Origin: Phaeodactylum tricornutum CCAP 1055/1 | Lineage: Eukaryota > Bacillariophyta > Bacillariophyceae > Surirellales > Neidiaceae | Direction: 5' to 3' | DNA length: 64,000 bases | Assembly (NCBI RefSeq): GCF_000150955.2 | Contig: NC_011679.1 | Coordinates: 868,001-932,000 of the forward strand | Shown here: positions 1 through 64,000 of the stretch, piece by piece | How the letters are laid out: every line of letters starts with the position of its first letter | How positions within the stretch are numbered: the first letter of the stretch is position 1 | The notes under the pieces: generated by a model | Database searches by the model: none | Seen by the model: the letters and a program-made list of their open reading frames with translations, nothing else | Told to the model about the DNA's origin: nothing | Made by a program: the position numbers and the translations under genes

Positions 1-116
1 CAGTCGTCATCCCTCTGGCATCAAACACGACTAAAACCCGGTTCTTTCCTCGAATTCTACTGCTCCACGTAGGATATGCCCTAATTGTCAATCTCCTGTA
101 AAAAACAAGAGACAAA

Positions 117-272
117 ACGCTGAAGGGGATGGGAAAAGGTGAAAAACTCGCTAAAGGGGACAGAACGTGTTCTCTCTAAGTAGCTTCATTTGGCGCCAGT
201 ATATCGTTATATATTTAAACTATTTAAACTAAATGCCAAAATATTTGTCACGGATGCCAACCGTTGCCGAAA
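117..272 (+). repeat. Left terminal inverted repeat of the 1.5-kb element
   Basis: Starts near ACGCTGAAGGGGATGGG and ends near CCGTTGCCGAA. It pairs with 1490-1645 on the opposite strand along its whole length, with a few mismatches in an AT-rich stretch around 200-230. Confidence 0.85.
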
Positions 273-350
273 GCTGGCCAGCAAGGTATCACTGTCAACA
301 CCACTCCCTCCTCTCATTGAAATTTACGGTCCAAACATTGCAAACTGAGC

Positions 351-1320
351 ATGAGGATAGCCGTCAAAGATATCCTTCCTTCCTTCAAAGCTCTCCAAGC
401 TGCATGGTTCAGCCACAAACACGTGCTCAATAAAAGGTACAGAACTTTGGAGGCAACCACTGGAACGGACTCGACCCCGCGTCACAATGACGATGATAAA
501 GAAAAGCAGCGTGGATCGGTAGTCCTCGCCACAGCGGAACCGTGGGAACAACATTCCGTCACCGAAAAAACTCTACGCCGGACTCGCCTTAAGCGCTGTA
601 TTTACGCCCTCGTCGTCTTGCTGGGAATCGTGGGGCTCGTACTGGGCGTAACCTTGGGGATTACCAACCGCACGAACAGTCGCACCGACAGCCAAACGAC
701 TGCAATAACGGCGAACGACGGTACAACTACCGGGACGCCAACGGCAATTGTGACAGTTTGAATGGCGACACCGACAATGCACTCTCTGTGTCACAAACGT
801 CCCACGTCGTAGCTTGGCCGGTAGCCACTTCCTGTCTGGATGAACCATCTCGGCCACTCGTACTGGTTTCTTGTGGCGCCACGGAAACGGTACGTATTCG
901 CACCGTCCAAAACGCTAACCGCACCCTCACGAGCGATCGCACCAACGTAGCCACGTGCGTCCCCAATCAGCTCGCCAATTTCGCAAGGTAGGCGGTTGCC
1001 TTTTGGGACTGTACCGGCACCGTGCCGGGGTCCGTCGGCCCCGTCCAAGCGGTGTTGTCCCCGTCGCTCCCTGCCGACACCGCCAATAACGTTGCGGACG
1101 AGCCCCGACCAGTACTGTGAAGGGATGCTGACGGAAATTCTGGATCCCATCATAGGCCTCATTCCTGCTAATCCAGCCACCTGAAAAGTCCGTTGGCGGG
1201 CAACTGTCCCTTCGTTCGATGGTTGAATCGATGATATCATCTTTGCCGAACGCACCGAAATTCTCGCCGCTGATTTACAACCCAAACTAACCAAGGGGCA
1301 GGTCGTCGACCAGCCAAATT
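351..1320 (+). pseudogene. Captured, decayed gene fragment inside the TIR element
   Basis: An open frame at 351-761 encodes 136 residues: a hydrophilic N-terminal part, a basic RLKR stretch, one hydrophobic segment (ALVVLLGIVGLVLGVTLGI) and then a Thr/Asn-rich tail. This is the layout of a single-pass membrane protein cut off just after the membrane span. Coding-looking sequence continues in another frame at about 758-991, with Cys residues and N-x-T sequons as expected for an extracellular domain, and is then broken by stops. I do not recognise the family. That it was picked up from a host gene is inferred from its position between TIRs. It could instead be an element-specific gene. Confidence 0.45.
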
Positions 1321-1489
1321 GTCAATTATCAAGGCCTTCTATTGCGTTTTGAGAGAGGCCAAACAAAATCAAACTACTCCTTGTCGTGGAGCCATTGCTA
1401 GAATATACTGTACAGACTTGTTTCCTTGACAGTGGGAGATGGGTTGCCCTGAGATCTCTCATCGAAAGCGCTGCGATATACCTATACAT

Positions 1490-1645
1490 TTTCGGCAACG
1501 GTTGGCATCCGTGACAAATATTTTGGCATTTAGTTTAAATATTTTGAATATATAACAACATACTGGCGCCAAATGAAGCTACTTAGAGAGAACACTTTCT
1601 GTCCCCTTTAGCGAGTTTTTCACCTTTTCCCATCCCCTTCAGCGT
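1490..1645 (-). repeat. Right terminal inverted repeat of the 1.5-kb element
   Basis: Reverse complement of 117-272. It ends in CCATCCCCTTCAGCGT, the mirror of the left end. Confidence 0.85.
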
Positions 1646-2028
1646 AAAACAACGAATCAAAGAAGAACCACGCACGATTCAAGTAAAAATCAAATTGACT
1701 TTTACCGTTAGAGCTAATATCAATCGAAGGCAAGGGGCGCTTCAATTAAATCGCCGACTATGAAAACGCAAAAGGATAAAATCCGCGACTGTTTGGACGA
1801 TAGGTCGTGAAACGTCCACCTATCGACTCTGTCGCAAAAGCAGTCATACACCAGTGTGACTCAACCGAACTATTTGCGCGCTCCGGTCTCCTTTATCTAC
1901 TTCTTTAGCTAGCTAGTAGCATTCCCTAACGAACAGCCCAGAAAAAAAAAACGTCGAACATTAGTACAAATTCCAGTTACTGGCACTTCAACATACCAGC
2001 TCGAAGAGTTTGCACTTGAGCTTCTTTC
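1646..2028. other. Intergenic region upstream of Z-ISO
   Basis: No gene seen. The last 150 bp contain an A-run and a GCTAGCTAGTAGC stretch, and probably hold the promoter and 5' UTR of the gene at 2029. Confidence 0.4.
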
Positions 2029-3192
2029 ATGGTAGCACCGATATTCCACAGTGCTAGAGTGCGACGCCTGTCGGTACTGGGCTTGACATTGGGGATAGTT
2101 TTCGCTTCTCTGTCAACTGCAAGCGCATTTTCAGCGACTAGTCGCCAACTCTACCATAGCGCACAGTCAAGCTTCTTTCGAAATCGGCATTCACAGAGGC
2201 TTTGCGCAACTCGAAAACCTACTTTAAGGCGGAGTATTCGAAGCCCTATGCAACGGTCGTCTTTAAGACGAACCGTTGTGCAGTTACCGATGATGACAAT
2301 CAATTCATTCTCGGAACCGGACCGAGCTCTCGCCTTTTGGATCATTGCCTTTGCTTCTTCGCACATTGGGATGTCGGCTACTCGCAATCGACTCATTATT
2401 CTAGCAGGTGAATTTGCTGACAGGTTCGGACTGGTTGGTACTGCAGGCTGGAAGTTGCCATCATTCTGGCCTGGAGACAAAGTGGCGGGCCAACAAATAT
2501 GGCCCGACACGGAAACGACTGGTAGGCAAATATATCGAATTGGCTACACATCCTTGTCATCTATTACGCTCGGCAACGCTTTGGCTTTCTATCTGCAATC
2601 GTCGTCGGCAACGACAGAACCGTTGGGGCCGTCCTTGTGGTTCGCGGTGGCCGTTGTAGCCAACACGGCTTCCCTGTCTTCGTTGGCCAACGCCTCCCCG
2701 CTCGGACTCATGCCGGGCTTTCAAGCTTCCAGTACAGTCAGCAGCGTCTCGGAGCTTCGATTGGAACGCAACGATACCTTGAAGTTCAAAGTGCAAGGCT
2801 TGACAAGGATCACGCGGCATCCGTTAATTTTACCAGTAGTGCCCTGGGGCGTTGCCAACGCGTTCTTACTTGGTGGAAGACCTTGCGACTGGCTGTTGTT
2901 TGGCGGATTATCATTGTACGCAGTGGCGGGATGCACGGCGCAAGATTTGCGCATTTCTCGCCAGGAAGGATCTGTTGGGACAGTTTTTCAGGCCAATACC
3001 GTAGATCAAGAGCCGCTACAATCGTTTTTCGAAGCCACTTCATTTGTCCCTTTTTTGGCCATATTCGATGGCCGACAAAATCTGGCTGACACCGTACGAG
3101 AAACGCCGTGGTTGGCGGTTGCGATCTCCAGTGTTCTTGGTTTTGTCATTGAGGAAAATATGGTTGCGTTTCTGCAGAGCTATTCTTACTGA
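2029..3192 (+). CDS. Z-ISO: 15-cis-zeta-carotene isomerase-like protein (NnrU/Z-ISO family), plastid-targeted
   Basis: 387 residues, single exon. The first 35 residues form a signal peptide ending in ASAF (31-34), the diatom bipartite plastid presequence motif, followed by a basic transit-like stretch to about residue 90. The rest is a multi-span membrane domain of the NnrU/Z-ISO family. His112 in the SHIGMS motif and His264 in ITRHP sit where plant Z-ISO has its two haem-ligand histidines. The C-terminal FVPFLAIFDGRQN matches the plant VIPFAAIFEGRQ signature. Known role of the family: haem-dependent isomerisation of the 15-cis bond of 9,15,9'-tri-cis-zeta-carotene between phytoene desaturase and zeta-carotene desaturase. 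Activity here is inferred. The start is the ATG giving a complete signal peptide. No neighbour shares the pathway. Confidence 0.85.
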   Translation: MVAPIFHSARVRRLSVLGLTLGIVFASLSTASAFSATSRQLYHSAQSSFFRNRHSQRLCATRKPTLRRSIRSPMQRSSLRRTVVQLPMMTINSFSEPDRALAFWIIAFASSHIGMSATRNRLIILAGEFADRFGLVGTAGWKLPSFWPGDKVAGQQIWPDTETTGRQIYRIGYTSLSSITLGNALAFYLQSSSATTEPLGPSLWFAVAVVANTASLSSLANASPLGLMPGFQASSTVSSVSELRLERNDTLKFKVQGLTRITRHPLILPVVPWGVANAFLLGGRPCDWLLFGGLSLYAVAGCTAQDLRISRQEGSVGTVFQANTVDQEPLQSFFEATSFVPFLAIFDGRQNLADTVRETPWLAVAISSVLGFVIEENMVAFLQSYSY

Positions 3193-3601
3193 GACACATG
3201 GTGACTGTTGTTCACTGACAAGCAATCAGAAAACAAGTGTGGACGGGGGAAGCATAGGCAGTATGCCCAAGTCTAGATCGTCCCTTATCTAGAGCGGACC
3301 GACTCGTCCTGAAAGAAACGCATGGAGAGAAATAATATCAGAGAGCCGACCATAAAACATTTACGACGCCTTAGTATTCAAAGTTTAAAATACAAACGGT
3401 GTAGCACAACTAGAAACGATGCATCGCTCCAGCCAATTCGAGAAGACGAAACACAAATTCAGCTGTCTCAACCGCATTCCAAAGACATCGAAGTACAAGA
3501 GTAGCGGGGACAAGAAAACGCTTGATCGATTGCAGTCTTCCAGGACACGCCAGACAAGTGACGGATAGGCTATTGCCGTGACTGAAAGAACTTGGTCGAG
3601 C
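3193..3601. other. Intergenic region between Z-ISO and the POT1-like gene
   Basis: About 400 bp with no supportable gene. A short frame at 3322-3504 shows no conserved character. It probably holds the 3' end of Z-ISO and the promoter of the next gene. Confidence 0.4.
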
Positions 3602-6600
3602 ATGAGCGATTTTGGCAATTTTTTCCGTGATTACACCGCGCCGGGCCAAAATCCAACGGCGTATGAGAATTGTGACGATCCAGCGCCAGATGGCTCGCAT
3701 TCGCGCTTCAAGTCGGCGTACACACACTGGAAGGAAACACGAAATTCTTACATAGAAGAGTTTATGCTACATCGTTTGATGGATGGCGACGGCCTGGATG
3801 GCAATGATGAGGAAATTTGTGAACCAAAGCTCGTAGAAGCGTCCCAGCAGACGAATGCAGAAGATGAGGAAGAAGATCAGCTCGAAACCCAGGATGCCGA
3901 TCTTTTGATCGCTCCCACTCAAGACGTGGTACGAAAGAAGCAGATCGTGCCGATGCCGCAGCCGCACTTTCCCAACATTGCCGATACAACGCAGGATATT
4001 TTGTACTTCAGGGATTTGGATTTGTGGACACGGACAGCTTCGTTCGATTTGCTTCACGTCACCAAAGTTTGGCGCACACGGGAAACCCGCCGCTTCGCTG
4101 TTAAATACCAACCCTCTAGTAAGTCGAGCACCATCACGTTCGGAAGCTCCGCGACATGCTCTTTGCCACGCATCGTGTTGGAAGCCTGCGTTGAAGACGG
4201 TCCACTCTCGACCTGCTATAGTCGCGTTTGGAGTGCTGAAGTCACTCAGCTAAACGGACCACCGCTGGGTGGTCTCCGAGACCGGGCCACCCATGTCTTT
4301 GGGGAATCGCAGGTTGAATGTCGACGTATGCGAATCTTTTGTTACAATGGATGGGCCCAAGCAATGGAAAGCATTGTTGCAAGGAAAACAATAGCGACGG
4401 CAAAAGACGATCTTTGGGTGCAAATCCTCAACGTTCCAGCTCGGTGCGTCTTTCCGCTTCCCCCATCGGACTGGTACGATGCCCACGATGCGTCTCCGTA
4501 CTGTTTGTGTATCGGCGATGCCTCAACAATGCGCATACAGCCAGGCGAAGGAGAGGACGACGACAACGCGGTCTCGGCTCGATTCGACGACGATTTGTTG
4601 CGCATGGCAGTGGGTTGGTTAGATAGGAATGGACAAACTCAAGCGTTTCGTGTGTCCGTTAATGCACACGGCAATATAATTGAGCAAAGGGACGACGTTA
4701 CCAACGAGTTGCAGCACGCCTATCTCCGTTGGCAGGAATTGCTGGTTGTGCTCGAGGTTCCACCAGTCCCTGCCGACAAGAGGGAAGGAGCAGCTATTCC
4801 TACCAACAAAACACATTCGCAGGGTCCATCCGACCAAGACGACAGCGAAGTCGGTACAACCATAAATGGAAGTCATCCGCCCCAGCGAAGCTTCTTATCA
4901 ACAACTGGTGATGCGAATCTCTCGAGTTCGCAGGGAATCAGAACGACAGGAAAGAATCCGGCAGTATGCCAAGCAGCAGCACGAAGAGAAGCTTCTGCCA
5001 CACCGAAGAAGCACACAACAGCGGACGCGCAGCCTGTCCCGCCGTTGCCCCGGAAAAAGACTAAGGAAACGATCGAGTATCACCAACTGGTAAGCCTGAT
5101 CTTCATGGATCAAACAAAATCCGAAAATCTGATTTGTGTGAAGAGTCATCTTACACATCGCACCCTTTTCTGCAGAATAATTTGCGTAACGTTTACGAGA
5201 GTCACCGTACTTTGGCCATACAACCCGGCGGTTCTTTAGGACCTTGTCTCGTCAACGTGTATGGAGTTGTTCTGGGCTTTGGATCCCCAGCGCAAACAAA
5301 AACGGGCGATTGGATGGTGGGCATTGCCTTAGTTGACGAAACCTTACCCCTGGCCGAACCGGATCCAGCAACAAAGCTAGTTGAATTTGTTCACACTGTC
5401 AACTTGAATATTTTTGCCAAGCACAGGGAGGACTTGCCAGATCTACGATGTGCTGGTGACGTATTGCGAGCTCATAGGGTAAAGTTACAGGAATGGAACG
5501 ATGAAATGCAGCTTTTGGGGTTAAGGGCGAGCTCATACGTAACATTTCGAAGCAATAGTGTGAATATTCCTGGGGATGAAAGTGACTACGTTATAATTCC
5601 TACTGCCAAAAATGTGTTTACAAATACGGCGGAAGACAAATGCGTGTTTGTAAAGCACTGGAAATGGGCACGTAATCGTCTCTATTCCTACGCAACGATG
5701 AAGGAATCACAAAGTTTTAAACTTTGTGATATGGGACGACAGGGTTACAATCAAATGGACTTGTACATGGACGGAAATACCCGGGGGGACTTGACTGTAA
5801 TTGTTACCGCTGTTATCCCATATCCACCCGAAGTCGCTTCCTCGTCGACCCCAAAAGGATTCCTTCGCGTCTGGGATGGGACAGGTTTGCCAGAGTCAGA
5901 CCCCCTTCCCGTGAGCTCACAAGCAGCGAAGGATGCAGTGAGCAATGGCGATCCCCCAGTTGAAGTGGTAACCAAACTTGCCAAGTTGACCGAAAAATTG
6001 AGGCACGTTCGACAAAATAGTGATCTAGAGACTCCGAAAGCGACCGCCGGTCGTGTTGCAAACGTTGTCATCTGGGAGAAATCGCACTGGAAATTGGTAG
6101 ACAATGCTGTTGGTGTTGGTTCTTGTATTCGGCTCCGTAATGTCCTAGAGGAACGAATGCCGAATGATGGTCTACGGTGCTTGATGGTTCAGTCGAAGTC
6201 CTACCTTACGCCTCTTCCCGACATGACTTACGAAGTGATTCGACTAATTGAAGAGCACAGCGATCGCCTCCTTCGAAATGAACCATTGAATTCAAAAAGT
6301 AGCATTCTTCCGCTTGAGCCATCCAAAAATGATGATGACACCGAATTCCGTGAAAGTACAATGGAGCCACACATTGAAGTTGCCGTGAACCCGATGCGGT
6401 CGTCAAGATCACCACCACCAGCTGCTCTGGAAAACAATGTGACGGACCTTGCTTCGCTTCTGAAGTCTCCCATTGCCACAACAGTCAGCTGCGCTGTTGC
6501 AATCGTTGGCACGTTCCCTTCAATAGAGACGATTAGTACTGCTGGTGTACAACTAGTTGTTTCGGAGGGAGTTGACGGAAGGAAACTGTATCGGCTTGGT

Positions 6601-6831
6601 GTTCGCCTTGGAGATCAATCGACGCAGCTTAGCGCAATTGTATCTGAGAAAAGCGAAGTCGGCGATGCGCTGCTTGGTATGTCGCCTCAGATTGTCCTCC
6701 TTCACCACTCTCACGCTCTCCGGAATCTGCAATCGGTCTTAAACGACACATCGTTGTGGCATGCACAACTACGAACGGTTGCGTTTGAGGGCGCAAAGTA
6801 CTTCTTGCTCGAAGCACTTTCAAAACTTTGA
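3602..6831 (+). CDS. POT1: POT1-like telomere single-strand DNA-binding protein, two exons
   Basis: Proposed join 3602-5089 and 5176-6831, giving 1,047 residues. The 86-bp intron starts GTAAGC and ends TTTTCTGCAG, and is phase 0 on both sides. Exon 2 has no usable ATG before its conserved domain, so splicing from exon 1 is needed. Residues about 513-666 match the first POT1 OB fold: VYGVV, an aspartate in LVDET, then GDVLRAHRVKLQ, ending in a Trp-rich helix. Further on, FLRVWDGTG and VANVVIWEKSHWK fit the second OB fold (POT1PC). Family role: binding the 3' telomeric G-strand, capping ends and regulating telomerase. The ~500-residue acidic N-terminal part (to residue 496) is unlike animal POT1, which begins directly with OB1, and I do not recognise it. 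The longer frame from 3578 opens with GTG; the ATG at 3602 is preferred. Confidence 0.8.
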
Positions 6832-6945
6832 ACGTCATGGAAATCAGACATTTTCACTGCTCCGATCATTTCTAGGAAGAGTGTAAAGCAGTTTACTGGT
6901 TTATTACAAAATTGAAGACCATGCTTGAATAACGTCCATCTCGCG

Positions 6946-8709
6946 CTAAAGCAGACTCATGTCACAACCGCACCTTCGGATCGCCAGCTCTAAGTGTAGC
7001 ACAAAGGCAGAGTTCATGTGCGTTGAATCTGCGTTATAAACTTGGTTTAAGACGTATTCTTCGTTGTCTCCGAGACGTACATCATCGGCGTAGTCCAGAA
7101 AAAAGACACCTGCACGAGGCAATAGCGCTTGTAGCGTTTTGTTCCACACTTGAATGGTCTCTCGTCGCGAAGCCTGTCCCGTAGCACGCCCAGTGGATCG
7201 AACCATTTGAGGGGCCACCGGTAAGACCAATAACTGTTCTAGTCCGTGTCGTGTACGCAAGTCGACCAACCCCTGTACGTAGGCAGACACAGTCCGAGTT
7301 ACATCCTCAACACACGACTGTCTGTAGCCTTCCAAAGCCGGGCCACCCAGTCCTTCACGACAGTCTATCTCTCCCGCCGAAACCAGTATCGTCTTTTCTG
7401 AACGAGGAAACCGTTGTAGCAAAACATCCAAATTCGCACGAGTAAAAAAGCGTACGTTCGATTGAACATGCCATGCTTTTAACCCGGTCACAACCAAGGG
7501 GACTACCAATCGTGGCTGATTTGGTGCAATCCACAGTGTCTGCCACGCCAGGGAAAGAACGTGTGAATCCCCAGCAATGTACAATGGACGGTGATGATTG
7601 GCTGGGTTCGGCGCAAAATAAAAATGAGATTGAGCTTCGGAGATTGGCGTTTCCGCGGCAGTAGCAATGGTTCGTAGCCGAGAAGTAAACATATGGATTT
7701 GTCTTTGTCTACGGTGTCTTTCCGTGTTACTCGGAAGACAAAGGGAGGAGTCGTAATCGTTGCGTTGGTCCAATCCAAATAGCAGATCCCAAATGGGTAT
7801 GTGATAAAACGGTAGTATTGCACGTCGGTGCGGTTTGATGCGCTCCCCTAGCACCAACGCTCGCAAAAACACTTGATAGGCCCAGTGAGACTTGTACGCT
7901 GCACAGAAAGTAGTGTTGTCCCGCAAAGGCAAATGAATGACTGCATAAAGTGCGAGACTTGGACATACCGAATAAAGGAGCTTGGTCCAAAGGAGTTGTA
8001 GAGTAGTAGGGAGAGGACGATACGACCTTGATTTCTCATCGACAACGGTATCGCAAGAATCTGTCCAAAACGCAAAGATTTGCGGCAGGGTAATCATTTC
8101 GGGAAGCTCTTGTTGCTTGGCTTGCTTCGCCAGTATGCCGTGAGCTGTAAGAGCAATAGTGTTATTGTCAATGCGCTGTTGCTGCTCTTCCAAGAAATCT
8201 TTTAGATCTACCAAGAATAAATCCAGGGCAGTTTTTTTCCACTGAATGATCGTGTAACTTGCGTATCCACACTGCGTATCTCCACATCCACAGTGAGATG
8301 ACAGACCCGCTTCGTGTTGCGACAGCCAGGTTTGACGGTCTTTGCCGTTCCAGCCGTTGCGGTCTATGGCGGCACCCTGACGATCCACTGTGGTTTCCGA
8401 AAAAGAGCCGCGGTACGCAGCGATTGCCAAAATTCCAAGTTCTGGATAGCCGGCCAATTCCGCCATTTGCGCATAATCTCCGACTCGGTTGGGTAGCTCC
8501 GTATCGAGCTCTCCCTCGCGACGAGCGTGGGTGCAACCAAGCAACGCTTGAGCGTAATGAAACAGGGCCCGACGATTCCAACCCACATCTCGCAAGGTTT
8601 GTCCGAGCAAAACATGATTCTGTGCATCCAGGGCATTCTTATAGTCGTTCCAGAGACCGTCGGTTCCGTGTCGAGCCCTCCGGTCACGGCGATCCTCGGC
8701 GTAATTCAT
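6946..8709 (-). CDS. SGNH/GDSL-type hydrolase-like protein
   Basis: 587 residues. The N-terminal 370 residues are helical and unrecognised, with a short Cys-rich patch (CGCGDTQCG, about 140-147). The C-terminal domain has the SGNH layout: GDSH at 380-383 with the presumed nucleophile Ser382, SAGEIDC at 444-450 in the block III position (Glu where Asn/Asp is common), and DSTH at 561-564 with Asp561 and His564. Such domains hydrolyse esters or remove acyl groups, often from glycans. The substrate here is unknown. No signal peptide is seen. The gene is divergent from the aminotransferase at 9156 and shares a ~450-bp promoter region with it. It converges on the POT1-like gene, with 114 bp between stops. 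Confidence 0.7.
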   Translation of the reverse strand: MNYAEDRRDRRARHGTDGLWNDYKNALDAQNHVLLGQTLRDVGWNRRALFHYAQALLGCTHARREGELDTELPNRVGDYAQMAELAGYPELGILAIAAYRGSFSETTVDRQGAAIDRNGWNGKDRQTWLSQHEAGLSSHCGCGDTQCGYASYTIIQWKKTALDLFLVDLKDFLEEQQQRIDNNTIALTAHGILAKQAKQQELPEMITLPQIFAFWTDSCDTVVDEKSRSYRPLPTTLQLLWTKLLYSVCPSLALYAVIHLPLRDNTTFCAAYKSHWAYQVFLRALVLGERIKPHRRAILPFYHIPIWDLLFGLDQRNDYDSSLCLPSNTERHRRQRQIHMFTSRLRTIATAAETPISEAQSHFYFAPNPANHHRPLYIAGDSHVLSLAWQTLWIAPNQPRLVVPLVVTGLKAWHVQSNVRFFTRANLDVLLQRFPRSEKTILVSAGEIDCREGLGGPALEGYRQSCVEDVTRTVSAYVQGLVDLRTRHGLEQLLVLPVAPQMVRSTGRATGQASRRETIQVWNKTLQALLPRAGVFFLDYADDVRLGDNEEYVLNQVYNADSTHMNSAFVLHLELAIRRCGCDMSLL

Positions 8710-9155
8710 GGTGATGCCGAAAGAGATGCCCCGACGAGCCAGAGCGCTTTTGGTTGGACGTGAGAGGGCGGTGGACCGGTATGGTCGTCACGAACCAAAA
8801 TCTAACTCGGTCATTCGTTCCCTCCACTGGCAGTACTGGAACACACAACCCGAGACTGCTCTTGAAAGGTCCTGACCAAACATCCCATGGACGTTGGATC
8901 GGCGGAATGAAAACCGATTTTTGTTGGGGGGGGGGAATATTTGGGTTTGGAAAAAATGGGAATCTCCTGCCGCGGTCTGTACGGCGTCTCTGGTGCAGAA
9001 AACGGCAAGTTTCAAATTACATCACTCTGTCAATCAATACCTCTATTACAGTTCGACAATCCAATCGACTGTGATCTACCTAGAGCTTTGGTCAGGGCGA
9101 ACAAGGCTCTGTCTGACCAACAAGTGAATAGGCTCATTTGACTCTATATGGTGGA
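8710..9155. promoter_or_regulatory. Shared promoter region of divergent genes
   Basis: 446 bp between the start codons of the SGNH-like gene (minus) and the aminotransferase (plus). It contains a G10 run at 8926-8935 and several ACTGT/ACAGT words. No other gene is visible. Promoter function is inferred from the head-to-head layout. Confidence 0.45.
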
Positions 9156-10448
9156 ATGGTGTCTTACGATTTCGCTCGAGGCCATCCCAACGCGGCGTTG
9201 GTTCCGCTCGAGCCCGTAAAAGCCCTCTTGACGAGCATCGGTCGGGACGAACGTGACCAGGACGCGTTGGCGGACGATCAACTGCGTCGTGCACTCAACT
9301 ACGGACGAGAGGAAGGGGAGATAAAAGTCGTGGAGGCACTCGTCGACTTTTTGTCCCGCCAGTGTCAACACGACGAGACTCCGAGTCGCGCGACGCTGCT
9401 GCCGTTGATGGCGAGTCGCAATTATTTCGTCACCGGCGGGGTCAGCCACGGCCTGGAACTCATTGCCGCCGTTACCACGCAGCCGGGGGATGTGGTATGG
9501 ACGGAACGACCGACGTACTATCTGGTGGCTGGTATATTCCACAGTCACGGGTTGTCCGTAGAAAACGTGCCAACGCATGATTTGCGTGTGGATGTCGATC
9601 GCATGGAGCGGGAACTGGCCTACGGCACCCGCAGTCCACCCCGATTACTCTACTTAATTCCGACGCATCAGAATCCAACCGGACAAACGCTCACTTTGAA
9701 GCAACGGCAAAAACTGGTCACGTTAGCGCATCACTATAAATTTCTGATTGTGGCCGACGAAGTGTATCACTTGTTAGATTGGCGCAACCCAGAAACGGAT
9801 CTGCCGAGACCCTGCCGCATGGCAGTGCTACATCCGGAAGCTTTCCCTGACACCAAAGGACAGGATAGTGACTGTTTGCCACAAACAATCTATGGATGTT
9901 GCTCCGTCTCTTCATTCACAAAAATATACGCACCGGGTGTACGATGCGGATGGATCGAAGCAGACGAGAATTTAATACATGCGGTACGACGGTACGGATA
10001 CGTCCGTAGTCAAGGCGGTATCCAGCCTCTAGTGGGAGAAATAATGCGGCGTGCCTTGATCACTCTTCAAGTCGATCAGGTCTTGCAATGCCTGTGCGAT
10101 GCGTACCAGACGCGATCTCGATCTCTGTGCGACATTTTGTCGACACCGCTGACTACTCCGTCCGACAACAAGATCGAGTTCCCCTACGGGAGACCGCTGG
10201 GTGGCTACTTTTTATGGATCCGTCTCCCGTGTCTCGCACAACCTTTTTTGAAATACTGCGCACCGGATCTCCAGTTTATGCTGGGGACCTTGTGCGATGC
10301 CGCTGATCAAAAGATTGGGTCGCCGCACCGGGACGAGCTCAAGTTTTGCGCGAGACTGTGTTTTGCCGACATGGACACGGTTAAGTTGCGTGCGGGAGCC
10401 GAGTTGCTCGTTGCTAAACTACAGACGTATTTGGCAATCTCTATATAA
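9156..10448 (+). CDS. PLP-dependent aminotransferase, class I/II (fold type I)
   Basis: 430 residues counted from ATG 9156; the frame is open a little further up but only from TTG. Family landmarks are in order: FARGHPN near the N-terminus, GGVSHGLE (phosphate-binding turn), the NPTGQ motif with Asn173, ADEVY with Asp201 and Tyr204, and SSFTKIYAPGVRCGW, where Lys256 is the predicted Schiff-base lysine. The spacing resembles the 2-aminoadipate/aromatic aminotransferase (PLP-dependent regulator-like) branch more than the aspartate aminotransferases. It should transfer an amino group between an amino acid and a 2-oxo acid; the substrate cannot be read from sequence. No targeting peptide is evident, so a cytosolic location is likely. 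Confidence 0.8.
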   Translation: MVSYDFARGHPNAALVPLEPVKALLTSIGRDERDQDALADDQLRRALNYGREEGEIKVVEALVDFLSRQCQHDETPSRATLLPLMASRNYFVTGGVSHGLELIAAVTTQPGDVVWTERPTYYLVAGIFHSHGLSVENVPTHDLRVDVDRMERELAYGTRSPPRLLYLIPTHQNPTGQTLTLKQRQKLVTLAHHYKFLIVADEVYHLLDWRNPETDLPRPCRMAVLHPEAFPDTKGQDSDCLPQTIYGCCSVSSFTKIYAPGVRCGWIEADENLIHAVRRYGYVRSQGGIQPLVGEIMRRALITLQVDQVLQCLCDAYQTRSRSLCDILSTPLTTPSDNKIEFPYGRPLGGYFLWIRLPCLAQPFLKYCAPDLQFMLGTLCDAADQKIGSPHRDELKFCARLCFADMDTVKLRAGAELLVAKLQTYLAISI

Positions 10449-10862
10449 AGCTAGGATTGTTTGGTTCCTTGACAAGCTCTTTTTGTGTTTTGCAGCCTGC
10501 ACCCAAAATCCATGGAATTGTGGAAACGAAATGCAAACCTATGGAGACTTCATCAACCTTACAGTGGACAGTATAGTGAAAGGATACCCGCACAAGAGTG
10601 GTCTCTGTTCAACGAAATGCACTATTGTAACGGTAATGATAGTCAACAGGTTTCTAATTTCTTTAAAATTTAAATATTCTATTTTGCAAGTGTATGTTCG
10701 TGTGTCTCCTACCATACCATACGTGAAAGTTGAAAAGTAATAGCGTGAGAGACAAAATGCGTGAGGAAACGTTTTGTTCTTTCTATTCGGCAAACATCTA
10801 TGATCAGTACATCAACGAAAGTGGAGACCTGGCTAATACCCGAGCTTTCCAGCTTCTATTTA
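10449..10862. other. Intergenic region before gamma-glutamyl hydrolase
   Basis: No independent gene seen. The frame of the next gene is open from 10761 (GTG) with an in-frame ATG at 10800. This region may therefore hold the 5' UTR or extra N-terminal residues. Confidence 0.4.
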
Positions 10863-11954
10863 ATGCTGGCCATGAAAAAGAATCGCTATTTAGTTTTAGT
10901 GGCTTTCGAACTATTGTGGGGAAGAGCGACGGTTGATGCCTTGCTACACAACAACAGCAAGAGCTCCGCTGCCTTGCGTGGCTCGGCCTCCTTTGGGGCA
11001 TCGGGAAAGAGAAATGGTGCTGTTGTTACGAGTACATCTACTGCGCCCGTGATCGGAATCCTATCGCAGCCGCTATCGTCGAACGTTGAAAGTGACGATT
11101 ACATTGCTGCGTCGTACGCGAAATGGCTTGAAGCCGGCGGCGCACGTAGTATTCCTATTCCTTACGACGCCGACGAGCACTTGGTGGAGGATCTCTTTCA
11201 GCAGATCAATGGATTATTACTACCAGGAGGCGGCAGCGAAATGCCCCCCGCCGTCACTTTTTTAATGGACAAGATTGTCAAAAGTAATACTGATGGACTT
11301 TACTTTCCAGTCTGGGGAACTTGCTTGGGCTTCGAGTTTCTACTGCAATATGCTGGTGGGCCGACATTTCTCGAGTCAGGCTTCGATTCCGAAAACGTGA
11401 GTTTGCCATTGTACGAAGTCGAGCCCCGCGAGCTCTATGCGGATCCCATTGTTTATTTGACGGTTACCCAACGTAACGTGACAATGAACAATCATCAGCT
11501 AGGCGTGTCACCCGACCGCTTTCGAGACAATAATCTGGCAAGCCAACTGTGGGACATTACATCCATAAACACAGATTCGAATGGCCAACCATTCGTATCG
11601 ACTATTGAGCCACACCATCCTGATATATTTCCCATTTATGGTGTACAGTATCATCCCGAAAAGAATGCCTTTGAGTATTCCACGTACCCCGGAACGAATA
11701 TTCCGTACGAAGCCATCGACCACTCATCCGAAGGTTTGGACTTCTCCATTCGAATGGCGCGATTTTTCGTTGCCAAAGCACGACGGAGCCTCGACTCCAA
11801 AGGAAATTCGCACTTTTATACCAAGTCTGACGTCTACCCATCCATTTATACTTACCCGGTTCGGACGGGTCTCAAGTTTGAACAAATTTACGTCATACCA
11901 AAAGCATCGCATTGGAAACTTTCTACAGGATTCGATCACGCGAATGTGCTTTGA
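10863..11954 (+). CDS. GGH: Gamma-glutamyl hydrolase (peptidase C26, class I glutamine amidotransferase fold)
   Basis: 363 residues from ATG 10863. The chosen start gives an N-terminal signal peptide (MKKNRYLVLVAFELLWG...VDA) as in secreted or vacuolar GGH; ATG 10872 is equally possible and ATG 10800 would bury it. The domain begins at APVIGILSQP. LLLPGGGSE is the oxyanion-side loop. WGTCLGFE carries the nucleophile Cys154. VQYHPEKNAFE carries the catalytic His and the GGH-type extension that separates this family from biosynthetic amidotransferases. Known role: trimming the poly-gamma-glutamate tail of folates in the vacuole or outside the cell. Length fits the family. A charged, Ser-rich linker lies between signal peptide and domain. 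Confidence 0.85.
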   Translation: MLAMKKNRYLVLVAFELLWGRATVDALLHNNSKSSAALRGSASFGASGKRNGAVVTSTSTAPVIGILSQPLSSNVESDDYIAASYAKWLEAGGARSIPIPYDADEHLVEDLFQQINGLLLPGGGSEMPPAVTFLMDKIVKSNTDGLYFPVWGTCLGFEFLLQYAGGPTFLESGFDSENVSLPLYEVEPRELYADPIVYLTVTQRNVTMNNHQLGVSPDRFRDNNLASQLWDITSINTDSNGQPFVSTIEPHHPDIFPIYGVQYHPEKNAFEYSTYPGTNIPYEAIDHSSEGLDFSIRMARFFVAKARRSLDSKGNSHFYTKSDVYPSIYTYPVRTGLKFEQIYVIPKASHWKLSTGFDHANVL

Positions 11955-12495
11955 CAGCACTTGACATTCGAGTATAACTCACACGCAGTGAGGACAATGA
12001 GAAAACCGGTAAAACAGCAAGGCGTAGTGACTCGATGGCGATAGGTCTCCTCGTCACGACTAGACAGCCATATGCTGACGCAATGATTTCTTGCCAAGTT
12101 TTGCATCCTCAGCGTTAACGATAACTGTACCAGTTAGATTAGATCTAAAGCTATTGACAGTAAGTGTGTTTGCTTTCCTTATCTAGGGACTAACTGCAGG
12201 CTCCACATTGCTTGGTGCGACATTTCTGCGGCACTAACTGTAAGTCCTTCTACTTTTTTCGAATATTTGTTTCGCTGCTTTGTGAATCTTCTTTTCACTT
12301 TCACGATAATTGGTCACATCAATCACTGAGGAGGTGCGTGGACAAAGTCGTATTGATCGAACTCGAGGTACAGAATAAGTAGACTCTTCGTTCGGTGAAA
12401 AGTGATAATGGTAGGTCTTGTAGTTAATGAGGACGATGCCGAAAAGACAAATCTCTAGGCGCAATGCAAAAAGTCGGTGACTGGCAACCATCACA
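11955..12495. other. Intergenic region upstream of the SET gene
   Basis: No convincing gene. An 86-codon minus-strand frame at 12234-12494 lacks recognisable features and lies over the likely promoter of the SET gene. Confidence 0.35.
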
Positions 12496-13387
12496 ATGGC
12501 AATATCGAACAGACGGCGGTAGGCTGGAGGGAAATTAAAACAGGAAAGTTGGACTTCAACTCGAAATTTCTGTCAAGCTCTCACACAGCATCATCGACCA
12601 TCAGCATATAGCATCACGCGCAAGATTTTCCGGATTGCCGGTAATTTGCTCGTCCTTCGCGAAGGCATCGACATCAAGGAACATTGGGTTGAAAATAGAT
12701 CACTTCCAACGCGTTTATCTACAGAACACAACTTCTAAGACCGGAGAAGGATTTAGACGTGTATCTATCCTTGGATTATCGGCTGAAGGCGTTGATTGGG
12801 ACGATCGAATACAGTTGCAAAGCAAGTGGAGCAACGAGGAGAAGGGATGGAAGGTCGCCGTACAATGGAAGGAGACACCTTATGGCGTCGGTCTCTTTTC
12901 CGCTCAACATATTAATGCGGGTACAATTTTGCGGAAAGGATGTTTTGGCCGCAATTTGCTTCGATTCGAAACGGCGAATGATATCGAAGCGTTTCTACAA
13001 GACGTAACCAACTCGGCTGAGTCTCAAGCTAGATTGCGATACGTTTCTGACTATCTATGGGGGTTCTATGCGCACTCCGATGAACGCGGATATCCAATTT
13101 CTCTCTGCACGGATCGAAACAATCAGTTTGTCGGTATGTGGATCCCTGGCAATGGTCTCAATCACGACGTCAATCCCAATACGGTATATCGGCCTAAAGT
13201 CGGAGGACTGGAAGAAGGCATTGATTTGATTGCTTTAACAGACATCGCAGCTGGTGATGAGCTCTTCGATGATTACAGACGCCACGGATCGGCTACCACG
13301 TGGTTACTTGAATTTGCAAAAACTAAAAACATCAATCTCAACTTCGAGGGATGCAATGATTTTGTCCGACGAAGCCGCGAGACTTAG
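12496..13387 (+). CDS. SET-domain protein (putative lysine methyltransferase), mini-exon start inferred
   Basis: The main frame is open from just after a stop at 12536 to 13387 but holds no ATG before the domain, so the start must come from an upstream exon. A fitting solution is exon 1 at 12496-12518 (ATG, seven codons plus two bases), intron 12519-12588 (GTAGGC to a pyrimidine-rich CTCTCACACAG), then exon 2; the phase agrees. An acceptor at 12623-12624 also keeps frame. SET motifs: GVGLFSAQHINAGTIL (N-terminal GxG block), GNGLNHDVNPNTVY (the NH knot segment) and DIAAGDELFDDYR (the C-terminal GEEL..DY block). No post-SET cysteines. SET enzymes methylate lysine with S-adenosylmethionine. Whether the target is a histone is unknown. 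Confidence 0.65.
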
Positions 13388-14289
13388 CAATAATCCTGTC
13401 CTTTTGTTCTTCAAGGTGTCCTGCTTTCATTTTAGAGAAGATCGCTTTGCCTCAGATAGAACAAAGCCTATTGTTACGAACGAGAAAGAAAGGTTGCTTT
13501 TTGATCAGACAAACAGTGTATGCTTCAAAGAATTGACAGCATGATGATAATCTGATTTGGTATCATCATGATAATCTGAATTGACATTAGGTAACGTTGC
13601 CTTTCATAGGGAGCCTTGGTGAAACGTCGAGTAGTAGTCGAAAGAGAAGAAATAGTAGTATCTTCCCAATAGAAACTTATAAATATGTGTACGGGGACAG
13701 TTTTTATGTCATATAGGTCTGCTTCTTTTAATATCCACGTGGTGCTCCGTTCTTCGGCATTACGATATCCGGACTATGATTCCATTCATCGTTGTCGTGT
13801 CGCTTGACCGACAGTTCCGCTGCGGCGGAAACCATCCATTGCATGGCCATGGCGAAGTCTAACAAAGCACTCAAGAGAACTAGTAGTACAGCTTGCAAAG
13901 TGCTTTAGAATAAAATAAAGTGAGCACATCATCCAATGTGCACAAGACTAGACTAAAGTGATGACCCTAGCACCTCATCCTGAGATGTCCTCTAGGGTCA
14001 TTTGTCTCACCGTACTTACCCAAATCCGGGTTAGCATGGCTCTATCAAATCATGCTGATGTATCGGAAAGCTATAAATATGCCTACCGGTATTTCCCCCC
14101 ATTGTGCACGAATACTCTCCGATGACACATCGTTGGGCGACTGTACTTCCTTATACTTTTGTCACTGCCAGGAAACGATCTTTCCTTTTCCATTCTTCGG
14201 TCACAGGGAATTCGAATTCCATGAAATATTGACGGCGAGAAAGATCGTTACTACATTACAATTAGTCATTACTTTGTGCGCGAAATAAC
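13388..14289. other. Intergenic region with one dispersed-repeat copy
   Basis: About 900 bp without a gene. It holds a short near-repeat of ATGATAATCTGA around 13543-13580 and the dispersed repeat listed separately at 13925-14055. Confidence 0.4.
13925..14055 (+). repeat. Dispersed ~130-bp repeat, copy 1
   Basis: Aligns by eye at roughly 70% to 25441-25590. Shared words include ATGTGCACAA, ACCCTAGC, CATTTGTCT and AGCATGGCTCTATCA. It has no coding potential and no clear tRNA-like boxes. It may be an old short element. Confidence 0.6.
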
Positions 14290-15171
14290 ATGCCTCTCTG
14301 TTGCCCTCCCGGCTCCTGGCCGCAGCTTTTGCAGTCGAGAGACCAGCTCAATGCGGAGGAACGTAGCGTTCCCGAACGGGGAGTGCTCGTTTCAATTCCT
14401 TCCCAAAGTGGCGGCGGATCCGCACTACCCGTGTACGTAGTGGAGCCTCCCGAAGGCACGGCTGTTCGAGGTGGAATACTGGTATTCCAAGATATTTACA
14501 GTGTCCGTGTGTTGAAGCCGAGTGTTCGCTCTGGTGATCGTATCGGGATTCTTTGCGACACCTTAGCCGAAGCTGGCTACGTCGTGGCGTTGCCGAGTAT
14601 CTTTCGGGATGAGCCCTTTGACGTAGCGATTTCCGGACCGGACGACGGCGACTTTGAAAAGTTCAACTCTTTTGCGCAAAACGGCGGTGTCGCATGGTTT
14701 CAAAAGCAAAACTATGACAAAGTGGGTCCAGACGTCAAGGCTGCGTACGAATTTCTCAAAACGAAAATTGATGGAAAACCTGTTGGTGGGCTGGGATTTT
14801 GCTATGGATGTTGGCTGCTATCCAAGGCATCGTCAACCGGAGATATCGATCTGGTAGCTGGTGTTGGTTGTCATCCAGCTACGGTTTTGGAAGAGGCAGT
14901 TTTTGGTGGTTCGGAGGTTGGTATGCTAAAGGCTTTGAAGCAACCAACACGATTCCTGTGGGCCGGCAACGACTCCGAGACTTATCTTGCCGACGGTGAC
15001 GGCAGAAAGGCCGTAGAAGCTACAGGTGGGGACGTTATCGAGTTCCCAGACATGCTTCACGGTTGGGTTTCACGTGGAGACGTATCCGAAGCGAAGGTGA
15101 AGCGCGATGTGGAGAAAGCAATGGAGCTTATCCTGATTTTTTTGGACGAAAAGATGAATAGTGCTAAATAG
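14290..15171 (+). CDS. Dienelactone hydrolase family protein
   Basis: 293 residues, single exon, ATG at 14290. An alpha/beta-hydrolase of the DLH type with a complete Cys-Asp-His triad: Cys171 in the elbow GLGFCYGCW, Asp228 in AGNDSE and His257 in DMLHGWVSRGD. The N-terminal segment with CCPPGSW is typical of eukaryotic DLH-like proteins. The prototype bacterial enzyme opens dienelactone to maleylacetate; eukaryotic relatives act on varied esters or lactones, so the substrate is open. Length matches the family (about 240-290). No targeting signal seen. The gene stands alone between two intergenic regions of ~900 bp. Confidence 0.85.
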   Translation: MPLCCPPGSWPQLLQSRDQLNAEERSVPERGVLVSIPSQSGGGSALPVYVVEPPEGTAVRGGILVFQDIYSVRVLKPSVRSGDRIGILCDTLAEAGYVVALPSIFRDEPFDVAISGPDDGDFEKFNSFAQNGGVAWFQKQNYDKVGPDVKAAYEFLKTKIDGKPVGGLGFCYGCWLLSKASSTGDIDLVAGVGCHPATVLEEAVFGGSEVGMLKALKQPTRFLWAGNDSETYLADGDGRKAVEATGGDVIEFPDMLHGWVSRGDVSEAKVKRDVEKAMELILIFLDEKMNSAK

Positions 15172-16080
15172 GGATATTGTATGTCATAGTATTGGAATAG
15201 ACGTTTCAAAAGGTGGTAGCCACCGCCTGTGACTTTACGCCATCGCCTGTGACTTTACGCCATAGGAGAAAATCGGGATTTTGGCCGTGAGAGCTTTTTA
15301 TTGTCTGTCTCAACATCGTTCGTTGGTATGCTACAATATAATCAGTTTGAAAAAAGCCTCTTTGAATTGAGATCCATTCAAGGAGTACTGCAAAATCCAA
15401 ATCTGCCTCGTTTCACAGACTATTGACAGTGTGAGATATCTCTGTTGGTTGTCTTTGGGTTTGCCACATTCTGAGAATGATGTTCACTGTCAGAACGGGT
15501 CAAAACAAATCTAGCGCCATTAAGTGGAAGATGACGTAGGCAAGTCGTGTCTGAAGATCTCATTCATTGTCAAAAAATGAGGGTTTTTCCACTGACGCTC
15601 GTCCCTACTACCTACGATCAACAATAATGCGTGACAGAGAATCGGAAAAGAAATCGACGAATATCGAAACTTGACGAAGGACGGTATCGAGATCACTCTC
15701 CCGACTGACTGTGAACGATTCCGCTTGGGCGCCAGTGTTCTCTTCGATCGTGCTTTCATTCCACGGTCGAGTTTGTCGACTCCGAAGCATTCTGAAAATC
15801 TACCGTACATCTTCGAAGTGAAGCCTACAATCGTGCAGAAATAGACTCGACCAATGAGAGAACGCTTGTAATAAGGATAAAATGGTTTCGACGTTGCTGG
15901 AATTGTTGATTTTGACACCCGTTGAAGCTACACCCAGCAAGTTTAACTTGTAAGACATGAAAGTGGTCCGGACCTTTCGAGAGTGTTCGACGGCAATGGA
16001 CGGTTCAACTTTTGCTCACTCGACAACTCTCAAATGAAGTCACAAAAAAGTTTGGGAAAAACTTGGAAGAATAATTCAAA
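15172..16080. other. Intergenic region with a 20-bp tandem repeat
   Basis: No supportable gene. A 132-codon minus-strand frame at 15520-15918 has no family character. Two copies of a 20-bp unit (CGCCTGTGACTTTACG core) lie at 15221-15240 and 15241-15260. TTGACAGTG and CACTGTCA words occur near 15423 and 15485. Confidence 0.4.
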
Positions 16081-16692
16081 ATGATCAAGATAACGGCCGC
16101 AACCCTCGCTCTATTGCTTACTTCTCTTTGGTCGACCAAAACTGACGCTTGGACATCGACCTCGCCAGCGTTTGCTGCAACACGACGTTCCCTCAACACT
16201 CGTTTGTACGACATCCACGGGTCAGACGACAAAATCAAGTCTCCCTTCGAAGCCAGCTCAGATGCTGCTGAAAATCTTATCGATGGCGCACGCGATGCAT
16301 CGGAGAAAGCGTCGAACGCGGCCAACAATGCCAAGGCCAAGGCGGACCATGAAAGAGAGGCTGTTGTGCAAAACGCTAAAGACGCTTTTCAAGAGACGCA
16401 GGACTTCGCGGAGTCCAGGGCTCAAGATATGGAAAGCAATGCGGAACAAGCTAAGGGGAAGGCGCAGGATATCTTAGAGGATACCACCAATGATGCGGAA
16501 CAAGCCACCAAGGACGCTCAGCATTTCGTTGATAGGAAGCGTCAAGATACGCAAGACTTTTTCAGCGAAAAAGCAGAAGACGCTACTGAGTTTGCACAGG
16601 ATAAAACTGGAGAAACCAAGGATGCTTTTCGTGATGCAGCGGACAAGACCAGAAATGCGGTCGACAAAAGTTTTGGAACGGAAAAGAAATAA
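16081..16692 (+). CDS. LEA-like amphipathic-repeat protein, predicted plastid-targeted (copy 1)
   Basis: 203 residues. A signal peptide (1-23) ends in TDA followed by Trp24, a variant of the diatom plastid cleavage motif in which Phe is replaced by Trp; a short transit-like stretch ending in TRR follows. From residue ~55 the chain is low-complexity and highly charged, with 11-residue-like periodicity of Ala, Lys, Asp and Glu (for example DAAENLIDGARDASEKASNA), as in group 3 LEA and apolipoprotein-like proteins that form amphipathic helices on drying or on membranes. No catalytic motif. The paralog at 17164 has the same architecture and shares the MIK start. A stress or membrane-protective role in the plastid is inferred from composition alone. 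Confidence 0.7.
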   Translation: MIKITAATLALLLTSLWSTKTDAWTSTSPAFAATRRSLNTRLYDIHGSDDKIKSPFEASSDAAENLIDGARDASEKASNAANNAKAKADHEREAVVQNAKDAFQETQDFAESRAQDMESNAEQAKGKAQDILEDTTNDAEQATKDAQHFVDRKRQDTQDFFSEKAEDATEFAQDKTGETKDAFRDAADKTRNAVDKSFGTEKK

Positions 16693-17163
16693 ATGACACG
16701 TTTGGAGATAGTGTTGTAGCGACAAATATCTCTGCATCCAAACGTGTTGAATTGTCAGAACTGGAAATTTTGACAAAAGGACGCCACCGTTGCGGCTAAG
16801 ACATAGTAAACAACCCCTTCTTCCTAATCTTTAGAGACGCTGAGATTCTGAAAACGGACCAAGCATTGGTTGGAGGAATCAGTGATCTCAGTATGACATG
16901 GATTGCAGTGTACCTAGATATTATACCTTCCAAAAAATATCCGTTCTCGAGGGAATCGTGTCACTACCTAGACTTATTCGCTGAAATCTTGTTGAGAGTC
17001 AAATTGACGCCATCTGGCAGCTACTACACCCGGACGAAGCATTTTTTCTCGGATCTTCTAAGATAGCTCCTCTACCCCGCGGAGTGGTTTCTTCGAAAGA
17101 AATCGAGTGCATGGCTTTGCGCATTGATTTCATTTTCGACAGAGCACATCAATCTTCGAGAGC
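16693..17163. other. Intergenic region between the two LEA-like genes
   Basis: No gene seen. Likely the 3' end of copy 1 and the promoter of copy 2. Confidence 0.4.
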
Positions 17164-17679
17164 ATGATCAAAAATCTTATTTTCCCCCTCTTTGCGTTAG
17201 GATCAGCCCTACACATCTCAAACGCGTGGGCTCCTACTTCAGTATCGCTCCTCGGCAGGAATCGAGAAATTACTCCCTTATCTCTTCTTTCTGCTACTGA
17301 CTCGGTTGACGGGAATAATGACGCTATAAAAGACACAGTTTACGACGCAACAGATGACGTCCAAGATGCTGCTGAAAACGCAGCTGACGACCTCGGGGAC
17401 TCTGCCAAGGACACTTCGGATAGTTTCGCAAACGCAGCCGAGGACGCCTCGGAAAATGTCGCGGAAGCCGCAGAAGGTGCAAAAGAAAACATTGATCCGG
17501 ACCAGGCCTTCGATGACAAGAGCACCTGGTCTAAGGTCAAAGAGACCGCTGGCGATGCCAAAGACTATGTGCAACAGAAGGCTAGCAATGCTAAAGACAA
17601 AGTTAAAGATATGGCGTCTGCCGCGAAAGAGAAGGCAATTGATGTCAAGGATGCCGCTGTTGGTGGGAGCGACGACTAG
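17164..17679 (+). CDS. LEA-like amphipathic-repeat protein, predicted plastid-targeted (copy 2)
   Basis: 171 residues. The signal peptide ends at SNA followed by WAPTS, a close match to the AFAP-type plastid motif with Trp at +1. The mature part is an acidic Ala/Asp/Lys repeat: DDVQDAAENAADDLGDSAKD, then KVKETAGDAKDYVQQKASNA and AKDKVKDMASAAKEKA, strongly LEA group 3-like in its second half. Same order and orientation as the gene at 16081 with about 470 bp between them, so the pair probably arose by tandem duplication followed by divergence. No enzyme motif. Function is inferred from composition only. Confidence 0.7.
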   Translation: MIKNLIFPLFALGSALHISNAWAPTSVSLLGRNREITPLSLLSATDSVDGNNDAIKDTVYDATDDVQDAAENAADDLGDSAKDTSDSFANAAEDASENVAEAAEGAKENIDPDQAFDDKSTWSKVKETAGDAKDYVQQKASNAKDKVKDMASAAKEKAIDVKDAAVGGSDD

Positions 17680-17981
17680 GTGCACGAGGAAATTTACACT
17701 CACCACCAATGCTACGTCAGTCGGACTCTACACCCATCTCCCTCGAGTATTAGTAGCAATATAAAACAAATAATTTTAGTTCGTTAAATAAGTTCTTATA
17801 CGTAAAGCGGTGGCAAATCAACGATCACTTTTGTATGAACCAAAATGAAAGTGATCGAAAGTAAACAGCCCATCGACTCATCATACATCGTTAAGGGGAC
17901 TCAAATGAGGTACTAGCCCTTTGGACATCGGTTGTTTTTAGATCTTCAAAATAACGAATTGCCACTTTGAAGCTTCTTGTC
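17680..17981. other. Intergenic region between convergent genes
   Basis: About 300 bp between the stop of the LEA-like gene and the stop of the histidine kinase. Nothing else seen. Confidence 0.35.
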
Positions 17982-20357
17982 TTACTCGACTTCTACCTCT
18001 TGTAAGAAGTGGTGGAGCTGATTTGTTGTGATAGGCTTCCTTAAAATAGTCGCCATACCACTTTGAGTACAGCGCGCATCTCCTGCATCGCTCGTGTCAG
18101 CGGTTAAGCCAACAATCAACGGCTGTCTCTTCAAGGGTAGCTTACGTATTGCAAGGCTCAACTCTATCCCAGTCATTTCTGGCATTTGTATGTCGGTCAA
18201 GACAAGATTGAAGTCATCCTCTGTCGTCAGGAGATCCAAGGCCTCCTTCCCATTATTTGCGGTGGCCATTTTTTGAACTCCTAGCCTGGAGAGCATTCTT
18301 GAAAGCACCTTGAGGTTTATAAGTGTATCGTCCACCAAAACAATCCGAAATTCTTTGGTGAGAGGAATTCTCGGGACTGGTCTTAAGACTTGGTGTATGC
18401 TCTGACTCCAGGTTCGAGGTAAGGATACCTCACGCATCCGATCGTATTGTAAGACTCTATGAACGTAGAATGAGAAGGAGCACCCTTTTTCAGGATTGTT
18501 GGTGACCCAAATCCTGCCGTTCATTCGATGCACGAATTTCATACACAAATTCAATCCCAAGCCAGTTCCTGAGGGCTGCCCCACCTTGCTACCGATAATA
18601 GCATTTTGAACATTCTCAGTCAGCTGTGAAAAGCGTCCAAAGACACGCATCCGTTGGTCGAACGGGATACCTGGTCCTTGGTCGGTAACAGTTACTACGG
18701 CAACGGGGCCGTCCTCTTTGCGAAAAGCTTTAGAGCTAGGTTCTCCGGGGGCTATAACCAAGGCTCGATCCACCAGTTGCTCAGCCTCAGACAATTCCAT
18801 AGAGCTGGCTCGAATGATTACTTGGTCGCCGCTACAGCTATGTTTGATTGCGTTTGACAGCAAATTGATCATGATTTGCGGAAAGCGCAAATCATTTGAC
18901 TCCACTTCCATTTCGTCGTCGTTGATTTCCAGGTCAAGCTTGACTTCTGATGTGATCGCAAAAGGCTTGCAGAAGGTGATGGCGTCTTCTAGCGATGATA
19001 CCAATCGAAACGGTGTCAACTGGAACTCGTCTAGCATAGAAGCATCACATTTACGCACATCCAACATGTTGTTTATGAGAGTCAATAAAAGACGAGCTGA
19101 CGCTATGACCATCGACATACTTTCCGTCACATCCGGAGGTAAGCCTGGTTCATCCAGAACGAGACTCGCCATACCCATAATACCCTGTAGTGGCGTGCGG
19201 AGCTCGTGACTAAGATTCTGCATACTTTCATTCATGGTTTGCGCTATCAGCGCCTCCCTTTCCGCCGCTTTCTCGGCGCGTTCCCGAGCTCTTTGGGATG
19301 TCATATCCTTTAAAGCGACGAGGAACCGGTTTTCGTTGTTTTTCTTCGCATCCGCCGGAAACGGCGTCATTTCGACTGACATGTGTCTTTTGCGAAGAAC
19401 AATTTCTTCAGTAATAGCATGGACGGGTGGAAAGCTTTGCACGACTTTGTCATCTGGATATTGCAATGCCTTGAACAGATTTGAGTCTTGTAGCTTGACT
19501 GGGGAGACAGCCACCAGCTCTTGAAGCGAGCTGTTGGACCACAAAACCTTTTGCGATACATCAACAATAGCTATGGCTGTCTCAGAGGCTTGCAAAGCGT
19601 GCTCAAGTACTCGCAAGTGAGCTGCTTGTTTCGTAAGTTCTCTTGCGCGTTCATCGACAAGCCGTTCTAAAGCTTCTTTCGAGTCCATTTCGAGTTGGAA
19701 GGAACCAGCAGCTGCCAAACCAACCAAAGCAAAAAATCCTGCCCGTAAGATGCTATATCCCCCTTGAGAGCCGTATCCGGGAGAACGATACATGGTGACA
19801 ATTTCGCTGGAAGCGTGATATGCAAAGGAACCGGCCAAGACAAGCGAGGCTACATGTGCACTGACAAAACCGTGAGACTTTTTGCGTAGGTATGTGGCGT
19901 AGTAGTGAAACCATATGTGCATAGATGTGGCACCTCCTAGCACAGGCAAGGTATCCAGTACTGCCTGTGAGGATTCCTTCGCAGCAACATAAACGGCTGT
20001 TAGCAAGGCTACCATTGCCAACGCGAACTGAAACGGAAACGTTAAAGGCCGGTTTGCACTCAAAATGAGCAACGACCAAAGAAATTGTGGAAGCACCACA
20101 AGCTCGTCCGCGTGTGGCCATTGGTGGATGTTCATGTAATAAATGGAAGAGGACATTCCCATTAACGCCATTACTGAAAGATTGGGCTTTTTGAGAAAAT
20201 AGGACAACCAAGAAAAGGCAGCTGTCCACGCGAACGCAGCCACAACACTTGAAGCGGCGCTGCGTCGACCCAAGTCCTTCTCTTGGAGCCAAAGGTAAAA
20301 GTACACGGGAAGAAAAGCTGTGTAGCAAATACCGTTGATTAGATCTCCGTAGTACAT
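17982..20357 (-). CDS. Membrane-anchored hybrid sensor histidine kinase
   Basis: 791 residues from ATG 20357; the frame is open slightly further but only from TTG. Six or so hydrophobic spans fill residues 5-220, then come a short coiled linker (LERLVDERARELTKQAAHL), a PAS-like region (about 245-355), HisKA with the phospho-acceptor His384 in LSHELRTPLQG, and HATPase_c with its N box (LLSNAIKH), DQGPGIPF and GTGLGL. A C-terminal receiver follows with the VDD acidic pair, Asp722 in LTDIQMPEMTG as phosphorylation site, and the LRKP lysine. Family role: autophosphorylation on His, then transfer to the receiver Asp. The signal sensed by the membrane part is unknown. All catalytic residues appear present. 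Confidence 0.85.
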   Translation of the reverse strand: MYYGDLINGICYTAFLPVYFYLWLQEKDLGRRSAASSVVAAFAWTAAFSWLSYFLKKPNLSVMALMGMSSSIYYMNIHQWPHADELVVLPQFLWSLLILSANRPLTFPFQFALAMVALLTAVYVAAKESSQAVLDTLPVLGGATSMHIWFHYYATYLRKKSHGFVSAHVASLVLAGSFAYHASSEIVTMYRSPGYGSQGGYSILRAGFFALVGLAAAGSFQLEMDSKEALERLVDERARELTKQAAHLRVLEHALQASETAIAIVDVSQKVLWSNSSLQELVAVSPVKLQDSNLFKALQYPDDKVVQSFPPVHAITEEIVLRKRHMSVEMTPFPADAKKNNENRFLVALKDMTSQRARERAEKAAEREALIAQTMNESMQNLSHELRTPLQGIMGMASLVLDEPGLPPDVTESMSMVIASARLLLTLINNMLDVRKCDASMLDEFQLTPFRLVSSLEDAITFCKPFAITSEVKLDLEINDDEMEVESNDLRFPQIMINLLSNAIKHSCSGDQVIIRASSMELSEAEQLVDRALVIAPGEPSSKAFRKEDGPVAVVTVTDQGPGIPFDQRMRVFGRFSQLTENVQNAIIGSKVGQPSGTGLGLNLCMKFVHRMNGRIWVTNNPEKGCSFSFYVHRVLQYDRMREVSLPRTWSQSIHQVLRPVPRIPLTKEFRIVLVDDTLINLKVLSRMLSRLGVQKMATANNGKEALDLLTTEDDFNLVLTDIQMPEMTGIELSLAIRKLPLKRQPLIVGLTADTSDAGDARCTQSGMATILRKPITTNQLHHFLQEVEVE

Positions 20358-30530: not shown

Positions 30531-31199
30531 GTATTGCAACAATTCTGGGAATTCACTACTTGGTGCGAGGCAATTTGCTCGACGCCTCCGCCAGTTACAG
30601 TTAGTACAAATCGGCGGTTTCAAATTGTCTCGACCCGAAAAACAATCTGAATTTGTGGATGCCAGAGTTTACAGTGATGTTTGCTTTTGAAGTGGGTGTG
30701 AAAAGTTTCTACGAGGCGATGCGGAAGCAATTTCAAAGTAGCAGTACCCTTAGTGCAATAACCAATTTTTTCCTTCACGTCAGCTTTTTCTCTGTATGCG
30801 CATCCGAAGCTGAAAGAACTCTAGCTAGCTAGCTAGAGCTATCTATCAACATAATGAATTTTGGACTGTGTAAAGCTTGGTAAAAAGCTGAATTGAGGCC
30901 ATCTGTTCCCGTTAGATGAAGACACAGATTTGCAATGAGTGTACCACCAGTGCTGACAAATATTGAAAGGATGTCAATACTGCAACTATAAACGCCATTG
31001 AAGTGGGATTTTTTGGTAATATGCATATACTTGTTGACTTACGATGTCTTCATCCAGTTCGAACTTATACGATGTCATTATCCAGGTCGAACTTATCCGG
31101 AGATTCTTTTTAAAAACTTGTGCAGACCCGTAAACAATGTTTCTGTGAGATCAGCCAACATGAAGGCCCTTGTTCCCAACCTGATCCACTTGTAGATTA
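30531..31199. other. Intergenic region with a 28-bp tandem repeat
   Basis: No gene seen. Contains CTAGCTAGCTAGCTAG at about 30823-30836 and two near-identical 28-bp units (ACGATGTC...TCGAACTTAT) at 31041-31068 and 31069-31096. Confidence 0.4.
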
Positions 31200-32885
31200 C
31201 TATTCCTCTCGCCGTCTTCGCTTAGGCGGTGCTCCATTGGTTTTATTTGGAAATGTTGATCGCCGGGTGTTATTGGCAGATGGCTGTCGCTGGTCGTGTA
31301 ATCGAGGGCGTTCGCCATCACCCTGATTTTGCGGCGGTCGTCCGGCATGGTTGCTGTTCGCAGGAGAGCCACGATTGTAGCCGCCATAACTTCTTTTGCC
31401 TTGCGCCAGGTTCGCATCGCTCCCTTGACTTCGCGGTCCGTACTTTTCTCCGTCGACCGGTCTGGTGAGTGGCGTATCCGTCCGCGTTCCTCTGGAATGA
31501 GTTGCGCCATTCCGTACGGGCTCTGGCGGTTGACGACGAGACCGTGGATCAAAACTGCTACGTTTCCGACTGCCTGCATCTCGAGCAGACAAGTGAAGAG
31601 GCCGGGGCGACGAAGAACGTCGGAGGTTGTTTCCTTGATGTTGTTGCTGCTGCTGCGGCGGTTGATTGACGGTTCGCAAGTCAACCACGGTTCGATCGGC
31701 CAAAAGGTCAAAGTCTACCAGTCGGGCCAAACCCCGATCCAAATCGAACGCCGTCAGCTTCGAGTTGTTACTGTGATTTCTTGAAAGTGAGTTCCACCCG
31801 TGTACCACTTTCTGTAACAGCTCTAAAGACCGCTCGTGCATGTCGCGAATTACCGACACGGGAACGTACCGACCAGAGGTCAGCAATCGATTCACGTTCC
31901 GATCTATGAGCTCTGGCAGTGTTGCCTGAAGCCCAAAAAGTTCTTGCGGAACCTTGTCCGCCAGGTCCATTTCTGAATTGTTCAGAACACGGAGTCGCGC
32001 CTTTTTGTCACTGTAGACTACAAAGCGGACAGGTCGGCGGGTGGAGGCTGCCATAACGAGAGCCATCCGGTAGTCACTCGGCCGCGTGTTGGTGTTGCCC
32101 CATGCCACTGGTCGGTCGATTGGGCATGCGTATAGCGCTTTTTCAGACGATTCCAGTCCAGTTGTAGAGTGGGTTCCGTCACGTCGGAATATGCGCTCCC
32201 GCACAAAAAGGTCTACCGTCTGTGGCAGCAGTGCCACCATAGTCTGGTCCTGCATACAGCGTTCCACTGCGTTGACTAGTAAGGTTTGTACAGATTTCGA
32301 TGTAGTAGATTCGCAGTGATCCATCCCCACGATATTGCCGATGATGGCATTGCGAAATTCCGATTCTGTCAAATTCCCCGCTACTCTTTGAAGCACGGTT
32401 CGGAGCTCTCGTTGATCATTTCCCTGGATTCGTTCCGCCAAAGACTTGCCACAAATACAGTGCGTACGTAGCTCTTCGGGATAGGAATTGGCTGTGTTGG
32501 TGAGAAAATATTCCGTATTCAGTGGTACATATGTGTCTGGCTGGTCATCCAGCGACACATCATCAATGGAGACTTGCGAGTAGTCCGGACTTTGTCTTTG
32601 TTGTTGTTGCAGCCAGGTAGTCTTGCCGGCGCAGGGTGGTCCAATCGTAATATACAGGGGCGCCGGTTGGTCCGATTTTGAAAAACTCAACTCACAGTCA
32701 GTAGTCGCAGTGCTTTCCGTTTGCATTGCAACGTGGACCTTGGGCTGCGTCAACAAAAAGCTACGCGCGAAAGGAAAGAGTACCACGAAAGAAAAGGTTA
32801 GGTAGCCAGCTTGTCGCTTGCTAGCAAAAGGCATGAAAGGTCGTCCGCACCAACAGTCAATCCTTCTCTTAGAACAGATTTGCAT
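31200..32885 (-). CDS. P-loop kinase-like protein with basic C-terminal tail (copy A)
   Basis: 561 residues from ATG 32885. An ATG at 32834 would start a clean signal-like N-terminus (hydrophobic YLTFSFVVLFPFARSFLL) and is a good alternative. Walker A is IGPPCAGKTT (residues 81-90), followed by SIDDVSLDD and a helical domain with FVRERIF, resembling the zeta/AAA_33 group of P-loop kinases; phosphate acceptor unknown. After a Gln run (PPQQQQQHQ) the last ~140 residues are Arg/Ser/Pro/Gly-rich with RSYGGYNRGS and a terminal PPKRRRREE, which looks like an RNA-binding and nuclear-localisation tail. A leader signal and a nuclear tail disagree, so location is open. Relative to copy B, one missing base in an A-run near 32905 puts an upstream ATG (32980) out of frame. 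Confidence 0.6.
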   Translation of the reverse strand: MQICSKRRIDCWCGRPFMPFASKRQAGYLTFSFVVLFPFARSFLLTQPKVHVAMQTESTATTDCELSFSKSDQPAPLYITIGPPCAGKTTWLQQQQRQSPDYSQVSIDDVSLDDQPDTYVPLNTEYFLTNTANSYPEELRTHCICGKSLAERIQGNDQRELRTVLQRVAGNLTESEFRNAIIGNIVGMDHCESTTSKSVQTLLVNAVERCMQDQTMVALLPQTVDLFVRERIFRRDGTHSTTGLESSEKALYACPIDRPVAWGNTNTRPSDYRMALVMAASTRRPVRFVVYSDKKARLRVLNNSEMDLADKVPQELFGLQATLPELIDRNVNRLLTSGRYVPVSVIRDMHERSLELLQKVVHGWNSLSRNHSNNSKLTAFDLDRGLARLVDFDLLADRTVVDLRTVNQPPQQQQQHQGNNLRRSSSPRPLHLSARDAGSRKRSSFDPRSRRQPPEPVRNGATHSRGTRTDTPLTRPVDGEKYGPRSQGSDANLAQGKRSYGGYNRGSPANSNHAGRPPQNQGDGERPRLHDQRQPSANNTRRSTFPNKTNGAPPKRRRREE

Positions 32886-33586
32886 TGACGCTGCACTGGG
32901 GACCTTAAGAGCGAGTCACAGTCCGTGCAATCGATTACGATCGTGAATGGTGTTGCCCGCTTACCGGCCCTTTCGTTCATCGAAATCGGGGTCCAGGAGT
33001 TATGCTCGATCCGGATTCGCCACGGACCCGGTAGTTTCGTTTTACAGTTAGCGGAACTTGGAAAAATGAAGACTACACTTATTACAATTACTGTGTAACC
33101 TTTAAGTCTTTAAAATACAAACTGCACCAACATAGTCAAGGCGCTCCTCCTTTCACAGTCAGGATCCAAGGAGTTGCATCCCGTACGTGCTCTATCCCTC
33201 TAAGCGTCTCTATACAGTCGATTTTAGAGCTAAAACAACGTCATATCATACTTGGTGTTGTGCTGACCAGTCAACGGGGTACCTACGCCAGTAGACCTTC
33301 ATTGTAGCTAGGTTATCATTCCAGTTCAATCACACAGAATCAATGCACGTCCATTTTGCGGTATAGACCACCAAAGAGGTCAAGAGAGTCATAGAGGAAA
33401 TCCTCGTATGTAGGAGCATTTGCACATCAAAAGGGTCGCCAATGCTGAGCAAAGAACAATACCTCTGTCACTCCTACCCGAAAAAGTAGATGCTCGCGCG
33501 AGCGCCTCGGCTGAGAAAATTCATAAAAAAGTAGGACGGTACGTAAACCTCGGTGTTCATAAATACAAACAAGAATTTTATGTGAA
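32886..33586. other. Intergenic region between kinase-like and membrane-protein genes (copy A)
   Basis: 700 bp, part of the duplication. TTTCACAGTCAGG lies at 33151-33163. Holds the promoter of the kinase-like gene and the 3' end of the membrane-protein gene. No other gene. Confidence 0.45.
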
Positions 33587-35725
33587 CTAGACCATTTCGC
33601 TATTGCTGCTTTGAGGCCGACTTCGCCTCCGCAGTTTCACACGAAGAGATCGCCAGAAGCGCCTCAGATAGAACAACAAGACTGCACGAGACCTTGAAAA
33701 GTAAAGGCCTGCCGTCACCATCCCGCAACCGATAATTATACTTACAGGGATGCATGCAACAATCAGTAGAGTAGTAGTATACTGTCGATCATAGTAGAAG
33801 TAGCCACCATAAGTGTTGCCGAAATAGCCAACTATCGCATAGTACAAGAGAATACAAACCGATAAAGGCGCTCCGATCCACCCACCCAGCTGAAGTACAG
33901 GATGGTCCAGCGCGAGGCCCATACCTAGTCCAATAGTCCCCATTACCGGAAATTCTCGGTTCACAAAAGCTAAAACCAATTGCACCACAATGACGCTATA
34001 TATTCCCCATAGCACCATCTCTCGGACGGCAAGGCTGAGTGATGCCGTGCACAAGCATATGAATGTAAAAACAAGCAATACTGGACTCAGCATGTCTAGC
34101 CAAGTTTCTTCCAGCCAAAGTCGGACTGCAAAGATAGACAACGCCAAGCAACCTGCTCCCGACTTTGTCTTGATGAATAGTAGGAGCACCAGCGCCGAAA
34201 GAAACAGAGATATTGCGGCAGCAACGTACCCAATGCCGCTAGTCCAGCGGAAACATCTACTTCCTTCGTTCCTCAAGGGTTGTTGAAAATCGGGGAAGGA
34301 AGTTGAGTTTGCAACTACAGTATACATCATCGACTGCGGGTCCAGCTGTATGATATGCAAAACCTCTTGATACGACGACCACTCATCAACAAATCTATCC
34401 TCTTGCAGCCTGATCCAGTATCGTCCATCGTGAGCTTTGCCAACGGATTCTAACCATCCCCCTCCGTCACTGTTTAGAAGAGTTGTGTTTCGAAATCCCT
34501 GACTTATGTTTTCATTGGAAGATACACACGCAACTGCTTGCGTTGTGTATTCATATATTTCCTCGTCGTCGTGTCCAACAAACTCCGTATAGAGGAAACA
34601 GAATCCTTCCATTGTTTCACCAGAACCTTCGTTAATACTCACGAAGCTATGCGGTTCGTGGAGTTGACTGTACACAGTAAGATTTCCATTTACGTTGGTC
34701 GCAACTAGTGTTTCCGTATCCATATAGGAATCCCAACCATGATGTTCCTTTTCGGCCATTCTACCGCGAAAGTAAGTAGTTCCGTCACTCATATGAATGT
34801 ATGATGATCCATCAGAATATGAATATCTCTGACTTGCCCATTCCTTTAGTTCTTGCGGGATATTTTCTAACGAGTCAATATCAAATTCCACGGAATCACC
34901 TGACTGTGATGTGATACTCTTCAAGCACATGGAAGATCCTTCGGAGCTGTACAAAAATATCAAAAGTGATAGCGCAGTCAGACAAGCAGTCACTGTGAGT
35001 GCCGTCAGTAGGTACAACAGGCTGACCAAGATTGGGACGGTCGGTTGCCGCGCTGGGTCCCTAAATAGATACGAGTCTATCTTTTGGGTCACCCGAGCGT
35101 GTACCAGGTCCAGTTCGCTGTAGTTCAAGTCCAACTTGTGCAACGGTGCCGTTCTTGGCCTGTTCAGATTCTCATTTGCGACTGGCCGTCCTTGAGGCTC
35201 TTCTTGCTGAGCCTTTCGCGCAAGCAATTCCATGCCCTTCTTGAGACGTACTGTGAACCAGTAAAAGACAATAGCATCCAGGCAAGCTAAGAGGGCTACC
35301 ATCCCGCATTTGACAATCCATGATTGCAGTTCGAGCGCACTGAACTGCGCAAGCCCGAAATCCCTTCGCTCGTCGGAATCGAAGTCGTCGTTCAATACAG
35401 CGTGCGTCGAGTTTCCCACAATATACGAAGGCGAGTATTGTAGATTGTATAGGGTGATTAAAGCGAGAAGGATCGTGTTAACGAGGAGCAGACCCAGCGG
35501 AAACCTGGCAAAGATCCACCAGAATCTCCATCCAGCAACAGGCGCCATCGCCTCTTCTTCTTCGTCGTCATCATCATTCTCCTCTTCCGCATCGTTTTCG
35601 ACTGGTGTGTTCATGATTTCCAAGGTTTCCATCCGGCGTTCTTCTGCCTCGGAAGAAATTCCCGTGGCGCGTCTGTTGTGGCGGTCGGCAGCAGTTGACT
35701 CCGGTCCCGTAGTAAACGCGTTCAT
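33587..35725 (-). CDS. Multi-pass membrane protein of a local four-member family (copy A)
   Basis: 712 residues. The N-terminal ~70 residues are hydrophilic with METLEIMNTPVEN and a strongly acidic run (NDDDDEEEEA). Two membrane spans follow (FPLGLLLVNTILLALITLY; MVALLACLDAIVFYWF), a His/Arg-rich loop, a third span (LLYLLTALTVTACLTALSLLIFLY), and then an extracytoplasmic domain of ~230 residues with several N-glycosylation sequons (NGNLTV, NENIS, RNTT, NSTS) and paired Cys. The C-terminal half has five or six further spans and ends in a basic RRRSRPQSS tail. A WxFWW motif precedes the first span. I do not recognise the family; receptor- or transporter-like topology is all that can be said. 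Paralogs: 44622-46778, 37418-39433 and the remnant at 42081. Confidence 0.75.
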   Translation of the reverse strand: MNAFTTGPESTAADRHNRRATGISSEAEERRMETLEIMNTPVENDAEEENDDDDEEEEAMAPVAGWRFWWIFARFPLGLLLVNTILLALITLYNLQYSPSYIVGNSTHAVLNDDFDSDERRDFGLAQFSALELQSWIVKCGMVALLACLDAIVFYWFTVRLKKGMELLARKAQQEEPQGRPVANENLNRPRTAPLHKLDLNYSELDLVHARVTQKIDSYLFRDPARQPTVPILVSLLYLLTALTVTACLTALSLLIFLYSSEGSSMCLKSITSQSGDSVEFDIDSLENIPQELKEWASQRYSYSDGSSYIHMSDGTTYFRGRMAEKEHHGWDSYMDTETLVATNVNGNLTVYSQLHEPHSFVSINEGSGETMEGFCFLYTEFVGHDDEEIYEYTTQAVACVSSNENISQGFRNTTLLNSDGGGWLESVGKAHDGRYWIRLQEDRFVDEWSSYQEVLHIIQLDPQSMMYTVVANSTSFPDFQQPLRNEGSRCFRWTSGIGYVAAAISLFLSALVLLLFIKTKSGAGCLALSIFAVRLWLEETWLDMLSPVLLVFTFICLCTASLSLAVREMVLWGIYSVIVVQLVLAFVNREFPVMGTIGLGMGLALDHPVLQLGGWIGAPLSVCILLYYAIVGYFGNTYGGYFYYDRQYTTTLLIVACIPVSIIIGCGMVTAGLYFSRSRAVLLFYLRRFWRSLRVKLRRRSRPQSSNSEMV

Positions 35726-37417
35726 CCTTTTCGTGTCGACGACGGGTGCGTATATGCGATACGTGTATTTGATACGTAAATGCGATACGTGTATGGATGT
35801 TCCTTCCGTCCGTCGATAAATCCCGACAACCCGCAGTCGAAAGTGTTCTGCCTGGAAACGGAGCTATTACAGATTGCGTAGCAAGCGCTTCTCTACTGGA
35901 AGGATAGAAACGTAACCACCAAGAGTGTTTCGTACGGGACAAATGGAGGATCTTTGGTGAAATGCTGAAAGTTTCAAAGCCGAAAACGGACTCGGAAGTG
36001 AACGATCGTCGATGACAGATGCTGACAGCTACCGTGACGAACGCGAGACAACATTGTTGACAGAATCCTGCACGAACGAGGGTACCGCAAATAGACACAC
36101 GTTGCAAAAGATACCTCTTTGGGGGAAAGAAAGATCCACGTGCCAATTATAACACATTTTGACAGAAAGAAGAGCGGCCAGAGTTCGATGGAATCACAGG
36201 TCTCTCTTCTCAGACAGGAAAAAGAATCAAATTCTGACGGAGAAGAATCTGCGAGCTCTTTGAGTCGTGAATGGGATGAGCTCGTGCTCTTTCGCAAATG
36301 CCGCAGGACCCACAGACGGGTCAAACGGGAATCGTCTCTACCCACAGTCAACACACGAAGGGCAGACTACCTACGGTATCTTCCCGCCGACCGTGAGTTC
36401 CGTTTCGGCTCTGTCCGAGTCGTCCATTGTATCCTTCTCTGTTACGTGGTGGGACTGGAAAGTATTCGTTGGCCGTAGATTTAGCCATCGAACAAAGCTT
36501 CCCAGCATGCTCGTGGCGTATTGGGCACGACCAACGGTGCTGTTCTTTAGAACTCAGCCGACATTGAGACAAGCCTGTCGAACTTTGCGTCAGGAAACGC
36601 ACAGTCAACAGCTAGAGATACCATCGGCGTGCCTTTCCTAGTGTGAGAAGTGGTACGAAGCGCGTTGGAAGCCGACACACTCGTCAAGGAAACGGATTGA
36701 CAAACGTCAGACAGGGCCGATGGACCCATTCCAGCCGCACACGCAAAAGGTATGTTGCCCGAAACGTCGGCAGCTACAGTAGCGGACAACGCGGTCGTAA
36801 GCTCAGCATGCTCCGCCGATACTCCGGTGTGCCCTACAACTTGGGAGTGGACCAGCCAAGGGTGCGGCAAGGCCAGCCATTGCCATGCAGGTTTCCATCA
36901 CAGTCTTCAAAAAGAAGATTTTTCATCTTGCGCCGCATTGCTGACCTTTGCAATGACAAGCATAGCAAGTCGCTGCTCCGTTAGTGGTCTCTTTTCCCAA
37001 TTTGGTGCTATTTTGGATTGCTATATTCTAGACAAGGCTTGCATGGTTACCTTTCGCTAGTTCCACTTTTCCGTAGTCTTGTGATGCAAAGCAGACGAGA
37101 AGCGTGGGATTCACATTACACATGTATTTCAAACTGTGCCAGTACGTGATACAGCAATTGCGGGTGGGTCAGTTTACATCAACATTAAGCGCAGAGAAGA
37201 ACAGAACGATCACATATCCCAGTGTGCAAATTGTAAAAAGGCATACGCTGCAAAAAAAGCAATACTCATTAAGATTTGGTGATTATGGTTTGCCGAGTTT
37301 TAGTGGTGACTGTGATGGATTGTTCGACGTCCACAAGATACAACGTAAAAATAGAATCTCACAGTCAGCAGCTAGTCAGTCAACATGCCTTTAAATCTGT
37401 GTATAAAAGTCCATTTC
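35726..37417. other. Intergenic region right of duplication copy A
   Basis: The first 757 bp (to 36482) belong to the duplication. 36193-36482 is also found at 53403-53691. Beyond 36482 the sequence is unique in the window. Several short plus-strand frames (for example 36752-37060) show no family character. TGACTGTGA and TCTCACAGTCAGC words lie near 37307 and 37357. No gene called. Confidence 0.4.
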
Positions 37418-39433
37418 TCAGCTTCTGCTTTGTTGTCGAATTTGCGGCCGTATTTTCAGGCAAAGCGATCGCCACAAACGCCTCAGGTAGAACAGCAGAA
37501 ATGGGCGGTATCTTGTGAGTTGATTCCCTGCCGTCACCATCCCGCAAGCAATAAGGACACTCAATGGAATAAACGCCACCAGTTCCAACCAATCAATGGA
37601 ATCAGTGATTGAGTAGAACAAAAGAAAAAAGACAGCAAATGGTCCTCCAATCCAGCCACCCAGCTGAAGTACGGGATGGTCCCGAGCAATGCCCAGACCC
37701 AGGCCAAAAACCACCACGGGGTAAAATTCGAAAACCAGTTGCAGGATGATAACGCAGTACATTCCCCACAGCATCTGCTCTCGGACAACTAAGCTGGGTG
37801 ACCCCATGATCAAGTAAAAAGCTGTCGCAATAATCAGCACGAGACTTAGCAAGCCTGCCAACGTTTCATCTATCCAAGTCAGAGTTGCAACGATAGACAT
37901 AGCCAAGCAACCCGCACTTGATGGAATTTTCAAAGTTTGTTCCATTGCAAGAGCAAAAATAAACAGAAATACTGCAGCAGCACTATATCCAATTTCTTGG
38001 ATCCGAAGGTTGCATTTTCCTTCTCTGGACCACACCGGTCGAAAGTCACGGGAATGGGTTTTATTGGCAATTGTTGTAGCCACCATGGTTTGTGGATTCA
38101 CTCGTACTATTTGCACTTCTTGGATGGACCAAAAATGCCTATCTACTCCATCCTGGCGTACCCAGTACTCACCATCATAAGCTCTGCCCAAACATGATCT
38201 CAGTTCCTGTTGGTTGCTGCTGGAAAAAGTAGTGTTCCGAACTTCTTGATTGGCATCTTCTTTAGAGTCAATGCAAGCAACAGAGAAGACACTACTCGCG
38301 TAGGGGACAGAGAAGAAGGTATCTATATCGTAGCCTTCCTGGACCACCTCCTTGTACAAGAAACAGAAGGAAGTTGATGTTCCACTGTTGTCTTCCAAGA
38401 CACTTGCAAAAAACGTAGGGCTGCTCACATGGCTATACATGGAAACACTTCCATCCGCCTTGGACGCAAGCAGCCTTAGGTTTGAATCCCTGTCAGATTC
38501 TATAGAATGAAACCCGTTGATCCTCATACCATGGTAAACAGAAAGCATTGTAGGTTCTTGTATATATGCTGCAGACCCTCGGAAGTAAAGAGTCCCATCG
38601 GATAGACGGACGTATGTTGCTTCAACGGAGGATCCTTCGTTCGCCCAGTCTAGCAAATCTTCCGGGACACCATCTGTCTGATTGAATTTGATGACATTGG
38701 TGTCCCTTGCTGTACACAGAGACATTCCTTGCGCGCTATTTACAAATATCAGCAGCAAAACCGAAGTCAGAGAAGCCGTCGCCGCGAGTGCCATAAGCAG
38801 GTACAACAAGCTGACCAAAAAGGGAAACGTTGATTGCCATGCTGGATCGCGATGAAGATACGCGTCTACCTTTTGCGCGACTCGAGCGTGCACGTGGTCC
38901 AGTACCTTCAAATCTAATTGCGGGAGCGGTGCCGCTGTTCTCCATATCGGACTCTGCGTCTCGGCGCTTTGTGCTTGCGAGTCCTGTGCTTGATGCTCCC
39001 TCACTAGCAAGTGCATATCCTTCCGAAGAAACGCGGCGGCCAAGTACAGGAAAATGATATCCAAGAATGCCATCACTACCACCCCTACGCATTTGACACG
39101 AAACCTCGTCATCATGAGCATTAACGAGCTCGTCTCCCAATCATTGTTATAGGTGTCTTGGTAGTCATTTTTTGGATTGTACAGGGACAGGAAAAGCAAC
39201 ACAACCGTGTTGATGAGGAGTAGAGCCAACGGGTACTTGGCAAAGGCCCACCAGAATCTCCATCCGGCAATATGCCTCGAAAGAGGATAACGAGCTTCGA
39301 AATCATCTGGCATCGACTCCTCTTCGTCCATATCGGTGGCATCCACGTCGTCGACGGGACTCCCCATGATTTCCATGGTTTCCATCTGGCGCTCCCCGAT
39401 TGCGGACGGAACACCCGCTGTAGACCTGTTCAT
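37418..39433 (-). CDS. Multi-pass membrane protein, diverged third paralog (copy C)
   Basis: 671 residues, ATG 39433. Same architecture as copies A and B: ERQMETMEIMGSPVDD near the start, an acidic MDEEESMPDDF run, the GWRFWWAFAKYPLALLLINTVVLL first span, HVHARVAQKVDAYLHRDPAWQSTFPFLVSLLYLLMAL, and DHPVLQLGGWIGGPFAVFF near the end. Overall identity to A is perhaps half, so this is an old paralog, not part of the recent duplication. The extracytoplasmic domain is the most diverged part and keeps the pattern of Cys and sequons only loosely. It lies between the two recent copies in the same orientation. Function unknown. Confidence 0.75.
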   Translation of the reverse strand: MNRSTAGVPSAIGERQMETMEIMGSPVDDVDATDMDEEESMPDDFEARYPLSRHIAGWRFWWAFAKYPLALLLINTVVLLFLSLYNPKNDYQDTYNNDWETSSLMLMMTRFRVKCVGVVVMAFLDIIFLYLAAAFLRKDMHLLVREHQAQDSQAQSAETQSPIWRTAAPLPQLDLKVLDHVHARVAQKVDAYLHRDPAWQSTFPFLVSLLYLLMALAATASLTSVLLLIFVNSAQGMSLCTARDTNVIKFNQTDGVPEDLLDWANEGSSVEATYVRLSDGTLYFRGSAAYIQEPTMLSVYHGMRINGFHSIESDRDSNLRLLASKADGSVSMYSHVSSPTFFASVLEDNSGTSTSFCFLYKEVVQEGYDIDTFFSVPYASSVFSVACIDSKEDANQEVRNTTFSSSNQQELRSCLGRAYDGEYWVRQDGVDRHFWSIQEVQIVRVNPQTMVATTIANKTHSRDFRPVWSREGKCNLRIQEIGYSAAAVFLFIFALAMEQTLKIPSSAGCLAMSIVATLTWIDETLAGLLSLVLIIATAFYLIMGSPSLVVREQMLWGMYCVIILQLVFEFYPVVVFGLGLGIARDHPVLQLGGWIGGPFAVFFLLFYSITDSIDWLELVAFIPLSVLIACGMVTAGNQLTRYRPFLLFYLRRLWRSLCLKIRPQIRQQSRS

Positions 39434-40236
39434 GTGCTGTGTGGATCGACCTTATAGTAAATGTAAGTGCCCTTGCGAATGCCAGTTCTGCGGAATTGGG
39501 TGGTAGGTGTTGGTCACGGATCCTTTCACTGGACAAGGTTCTTTTGCAACTGTGGAAGCGTTGTTGGTGGAACTCTTACTTGCGTTGGATGCGATAGAAC
39601 TGTCCAGCATGATAAGGAATATACGAGAACAAAAACGCTTCGTTACACAGTTAGATCCATTGAAGCTTGTCGATCGTTACTGATAGTGGCACGTGTCATT
39701 CAGCCATTCATCGATGACTTAACACTTACACTTAAAGCAAGTACGTTGAACCAAGATCCCCCCGTTGGGTTTGGACTTCATAAATGGATAGTTCTCTACC
39801 GAAAAGAAGGGATGTCGTGTTCGTTTTTCACAGTCAGTCCGACCCATCGATATACAATCCGCGAACTCTACGAATCGGGAAAGAAGAGCTCTGATCGTCC
39901 GCGCCCGCGCCTGTGCGACAGAATCCGGCCGGACGAATTGGTAGGGATTCGACTCCAACGTGAGTTGACAATTGGATAGTCGGCGCTTCGACTCCGCCAC
40001 AATCCCGATCGTAGATCGACTCCCGATTCGATTGTTGACAGAGCTGATCTGCTTCCAGTTACTGCGCAACTCCAGTTGCTAGCGTTAAAAACAACCTAAT
40101 GAGCGAAGGGCTCTTGCGAGAGAGAGTCTCGTCGTGTTGAAACTGTTGCAAACAGATTACTTTTCCCTACCAGTGCTACTGCTGCTGCTACTTGCTACTG
40201 TTACAGTTGCTCGCTTGTGCGACCGAACACGAGAGT
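39434..40236. other. Intergenic region between divergent genes
   Basis: About 800 bp between the starts of copy C (minus) and the LRAT-like gene (plus). TTCACAGTCAGTCC lies at 39827-39840. A 170-codon plus-strand frame at 39467-39979 has no recognisable feature and I do not call it. Promoter sequences for both genes are expected here. Confidence 0.4.
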
Positions 40237-41601
40237 ATGCAATTCTCACCAACGCCGCTGGAAGAGCCGCGGTGGGATCGCACGGTGAAAGTCGTCGTCT
40301 CTCCCGCCACGGCTACGGTCTCGAGACCTTCTACAGATCGCGCGACGGAACACGACAGCCATGAGGGCAACGGGGACGCGCCCATGGATAGGCCGCTAAA
40401 TCCGATTGTCGGTTGCCTGAGCATGGAAGCCGGGGAACCTACTCAACAAGCAGAACACGCGGGAGTTGGCGAGGAGGTATTGGAAAAGACGGCCTATGTG
40501 GAGGAAGGAGCATCAGTGCTAGGAGCCGAGACGCTTGTTCCGGATGCTGCCTCTGAAGATGAGCGCGATGTTCCGATGATCACGACAACAAATCCAGCTT
40601 ACGCAATTCCACCAATATCCGTGCCGAGCGACCAAAAGAACACGGACGTTGATACGAACACGACTGAAGTACCGCCCTTTGCCATGGGAGATCACGTGTA
40701 TCGCTTGACGGGACCGTTTGGATTGTCCCAGCATCACGCTATCGTACTGACTGTGGCACGGAACGAAACGTCGCCCCTCGAGTGGATCTTGGAGATTGCT
40801 GACTTTGATGCTTTGCTGGGAGCCCAGTCGGATCTTGATCAGAATGAAATGAGACAAACGGATTGTACGTCCACACCGCAACATGCTGGTATGGTTGAAG
40901 CAACGTCACAGTCCCCCCACACAACCGAACTCGAAAATGCCGACGCGGAGGCTTTGGAGTCCGTCGATAATCACGAGACGCCCAAAAAAACTGACGTCGC
41001 ACTCACCTCACAGTACGTTCGAGAGTATCGCACGTCCGATTCCACGGTGACTTGGCACAAGGTACAGTACCACGCACGCTGGCTGCGCCGTCATTTTGGT
41101 CGTAGTGGAACGTGTACCGCAGCCGCAGCCGACGCTCCGGGTATGGTTCGAGCCCGGGTGGACTTTCTTTTGCATCACCCCGAGGCCTTACCGCCTTACC
41201 ACATGCTCCAAGCCAATACGGAGTGTGTCGCGGTTTGGTGTCGAACTGGTACATGGGCTACATTGCAAGCCACGTCTTGGTTAGCCGTGACGGCGGCGGG
41301 ACAAGCCAAGTCGGCCGCGACGCTAGCAACCGTCGCCGCGTCCACCACCGTCACCGTTCCTGCGGCCGGACTCTGGGGTTGGATGGGCTACACCTCCCAG
41401 GCTAGTTTGGCCGTCACCCAACCGCACCTTCTACCGGCCATTGCCGCCTACGGAGTCGTGACGGTGGGACTCCCGCTGTTGTTTCTCCAAAAGGCCAAGC
41501 AAAAATGGAAAGACGTCACGGTTCAACTCAATACGGCCTTTTGGGACTGGGCTCAGTCGTCGGAGGACTTTGTCGAGTCTCTGCTGCAGTGGAGCAGCTA
41601 A
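40237..41601 (+). CDS. LRAT/NC-domain protein with C-terminal hydrophobic region
   Basis: 454 residues from ATG 40237; the frame opens upstream only with TTG. The N-terminal ~145 residues are acidic and disordered-looking. MGDHVYRL (from about residue 150) and the pair His166-His167 in SQHHAIVL are the first half of an LRAT/NC (permuted papain-like) domain. The second half, YHMLQANTECVAVWCRTG, carries Cys330 in the position of the catalytic Cys of NCExF(A)xWCKTG. An acidic insert of ~90 residues separates the halves. The C-terminal ~110 residues are Ala/Val/Thr-rich and hydrophobic (possible membrane anchor), ending in an amphipathic Trp-rich tail. Known members are thiol acyltransferases or phospholipases; substrate unknown. 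NTEC in place of NCE shifts the Cys within the motif, so activity is not certain. Confidence 0.65.
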   Translation: MQFSPTPLEEPRWDRTVKVVVSPATATVSRPSTDRATEHDSHEGNGDAPMDRPLNPIVGCLSMEAGEPTQQAEHAGVGEEVLEKTAYVEEGASVLGAETLVPDAASEDERDVPMITTTNPAYAIPPISVPSDQKNTDVDTNTTEVPPFAMGDHVYRLTGPFGLSQHHAIVLTVARNETSPLEWILEIADFDALLGAQSDLDQNEMRQTDCTSTPQHAGMVEATSQSPHTTELENADAEALESVDNHETPKKTDVALTSQYVREYRTSDSTVTWHKVQYHARWLRRHFGRSGTCTAAAADAPGMVRARVDFLLHHPEALPPYHMLQANTECVAVWCRTGTWATLQATSWLAVTAAGQAKSAATLATVAASTTVTVPAAGLWGWMGYTSQASLAVTQPHLLPAIAAYGVVTVGLPLLFLQKAKQKWKDVTVQLNTAFWDWAQSSEDFVESLLQWSS

Positions 41602-42080
41602 CACGATCCTGTGGTTCTTGTCGACTAAAGAGACAGGATCAATGATGGCAATTGAAAAGTCATGTTGGGACCGTAACGTCGGAAGGTCAGTCATGGACGT
41701 TTAGAGGTGCATCTACCAAAGGCGCGGTGGACACCACGGTGCACGCGCGAAGTGTCAGATACGCGCCGGAATGATCAAGGACGGTCGCCGGTAGCAGCAG
41801 CACTTCCTTGTACTCGTACTCCGTGTCGTGAGCCTAACCGTGGACAACCGCATCTTCCCTCTAATCAAGATGCAAGTAGCTTCGGCTGGCAATTGTTCAA
41901 ACGGGCAAAGTGGCTTATGACTACACTACAATATTTTCACGACCTAAATGTCTCTGTATCTACAAAGCTTATGTATTCTTGACAGTGAGAATCAGACATC
42001 CGCCCCATGGCTGCTTTGTGGGCAAATTCCCTATCGCAATTTCAATTGATGCAAATGCTAGAAACGCCGTAGGTAAAGTG
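41602..42080. other. Intergenic region left of duplication copy B
   Basis: No gene seen. TTGACAGTGAGAATC lies at about 41979. Confidence 0.35.
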
Positions 42081-42375
42081 TCAAATATGGCGGTACATTG
42101 CTAGATGATTGCCTGCTGACACCTGCCCACAGCCAAGATTGATAATCATTGGAATGATTACCAAAAGTAATATGGGTCGCTCACGGTCAATGATAACAAA
42201 ACAGAAAAATAGAAATCCTCCTACACAACCTAGCAGCTTGAGTACAGGATGATCCAGAGGTTGCTCAGTAAACAGTACAATAGCTGTGCTCTCTGTTACT
42301 GTCAATAAAGATTCTTTCCTGGCCCAAGCTAGGGTAGTGATACTATGTAGGTTCGCGTTCAAAACCAGTTGTTGT
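42081..42375 (-). pseudogene. Remnant of a fourth membrane-protein paralog (C-terminal end)
   Basis: The minus strand encodes LDHPVLKLLGCVGGFLFFCF, then IIPMIINLGCGQVSAGNHLAMYR, matching the C-terminal spans of copies A-C (LDHPVLQLGGWIGAP; IVACIPVSIIIGCGMVTAGLYF). Upstream in the frame, QQLVLNANLH may match VVQLVLAFVNRE. The ~600 residues that should precede it are absent: the sequence runs instead into the truncated 3' end of kinase-like copy B. It is a gene relic whose front was lost, probably at the edge of the segmental duplication. Confidence 0.65.
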
Positions 42376-42409
42376 GCAGGTACCGCCCGTGCCCATCCAC
42401 ACGTAAAAG

Positions 42410-44017
42410 TCAAAAGTTACCATAAATCCTTCTGTCTTGCGCCAGGTTGAAAACGCTCTCTTGACTTCGCGGTCCGTACTTTTCTCCGTCGACCGGTCTG
42501 GTGAGTGGCGTATCCGTCCGCGTTCCTCTGGAATGAGTTGCGCCATTCCGCACGGGCTCTGTCGGTTGACGACGAGACCGTGGATCAAAACTGCTACGTT
42601 TCCGACTGCCTGCATCTCGAGCAGACAAGTGAAGAGGCCGGGGCGACGAAGAACGTCGGAGGTTGTTTCCTTGATGTTGTTGTTGCTGCTGCGGCGGTTG
42701 ATTGACGGTTCGCAAGTCAACCACGGTTCGATCGGCCAAAAGGTCAAAATCTACCAGTCGGGCCAAACCCCGATCCAAATCGAACGCCGTCAGCTTCGAG
42801 TTGTTACTGTGATTTCTTGAAAGTGAGTTCCACCCGTGTACCACTTTCTGTAACAGCTCTAAAGATCGCTCGTGCATGTCGCGAATTACCGACACGGGAA
42901 CGTACCGACCAGAGGTCAGCAATCGATTCACGTTCCGATCTATGAGCTCTGGTAGTGTTGCCTGAAGCCCGAAAAGTTCTTGCGGAACCTTGTCCGCCAG
43001 GTCCATTTCTGAATTGTTCAGAATACGGAGTAGCGCCTTTTTGTCACTGTAGACTACAAAGCGGACAGGTCGGCGGGTGGAGGCTGCCATAACGAGAGCC
43101 ATCCGGTAGTCACTCGGCCGCGTGTTGGTGTTGCCCCATGCCACTGGTCGGTCGATTGGGCATGCGTATAGCGCTTTTTCAGACGATTCCAGTCCAGTTG
43201 TAGAGTGGGTTCCGTCACGTCGGAATATGCGCTCCCGCACAAAAAGGTCTACCGTCTGTGGCAGCAGTGCCACCATAGTCTGGTCCTGCATACAGCGTTC
43301 CACTGCGTTGACTAGTAAGGTTTGTACAGATTTCGATGTAGTAGATTCGCAGTGATCCATCCCCACGATATTGCCGATGATGGCATTGCGAAATTCCGAT
43401 TCTGTCAAATTCCCCGCTACTCTTTGAAGCACGGTTCGGAGCTCTCGTTGATCATTTCCCTGGATTCGTTCCGCCAAAGACTTGCCACAAATACAGTGCG
43501 TACGTAGCTCTTCGGGATAGGAATTGGCTGTGTTGGTGAGAAAATATTCCGTATTCAGTGGTACATATGTGTCTGGCTGGTCATCCAGCGACACATCATC
43601 AATGGAGACTTGCGAGTAGTCCGGACTGTGCCTTTGTTGTTGTTGCAGCCAGGTAGTCTTGCCGGCGCAGGGTGGTCCAATCGTAATATACAGGGGCGCC
43701 GGTTGGTCCGATTTTGAAAAACTCAACTCACAGTCAGTAGTCGCAGTGCTTTCCGTTTGCATTGCAACGTGGACCTTGGGCTGCGTCAACAAAAAGCTAC
43801 GCGCGAAAGGAAAGAGTACCACGAAAGAAAAGGTTAGGTAGCCAGCTTGTCGCTTGCTAGCAAAAGGCATGAAAGGTCGTCCGCACCAACAGTCAATCCT
43901 TCTCTTAGAACAGATTTGCATTGACGCTGCACTGGGGACCTTAAAGAGCGAGTCACAGTCCGTGCAATCGATTACGATCGTGAATGGTGTTGCCCGCTTA
44001 CCGGCCCTTTCGTTCAT
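42410..44017 (-). CDS. P-loop kinase-like protein, C-terminally truncated duplicate (copy B)
   Basis: 535 residues from ATG 44017. An extra A relative to copy A joins a further 32 N-terminal residues (MNERAGKRATPF...) in frame; ATGs equivalent to copy A's lie at 43921 and 43870. The kinase-like domain with IGPPCAGKTT is almost identical to copy A. After EKYGPRSQ the two part company: copy B reads through a diverged patch (SVFNLAQDRRIYGNF) and stops, losing the last ~70 residues with the GGYNRG stretch and the terminal PPKRRRREE. If the basic tail directs localisation or RNA contact, the duplicate lacks part of that function. It may be a working shortened gene or one on its way to decay. Confidence 0.6.
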   Translation of the reverse strand: MNERAGKRATPFTIVIDCTDCDSLFKVPSAASMQICSKRRIDCWCGRPFMPFASKRQAGYLTFSFVVLFPFARSFLLTQPKVHVAMQTESTATTDCELSFSKSDQPAPLYITIGPPCAGKTTWLQQQQRHSPDYSQVSIDDVSLDDQPDTYVPLNTEYFLTNTANSYPEELRTHCICGKSLAERIQGNDQRELRTVLQRVAGNLTESEFRNAIIGNIVGMDHCESTTSKSVQTLLVNAVERCMQDQTMVALLPQTVDLFVRERIFRRDGTHSTTGLESSEKALYACPIDRPVAWGNTNTRPSDYRMALVMAASTRRPVRFVVYSDKKALLRILNNSEMDLADKVPQELFGLQATLPELIDRNVNRLLTSGRYVPVSVIRDMHERSLELLQKVVHGWNSLSRNHSNNSKLTAFDLDRGLARLVDFDLLADRTVVDLRTVNQPPQQQQQHQGNNLRRSSSPRPLHLSARDAGSRKRSSFDPRSRRQPTEPVRNGATHSRGTRTDTPLTRPVDGEKYGPRSQESVFNLAQDRRIYGNF

Positions 44018-44621
44018 CGAAATCGGGGTCCAGGAGTTATGCTCGATCCGGATTCGCCACGGACCCGGTAGTTTCGTTTTACAGTTAGCGGAACTTGGAA
44101 AAATGAAGACTACACTTATTACAATTACTGTGTAACCTTTAAGCCTTTAAAATACAAACTGCACCAACATAGTCAAGGCGCTCCTCCTTTCACAGTCAGG
44201 ATCCAAGGAGTTGCATCCCGTACGTACTCTATCCCTCTAAGCGTCTCTATACAGTCGATTTTAGAGCTAAAACAACGTCATATCATACTTGGTGTTGTGC
44301 TGACCAGTCAACGGGGTACCTACGCCAGTAGACCTTCATTGTAGCTAGGTTATCATTCCAGTTCAATCACACAGAATCAATGCACGTCCATTTTGCGGTA
44401 TAGACCACCAAAGAGGTCAAGAGAGTCATAGAGGAAATCCTCGTATGTAGGAGCATTTGCACATCAAAAGGGTCGCCAATGCTGAGCAAAGAACAATACC
44501 TCTGCCACTCCTACCCGAAAAAGTAGATGCTCGCGCGAGCCTCGGCTGAGAAAATTCATAAAAAAGTAGGACGGTGCGCAAACCTCGGTGTTCATAAATA
44601 CAAACAAGAATTTTATGTGAA
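44018..44621. other. Intergenic region between kinase-like and membrane-protein genes (copy B)
   Basis: Counterpart of 32886-33586 with a few substitutions and small indels. TTTCACAGTCAGG recurs near 44187. Confidence 0.45.
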
Positions 44622-46778
44622 CTAGACCATTTCGCTATTGCTGCTTTGAGGCCGACTTCGCCTCCGCAGTTTCACACGAAGAGATCGCCAGAAGCGCCTC
44701 AGATAGAACAACAAGACTGCACGAGACCTTGAAAAGTAAAGGCCTGCCGTCACCATCCCGCAACCGATAATTATACTTACAGGGATGCATGCAACAATCA
44801 GTAGAGTAGTAGTATACTGTCGATCATAGTAGAAGTAGCCACCATAAGTGTTGCCGAAATAGCCAACTATCGCATAGTACAAGAGAATACAAACCGATAA
44901 AGGCGCTCCGATCCACCCACCCAGCTGAAGTACAGGATGGTCCAGCGCGAGGCCCATACCTAGTCCAATAGTCCCCATTACCGGAAATTCTCGGTTCACA
45001 AAAGCTAAAACCAATTGCACCACAATGACGCTATATATTCCCCATAACACCATCTCTCGGACGGCAAGGCTGAGTGATGCCGTGCACAAGCATATGAATG
45101 TAAAAACAAGCAATACTGGACTCAGCATGTCTAGCCAAGTTTCGTCTAGCCAAGTTTCTTCCAGCCAAAGTCGGACTGCAAAGATAGACAACGCCAAGCA
45201 ACCTGCTCCCGACTTTGTCTTGATGAATAGTAGGAGCACCAGCGCCGAAAGAAACAGAGATATTGCGGCAGCAACGTACCCAATGCCGCTAGTCCAGCGG
45301 AAACATCTACTTCCTTCGTTCCTCAAGGGTTGTTGAAAATCGGGGAAGGAAGTTGAGTTTACAACTACAGTATACATCATCGACTGCGGGTCCAGCTGTA
45401 TGATATGCAAAACCTCTTGATACGACGACCACTCATCAACAAATCTATCCTCTTGCAGCCTGATCCAGTATCGTCCATCGTGAGCTTTGCCAACGGATTC
45501 TAACCATCCCCCTCCGTCACTGTTTAGAAGAGTTGTGTTTCGAAATCCCTGACTTATGTTTTCATTGGAAGATACACACGCAACTGCTTGCGTTGTGTAT
45601 TCATATATTTCCTCGTCGTCGTGTCCAGCAAACTCCGTATAGAGGAAACAGAATCCTTCCATTGTTTCACCAGAACCTTCGTTAATACTCACGAAGCTAT
45701 GCGGTTCGTGGAGTTGACTGTACACAGTAAGATTTCCATTTACGTTGGTCGCAACTAGTGTTTCCGTATCCATATAGGAATCCCAACCATGATGTTCCTT
45801 TTCGGCCATTCTACCGCGAAAGTAAGTAGTTCCGTCACTCATATGAATGTATGATGATCCATCAGAATATGAATATCTCGGACTTGCCCATTCCTGTAAC
45901 TCTTGCGGGATATTTTCAATCGAGTCAATATCAAATTCCACGGATTCACTTGACTGTGATGTGATGCTCTCCAAGCACATGGAAGATCCTTCGGAGCTGT
46001 ACAAAAATATCAAAAGTGATAGCGTAGTCAGACAAGCAGTCACTGTGAGTGCCGTCAGTAGGTACAACAGGCTGACCAAGATTGGGACGGTCGGTTGCCG
46101 CGCTGGGTCCCTAAATAGATACGAGTCTATCTTTTGGGTCACCCGAGCGTGTACTTGGTCCAGTTCGCTGTAGTTCAAGTCCAACTTGTGCAACGGTGCC
46201 GTTCTTGTCCTGCTCAGATTCTCATTTGCGACTGGCCGTCCTTGAGGCTCTTCTTGCTGAGCCTTTTGCGCAAGCAATTCCATGCCCTTCTTGAGACGTA
46301 CTGTGAACCAGTAAAAGACAATAGCATCCAGGCAAGCTAAGAGGGCTACCATCCCGCATTTGACAATCCATGATTGCAGTTCGAGCGCACTGAACTGCGC
46401 AAGCCCGAAATCCCTTCGCTCGTCGGAATCGAAGTCGTCGTTCATTTCAACGTCCGTCGAGTTTCCCACAATATACGAAGGCGAGTATTGTGGATTGTAT
46501 AGGGTGATTAAAGCGAGAAGGATCGTGTTAACGAGGAGCAGACCCAGCGGAAACCTGGCAAAGATCCACCAGAATCTCCATCCAGCAACAGGCGCCAGCG
46601 CCTCTTCTTCTTCGTCGTCGTCATCATCATTCTCCTCTTCCGCATCGTTTTCGACTGGTGTGTTCATGATTTCCAAGGTTTCCATCCGGCGTTCTTCTGC
46701 CTCGGAAGAAATTCCCGTGGCGCGTCTGTTATGGCGGTCGGCAGCAGTTGACTCCGGTCCCGTAGTAAACGCGTTCAT
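44622..46778 (-). CDS. Multi-pass membrane protein of the local family (copy B)
   Basis: 718 residues from ATG 46778, the start shared with copy A. The frame is open further up to 47183, but only from a TTG, and copy A cannot be read through that stretch. Nearly identical to copy A. Main differences are one extra Asp in the acidic run, a repeated LDETW unit (a short tandem duplication near 45130-45160, just before the fifth or sixth span) and a cluster of substitutions at the start of the extracytoplasmic domain. All membrane spans and sequons are kept, so it looks functional. Upstream, ~450 bp of duplicated flank lead to the left end of the MULE, so part of its original upstream region is now 6 kb away. 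Confidence 0.75.
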   Translation of the reverse strand: MNAFTTGPESTAADRHNRRATGISSEAEERRMETLEIMNTPVENDAEEENDDDDDEEEEALAPVAGWRFWWIFARFPLGLLLVNTILLALITLYNPQYSPSYIVGNSTDVEMNDDFDSDERRDFGLAQFSALELQSWIVKCGMVALLACLDAIVFYWFTVRLKKGMELLAQKAQQEEPQGRPVANENLSRTRTAPLHKLDLNYSELDQVHARVTQKIDSYLFRDPARQPTVPILVSLLYLLTALTVTACLTTLSLLIFLYSSEGSSMCLESITSQSSESVEFDIDSIENIPQELQEWASPRYSYSDGSSYIHMSDGTTYFRGRMAEKEHHGWDSYMDTETLVATNVNGNLTVYSQLHEPHSFVSINEGSGETMEGFCFLYTEFAGHDDEEIYEYTTQAVACVSSNENISQGFRNTTLLNSDGGGWLESVGKAHDGRYWIRLQEDRFVDEWSSYQEVLHIIQLDPQSMMYTVVVNSTSFPDFQQPLRNEGSRCFRWTSGIGYVAAAISLFLSALVLLLFIKTKSGAGCLALSIFAVRLWLEETWLDETWLDMLSPVLLVFTFICLCTASLSLAVREMVLWGIYSVIVVQLVLAFVNREFPVMGTIGLGMGLALDHPVLQLGGWIGAPLSVCILLYYAIVGYFGNTYGGYFYYDRQYTTTLLIVACIPVSIIIGCGMVTAGLYFSRSRAVLLFYLRRFWRSLRVKLRRRSRPQSSNSEMV

Positions 46779-47229
46779 CCTTTTCGTGTCGACGACGGGT
46801 GCGTGTATGCGATACGTAAATGCGATACGTGTATGGATGTTCCTTCCGTCCGTCGATAGATCCCGACAACTCAGAGTCGAAAGTGTTCTGCCTGGAAACG
46901 GAGCTATTACAGATTGCGTAGCAAGCGCTTCTCTGTTGGAAGGATAGAAACGTAACCACCAAGAGTGTTTCGTAGGGGACAAATGGAGGATCTTTGGTGA
47001 AATGCTGATAGCTTCAAACCCGAAAACGGATTCGGAAGTGAACGATCGTCGATGACAGATGCTGACAGCTACCGTGACGAACGCGAGACAACATTGTTGA
47101 CAGAATCCTGCACGAACGAGGATACCGCAAATAGACACGTTGCAAAAGATACCTCTTTGGGGAAAGAAAGATCCACGTGCCAATTATAACACATTTTGAC
47201 AGAAAGACGAGCGGCAAGAGTTCGATGGA
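46779..47229. other. Duplicated upstream flank of copy B, up to the MULE
   Basis: Matches 35726-36192 of copy A. No gene. Ends at TTCGATGGA, where the MULE inverted repeat begins. Confidence 0.5.
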
Positions 47230-47263
47230 GAATCCTATTAAACGTCCCATTTTCCACGTCATC
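47230..47263 (+). repeat. Left 34-bp terminal inverted repeat of the MULE
   Basis: Begins GAATCCTATTAAACGTCCCA and ends ACGTCATC. It is an exact reverse complement of 53369-53402. Confidence 0.9.
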
Positions 47264-47573
47264 AATCAGAGATGGAATCCTGCAAAAGCAATTTTTTGGT
47301 TTTCAGACTCAGAGTCAAGCATGCAGCCCGGCCGGCGCTTCCGTTTGGAATCTCGAGCCGGCAATGTAAATCAAAAAAATTGACCGTGAAAAATCACATA
47401 TCCAGGGAAGTTTGACTGATTGAAATAAAGGGGTATTCTTGATGGAGATAGCTACCGGTACGTAAAAAGGATGGCTTCTATGCAAACAAAAAACAAATAC
47501 AAGTTGCATCTCACCCAGGAGAATTGTCTAGTACCGCAAAATTCAGATTTGGACGTACAGTGCGGAGCTCGAC

Positions 47574-47939
47574 GGAAGCTTTGACGCGCAAAAGGCAGTG
47601 TGGCGTGGTGGCGGTAACGGCGACGGAAGTAGAGTTTTGGGTTTCCCTGTGTTGCAACGGAGACGGAAGTACAGTTTTGGGTTTCCCTGTGTCGCAACGG
47701 AGACGGAAGTACAGTTTTGGGTTTCCCTGTGTCGCAACGGAGACGGAAGTACAGTTTTGGGTTTCCCTGTGTTGCAACGGAGACGGAAGTACAGTTTTGG
47801 GTTTCCCTGTGTCGCAACGGAGACGGAGACAGAAGTTCTTTACGGAGAGCAACGGAAGCTTTGACGCGCAAAAGGCAGTGCGGCGTGGTGGCGGTAACGG
47901 CGACGGAAGTGCGGTTTTGGGTTTCCCTGTGTTGCAACG
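47574..47939 (+). repeat. Satellite upstream of the MULE transposase: 40-bp tandem repeats within an 87-bp direct repeat
   Basis: Four full 40-bp units (GTTTCCCTGTGTTGCAACGG + AGACGGAAGTACAGTTTTGG) occupy 47641-47800, with partial units on both sides and one alternating T/C position. A longer ~87-bp segment (CGGAAGCTTTGACGCGCAAA...) occurs at 47574-47660 and again at 47852-47939. Because 40 is not a multiple of three, the repeats keep long frames open in several registers; these are not genes. The array ends ~55 bp before the transposase ATG, so it probably lies in the promoter or 5' UTR. Confidence 0.9.
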
Positions 47940-47993
47940 AAGACGGAGACGGAAGTACAGTTTTGGGGTTCCGGGGCGACAGTGATTGCAACA

Positions 47994-50900
47994 ATGGCAT
48001 CTTCCCTTGCAAAATTTACAGATGCATTGTCCCAGCTCCTAACAACGGAGTCATTGCAAAAGGCAATTGATGAATTGAAAAATGACCTTCAATCTTGGGA
48101 TGCTCTAATTGCTTTTCCAGTTGTTCTTCCAGTATTACCTGGTATGCCAGCAACACTCTCCTATTGCAACAACCTTCTGGAGTACACAAAATCAAAGTAC
48201 AAAGGCCAGAAAGTATACTTTTGCCAGAGCAAATACCCTTTACATGATGGCTGGGAAGTATTGAAGAATGATCTTGAAAGTGCAGCACTAGAGCAAGGAT
48301 CCGCAATCATTTCAAATGGTGGTGGCACCGGCAATGCCCGGAACAGTAAAAAGTTGATATGTAAATGTGGTCGAGTCTACCAAAGAGGGCTGACAGACAA
48401 GGATAAAGTGAAAACCTTCCGAAATGGCTCCCTCCACAGTGACAGAAAAAATTCCCGAGGGCCTAATGGCAAGAGAATGCCAAGAAGAACAAGCAGCATG
48501 CGTCCAGACAATGCAAATTCTGTTTGTCGTATGAGTTTTACTATCAAATGGGACAAAAACGGTTATTACTTGTATTGCGGATACGGGAACATCAAACACA
48601 CCAACCATGTCAAGCTGGCAGGAAAGCATATGACATTTCCAAAGCGTCTTGTAGCAGATGCGGAACGGGATGTTGTTGAGTCTATTGGTGCTGCAAAAGC
48701 ACTTCATGCTGTGGCTCGCAATGTCCACTTTCAAAGAACAGGACGCCTCTTGAGCCATTCACAAGTTCGCTACATGCACAACATGGCAGAGAAGATTACC
48801 ATGGCATTGTTGGTGGATGGAAGTTCGATCAACATTGATGCCTTAAGTGATTCTGAGCGAATGTTTGAACATTTTAAGTTGCACGGAGTGAACTATTCAC
48901 TGCTGTACAACCATGTGCCAACAGAGTTGGCAAGTAACAGCACAAGTACTAGTTGTCAGGCTACGGTGGATAACAACTCCTTGACTTCTTGTTTGCTGGG
49001 TATGACAGATGGTGAGTCTGTGTCACTCACAAGTCCAAGCTCTTTAGTTAGCGAGACCCACAATGTAAATGATTGGTTGGGTTCATCAACAGCAGTGAAG
49101 CTTCCCCCAAAAGAAAATGAGGATATGCTTAGATTTGCCAATGAACACCGAGATTCATACAAGCTTGAAAACAGCCAGAAGCTAATGATTGGATGTGCTT
49201 GGATTCATCCAAAAGAAAAGCGCCTATTCCAATTGTTTCCAGAAGTTGTTCATGTGGATTCCACTGCAGATACAAACAAGGAAGGCCGTCCTCTTTTGAC
49301 AATGACAGGCCGTGATTCAAGTGGAAAGCACTTCACTATACTTCGTGTGTTCCTTCCAAATGAGCGAGCTTTTGTTTTCCGTTGGTTATTCCGTCTTGTT
49401 CTGCCCTCACTTCTTGGGACAAAATGGACAAAGAGAATAAAGGTCATTATAACAGATGGAGATTCACAAGAGACCTCCCAGCTTGACATTGCCATAGCTT
49501 TGCTGTTTCCTGATGTTCTTCGAGTCCGATGTGGTTGGCATATTGTTGATCGAGGCTGGAAAAGAAAATGCCCAGGTAACTTGTGGTCAAAGCAGACTTG
49601 TGTTGCATTGTATTTCTGTCTACTGCTTTCTTATAATTGCTCTTTTCTATGCAAAACATAGGGTATCAGTTGGTAGATGTATGTAACAGAAATAAATTTG
49701 AGGTAGTCACTAAGATTATCAAGAGTTGGCTGTATTCATGGATGCAGCCATGGCAGTGTGAGACAGAGAAGGAGTACAATATCTCCAAGTCCCTTTTGTT
49801 TGCATACATGCAGTCATTGGAAGTTGTGTCTGTCATGGGTCAACAAAATGCATCAAGGATCTTCCAATTTATCCGAGAGAACGTTGAACCACACGAATCA
49901 CATTACTGTTTTCACAAGCGTAAGACTGTTCGACACTATGACACATTTGTGAACTCAGCTCATGAGGGCACAAACAATGGCTTAAAGAATTCTGCTGCTC
50001 CTGTGTTGCCACAGTACACCATTGACCAATCTGCGTCAGTGCTCACTAAGAATGCCAGTGTCAATACATTGGCTAAAGAGCTTGCTGCTGGCCAACAAAG
50101 TATTCGTCACAAACTTTGGTCAGACCTGCCAACTTCCAAGCATCTAAATACTTTGGGTGAATCTCTAATTGTTAAAGAGTGGAAACTACATAAAGCCTAC
50201 GGCCTTGAACGTGTGGCACTTGACACCTTCCATGTGAAACATTGCAACCCAAAACCAGTAATGGTGAAGCAAAGTGCCCCCATCCCCCTCTTTCAGCGGG
50301 TACGTCTTGTAAAAATCTGTAGGCGGCGGCTCTATTGCTCTTGTGAATATTTTTGCCGCATTGGTCTTCCTTGTCGACACATTATGTGTATCTTGACCGC
50401 AATTTGTCCAGAATACAAGGGAGTTACTCATCATGACGTTAGTGTTGTGTGGTGGTCCATTTACAGTCTCTGTGGCTATAGCAAGAGCAACAATAATGAA
50501 AGATTCCATGAGGTGTCCACACTTTGCGAGTCTCTGCGAAACCATGATGTGGATGGCCCTCTCCTTCCACTATCAAACAAGCTTGCAGATATTCCAGTGG
50601 TAACAGATGTTTCATCAAAATTCAAGGTCCATCCTGCTGAGTGTTATTGCTCCAATTACAGCAAGTCAACAATCTTACAGGCAATGGCAAAAGCAGGGTT
50701 TAGCAACAATGTTGAGGTAAATCCTCCAGCTCAGTTTTCCCAAGAAACTATTCTTTCAGATAGAACAGACAACATTACCTTTCCCTCATTCGAAGACCAG
50801 GATTTTGCCCTCAATAGATCAACAAAGTCTTTCTACGAATGCATTATTCCTCTGTCCAAAGAGATTGCCAATGTCCTGGATTCCAGCAACTTGCAAGACG

Positions 50901-51058
50901 ATGGGAATGAGCTGTTGTTGTATATGAGCACATTCCTTGCAAGGAAAAGAGGCCAACTATCAGCACAATCATCAAGTCATAACAATGGCAGTAGTGTTGT
51001 CTCAGTGTGTGCACTCTCTAACAAACGACGCAAGACCCATGGCACAAAGCCTGCGTAA
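47994..51058 (+). CDS. MULE transposase (DDE) with SWIM zinc finger, two exons
   Basis: Join 47994-49575 and 49662-51058, giving 992 residues. The 86-bp intron (GTAACT...CAAAACATAG) splits a Gly codon and keeps frame. An N-terminal zinc/DNA-binding-like region has CKCGRVYQRG and a CGYGN...HTNH cluster. The catalytic domain shows Asp422 in HVDSTADTN, Asp488 in IITDGDSQ, CGWHIV shortly after, and Glu629 in AHEGTNNG, the D-D-E layout of the MULE fold. The SWIM finger follows: Cys753, Cys755, Cys765 and His767 in CSCEYFCRIGLPCRH. No internal stop. The first frame opens at a GTG; the ATG at 47994 is preferred. It should cut and rejoin DNA at the element's inverted repeats. Confidence 0.85.
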
Positions 51059-51144
51059 TAGTAAACAAACACTTGGTTGTAGTAGTAATCAAATAGTTGT
51101 GTCTAGTATTGAGCAATGCAGAGTTGTCAAATGAGCCAAATGGC

Positions 51145-52833
51145 TTACACAAACTTTTTGAGCTTGCGGTAAATGTAAAAGCAAGGTAATTGCGTAGAAT
51201 TCTTTGGTGATGTATTGATAGCGAGGTTTTTTTGTCTGTCGGTTGTTGATTGAAGCTCCTGGCCAGTTATTGGCACAACTGTGGACGCGCTGGAATTGCC
51301 TGCATTCAAATAACTGGTAGCCAGCAATACCTGAGAAGAACAGGCCGGCCGCATCCAACAAGGTCCACCCAATTTTGATCTCGTCACTGGGATTATTCAT
51401 TTGCGCAAAGCCGTAGCGGAGTATGAGATCTTGATTACTGAGAAGGCCGTAACAGCAATATACTTCCGACCCTTTGCGAACACGCTTGTGAACGATTGCC
51501 TGTGGTGGATGCGACGCGGGTCCCGGGCTGTCTTCGACATTGACGTTTGATTCTGGAACGCACGGTTTCCAGGTCACCTGGTGGGCTTCCGTTTTGTGAT
51601 TTAGCATGTCCAGTAAAGGAATCATACAAATATCGGGTGGTGATTGAAGCTCCTGGCCAGTTGTCGGTACAAACGTGGACGCGCTAGTATTGCCTTCGTT
51701 CAAATAACTGGTAGCCGGTAATACCCGAGAAGAAGAGCACGCCGCCGCCCAAATTCAATGCTCCCAGGTCAAGAGTCTCGGTGGAAATGTTTCCGGGAAG
51801 TGTTCCAGAATGCCGGCCTCCAGCAAGGCGGTGAACTCCGGGTCAAGCTGTAATGTGCTGGTGACAACCTCTTTCAACAAGGATACTCCCGGAATGCATC
51901 CTGCCAAGAGTGCAAGCTCATTACGTTTCCAGCACAGCGGAATCGACACAGAGGATGGTAGAGTCCATGCGCACGGAGCAAAGGTCTCCGGGGCCCCGGA
52001 AGGGACTTGCACACTGGTTGCTGACCGCAAGGCGTTGCCGTCGTTACTCTCCAGCGCCATTTGCAATTTTTGTATGCCGGATGAGACCCCGGGTTGACTG
52101 GTGTTGGAAAATTGCAGATGAATAAGCAATGCCAATACCGGCGCTTGTGTGGACACACCTTTGGATGCCGCTAATGAGTACGCCCCAATGGTAGCCGTAG
52201 TGGGACTATTTTTCCGATGGTTAAATAGGGCTTCCACCTTTTTGCGTTCCTGCCAAATCTTGACCAACAACTGTGGCCCCGTATTCCCCACCACTTTGGG
52301 CAAAAAGGTTGCTTTGCACAAGGTTGTGTTTTCCACTAAGTCCCAGAATCCTTCCGTGCCGGTTGCGTGTGAGATGCACGCCAAGACCACCTTTCCGGCA
52401 TCACTCGCGGTCACCAGATTGGGTGAAATCATGGCGGATTGTGGCATGGTCATGAGTACTTCTTCCGGTTTGAGTTCCCGGGCTGCTTGTACTTGACATC
52501 CCATGGTGCGATCCCTTGTGTGTCGGGCCCTTACCGTTGGATGCTTTTCAAAAAGCAGCACAGGGGCGTTTCGGGTCCCGTCCGTGGCTTCCCCATTGAC
52601 AATACACAATTCCGGGTGGACGTCCACTCGGGCTTTTTTGGTGAGCCAGTGACAAAGGTAACGAGTCGGGAGGAAAGCGCTTTGGCGGCCGCCTCGGCAG
52701 CGGCAGTTTCATCGGCGTTTCCCGGAATGGCAGTAGCGTTAGTAGTGCATATCGCGATACCCATGATGCTCTCGTACAACTTTTCTCGGCGACTACCTTC
52801 CCCATTGGCAGTTGCACCTCTTCTTCCCGACAT
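51145..52833 (-). pseudogene. Decayed SET-domain gene (SETD3/Rubisco-LSMT type) carried by the MULE
   Basis: Read on the minus strand, the main frame runs from about 52650 to 51145 with a single in-frame TGA at 51755-51757. It shows GCQVQAARELKPEEVLMTMP (SET entry), WTLPSSVSIPLCWKRNELALL, WAAACSSSRVL, MIPLLDMLNHK and EVYCCYGLLSNQDLILRYGF, all typical of the SETD3/plant Rubisco methyltransferase group. The likely ATG at 52833 lies in another frame, so at least one more shift or a lost intron is present. After NPSDEIKIGW the expected C-terminal substrate-binding domain is missing. Instead a ~105-bp copy of an internal segment (51641-51745) is pasted at 51248-51352. Its position between transposase and right inverted repeat suggests capture of a host gene. 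Confidence 0.75.
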
Positions 52834-53029
52834 GTGGAGGTAGGTAGGCTAGTGTAGTGTGGGGAGGTTGGTTCGATAGACAGGCAGGCAGGCAAAGTGT
52901 CTAGATTCTTGTGCGGGGACTTTTCTTTCGTTCGAATGAGGGCTGTTGCAGATCAAGACGCTCGCAACCGAACTATCTCCGACTGGTTTGACGGGTGAGA
53001 CTGTGAAATGCTGGAGACTGTTACCGAGG

Positions 53030-53062
<33 letters not shown>

Positions 53063-53368
53063 TCACACACAGTCCGTAGGTATTGTGAAATACGTGAGCA
53101 TTATAGAGTGGTAGATTTTATTGTATTTCGAACGTTGTGCCGGCGGCAGCGGTATGTCTCCATCTAATCCACAAAAGCACACTTCCTTTTTGAGGGTCCT
53201 TCCGGCATTTTAACTGTAAATGGAATTGGGATAAACGGTCAGTACTATGTTGATAACAATTCAAAATCGAGGGGAAAGGACTCGGAGCCGGCGAAAACAA
53301 AGATTCCGTTGATTCAAAGCTTCCACGTGGAGGCATCTCAAGGAGAAATTTTCATGTAGACGTCATAC
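52834..53368. other. Upstream region of the captured SET gene, with CT/CA microsatellite
   Basis: No gene. Holds GGCAGGCAGGCA near 52880 and a (TC)10(AC)11-type microsatellite at 53030-53072. Probably promoter and 5' UTR picked up with the SET gene, ending at the right inverted repeat. Confidence 0.5.
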
Positions 53369-53402
53369 GATGACGTGGAAAATGGGACGTTTAATAGGAT
53401 TC
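53369..53402 (-). repeat. Right 34-bp terminal inverted repeat of the MULE
   Basis: Begins GATGACGTGG and ends GTTTAATAGGATTC, after which the duplicated flank resumes with GGTCTCTC. Confidence 0.9.
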
Positions 53403-53691
53403 GGTCTCTCTTGTCAGACAGGAAAAAGAATCAAATTCTGACGGAGAAGAATCTGCGAGCTCTTTGAGTCGTGAATGGGATGAGCTCGTGCTCTTTCGCA
53501 AATGGCGCAGGACCCACAGACGGGTCAAACGGGAATCGTCTCTACCCACAGTCAACACACGAAGGGCAGACTACCTACGGTATCTTCCCGCCGACCGTGA
53601 GTTCCGTTTCGGCTCTGACCGACGCGAGTCGTGCATTGTATCCTTCTCTGTTACGTGGTGGGACTGGAGAGTATTCGTTGGCCGTAGATTT

Positions 53692-55946
53692 TGTTGATAA
53701 TTCCATTGGGCCTACTAAATCTTTCCCAATCCGTTGTGACAAGATTGATAGTACCAAAGAACCTATCACGGTTACATACAGAGCTTTAACGTCCTACGAA
53801 CGTTCTAGTCTTCCCGTTTACATTTCAAACAAGTCATCGCCATATGAAACAGTCATTGGCGATTCAGCTGCATCATACAAACTCAATCACGATTCTCAAA
53901 CTAGTCATAAATCTTATTAGTTCATCGATTTCCATCATTTGCGTTCTTGCGTTTGTAGAGCTCATCAATAGAACTAATAAGAACGTCAATTTTCCAATTT
54001 CCTCACGATATCACCTATCGCACACGACGACATCTCGTCCTCTCCTCTGTTGTCTGCCAAACAAGTTCCAGTCTAACCTGCAAGGCCAACAAAACCACAT
54101 CCGAAAGATCCGATCGCTTTCGTCATCATGACCACCAAGTCTACTCCCAAAGACCTCATTGACTCGTTTCCGCACAGCAAACTCACCCCGATTGCTACCG
54201 CGACAACCGAACCCGATTACTTGTCGCTCCATCAGCTTCAGTATGAAATCAATGACAATGCGGAGACCCTTTCCTCCACTCTTGGAGATGGCCAACACGG
54301 TCACCTTTTTCTCGTAATTTCCGAAACCGAGTACCTCGAAATGACCGACGGCATTCCATGCATTCCTCCTGTGCAACCGCCTTTCGACCCAGTTCACGCT
54401 GCCAACGCCACAGCCCCTCAAATTGTCGAAGCTAACCGCCAGAACGACAAATGACAAAAGCTGTTTGACCTCTATCACAACGCCATTAAAGCGTTTCGCA
54501 ATCAACTCCTTGAAGCCATTCCCATCGAATACATCGAATCTCTCGGTCATCCTACACGAGGCTTTAACAAAGTCTCTCCCCTCGAAATCCTTTCTCATCT
54601 CTGGGAAACTTTTGGTAAAATTCAGGCTTCGGATCTCATCGCCAACGACGAACACATGAAAGCCGCCTGGCATCCACCAACGCCTATCCAGCAACTCTTC
54701 CAGCAGCTTGAAAAAGGCAATCAGTTTATCATCGCGTCTGGCCAAGTCATGGACGAACGCATTATCGCTCGCATCGGCTACCAGATCATCGAAAAAACCG
54801 GACTCTTTGATCTTGCTTCTCGCAACTGGCGTTATAAAGATGAAGCCGATAAAACTTTGGCAAATTTCAAAAAACATTTCCAGAAGGCCAACAAGGATCT
54901 CGCCCTCACCGCCACCAGCAGCTCTGCGGGTTACCACACCGCAAATCAGAGTACTGTCACCAAGGGCAAATCGTATTGCTGGACCCACGGCATCGTTCAC
55001 AACACAAAGCACACCAGTGCGACATGTGAAAAACAGGCCCCGGGGCACAAAACCGGCGCTACATTGCACAACAAACAAGGCGGGTCGACTAAGACCTATC
55101 AATACACGCCACCGGTGCCCAAATAGGAAAGAGGGACGGCCAAACTGTTGAGTGTGCCGCTGAATACTTATCATAACAAAAATAAGTCTTCAGTTGCACC
55201 AAACACTCCTCCGTTAGCTTCCTCCCCGCCATTTTTCCCTCCCGACGCCATTGCAGACACTGGCTGTACCGGACATTTTTTGAGCACCAACATTGCTCAC
55301 ATACATTGCCAACCGACGGTCCCCGGCATCAATGTGGTCCTCCCTGATGGTCGCACAATCACTTCGAGTCATATCACCGAACTCAACATTCCCTCGCTTC
55401 CTCCGGCAGCTCGTACCGCCCATATCTTTCCCGGTCTCTCGAATGGATCCCTCATTTCCATCGGCCAACTTTGTGACCACGGCTGTACCGCCACGTTCAC
55501 ATCTGACACAGTCCGCATTGCGCTCAATAACACTGTCGTTCTCCGCGGCGGCCGTTCTCCTTACACCCGATTGTGGACCCTCGACTCCCCTGTAACGCCC
55601 AATCCGCCCGCCACAGAATTGCATGCGCCTGTGCACGACAAAAATTTTGCGAATCACCTCGGAGACCACTCAGGGACCCTTGCCGACCGCATTGCTTTTG
55701 TTCATGCATCCTTATTCTCGCCCCAACTTTCGACATGGTGCAAGGCCATTGACAAAGGCCGCCTCACAACCTTTCCGGACATCACGTCTGCACAGGTAAA
55801 ACGGCACCCCCCACAGTCCGTCCCTATGGTCAAGGGACACCTTGACCAGCAACGGTCCAACCTACGCTCCACCAAGCCCAAGGTCACCCTGTCTGCCTCT
55901 GTTGATCCTGATGACATCAATTTCGACACCAATCCCGTCGTACAAG
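53692..55946 (+). mobile_element. Broken copia-like LTR retroelement, 5' part only
   Basis: Starts TGTTGATAA directly after the duplicated flank, a usual LTR opening, so the first few hundred bases are probably its 5' LTR and leader; no second LTR is in the window to confirm this. Coding remnants follow for a gag-like protein and an aspartic-protease-like region with an ADTGCTGHF motif. The element is broken: it has at least two interruptions in its coding part, and the remainder is replaced by the LTR of the younger element at 55947. Fossil, older than its neighbour. Confidence 0.7.
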
Positions 55947-56562
55947 TGTCACGATATACACCAAGGTGACATGTCTCTAGGACAATCGTCATCTAAGGGT
56001 GATGTCGGAAGTGTGAATGAGGATGGAGACAATGGTGGAATCGTGGTATTCATGTCGGCCCTATTATACGACCCGTTGTATTCACGTCATCATCGAGGTT
56101 GTCCTGTATTGGAAGTCGCGGGAGCTGGATACAAGAATGGAGATTAGGAGACAGTCCCACAAATCATAAGGCAAGGTACAGACAGGATTGGGTACTTGCT
56201 GAGTGATTCTGTGTGGGATTTATATTTAGAAGAGATATTACTCTATGTGAGAGTAAGGTTATCTGGCACATGGTAAGAGGTCTTTCACTTGGGTGAACAG
56301 ACTGGTTCTCATGGACTAGATGTAGAATAATCTTTCTCTCATTGTTTTAGAAAGTCATTGATCCAAATATTGCATTAGCATAGGTCCTCGTATCCGCTGT
56401 CTAACCCGTGGGGAGCGTCGTAAGCGAGTTGAGTTTTACAGTCCCTAGGCTCGCTTAGGTGTATCGCAGGTCGTTCGTAATAACGCCCAACCTTCGTTTA
56501 CCAGACTTTGTCGACACTGCGTTTCCTGTCTTTCGTACGTACATTGGTTGTACTACGTAACA
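55947..56562 (+). repeat. 5' LTR of the copia element
   Basis: 616 bp, begins TGTCACGATATACACC and ends TACTACGTAACA. Matches 62725-63340 almost exactly. Confidence 0.9.
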
Positions 56563-57234
56563 GATTAACAGTCTTGACAGCACGTCAAACCACTGCTGCT
56601 CATCCGCACAGTCGTTACTGGTAAACATCCCTTAAGTCTACTTAAGGCCGTTCTCAAATTTCCACGAGCTCCGTGAATTTTGAGAACTAAATTGCTTACA
56701 TCCATTCGTGTTGTATAAGTGCCAGAGGTATCACTTAAGGTGATATTTATCGGCTTGTGTGACACATTGTTTGAAAGCCGCTTCCCTACTCCCTCACGCT
56801 AACTGGTACCGAGGACCCACTAGTACTGCTTCAGGGTCTTGTCGGTAAGTTACTCGTGGCCTCCCTACTTCCTCGGAGTCGCCGGTGCCGAACCCCCCTT
56901 GGAGTCTTCAGGGCTTGTCGGCAGGGCCGCTTCGTGACTATGGGTTGCTCTAGTCAGGTGAGGTAGAAATACCAATAGGCCTGAAGACCTCAGCCCTGAT
57001 TCCGGTTGGGACGGACTTACTGCCCGGCTTAAAGCAGTGCGGGGGGGCTAATCAAACCCTCGTCAGTCCCCGAGGACACTACCTACGGAGGTAGAAGTGA
57101 GTGTACCAGTGCTAGCTTCGTTCACTGGTGTAGGGTCATACTAACGAAGTCCGCTATAGTATACAGCGAAGGACCCGAACACATAAGTAGTAATTTTCAA
57201 GAACCTCTATACCGTTTTGGCTTCTCAGGCCACT
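56563..57234 (+). other. Leader between 5' LTR and polyprotein
   Basis: About 670 bp without a gene: the untranslated leader of the element. No primer-binding site could be assigned to a known tRNA by eye. Confidence 0.5.
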
Positions 57235-60200
57235 ATGGTTCCTGCCACCCGGCAAATGACAAGTGTAGCCGTCTATGCCCATTTTCTGGACAATGTACTC
57301 CTTCTTCCCCAAGGACATCCTATTCGTCTTGCCTTTGATCAACAAGGATATGAATCGGCTGACAATCTCTTGTGCATCTTTGAGAACGAACTCGACTCTC
57401 TTGAGTACACTCCTCCTGCCATTCCTGACGGTCCCGAAAATCCGTCACGCATCCCTCTAATCATGGCACATCGACAGATCATACGTCACTTCCTACGTTG
57501 GCAAGCATCCTTAAAAGACCAAAAGGGGGCTCCTTTGAAGAACTCCGAGCTCGTTGCACTCAACAACGAGGACTTTGTCCTGTACCGTCGGTCAGCACTT
57601 GGCCAGGTTTCGACGGCCACTGCACCTGCCACTGTTCCCCCGACTGTTCAGAGTCCCACAGGAAAGACACGTTCGGCTGTCGAGGATTTCAAGCGTGGGA
57701 TAAAACGTGATAAAACTCACTATCCTGTGCTCAAAGATGACCGATACTGGGACAACTTCTATCGTTCGTTTGTTGTTACTGCCGTAACACATAACGTTGA
57801 CAAGGTTCTAGACCCAAACTACATTCCTACCGATCCTTTGGAAAAGTCCCTCTTTGAAGAACAGAACAAGTTTGTATATTCTGCTCTAGAGCATACTCTT
57901 CAGACGGACATGGGAAAGAACATTGTCCGTGAGCACAGTTTTGATTTCAATGCCCAAGAAGTTTTCCGTAAAATCGTGAAACATTATACGGAGTCAGCCA
58001 GCGCAAAGATCAGTTCGTCTACTACTCTGGGGTATCTCACAACTGCAAAATACGGATCGTCATGGACAGGTACAGCAGAAGGATTTATTCTCCACTGGAA
58101 GAATCACTTGCGTATTTACAATGACACTGTACCTACTGGTGAGCAACTTCCTCAGCAATTGTGCCTTAGTCTTTTGGAGAATGCTGTTCATGATGTACCT
58201 GAACTCCGACAGGTTAAAATCACAGCAACACTCGACTTAGCCAAAGGTGGTAGTCCCATTAGCTACGATAGTTACCTCAGTCTCCTCCTTGCATCGGCAT
58301 CGCTCTACGACAACGGTAATAATCTATCTAATTCTCGCAGTGGCAAGAACAAGCGCAATATCTATACTACTGAACTAGCCTATCATCCGACGGATTTTGA
58401 AAGCGAACCAGATGTAGACTATGATATAGATGTGTCACCGACTGCCATATACGAAGCCAATGCCCACGTCCGTAACAACAGTACCCGTAACCGTCCCCTG
58501 GCAACTAATCGCGAACGACCTTACATTCCTCGTGAAATGTGGAATTTGCTCTCTGATGATTCCAAGGCCATCCTCCAAGGTTTGGCTGCACCCGGCAAGC
58601 AGGCACCATTAAATGGTAGCCCGCCTCATCAAACGCTGCAGGCCAATACACACGAGACCATTGGCACGGAACATACCGCAACGGACACCTTCCATGATTG
58701 CGCACCTGAAACTGAATTACTCGCACATCTTACTGAGCGTGTCAGTCGCATGAGCAGCGGTGATATTCGTAAGGTACTCGCCGCATCACGTGACGTATCA
58801 GAAAAGCCCAAATCACTGCAATCTAACGTACTGCAATACCAAGTCTCTCGTCATACTACCAACGAGACTTCTGCATCCCTTGTTGACCGTGGCGCTAACG
58901 GAGGGCTTGCGGGTGGTGATGTCATTGTCCTGCTCAAAACAGGACGTTCGGCAAACATCACAGGTATCAACGATCATACCTTGCCAAACTTGGACATCGT
59001 CACTGCCGCTGGATGTGTTGAATCCCAAAATGGGCCCATCATTCTCATTATGAACCAGTATGCTCATCTGGGGAAGGGTAAAACCATTCATTCAAGTGCG
59101 CAGTTGGAACACTATCGTAATCATGTCGAAGACCGTTCACGCACGGTAGGGGGTAATCAGCGCATTGTCACTTTAGATGACTATATCATTCCCCTCCATA
59201 TTCGACAGGGACTTCCATACATGGACATGCGACGCCCCACTGATGCTGAACTAGCGTCCCTCCCGCATGTTGTCCTAACCTCAGACGTCGATTGGGACCC
59301 CTCTGTACTCGACAATGAAATTGACCTTGCGACTTCATGGTACGATGGCATCCATGACTTGCCCCAGCCCCCATACGTTGAACCACGTTTTGATCATACA
59401 GGCCAATACCTTCACCGTCACATTTCTCTATGCGACTACCGTGATGACGCCATTGCACGTATCATGCAGTGCCAACAGCATCACGTCACACGTAATGTGC
59501 ACGATTATGAAGCCCTTCGTCCTTGCTTTGGCTGGGTCTCTGCCGACACCGTTCGGAAAACCATCATGGCCACCACGCAGCATGCCCGTGAAGTCTATCA
59601 CGCACCGTTACGTAAACATTTTAAGTCTCGTTTCCCAGCCTTAAATGTACACCGTCATAACGAACCGGTCGCTACTGATACCATATGGTCCGACACTCCC
59701 GCCGTAGACAATGGTGCAAAATTTGCACAACTCTTCGTTGGCAGACGGTCTCTTGTCACTGATGCCTACCCCATGAAAACTGATAAAGAGTTTGTCAACA
59801 CCCTTGAAGATCACATCCGTTTCCGTGGTGCAATGGACAAACTAATCAGTGATCGCGCTCAAGTTGAGATCAGTAAAAAGGTCACTGATATTACACGCGC
59901 ATATAATATCGATCAGTGGCAGAGTGAGCCTAACCATCAGCACCAAAACTTCGCCGAACGTCGTATCGCCACCATCGAAGCCAATACGAACAACATTCTC
60001 AATCTTACTGGTGCTCCTGATAACACCTGGCTTCTTTGCGTGACATATGTTTGCTATGTCTTCAACCATTTGGCGCATGAATCTCTCGATCATCGCACCC
60101 CCCTCGAAGTGCTTACTGGTTCTACACCTGATATCAGTGTTCTCCTTCAGTTTCATTTTTGGGAACCGGTCTATTATAGAATTGAAGATGCGACATTCCC

Positions 60201-62925
60201 CTCTGGTGGTACCGAGCAACAAGGACATTTTGTCGGCATCGCAGACTCCGTCGGTGACGCTCTCACTTATAAGATCCTCAACGACCGCACCAACCGCATT
60301 CTATATCGATCTAGTGTTCGTTCTGCGGCCATTTCCGGGCAAACCAACCTACGCCTTGCGTCACAGGATGGGGAGAATGGTCCTAAGCCCATCAACTTTA
60401 TCAAGTCGCGTAGAACCGAAAACCAAAATTCCTATGCCATTAAGGAGTTGCCTGGTTTTACACCTGATGATCTTATCGGTCGCACGTTTCTCACCGACAC
60501 TCGTGATGATGGAGAGCGTTTTCGGGCACGAATCACCCGTAAAATACTTGACCCAGACAAGCCTTCGGATGTGACTTTTCTTGTCGAAATTAATGATGGT
60601 GAACACGATGAGATTCTGACATACAACGAGATTCTAGATAAAATTGAGACAGATCTAGAAAAGGAACTTCACGATACGGACCGACAGTGGAGTTTCAAGG
60701 ACATCGTCGCGCACGAAGGCCCACTTCTACCACGCGACAAGAACTACAAGGGATCTAGATTCAATGTTCTAGTCAACTGGGAGACTGGGGAGTCTACCTA
60801 CGAACCACTCGACGTTATTGGTGCTGATGATCCAGTTACTTGTGCTATCTATGCTAAGAGCCAAGGACTACTAGATACACCTGGGTGGAAGCAATTCAAG
60901 CGCTTTGCAGCTAGGGACAAGCAGGTCCAGCGACTTGTAAGCCAAGCACTTCAGCACTCTAGCCAGACTACTTCAGCCCACAAGTTTGGATACCAACTCC
61001 CACGCAATCATAAGGATGCCATTGCTATCGACATGTCTAACGGTAATAGTAAATGGCAAGACGCAGAAAGCACTGAGAGAGCCCAGCTTCACGAATATGA
61101 TACTTTCGTTGACTACGGTAAGGCCAACATCGTCGGCAACCACGTTACGAATGCACCTAAAGGGTACAAGAAGATCCGTGTTCACACTGTGTACGACGTT
61201 AAACACGATGGTAGACACAAGGCCAGGATGGTTGCTGGGGGACACCTAACTCCCATTCCAATCGAAAGTGTGTACTCTGGTGTGGTCTCGTTGCGCAGTC
61301 TACGCATTGTGGTTTTTCTTGCCGAGCTCAACGGACTCAAGCTATGGGGAGCTGATATAGGTAATGCATACCTAGAGGCCAATACCAAAGAAAAGGTATT
61401 TATTGTTGCTGGTCCAGAATTTGCAGAACTTGAAGGACACGTGTTGGTTATCAACAAGGCCCTATATGGACTACGAAGTAGTGGACTACGTTGGCACGAA
61501 CGTTTTGCAGATACTCTTCGCGGTCTAGGCTTCACTGCCAGTAAGGCAGATTCTGACGTCTGGATGAGGGAAAAGTCCAACGTCTATGAGTATATTGCGG
61601 TCTACGTTGACGATATTGCTGTGGCAGCCCATGATCCTGGGGCAATCATACACTTGCTTAAGGAGAAATACAAGTACAAGCTAAAGGGTGTCGGCCCTTT
61701 GGAATATCATCTTGGTTGTACGTTTGAAAGAGACAAGGATGGTACCCTTTCCTATCATCCAAAGAAATATATATCACGAATGATGGAACAGTATGAGAGA
61801 ATGTTCCAAGAACAGCCTAAGCAGTACGTGTCACCCTTGGAGAAAGGTGATCACCCTGAGCTAGATTCAATGCCGGAACTTGGTGACGCTGGTATCAAGC
61901 AGTATCAATCCCTCATCGGTAGTTTACAATGGTTGATTACACTTGGGCGTTTTGACATAGCCACAGCGGTTATGAGTATGTCTAGATTCAGGGTAGCACC
62001 TCGGCAAGGACACCTTGATCGGCTCAAGCGAATGTACGGGTACGTAAAGAAGATGAAGAGTGGTGCAATCAGGGTTCGAACTGACGAGCCAGACTACTCA
62101 GGGCTCCCAGATAATCCCCGCGATTGGGCTACTTCTGTGTATGGAAACGTTAAGGAACTGCTTCCTCATGACGCCCCAACGGCTCTGGGAAAACATGTCA
62201 GGCTAACCAGCTATGTCGACGCGAACCTATATCACGACATGGCAACAGGACGTTCCGTCACAGGCGTGTTGCACCTTATCAATCAGACACCTTTTGAGTG
62301 GTACTCCAAACGGCAAGCTACAGTTGAAACTGCTACATATGGATCTGAATTTGTCGCTGCACGGATCGCGGTCGAACAGATCTTGGACATTCGTACCACC
62401 CTACGTTTCCTTGGTGTTCCTATTATAGGCAAGTCAATTCTTTTCGGAGACAACCAATCGGTCATCATCAGCTCCACCGAACCACAATCACCGATCAACA
62501 AGCGACACAATGCCCTATCTTACCACAGGGTGCGCGAAGCTATTGCTGCTGGGATCGTAGACTTCCAGAAGGTCGTGAGTGCCGAGAATGTTGCAGATAT
62601 ACTCAGCAAACATTGGGGTTTTCAGCAGGCATGGCCGGTCCTCAAGCCCATGTTGTTTTGGCAAGGTGACCCATCAAAATGTGAGGTAAAGGCTTCCAAC
62701 TCATCCAAGCAGGCCGATGGGGAGTGTCACGATATACACCAAGGTGACATGTCTCTAGGACAATCGTCATCTAAGGGTGATGTCGGAAGTGTGAATGAGG
62801 ATGGAGACAATGGTGGAATCGTGGTATTCATGTTGGCCCTATTATACGACCCGTTGTATTCACGTCATCATCGAGGTCGTCCTGTATTGGAAGTCGCGGG
62901 AACTGGATACAAGAATGGAGATTAG
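57235..62925 (+). CDS. Copia gag-pol polyprotein (fossil element, frame looks whole)
   Basis: About 1,896 residues from ATG 57235, ending inside the 3' LTR. The order is a gag-like N-terminal third, a protease-like region, integrase (TDAYPMKTD, then HQNFAERRIATIE), reverse transcriptase (ARMVAGG, WGADIGNAYLEA, YVDDIA) and RNase H (SYVDANLYHD, GDNQSVI). Integrase before reverse transcriptase places it in Ty1/copia. Confidence 0.85.
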   Translation: MVPATRQMTSVAVYAHFLDNVLLLPQGHPIRLAFDQQGYESADNLLCIFENELDSLEYTPPAIPDGPENPSRIPLIMAHRQIIRHFLRWQASLKDQKGAPLKNSELVALNNEDFVLYRRSALGQVSTATAPATVPPTVQSPTGKTRSAVEDFKRGIKRDKTHYPVLKDDRYWDNFYRSFVVTAVTHNVDKVLDPNYIPTDPLEKSLFEEQNKFVYSALEHTLQTDMGKNIVREHSFDFNAQEVFRKIVKHYTESASAKISSSTTLGYLTTAKYGSSWTGTAEGFILHWKNHLRIYNDTVPTGEQLPQQLCLSLLENAVHDVPELRQVKITATLDLAKGGSPISYDSYLSLLLASASLYDNGNNLSNSRSGKNKRNIYTTELAYHPTDFESEPDVDYDIDVSPTAIYEANAHVRNNSTRNRPLATNRERPYIPREMWNLLSDDSKAILQGLAAPGKQAPLNGSPPHQTLQANTHETIGTEHTATDTFHDCAPETELLAHLTERVSRMSSGDIRKVLAASRDVSEKPKSLQSNVLQYQVSRHTTNETSASLVDRGANGGLAGGDVIVLLKTGRSANITGINDHTLPNLDIVTAAGCVESQNGPIILIMNQYAHLGKGKTIHSSAQLEHYRNHVEDRSRTVGGNQRIVTLDDYIIPLHIRQGLPYMDMRRPTDAELASLPHVVLTSDVDWDPSVLDNEIDLATSWYDGIHDLPQPPYVEPRFDHTGQYLHRHISLCDYRDDAIARIMQCQQHHVTRNVHDYEALRPCFGWVSADTVRKTIMATTQHAREVYHAPLRKHFKSRFPALNVHRHNEPVATDTIWSDTPAVDNGAKFAQLFVGRRSLVTDAYPMKTDKEFVNTLEDHIRFRGAMDKLISDRAQVEISKKVTDITRAYNIDQWQSEPNHQHQNFAERRIATIEANTNNILNLTGAPDNTWLLCVTYVCYVFNHLAHESLDHRTPLEVLTGSTPDISVLLQFHFWEPVYYRIEDATFPSGGTEQQGHFVGIADSVGDALTYKILNDRTNRILYRSSVRSAAISGQTNLRLASQDGENGPKPINFIKSRRTENQNSYAIKELPGFTPDDLIGRTFLTDTRDDGERFRARITRKILDPDKPSDVTFLVEINDGEHDEILTYNEILDKIETDLEKELHDTDRQWSFKDIVAHEGPLLPRDKNYKGSRFNVLVNWETGESTYEPLDVIGADDPVTCAIYAKSQGLLDTPGWKQFKRFAARDKQVQRLVSQALQHSSQTTSAHKFGYQLPRNHKDAIAIDMSNGNSKWQDAESTERAQLHEYDTFVDYGKANIVGNHVTNAPKGYKKIRVHTVYDVKHDGRHKARMVAGGHLTPIPIESVYSGVVSLRSLRIVVFLAELNGLKLWGADIGNAYLEANTKEKVFIVAGPEFAELEGHVLVINKALYGLRSSGLRWHERFADTLRGLGFTASKADSDVWMREKSNVYEYIAVYVDDIAVAAHDPGAIIHLLKEKYKYKLKGVGPLEYHLGCTFERDKDGTLSYHPKKYISRMMEQYERMFQEQPKQYVSPLEKGDHPELDSMPELGDAGIKQYQSLIGSLQWLITLGRFDIATAVMSMSRFRVAPRQGHLDRLKRMYGYVKKMKSGAIRVRTDEPDYSGLPDNPRDWATSVYGNVKELLPHDAPTALGKHVRLTSYVDANLYHDMATGRSVTGVLHLINQTPFEWYSKRQATVETATYGSEFVAARIAVEQILDIRTTLRFLGVPIIGKSILFGDNQSVIISSTEPQSPINKRHNALSYHRVREAIAAGIVDFQKVVSAENVADILSKHWGFQQAWPVLKPMLFWQGDPSKCEVKASNSSKQADGECHDIHQGDMSLGQSSSKGDVGSVNEDGDNGGIVVFMLALLYDPLYSRHHRGRPVLEVAGTGYKNGD

Positions 62926-63340
62926 GAGACAGTCCCACGAATCATAAGGCAAGGTACAGACAGGATTGGGTACTCGCTGAGTGATTCTGTGTGGGATTTA
63001 TATTTAGAAGAGATATTACTCTATGTGAGAGTAAGGTTATCTGGCACATGGTAAGAGGTCTTTCACTTGGGTGAACAGACTGGTTCTCATGGACTAGATG
63101 TAGAATAATCTTTCTCTCATTGTCTTAGAAAGTCATTGATCCAAATATTGCATTAGCATAGGTCCTCGTATCCGCTGTCTAACCCGTGGGGAGCGTCGTA
63201 AGCGAGTTGAGTTTTACAGTCCCTAGGCTCGCTTAGGTGTATCGCAGGTCGTTCGTAATAACGCCCAACCTTCGTTTACCAGACTTTGTCGACACTGCGT
63301 TTCCTGTCTTTCGTACGTACATTGGTTGTACTACGTAACA
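62725..63340 (+). repeat. 3' LTR of the copia element
   Basis: 616 bp, preceded by a purine-rich GATGGGGAG that would serve as polypurine tract. Confidence 0.9.
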
Positions 63341-63530
63341 CTGCATGCGAGCCATGCACCACAGGTGGGGTTCGCACCGATTTCGGGATGAAGGAAGCAT
63401 CTTGGAATTTTGAAGCGGTAGCTTCGCGTTCCGCAAGGCGCTTACGAAGTTGGAAAACCTTCGTAGCGTTTGTTACGGAGTACTACCAAAGCACAACCAA
63501 GGATGGATCGCTGTTATGACAGTGTGTAGT

Positions 63531-63692
63531 AAACAAAGGTGGGCGTTATGACAAACGACCTGCAATACACCTAAGCAAGCTTAGGGACTGTAAAACTCAC
63601 TTGCTGACGACGCTCCCCACGGGTTAGACAGCGGATGCAAGGACCTATGCTATAATGCAATATTTGGATCAAAGACTTTCTAAAACAATGAG
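63531..63692 (-). mobile_element. Inverted, diverged LTR fragment
   Basis: Reverse complement of the second half of the 616-bp LTR (from about ACAATGAG through CTAACCCGTGGGGAGCGTCG to ATAACGCCC), with clearly more differences than the two LTRs show between themselves. An older, broken relative in opposite orientation. Confidence 0.8.
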
Positions 63693-63954
63693 TGGAAAAT
63701 TACATGCTACAAACTAGTCAATCTGTTGTTCAGTCCAGTGAACAATCCCACAAAGTGCCATCGAATCTTTGATCTTCCACAGCTGCCATAATCTCAATAG
63801 ACAATCTTTCTCCCACATGTATATATACCTCCAGAACTATGAGTCCCATGCACAACACCTATGGTGAGTAGCTGTCCTTCTTCAGTCCCACCATGTGTCT
63901 TGTGATAGCCCCTTTATTGCTTCAATCGTATTTTCGATGTTCCAATTATATCCC

Positions 63955-63970
63955 AGGGTTAGGGTTAGGG
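63955..63970 (+). repeat. Short interstitial telomeric repeat (AGGGTTAGGGTTAGGG)
   Basis: Nearly three units of TTAGGG, the telomeric repeat type expected for diatoms, G-rich strand pointing right. Non-telomeric sequence follows, so it is not a chromosome end by itself. Confidence 0.7.
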
Positions 63971-64000
63971 AAAAATCTGTCCAATCCGCATCATCGTTAA

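Follow-up and report, generated by a model that had tools for sequence, protein, structure and literature searches.

The window, a stretch of 64,000 nucleotides from Phaeodactylum tricornutum CCAP 1055/1, spans positions 868001-932000 of contig C11 (assembly of 27.45 Mb, 88 contigs) and has a G+C content of 48.4%, compared with 48.8% given for the P. tricornutum 2008 reference (PMC8147415). Its right half contains copies of a four-gene repeat unit, a MULE-type DNA transposon and two copia-like elements, one nested in the other (Table 1; coordinates are those of the window unless a contig is named). TTAGGG repeats terminate C11 13 kb to the right of the window end, and the array is therefore subtelomeric; the same telomere repeats also terminate C60, one of two further contigs carrying array sequence. 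The locus matches in detail the account of chromosomes 11 and 31 in PMC2806351.

Table 1. Repeat units, genes and inserted elements in the window
Feature	Position	Strand	Remarks
Gene1, copy A	31200..32885	-	561-aa P-loop ORF, RG-rich tail; AAA_33 28 bits, cut-off 27
Tandem repeat unit 1 (copy A context)	31384..42419		11,036 bp; gene1, gene2, gene C, gene3; from B left junction and C60 order
Gene2, copy A	33587..35725	-	712-aa ORF, hydrophobic stretches by eye
ATCACA, empty-site bases missing in B	36193..36198		comparison of A, C31 and C60 with B
Gene C	37418..39433	-	671 aa; diverged gene2 paralog, 45% identical
AATCC	40001..40005		uninterrupted here; LTR-element target in other copies (left flank C31, right flank C60)
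Gene3	40192..41601	+	469-aa ORF
Copy B, left block	42420..47229		gene1 42410-44017, short C-terminus; gene2 44622-46778, 718 aa
MULE-type DNA transposon	47230..53402		6,173 bp; sole full copy found in assembly
MULE left TIR	47230..47263	+	34 bp, perfect
Subterminal 40-bp tandem repeats in MULE	47563..47972		just upstream of transposase start
MULE transposase gene	47982..51058	+	two ORFs; putative 86-bp GT-AG intron 49576-49661
Captured C22 host gene fragment in MULE	51148..53181	-	84-89% identical by segment
MULE right TIR	53369..53402	-	34 bp, perfect
Copy B, right block	53403..53691		terminal GATTT target duplication 53687-53691
5' LTR of copia-like CoDi5.3 (name of PMC2806351)	53692..53970	+	3' LTR is C31 239215-239493
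ACAAG, target duplication of nested element	55942..55946		partner C31 236179-236183; ACAAG also in PMC2806351
Nested Ty1/copia-like PtC25/CoDi2.3 (2009 names)	55947..63340	+	RVT_2 ORF 57217-62925
CTGCA, 3' flank of nested element	63341..63345		equals 5' flank of C31 copy (222002-222006)

Gene1 of copy A has no PDB match at E 0.1, gene2 has neither a Pfam nor a PDB match, and gene3 has no Pfam match. Structure prediction gave no identification of gene2, the model from three window sequences being unusable (mean pLDDT 36.8); by eye, the gene2 family is membrane-protein-like. The array sequences examined contain six open frames of gene2 or gene C, of 668 to 738 aa. Gene2 itself lies at 33587-35725 and 44622-46778 in the window, at 12698-14839 on C60 and at about 240200-242800 on C31, and its frame is open in all four copies. 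By 200-bp block the C60 gene2 is 73 to 98% identical to copy A (up to 27% divergence), and the blocks around it are 94 to 100% identical except for the first, at the left edge (85%). Compared with copy B, the C60 gene2 is a mosaic of patches with a dS of 0.21 and a dN/dS of 0.68, and one patch, near 34443-34545, is common to the C31 and C60 genes.

A BLAST search of the window against itself aligns 31384-36192 (copy A) with 42420-47229 (copy B) in direct orientation at 97.87% over 4828 aligned positions, and 36199-36482 with 53403-53691, also direct, at 96.5% over 289. This confirms the claim of an earlier note that 31384-36482 recurs in two blocks around a transposon; that note would have given the claim up had the right-hand block been unrelated to 36193-36482, and the two align well. 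The length and identity of the match leave no issue of chance. With the flanks of the transposon joined, the alignment of A and B from 31434 on has 62 differences in 5025 aligned positions and 14 indel events, and most 200-bp blocks are 98 to 100% identical; the 40 bp of the left edge (31384-31423), however, are identical at 31 positions, versus 99% just inside. The blocks had also been described as separated exactly by 34-bp inverted repeats. The repeats are there, matching at 34/34 positions, but the separation is not exact, as six bases of A (ATCACA) have no counterpart in B.

An assembly search finds homologous stretches beyond A and B on C60 and C31. C60 matches 40001-42374 at 98.3% and then 42373-47229 at 91.5%, the two matches being separated there by 287 extra bases, with the gene order gene3-gene1-gene2 that is also found at B. 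The left junction of B fuses 42419 to the equivalent of 31384, and C60 has the same junction save for the 287 extra bases; because its gene order is the same, this junction is one between tandem copies, and the unit extends from 31384 to 42419. A junction of unit end to unit start and copies in direct orientation are thus both present, as in a tandem segmental duplication. The left flank of A (28600-31383) has no other match in a DNA search of the assembly. C31 matches 36476-37707 and then 33871-40009, gene C and gene2 having crossed over inside a 63-bp homology (84%); a recombinant gene of this kind, Pt2_50888, is described in PMC2806351. The duplicated unit thus measures about 11.0 kb and contains four genes; it is not the 5.1 kb of the earlier note. 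The visible 5.1 kb is a remnant of it, the apparent right end being the insertion point of an LTR retrotransposon with the target site duplication (TSD) GATTT, and the array continues on C31 and C60. Another LTR element is seen at C31 246783-247413 and C60 363-7788, with AATCC common to its left flank on C31 and its right flank on C60, and the flanks of the C60 element itself do not match (TCAAT and AATCC); this perhaps reflects a second exchange or a contig break.

The element that splits copy B is of MULE type, as had been proposed: between the 34/34 inverted repeats, its transposase matches PF10551 (1.8e-11, 44.8 bits, cut-off 27.6). The 992-aa frame is open from the first Met, with the two ORFs in phase across the putative intron, and we infer that the element is active. 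The SWIM zinc finger model (PF04434) gives E 0.55 and 10.3 bits, the cut-off being 19.6; a C-x-C...C-x-H stretch can be seen by eye, and a regular expression allowing a shorter gap gave no match. Searching the assembly with up to 3 mismatches finds no second such MULE end, and the remaining matches to the element are partial; its right end is similar to those of relatives beyond the 34 bp. The 40-bp repeats have a short match near C5 986162 (85% over about 70 bp).

All three of the other copies, A, C31 and C60, have the empty site, GATGGAATCACAGGTC, and B lacks ATCACA with nothing duplicated, a net loss of 6 bp relative to each (overlap -6). MULEs generally have TSDs of 8 to 11 bp and TIRs that are commonly hundreds of base pairs long (PMC6446971). 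A TSD concealed by shifted MULE ends was considered and rejected, because among 64 combinations of ends only the unshifted one fits. The record is thus less clean than the earlier note had it. With TIRs and a transposase and no TSD of 8 to 11 bp, the element is filed as MULE-type by its transposase. A family TIR pattern gives 13 matches in the assembly and none in a reversed control. Five elements can be paired at both ends, on C11 (the present one), C14, C5, C24 and C4, with the single ends on C2, C33, C41 and C55 excluded, the right end of the C5 element taken from another search and the pairing of the C24 TIRs, 20 kb apart, assumed. No TSD is found at the ends of any of the five in a scan for exact common words of at least 5 bases within 20 bp of the ends, whose two hits are a 5-mer that lies in the C24 TIRs themselves and, at C4, a 6-mer ending 12 bp outside the left TIR; the TSDs of old copies may have decayed, or ends may be misdrawn at degenerate TIRs (C14, C5 and C4). 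The 6-bp loss is shown for one insertion, that on C11. The MULE-Diatoms group of PMC6446971 is tabulated there as "No TSD and not indicated", with one ORF and a SWIM zinc finger, and is like the present element in having no TSD; its TIRs, however, are 123 to 124 bp rather than a perfect 34 bp.

Like a Pack-MULE, the element carries a fragment of a host gene, although Pack-TYPE elements are called non-autonomous (PMC8903248) and this one has an open transposase frame, given the putative intron. The fragment matches C22 over the first part of an open 1166-aa frame with an RRM (Pfam) and over the sequence upstream of that frame, and is probably genomic in origin, because it includes sequence upstream of the likely start of that frame. 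The captured copy has several deletions, one out-of-order segment and one in-frame stop that divides it into two ORFs. Reading it as a SET-domain sequence was rejected: the SETD3 match of the piece in the MULE is weak (E 0.04), RRM is the only Pfam match of the C22 frame, and the best 60 of its 97 PDB matches lie in the RRM. A related MULE-type element without a visible TSD lies at C14 2886-6406, and its ORF at 4318-5871 (517 aa) joins a transposase-like N-terminal stretch to a thymidylate synthase segment (PF00303, 3.1e-88). Relative to the C1 sequence, two of the three gaps in this segment are exact removals of GT-AG introns, and the piece therefore looks RNA-derived; the third gap (100 bp) has no GT-AG ends and is probably a coding deletion.

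At the right edge, copy B terminates in ...GTAGATTT, where the LTR begins; GATTTAGCC follows the end of this LTR on C31, and A reads GTAGATTTAGCC at the equivalent site without interruption. GATTT is thus present at both outer sides of the CoDi5.3 halves and once in A. The LTR sequence at 53692 is found at many sites in the assembly, several of them paired 5 to 7 kb apart in an LTR-like manner, and most other copies match as two overlapping pieces, some 30 bp longer. The GATTT junctions and this recurrence indicate a copia-like insertion with a 5-bp TSD whose halves are on C11 and C31; the LTR does not end in TG...CA, and its end and the TSD rest on the comparison of the three junctions. A reading of the 281 bp at 53692-53972 as the trace of a circle insertion or of a translocation with a staggered break was rejected on the same two grounds. 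The authors of the 2009 report termed the C11 CoDi5.3 LTR 5' truncated (PMC2806351). A copia-like element starting at the far edge had been noted before, and its LTR does start at 53692, but the large copia frame is not part of it and belongs to the nested element.

The nested element has LTRs of about 0.6 kb that are 99.0% identical and, with its RVT_2 match (2.4e-29), combines a copia reverse transcriptase with an LTR pair; its name, CoDi2.3 (PtC25), is assigned from location and ACAAG. It is flanked on C11 by ACAAG (5') and CTGCA (3') and on C31 by CTGCA (5') and ACAAG (3'), a reciprocal swap. The exchange between C11 and C31 has been in print since 2009, when Maumus et al. (PMC2806351) described the half with ACAAG and inferred that PtC25 and PtC75 had recombined; CTGCA and GATTT are absent from the text of section 12 and the legend of Fig. 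8 of that report. C31 222007-236178 is a tandem pair of CoDi2.3 elements that have one LTR in common and are 99.85% identical to each other, and one simple crossover between single elements therefore does not fit. That the exchange occurred in the cell, rather than being an assembly mis-join, may be slightly favoured by the T2T placement (PMC9266582), with doubt arising from the haplotype mosaicism of the reference and its poorly resolved chromosome 31 (PMC8147415).

The identity of A and B does not date the duplication. In the gene1 region (31434-33567), A and B match at 2116/2132 positions, A and C60 at 2087/2129, and B and C60 at 2088/2130, so that all three are 98 to 99% identical, and outside gene2 the array copies differ by a similar 1 to 2%. 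The C60 gene2 is a far more diverged mosaic, and in the 40 bp of the left edge, where A and B are so unlike, B and C60 match at 39/40 positions. Dating by A-B identity was therefore rejected, and a recent date for the duplication is not supported: gene conversion among the copies of an old array would produce such a pattern, although 40 bp is little evidence, and identity between array copies is not to be equated with age. That the duplication preceded the MULE insertion, as the earlier note held, is well supported, the site being uninterrupted in the three other copies.

The locus is very probably a subtelomeric tandem array of a four-gene unit of about 11 kb, in which unit 2 is broken by the MULE and the nested copia elements and the right half lies on C31. 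The unit would have been duplicated in tandem, with unit 2 running from 42420, after which the MULE would have entered the upstream region of gene2 in unit 2, between 36192 and 36199 (A coordinates), with no TSD and 6 bp removed. Independently, CoDi5.3 would have inserted at 36482 (A coordinates) with the TSD GATTT, and CoDi2.3/PtC25 into CoDi5.3 with the TSD ACAAG. The right half of the array would then have come to lie on C31 through homologous exchange of a pair of CoDi2.3 elements, or through an assembly mis-join there. The junctions, TSDs and empty sites are directly visible; beyond duplication before insertion, we infer the order of these events and the reality of the exchange. A simple recent segmental duplication of 5.1 kb followed by the MULE would agree with the identity of most 200-bp blocks and the direct orientation of A and B, but is highly improbable: an LTR insertion with its TSD makes up the right edge, the array resumes on C31 beyond the other LTR of that element, the left junction with gene3 is common to C60, and the left edge is abruptly diverged.

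Less easily dismissed, though still unlikely, is a layout that is largely an artefact of assembly, with haplotypes or near-identical copies joined at CoDi2.3 and at the AATCC-flanked LTR element. The reference has been judged a two-haplotype mosaic on the five chromosomes examined, with chromosome 31 not confidently resolved and scaffolding confounded by LTR retrotransposons (PMC8147415); C31 terminates on the right inside an LTR element, so part of the layout could be assembly, C60 begins on the left close to one, and the C60 element has unmatched flanks. The A-B duplication and the MULE, however, have exact junctions and are contained in non-LTR sequence of a single contig, C11 and C60 both reach telomere repeats, and the T2T authors placed the earlier partial chromosomes consistently, without internal inconsistencies (PMC9266582). 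It is about equally doubtful that the MULE inserted elsewhere with a normal TSD of 8 to 11 bp and was moved to copy B by recombination or by repair, or that a later deletion removed its TSD. Such TSDs are the rule for MULEs, and the 6-bp loss is known from one insertion; against this, with unshifted ends the flanks fit the empty site except for a gap of exactly 6, none of the five two-ended elements shows a TSD, and the diatom MULE group is itself tabulated without one (PMC6446971). Insertion of the MULE within the array without a TSD remains our preferred reading, and it is possible, if less likely than its opposite, that a diatom MULE lineage integrates without a staggered cut, with no target duplication and a net loss of a few bases (the loss being shown once), and repeatedly captures host genes (a genomic fragment of that of the RRM protein and, on C14, a spliced thymidylate synthase segment). 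If so, its integration mode would be atypical of the superfamily, and an exact empty site is on hand to test it: the three uninterrupted copies provide one, base by base, for a MULE-type insertion lacking a TSD.

Much of the locus has been published already. The PtC25 and PtC75 loci of PMC2806351 are the same locus, on chromosomes 11 and 31, with the CoDi2.3 elements, the split CoDi5.3, ACAAG, five members of one gene family, the recombinant Pt2_50888 and a region of more than 7 kb also duplicated elsewhere; the unplaced scaffold Bd 31.35 of the Fig. 8 legend is presumably C60. The text of that report describes here no MULE, no unit of 11 kb, no GATTT on both sides of the entire CoDi5.3 and no reciprocal CTGCA flank, and the available text of the literature on diatom, Pack- and TSD-less MULEs and on captured spliced genes yielded no description of the MULE insertion. 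Breakage of the array was formerly attributed to LTR elements; the array is now resolved, and the added detail would be a DNA transposon inserted without target duplication. Elsewhere in the subtelomeric window, an ORF at 5134-6831 contains a POT1 telomere-binding domain (PF02765, 1.3e-13), and 117-272 and 1490-1645 form an inverted repeat of 156 bp (97% identical).
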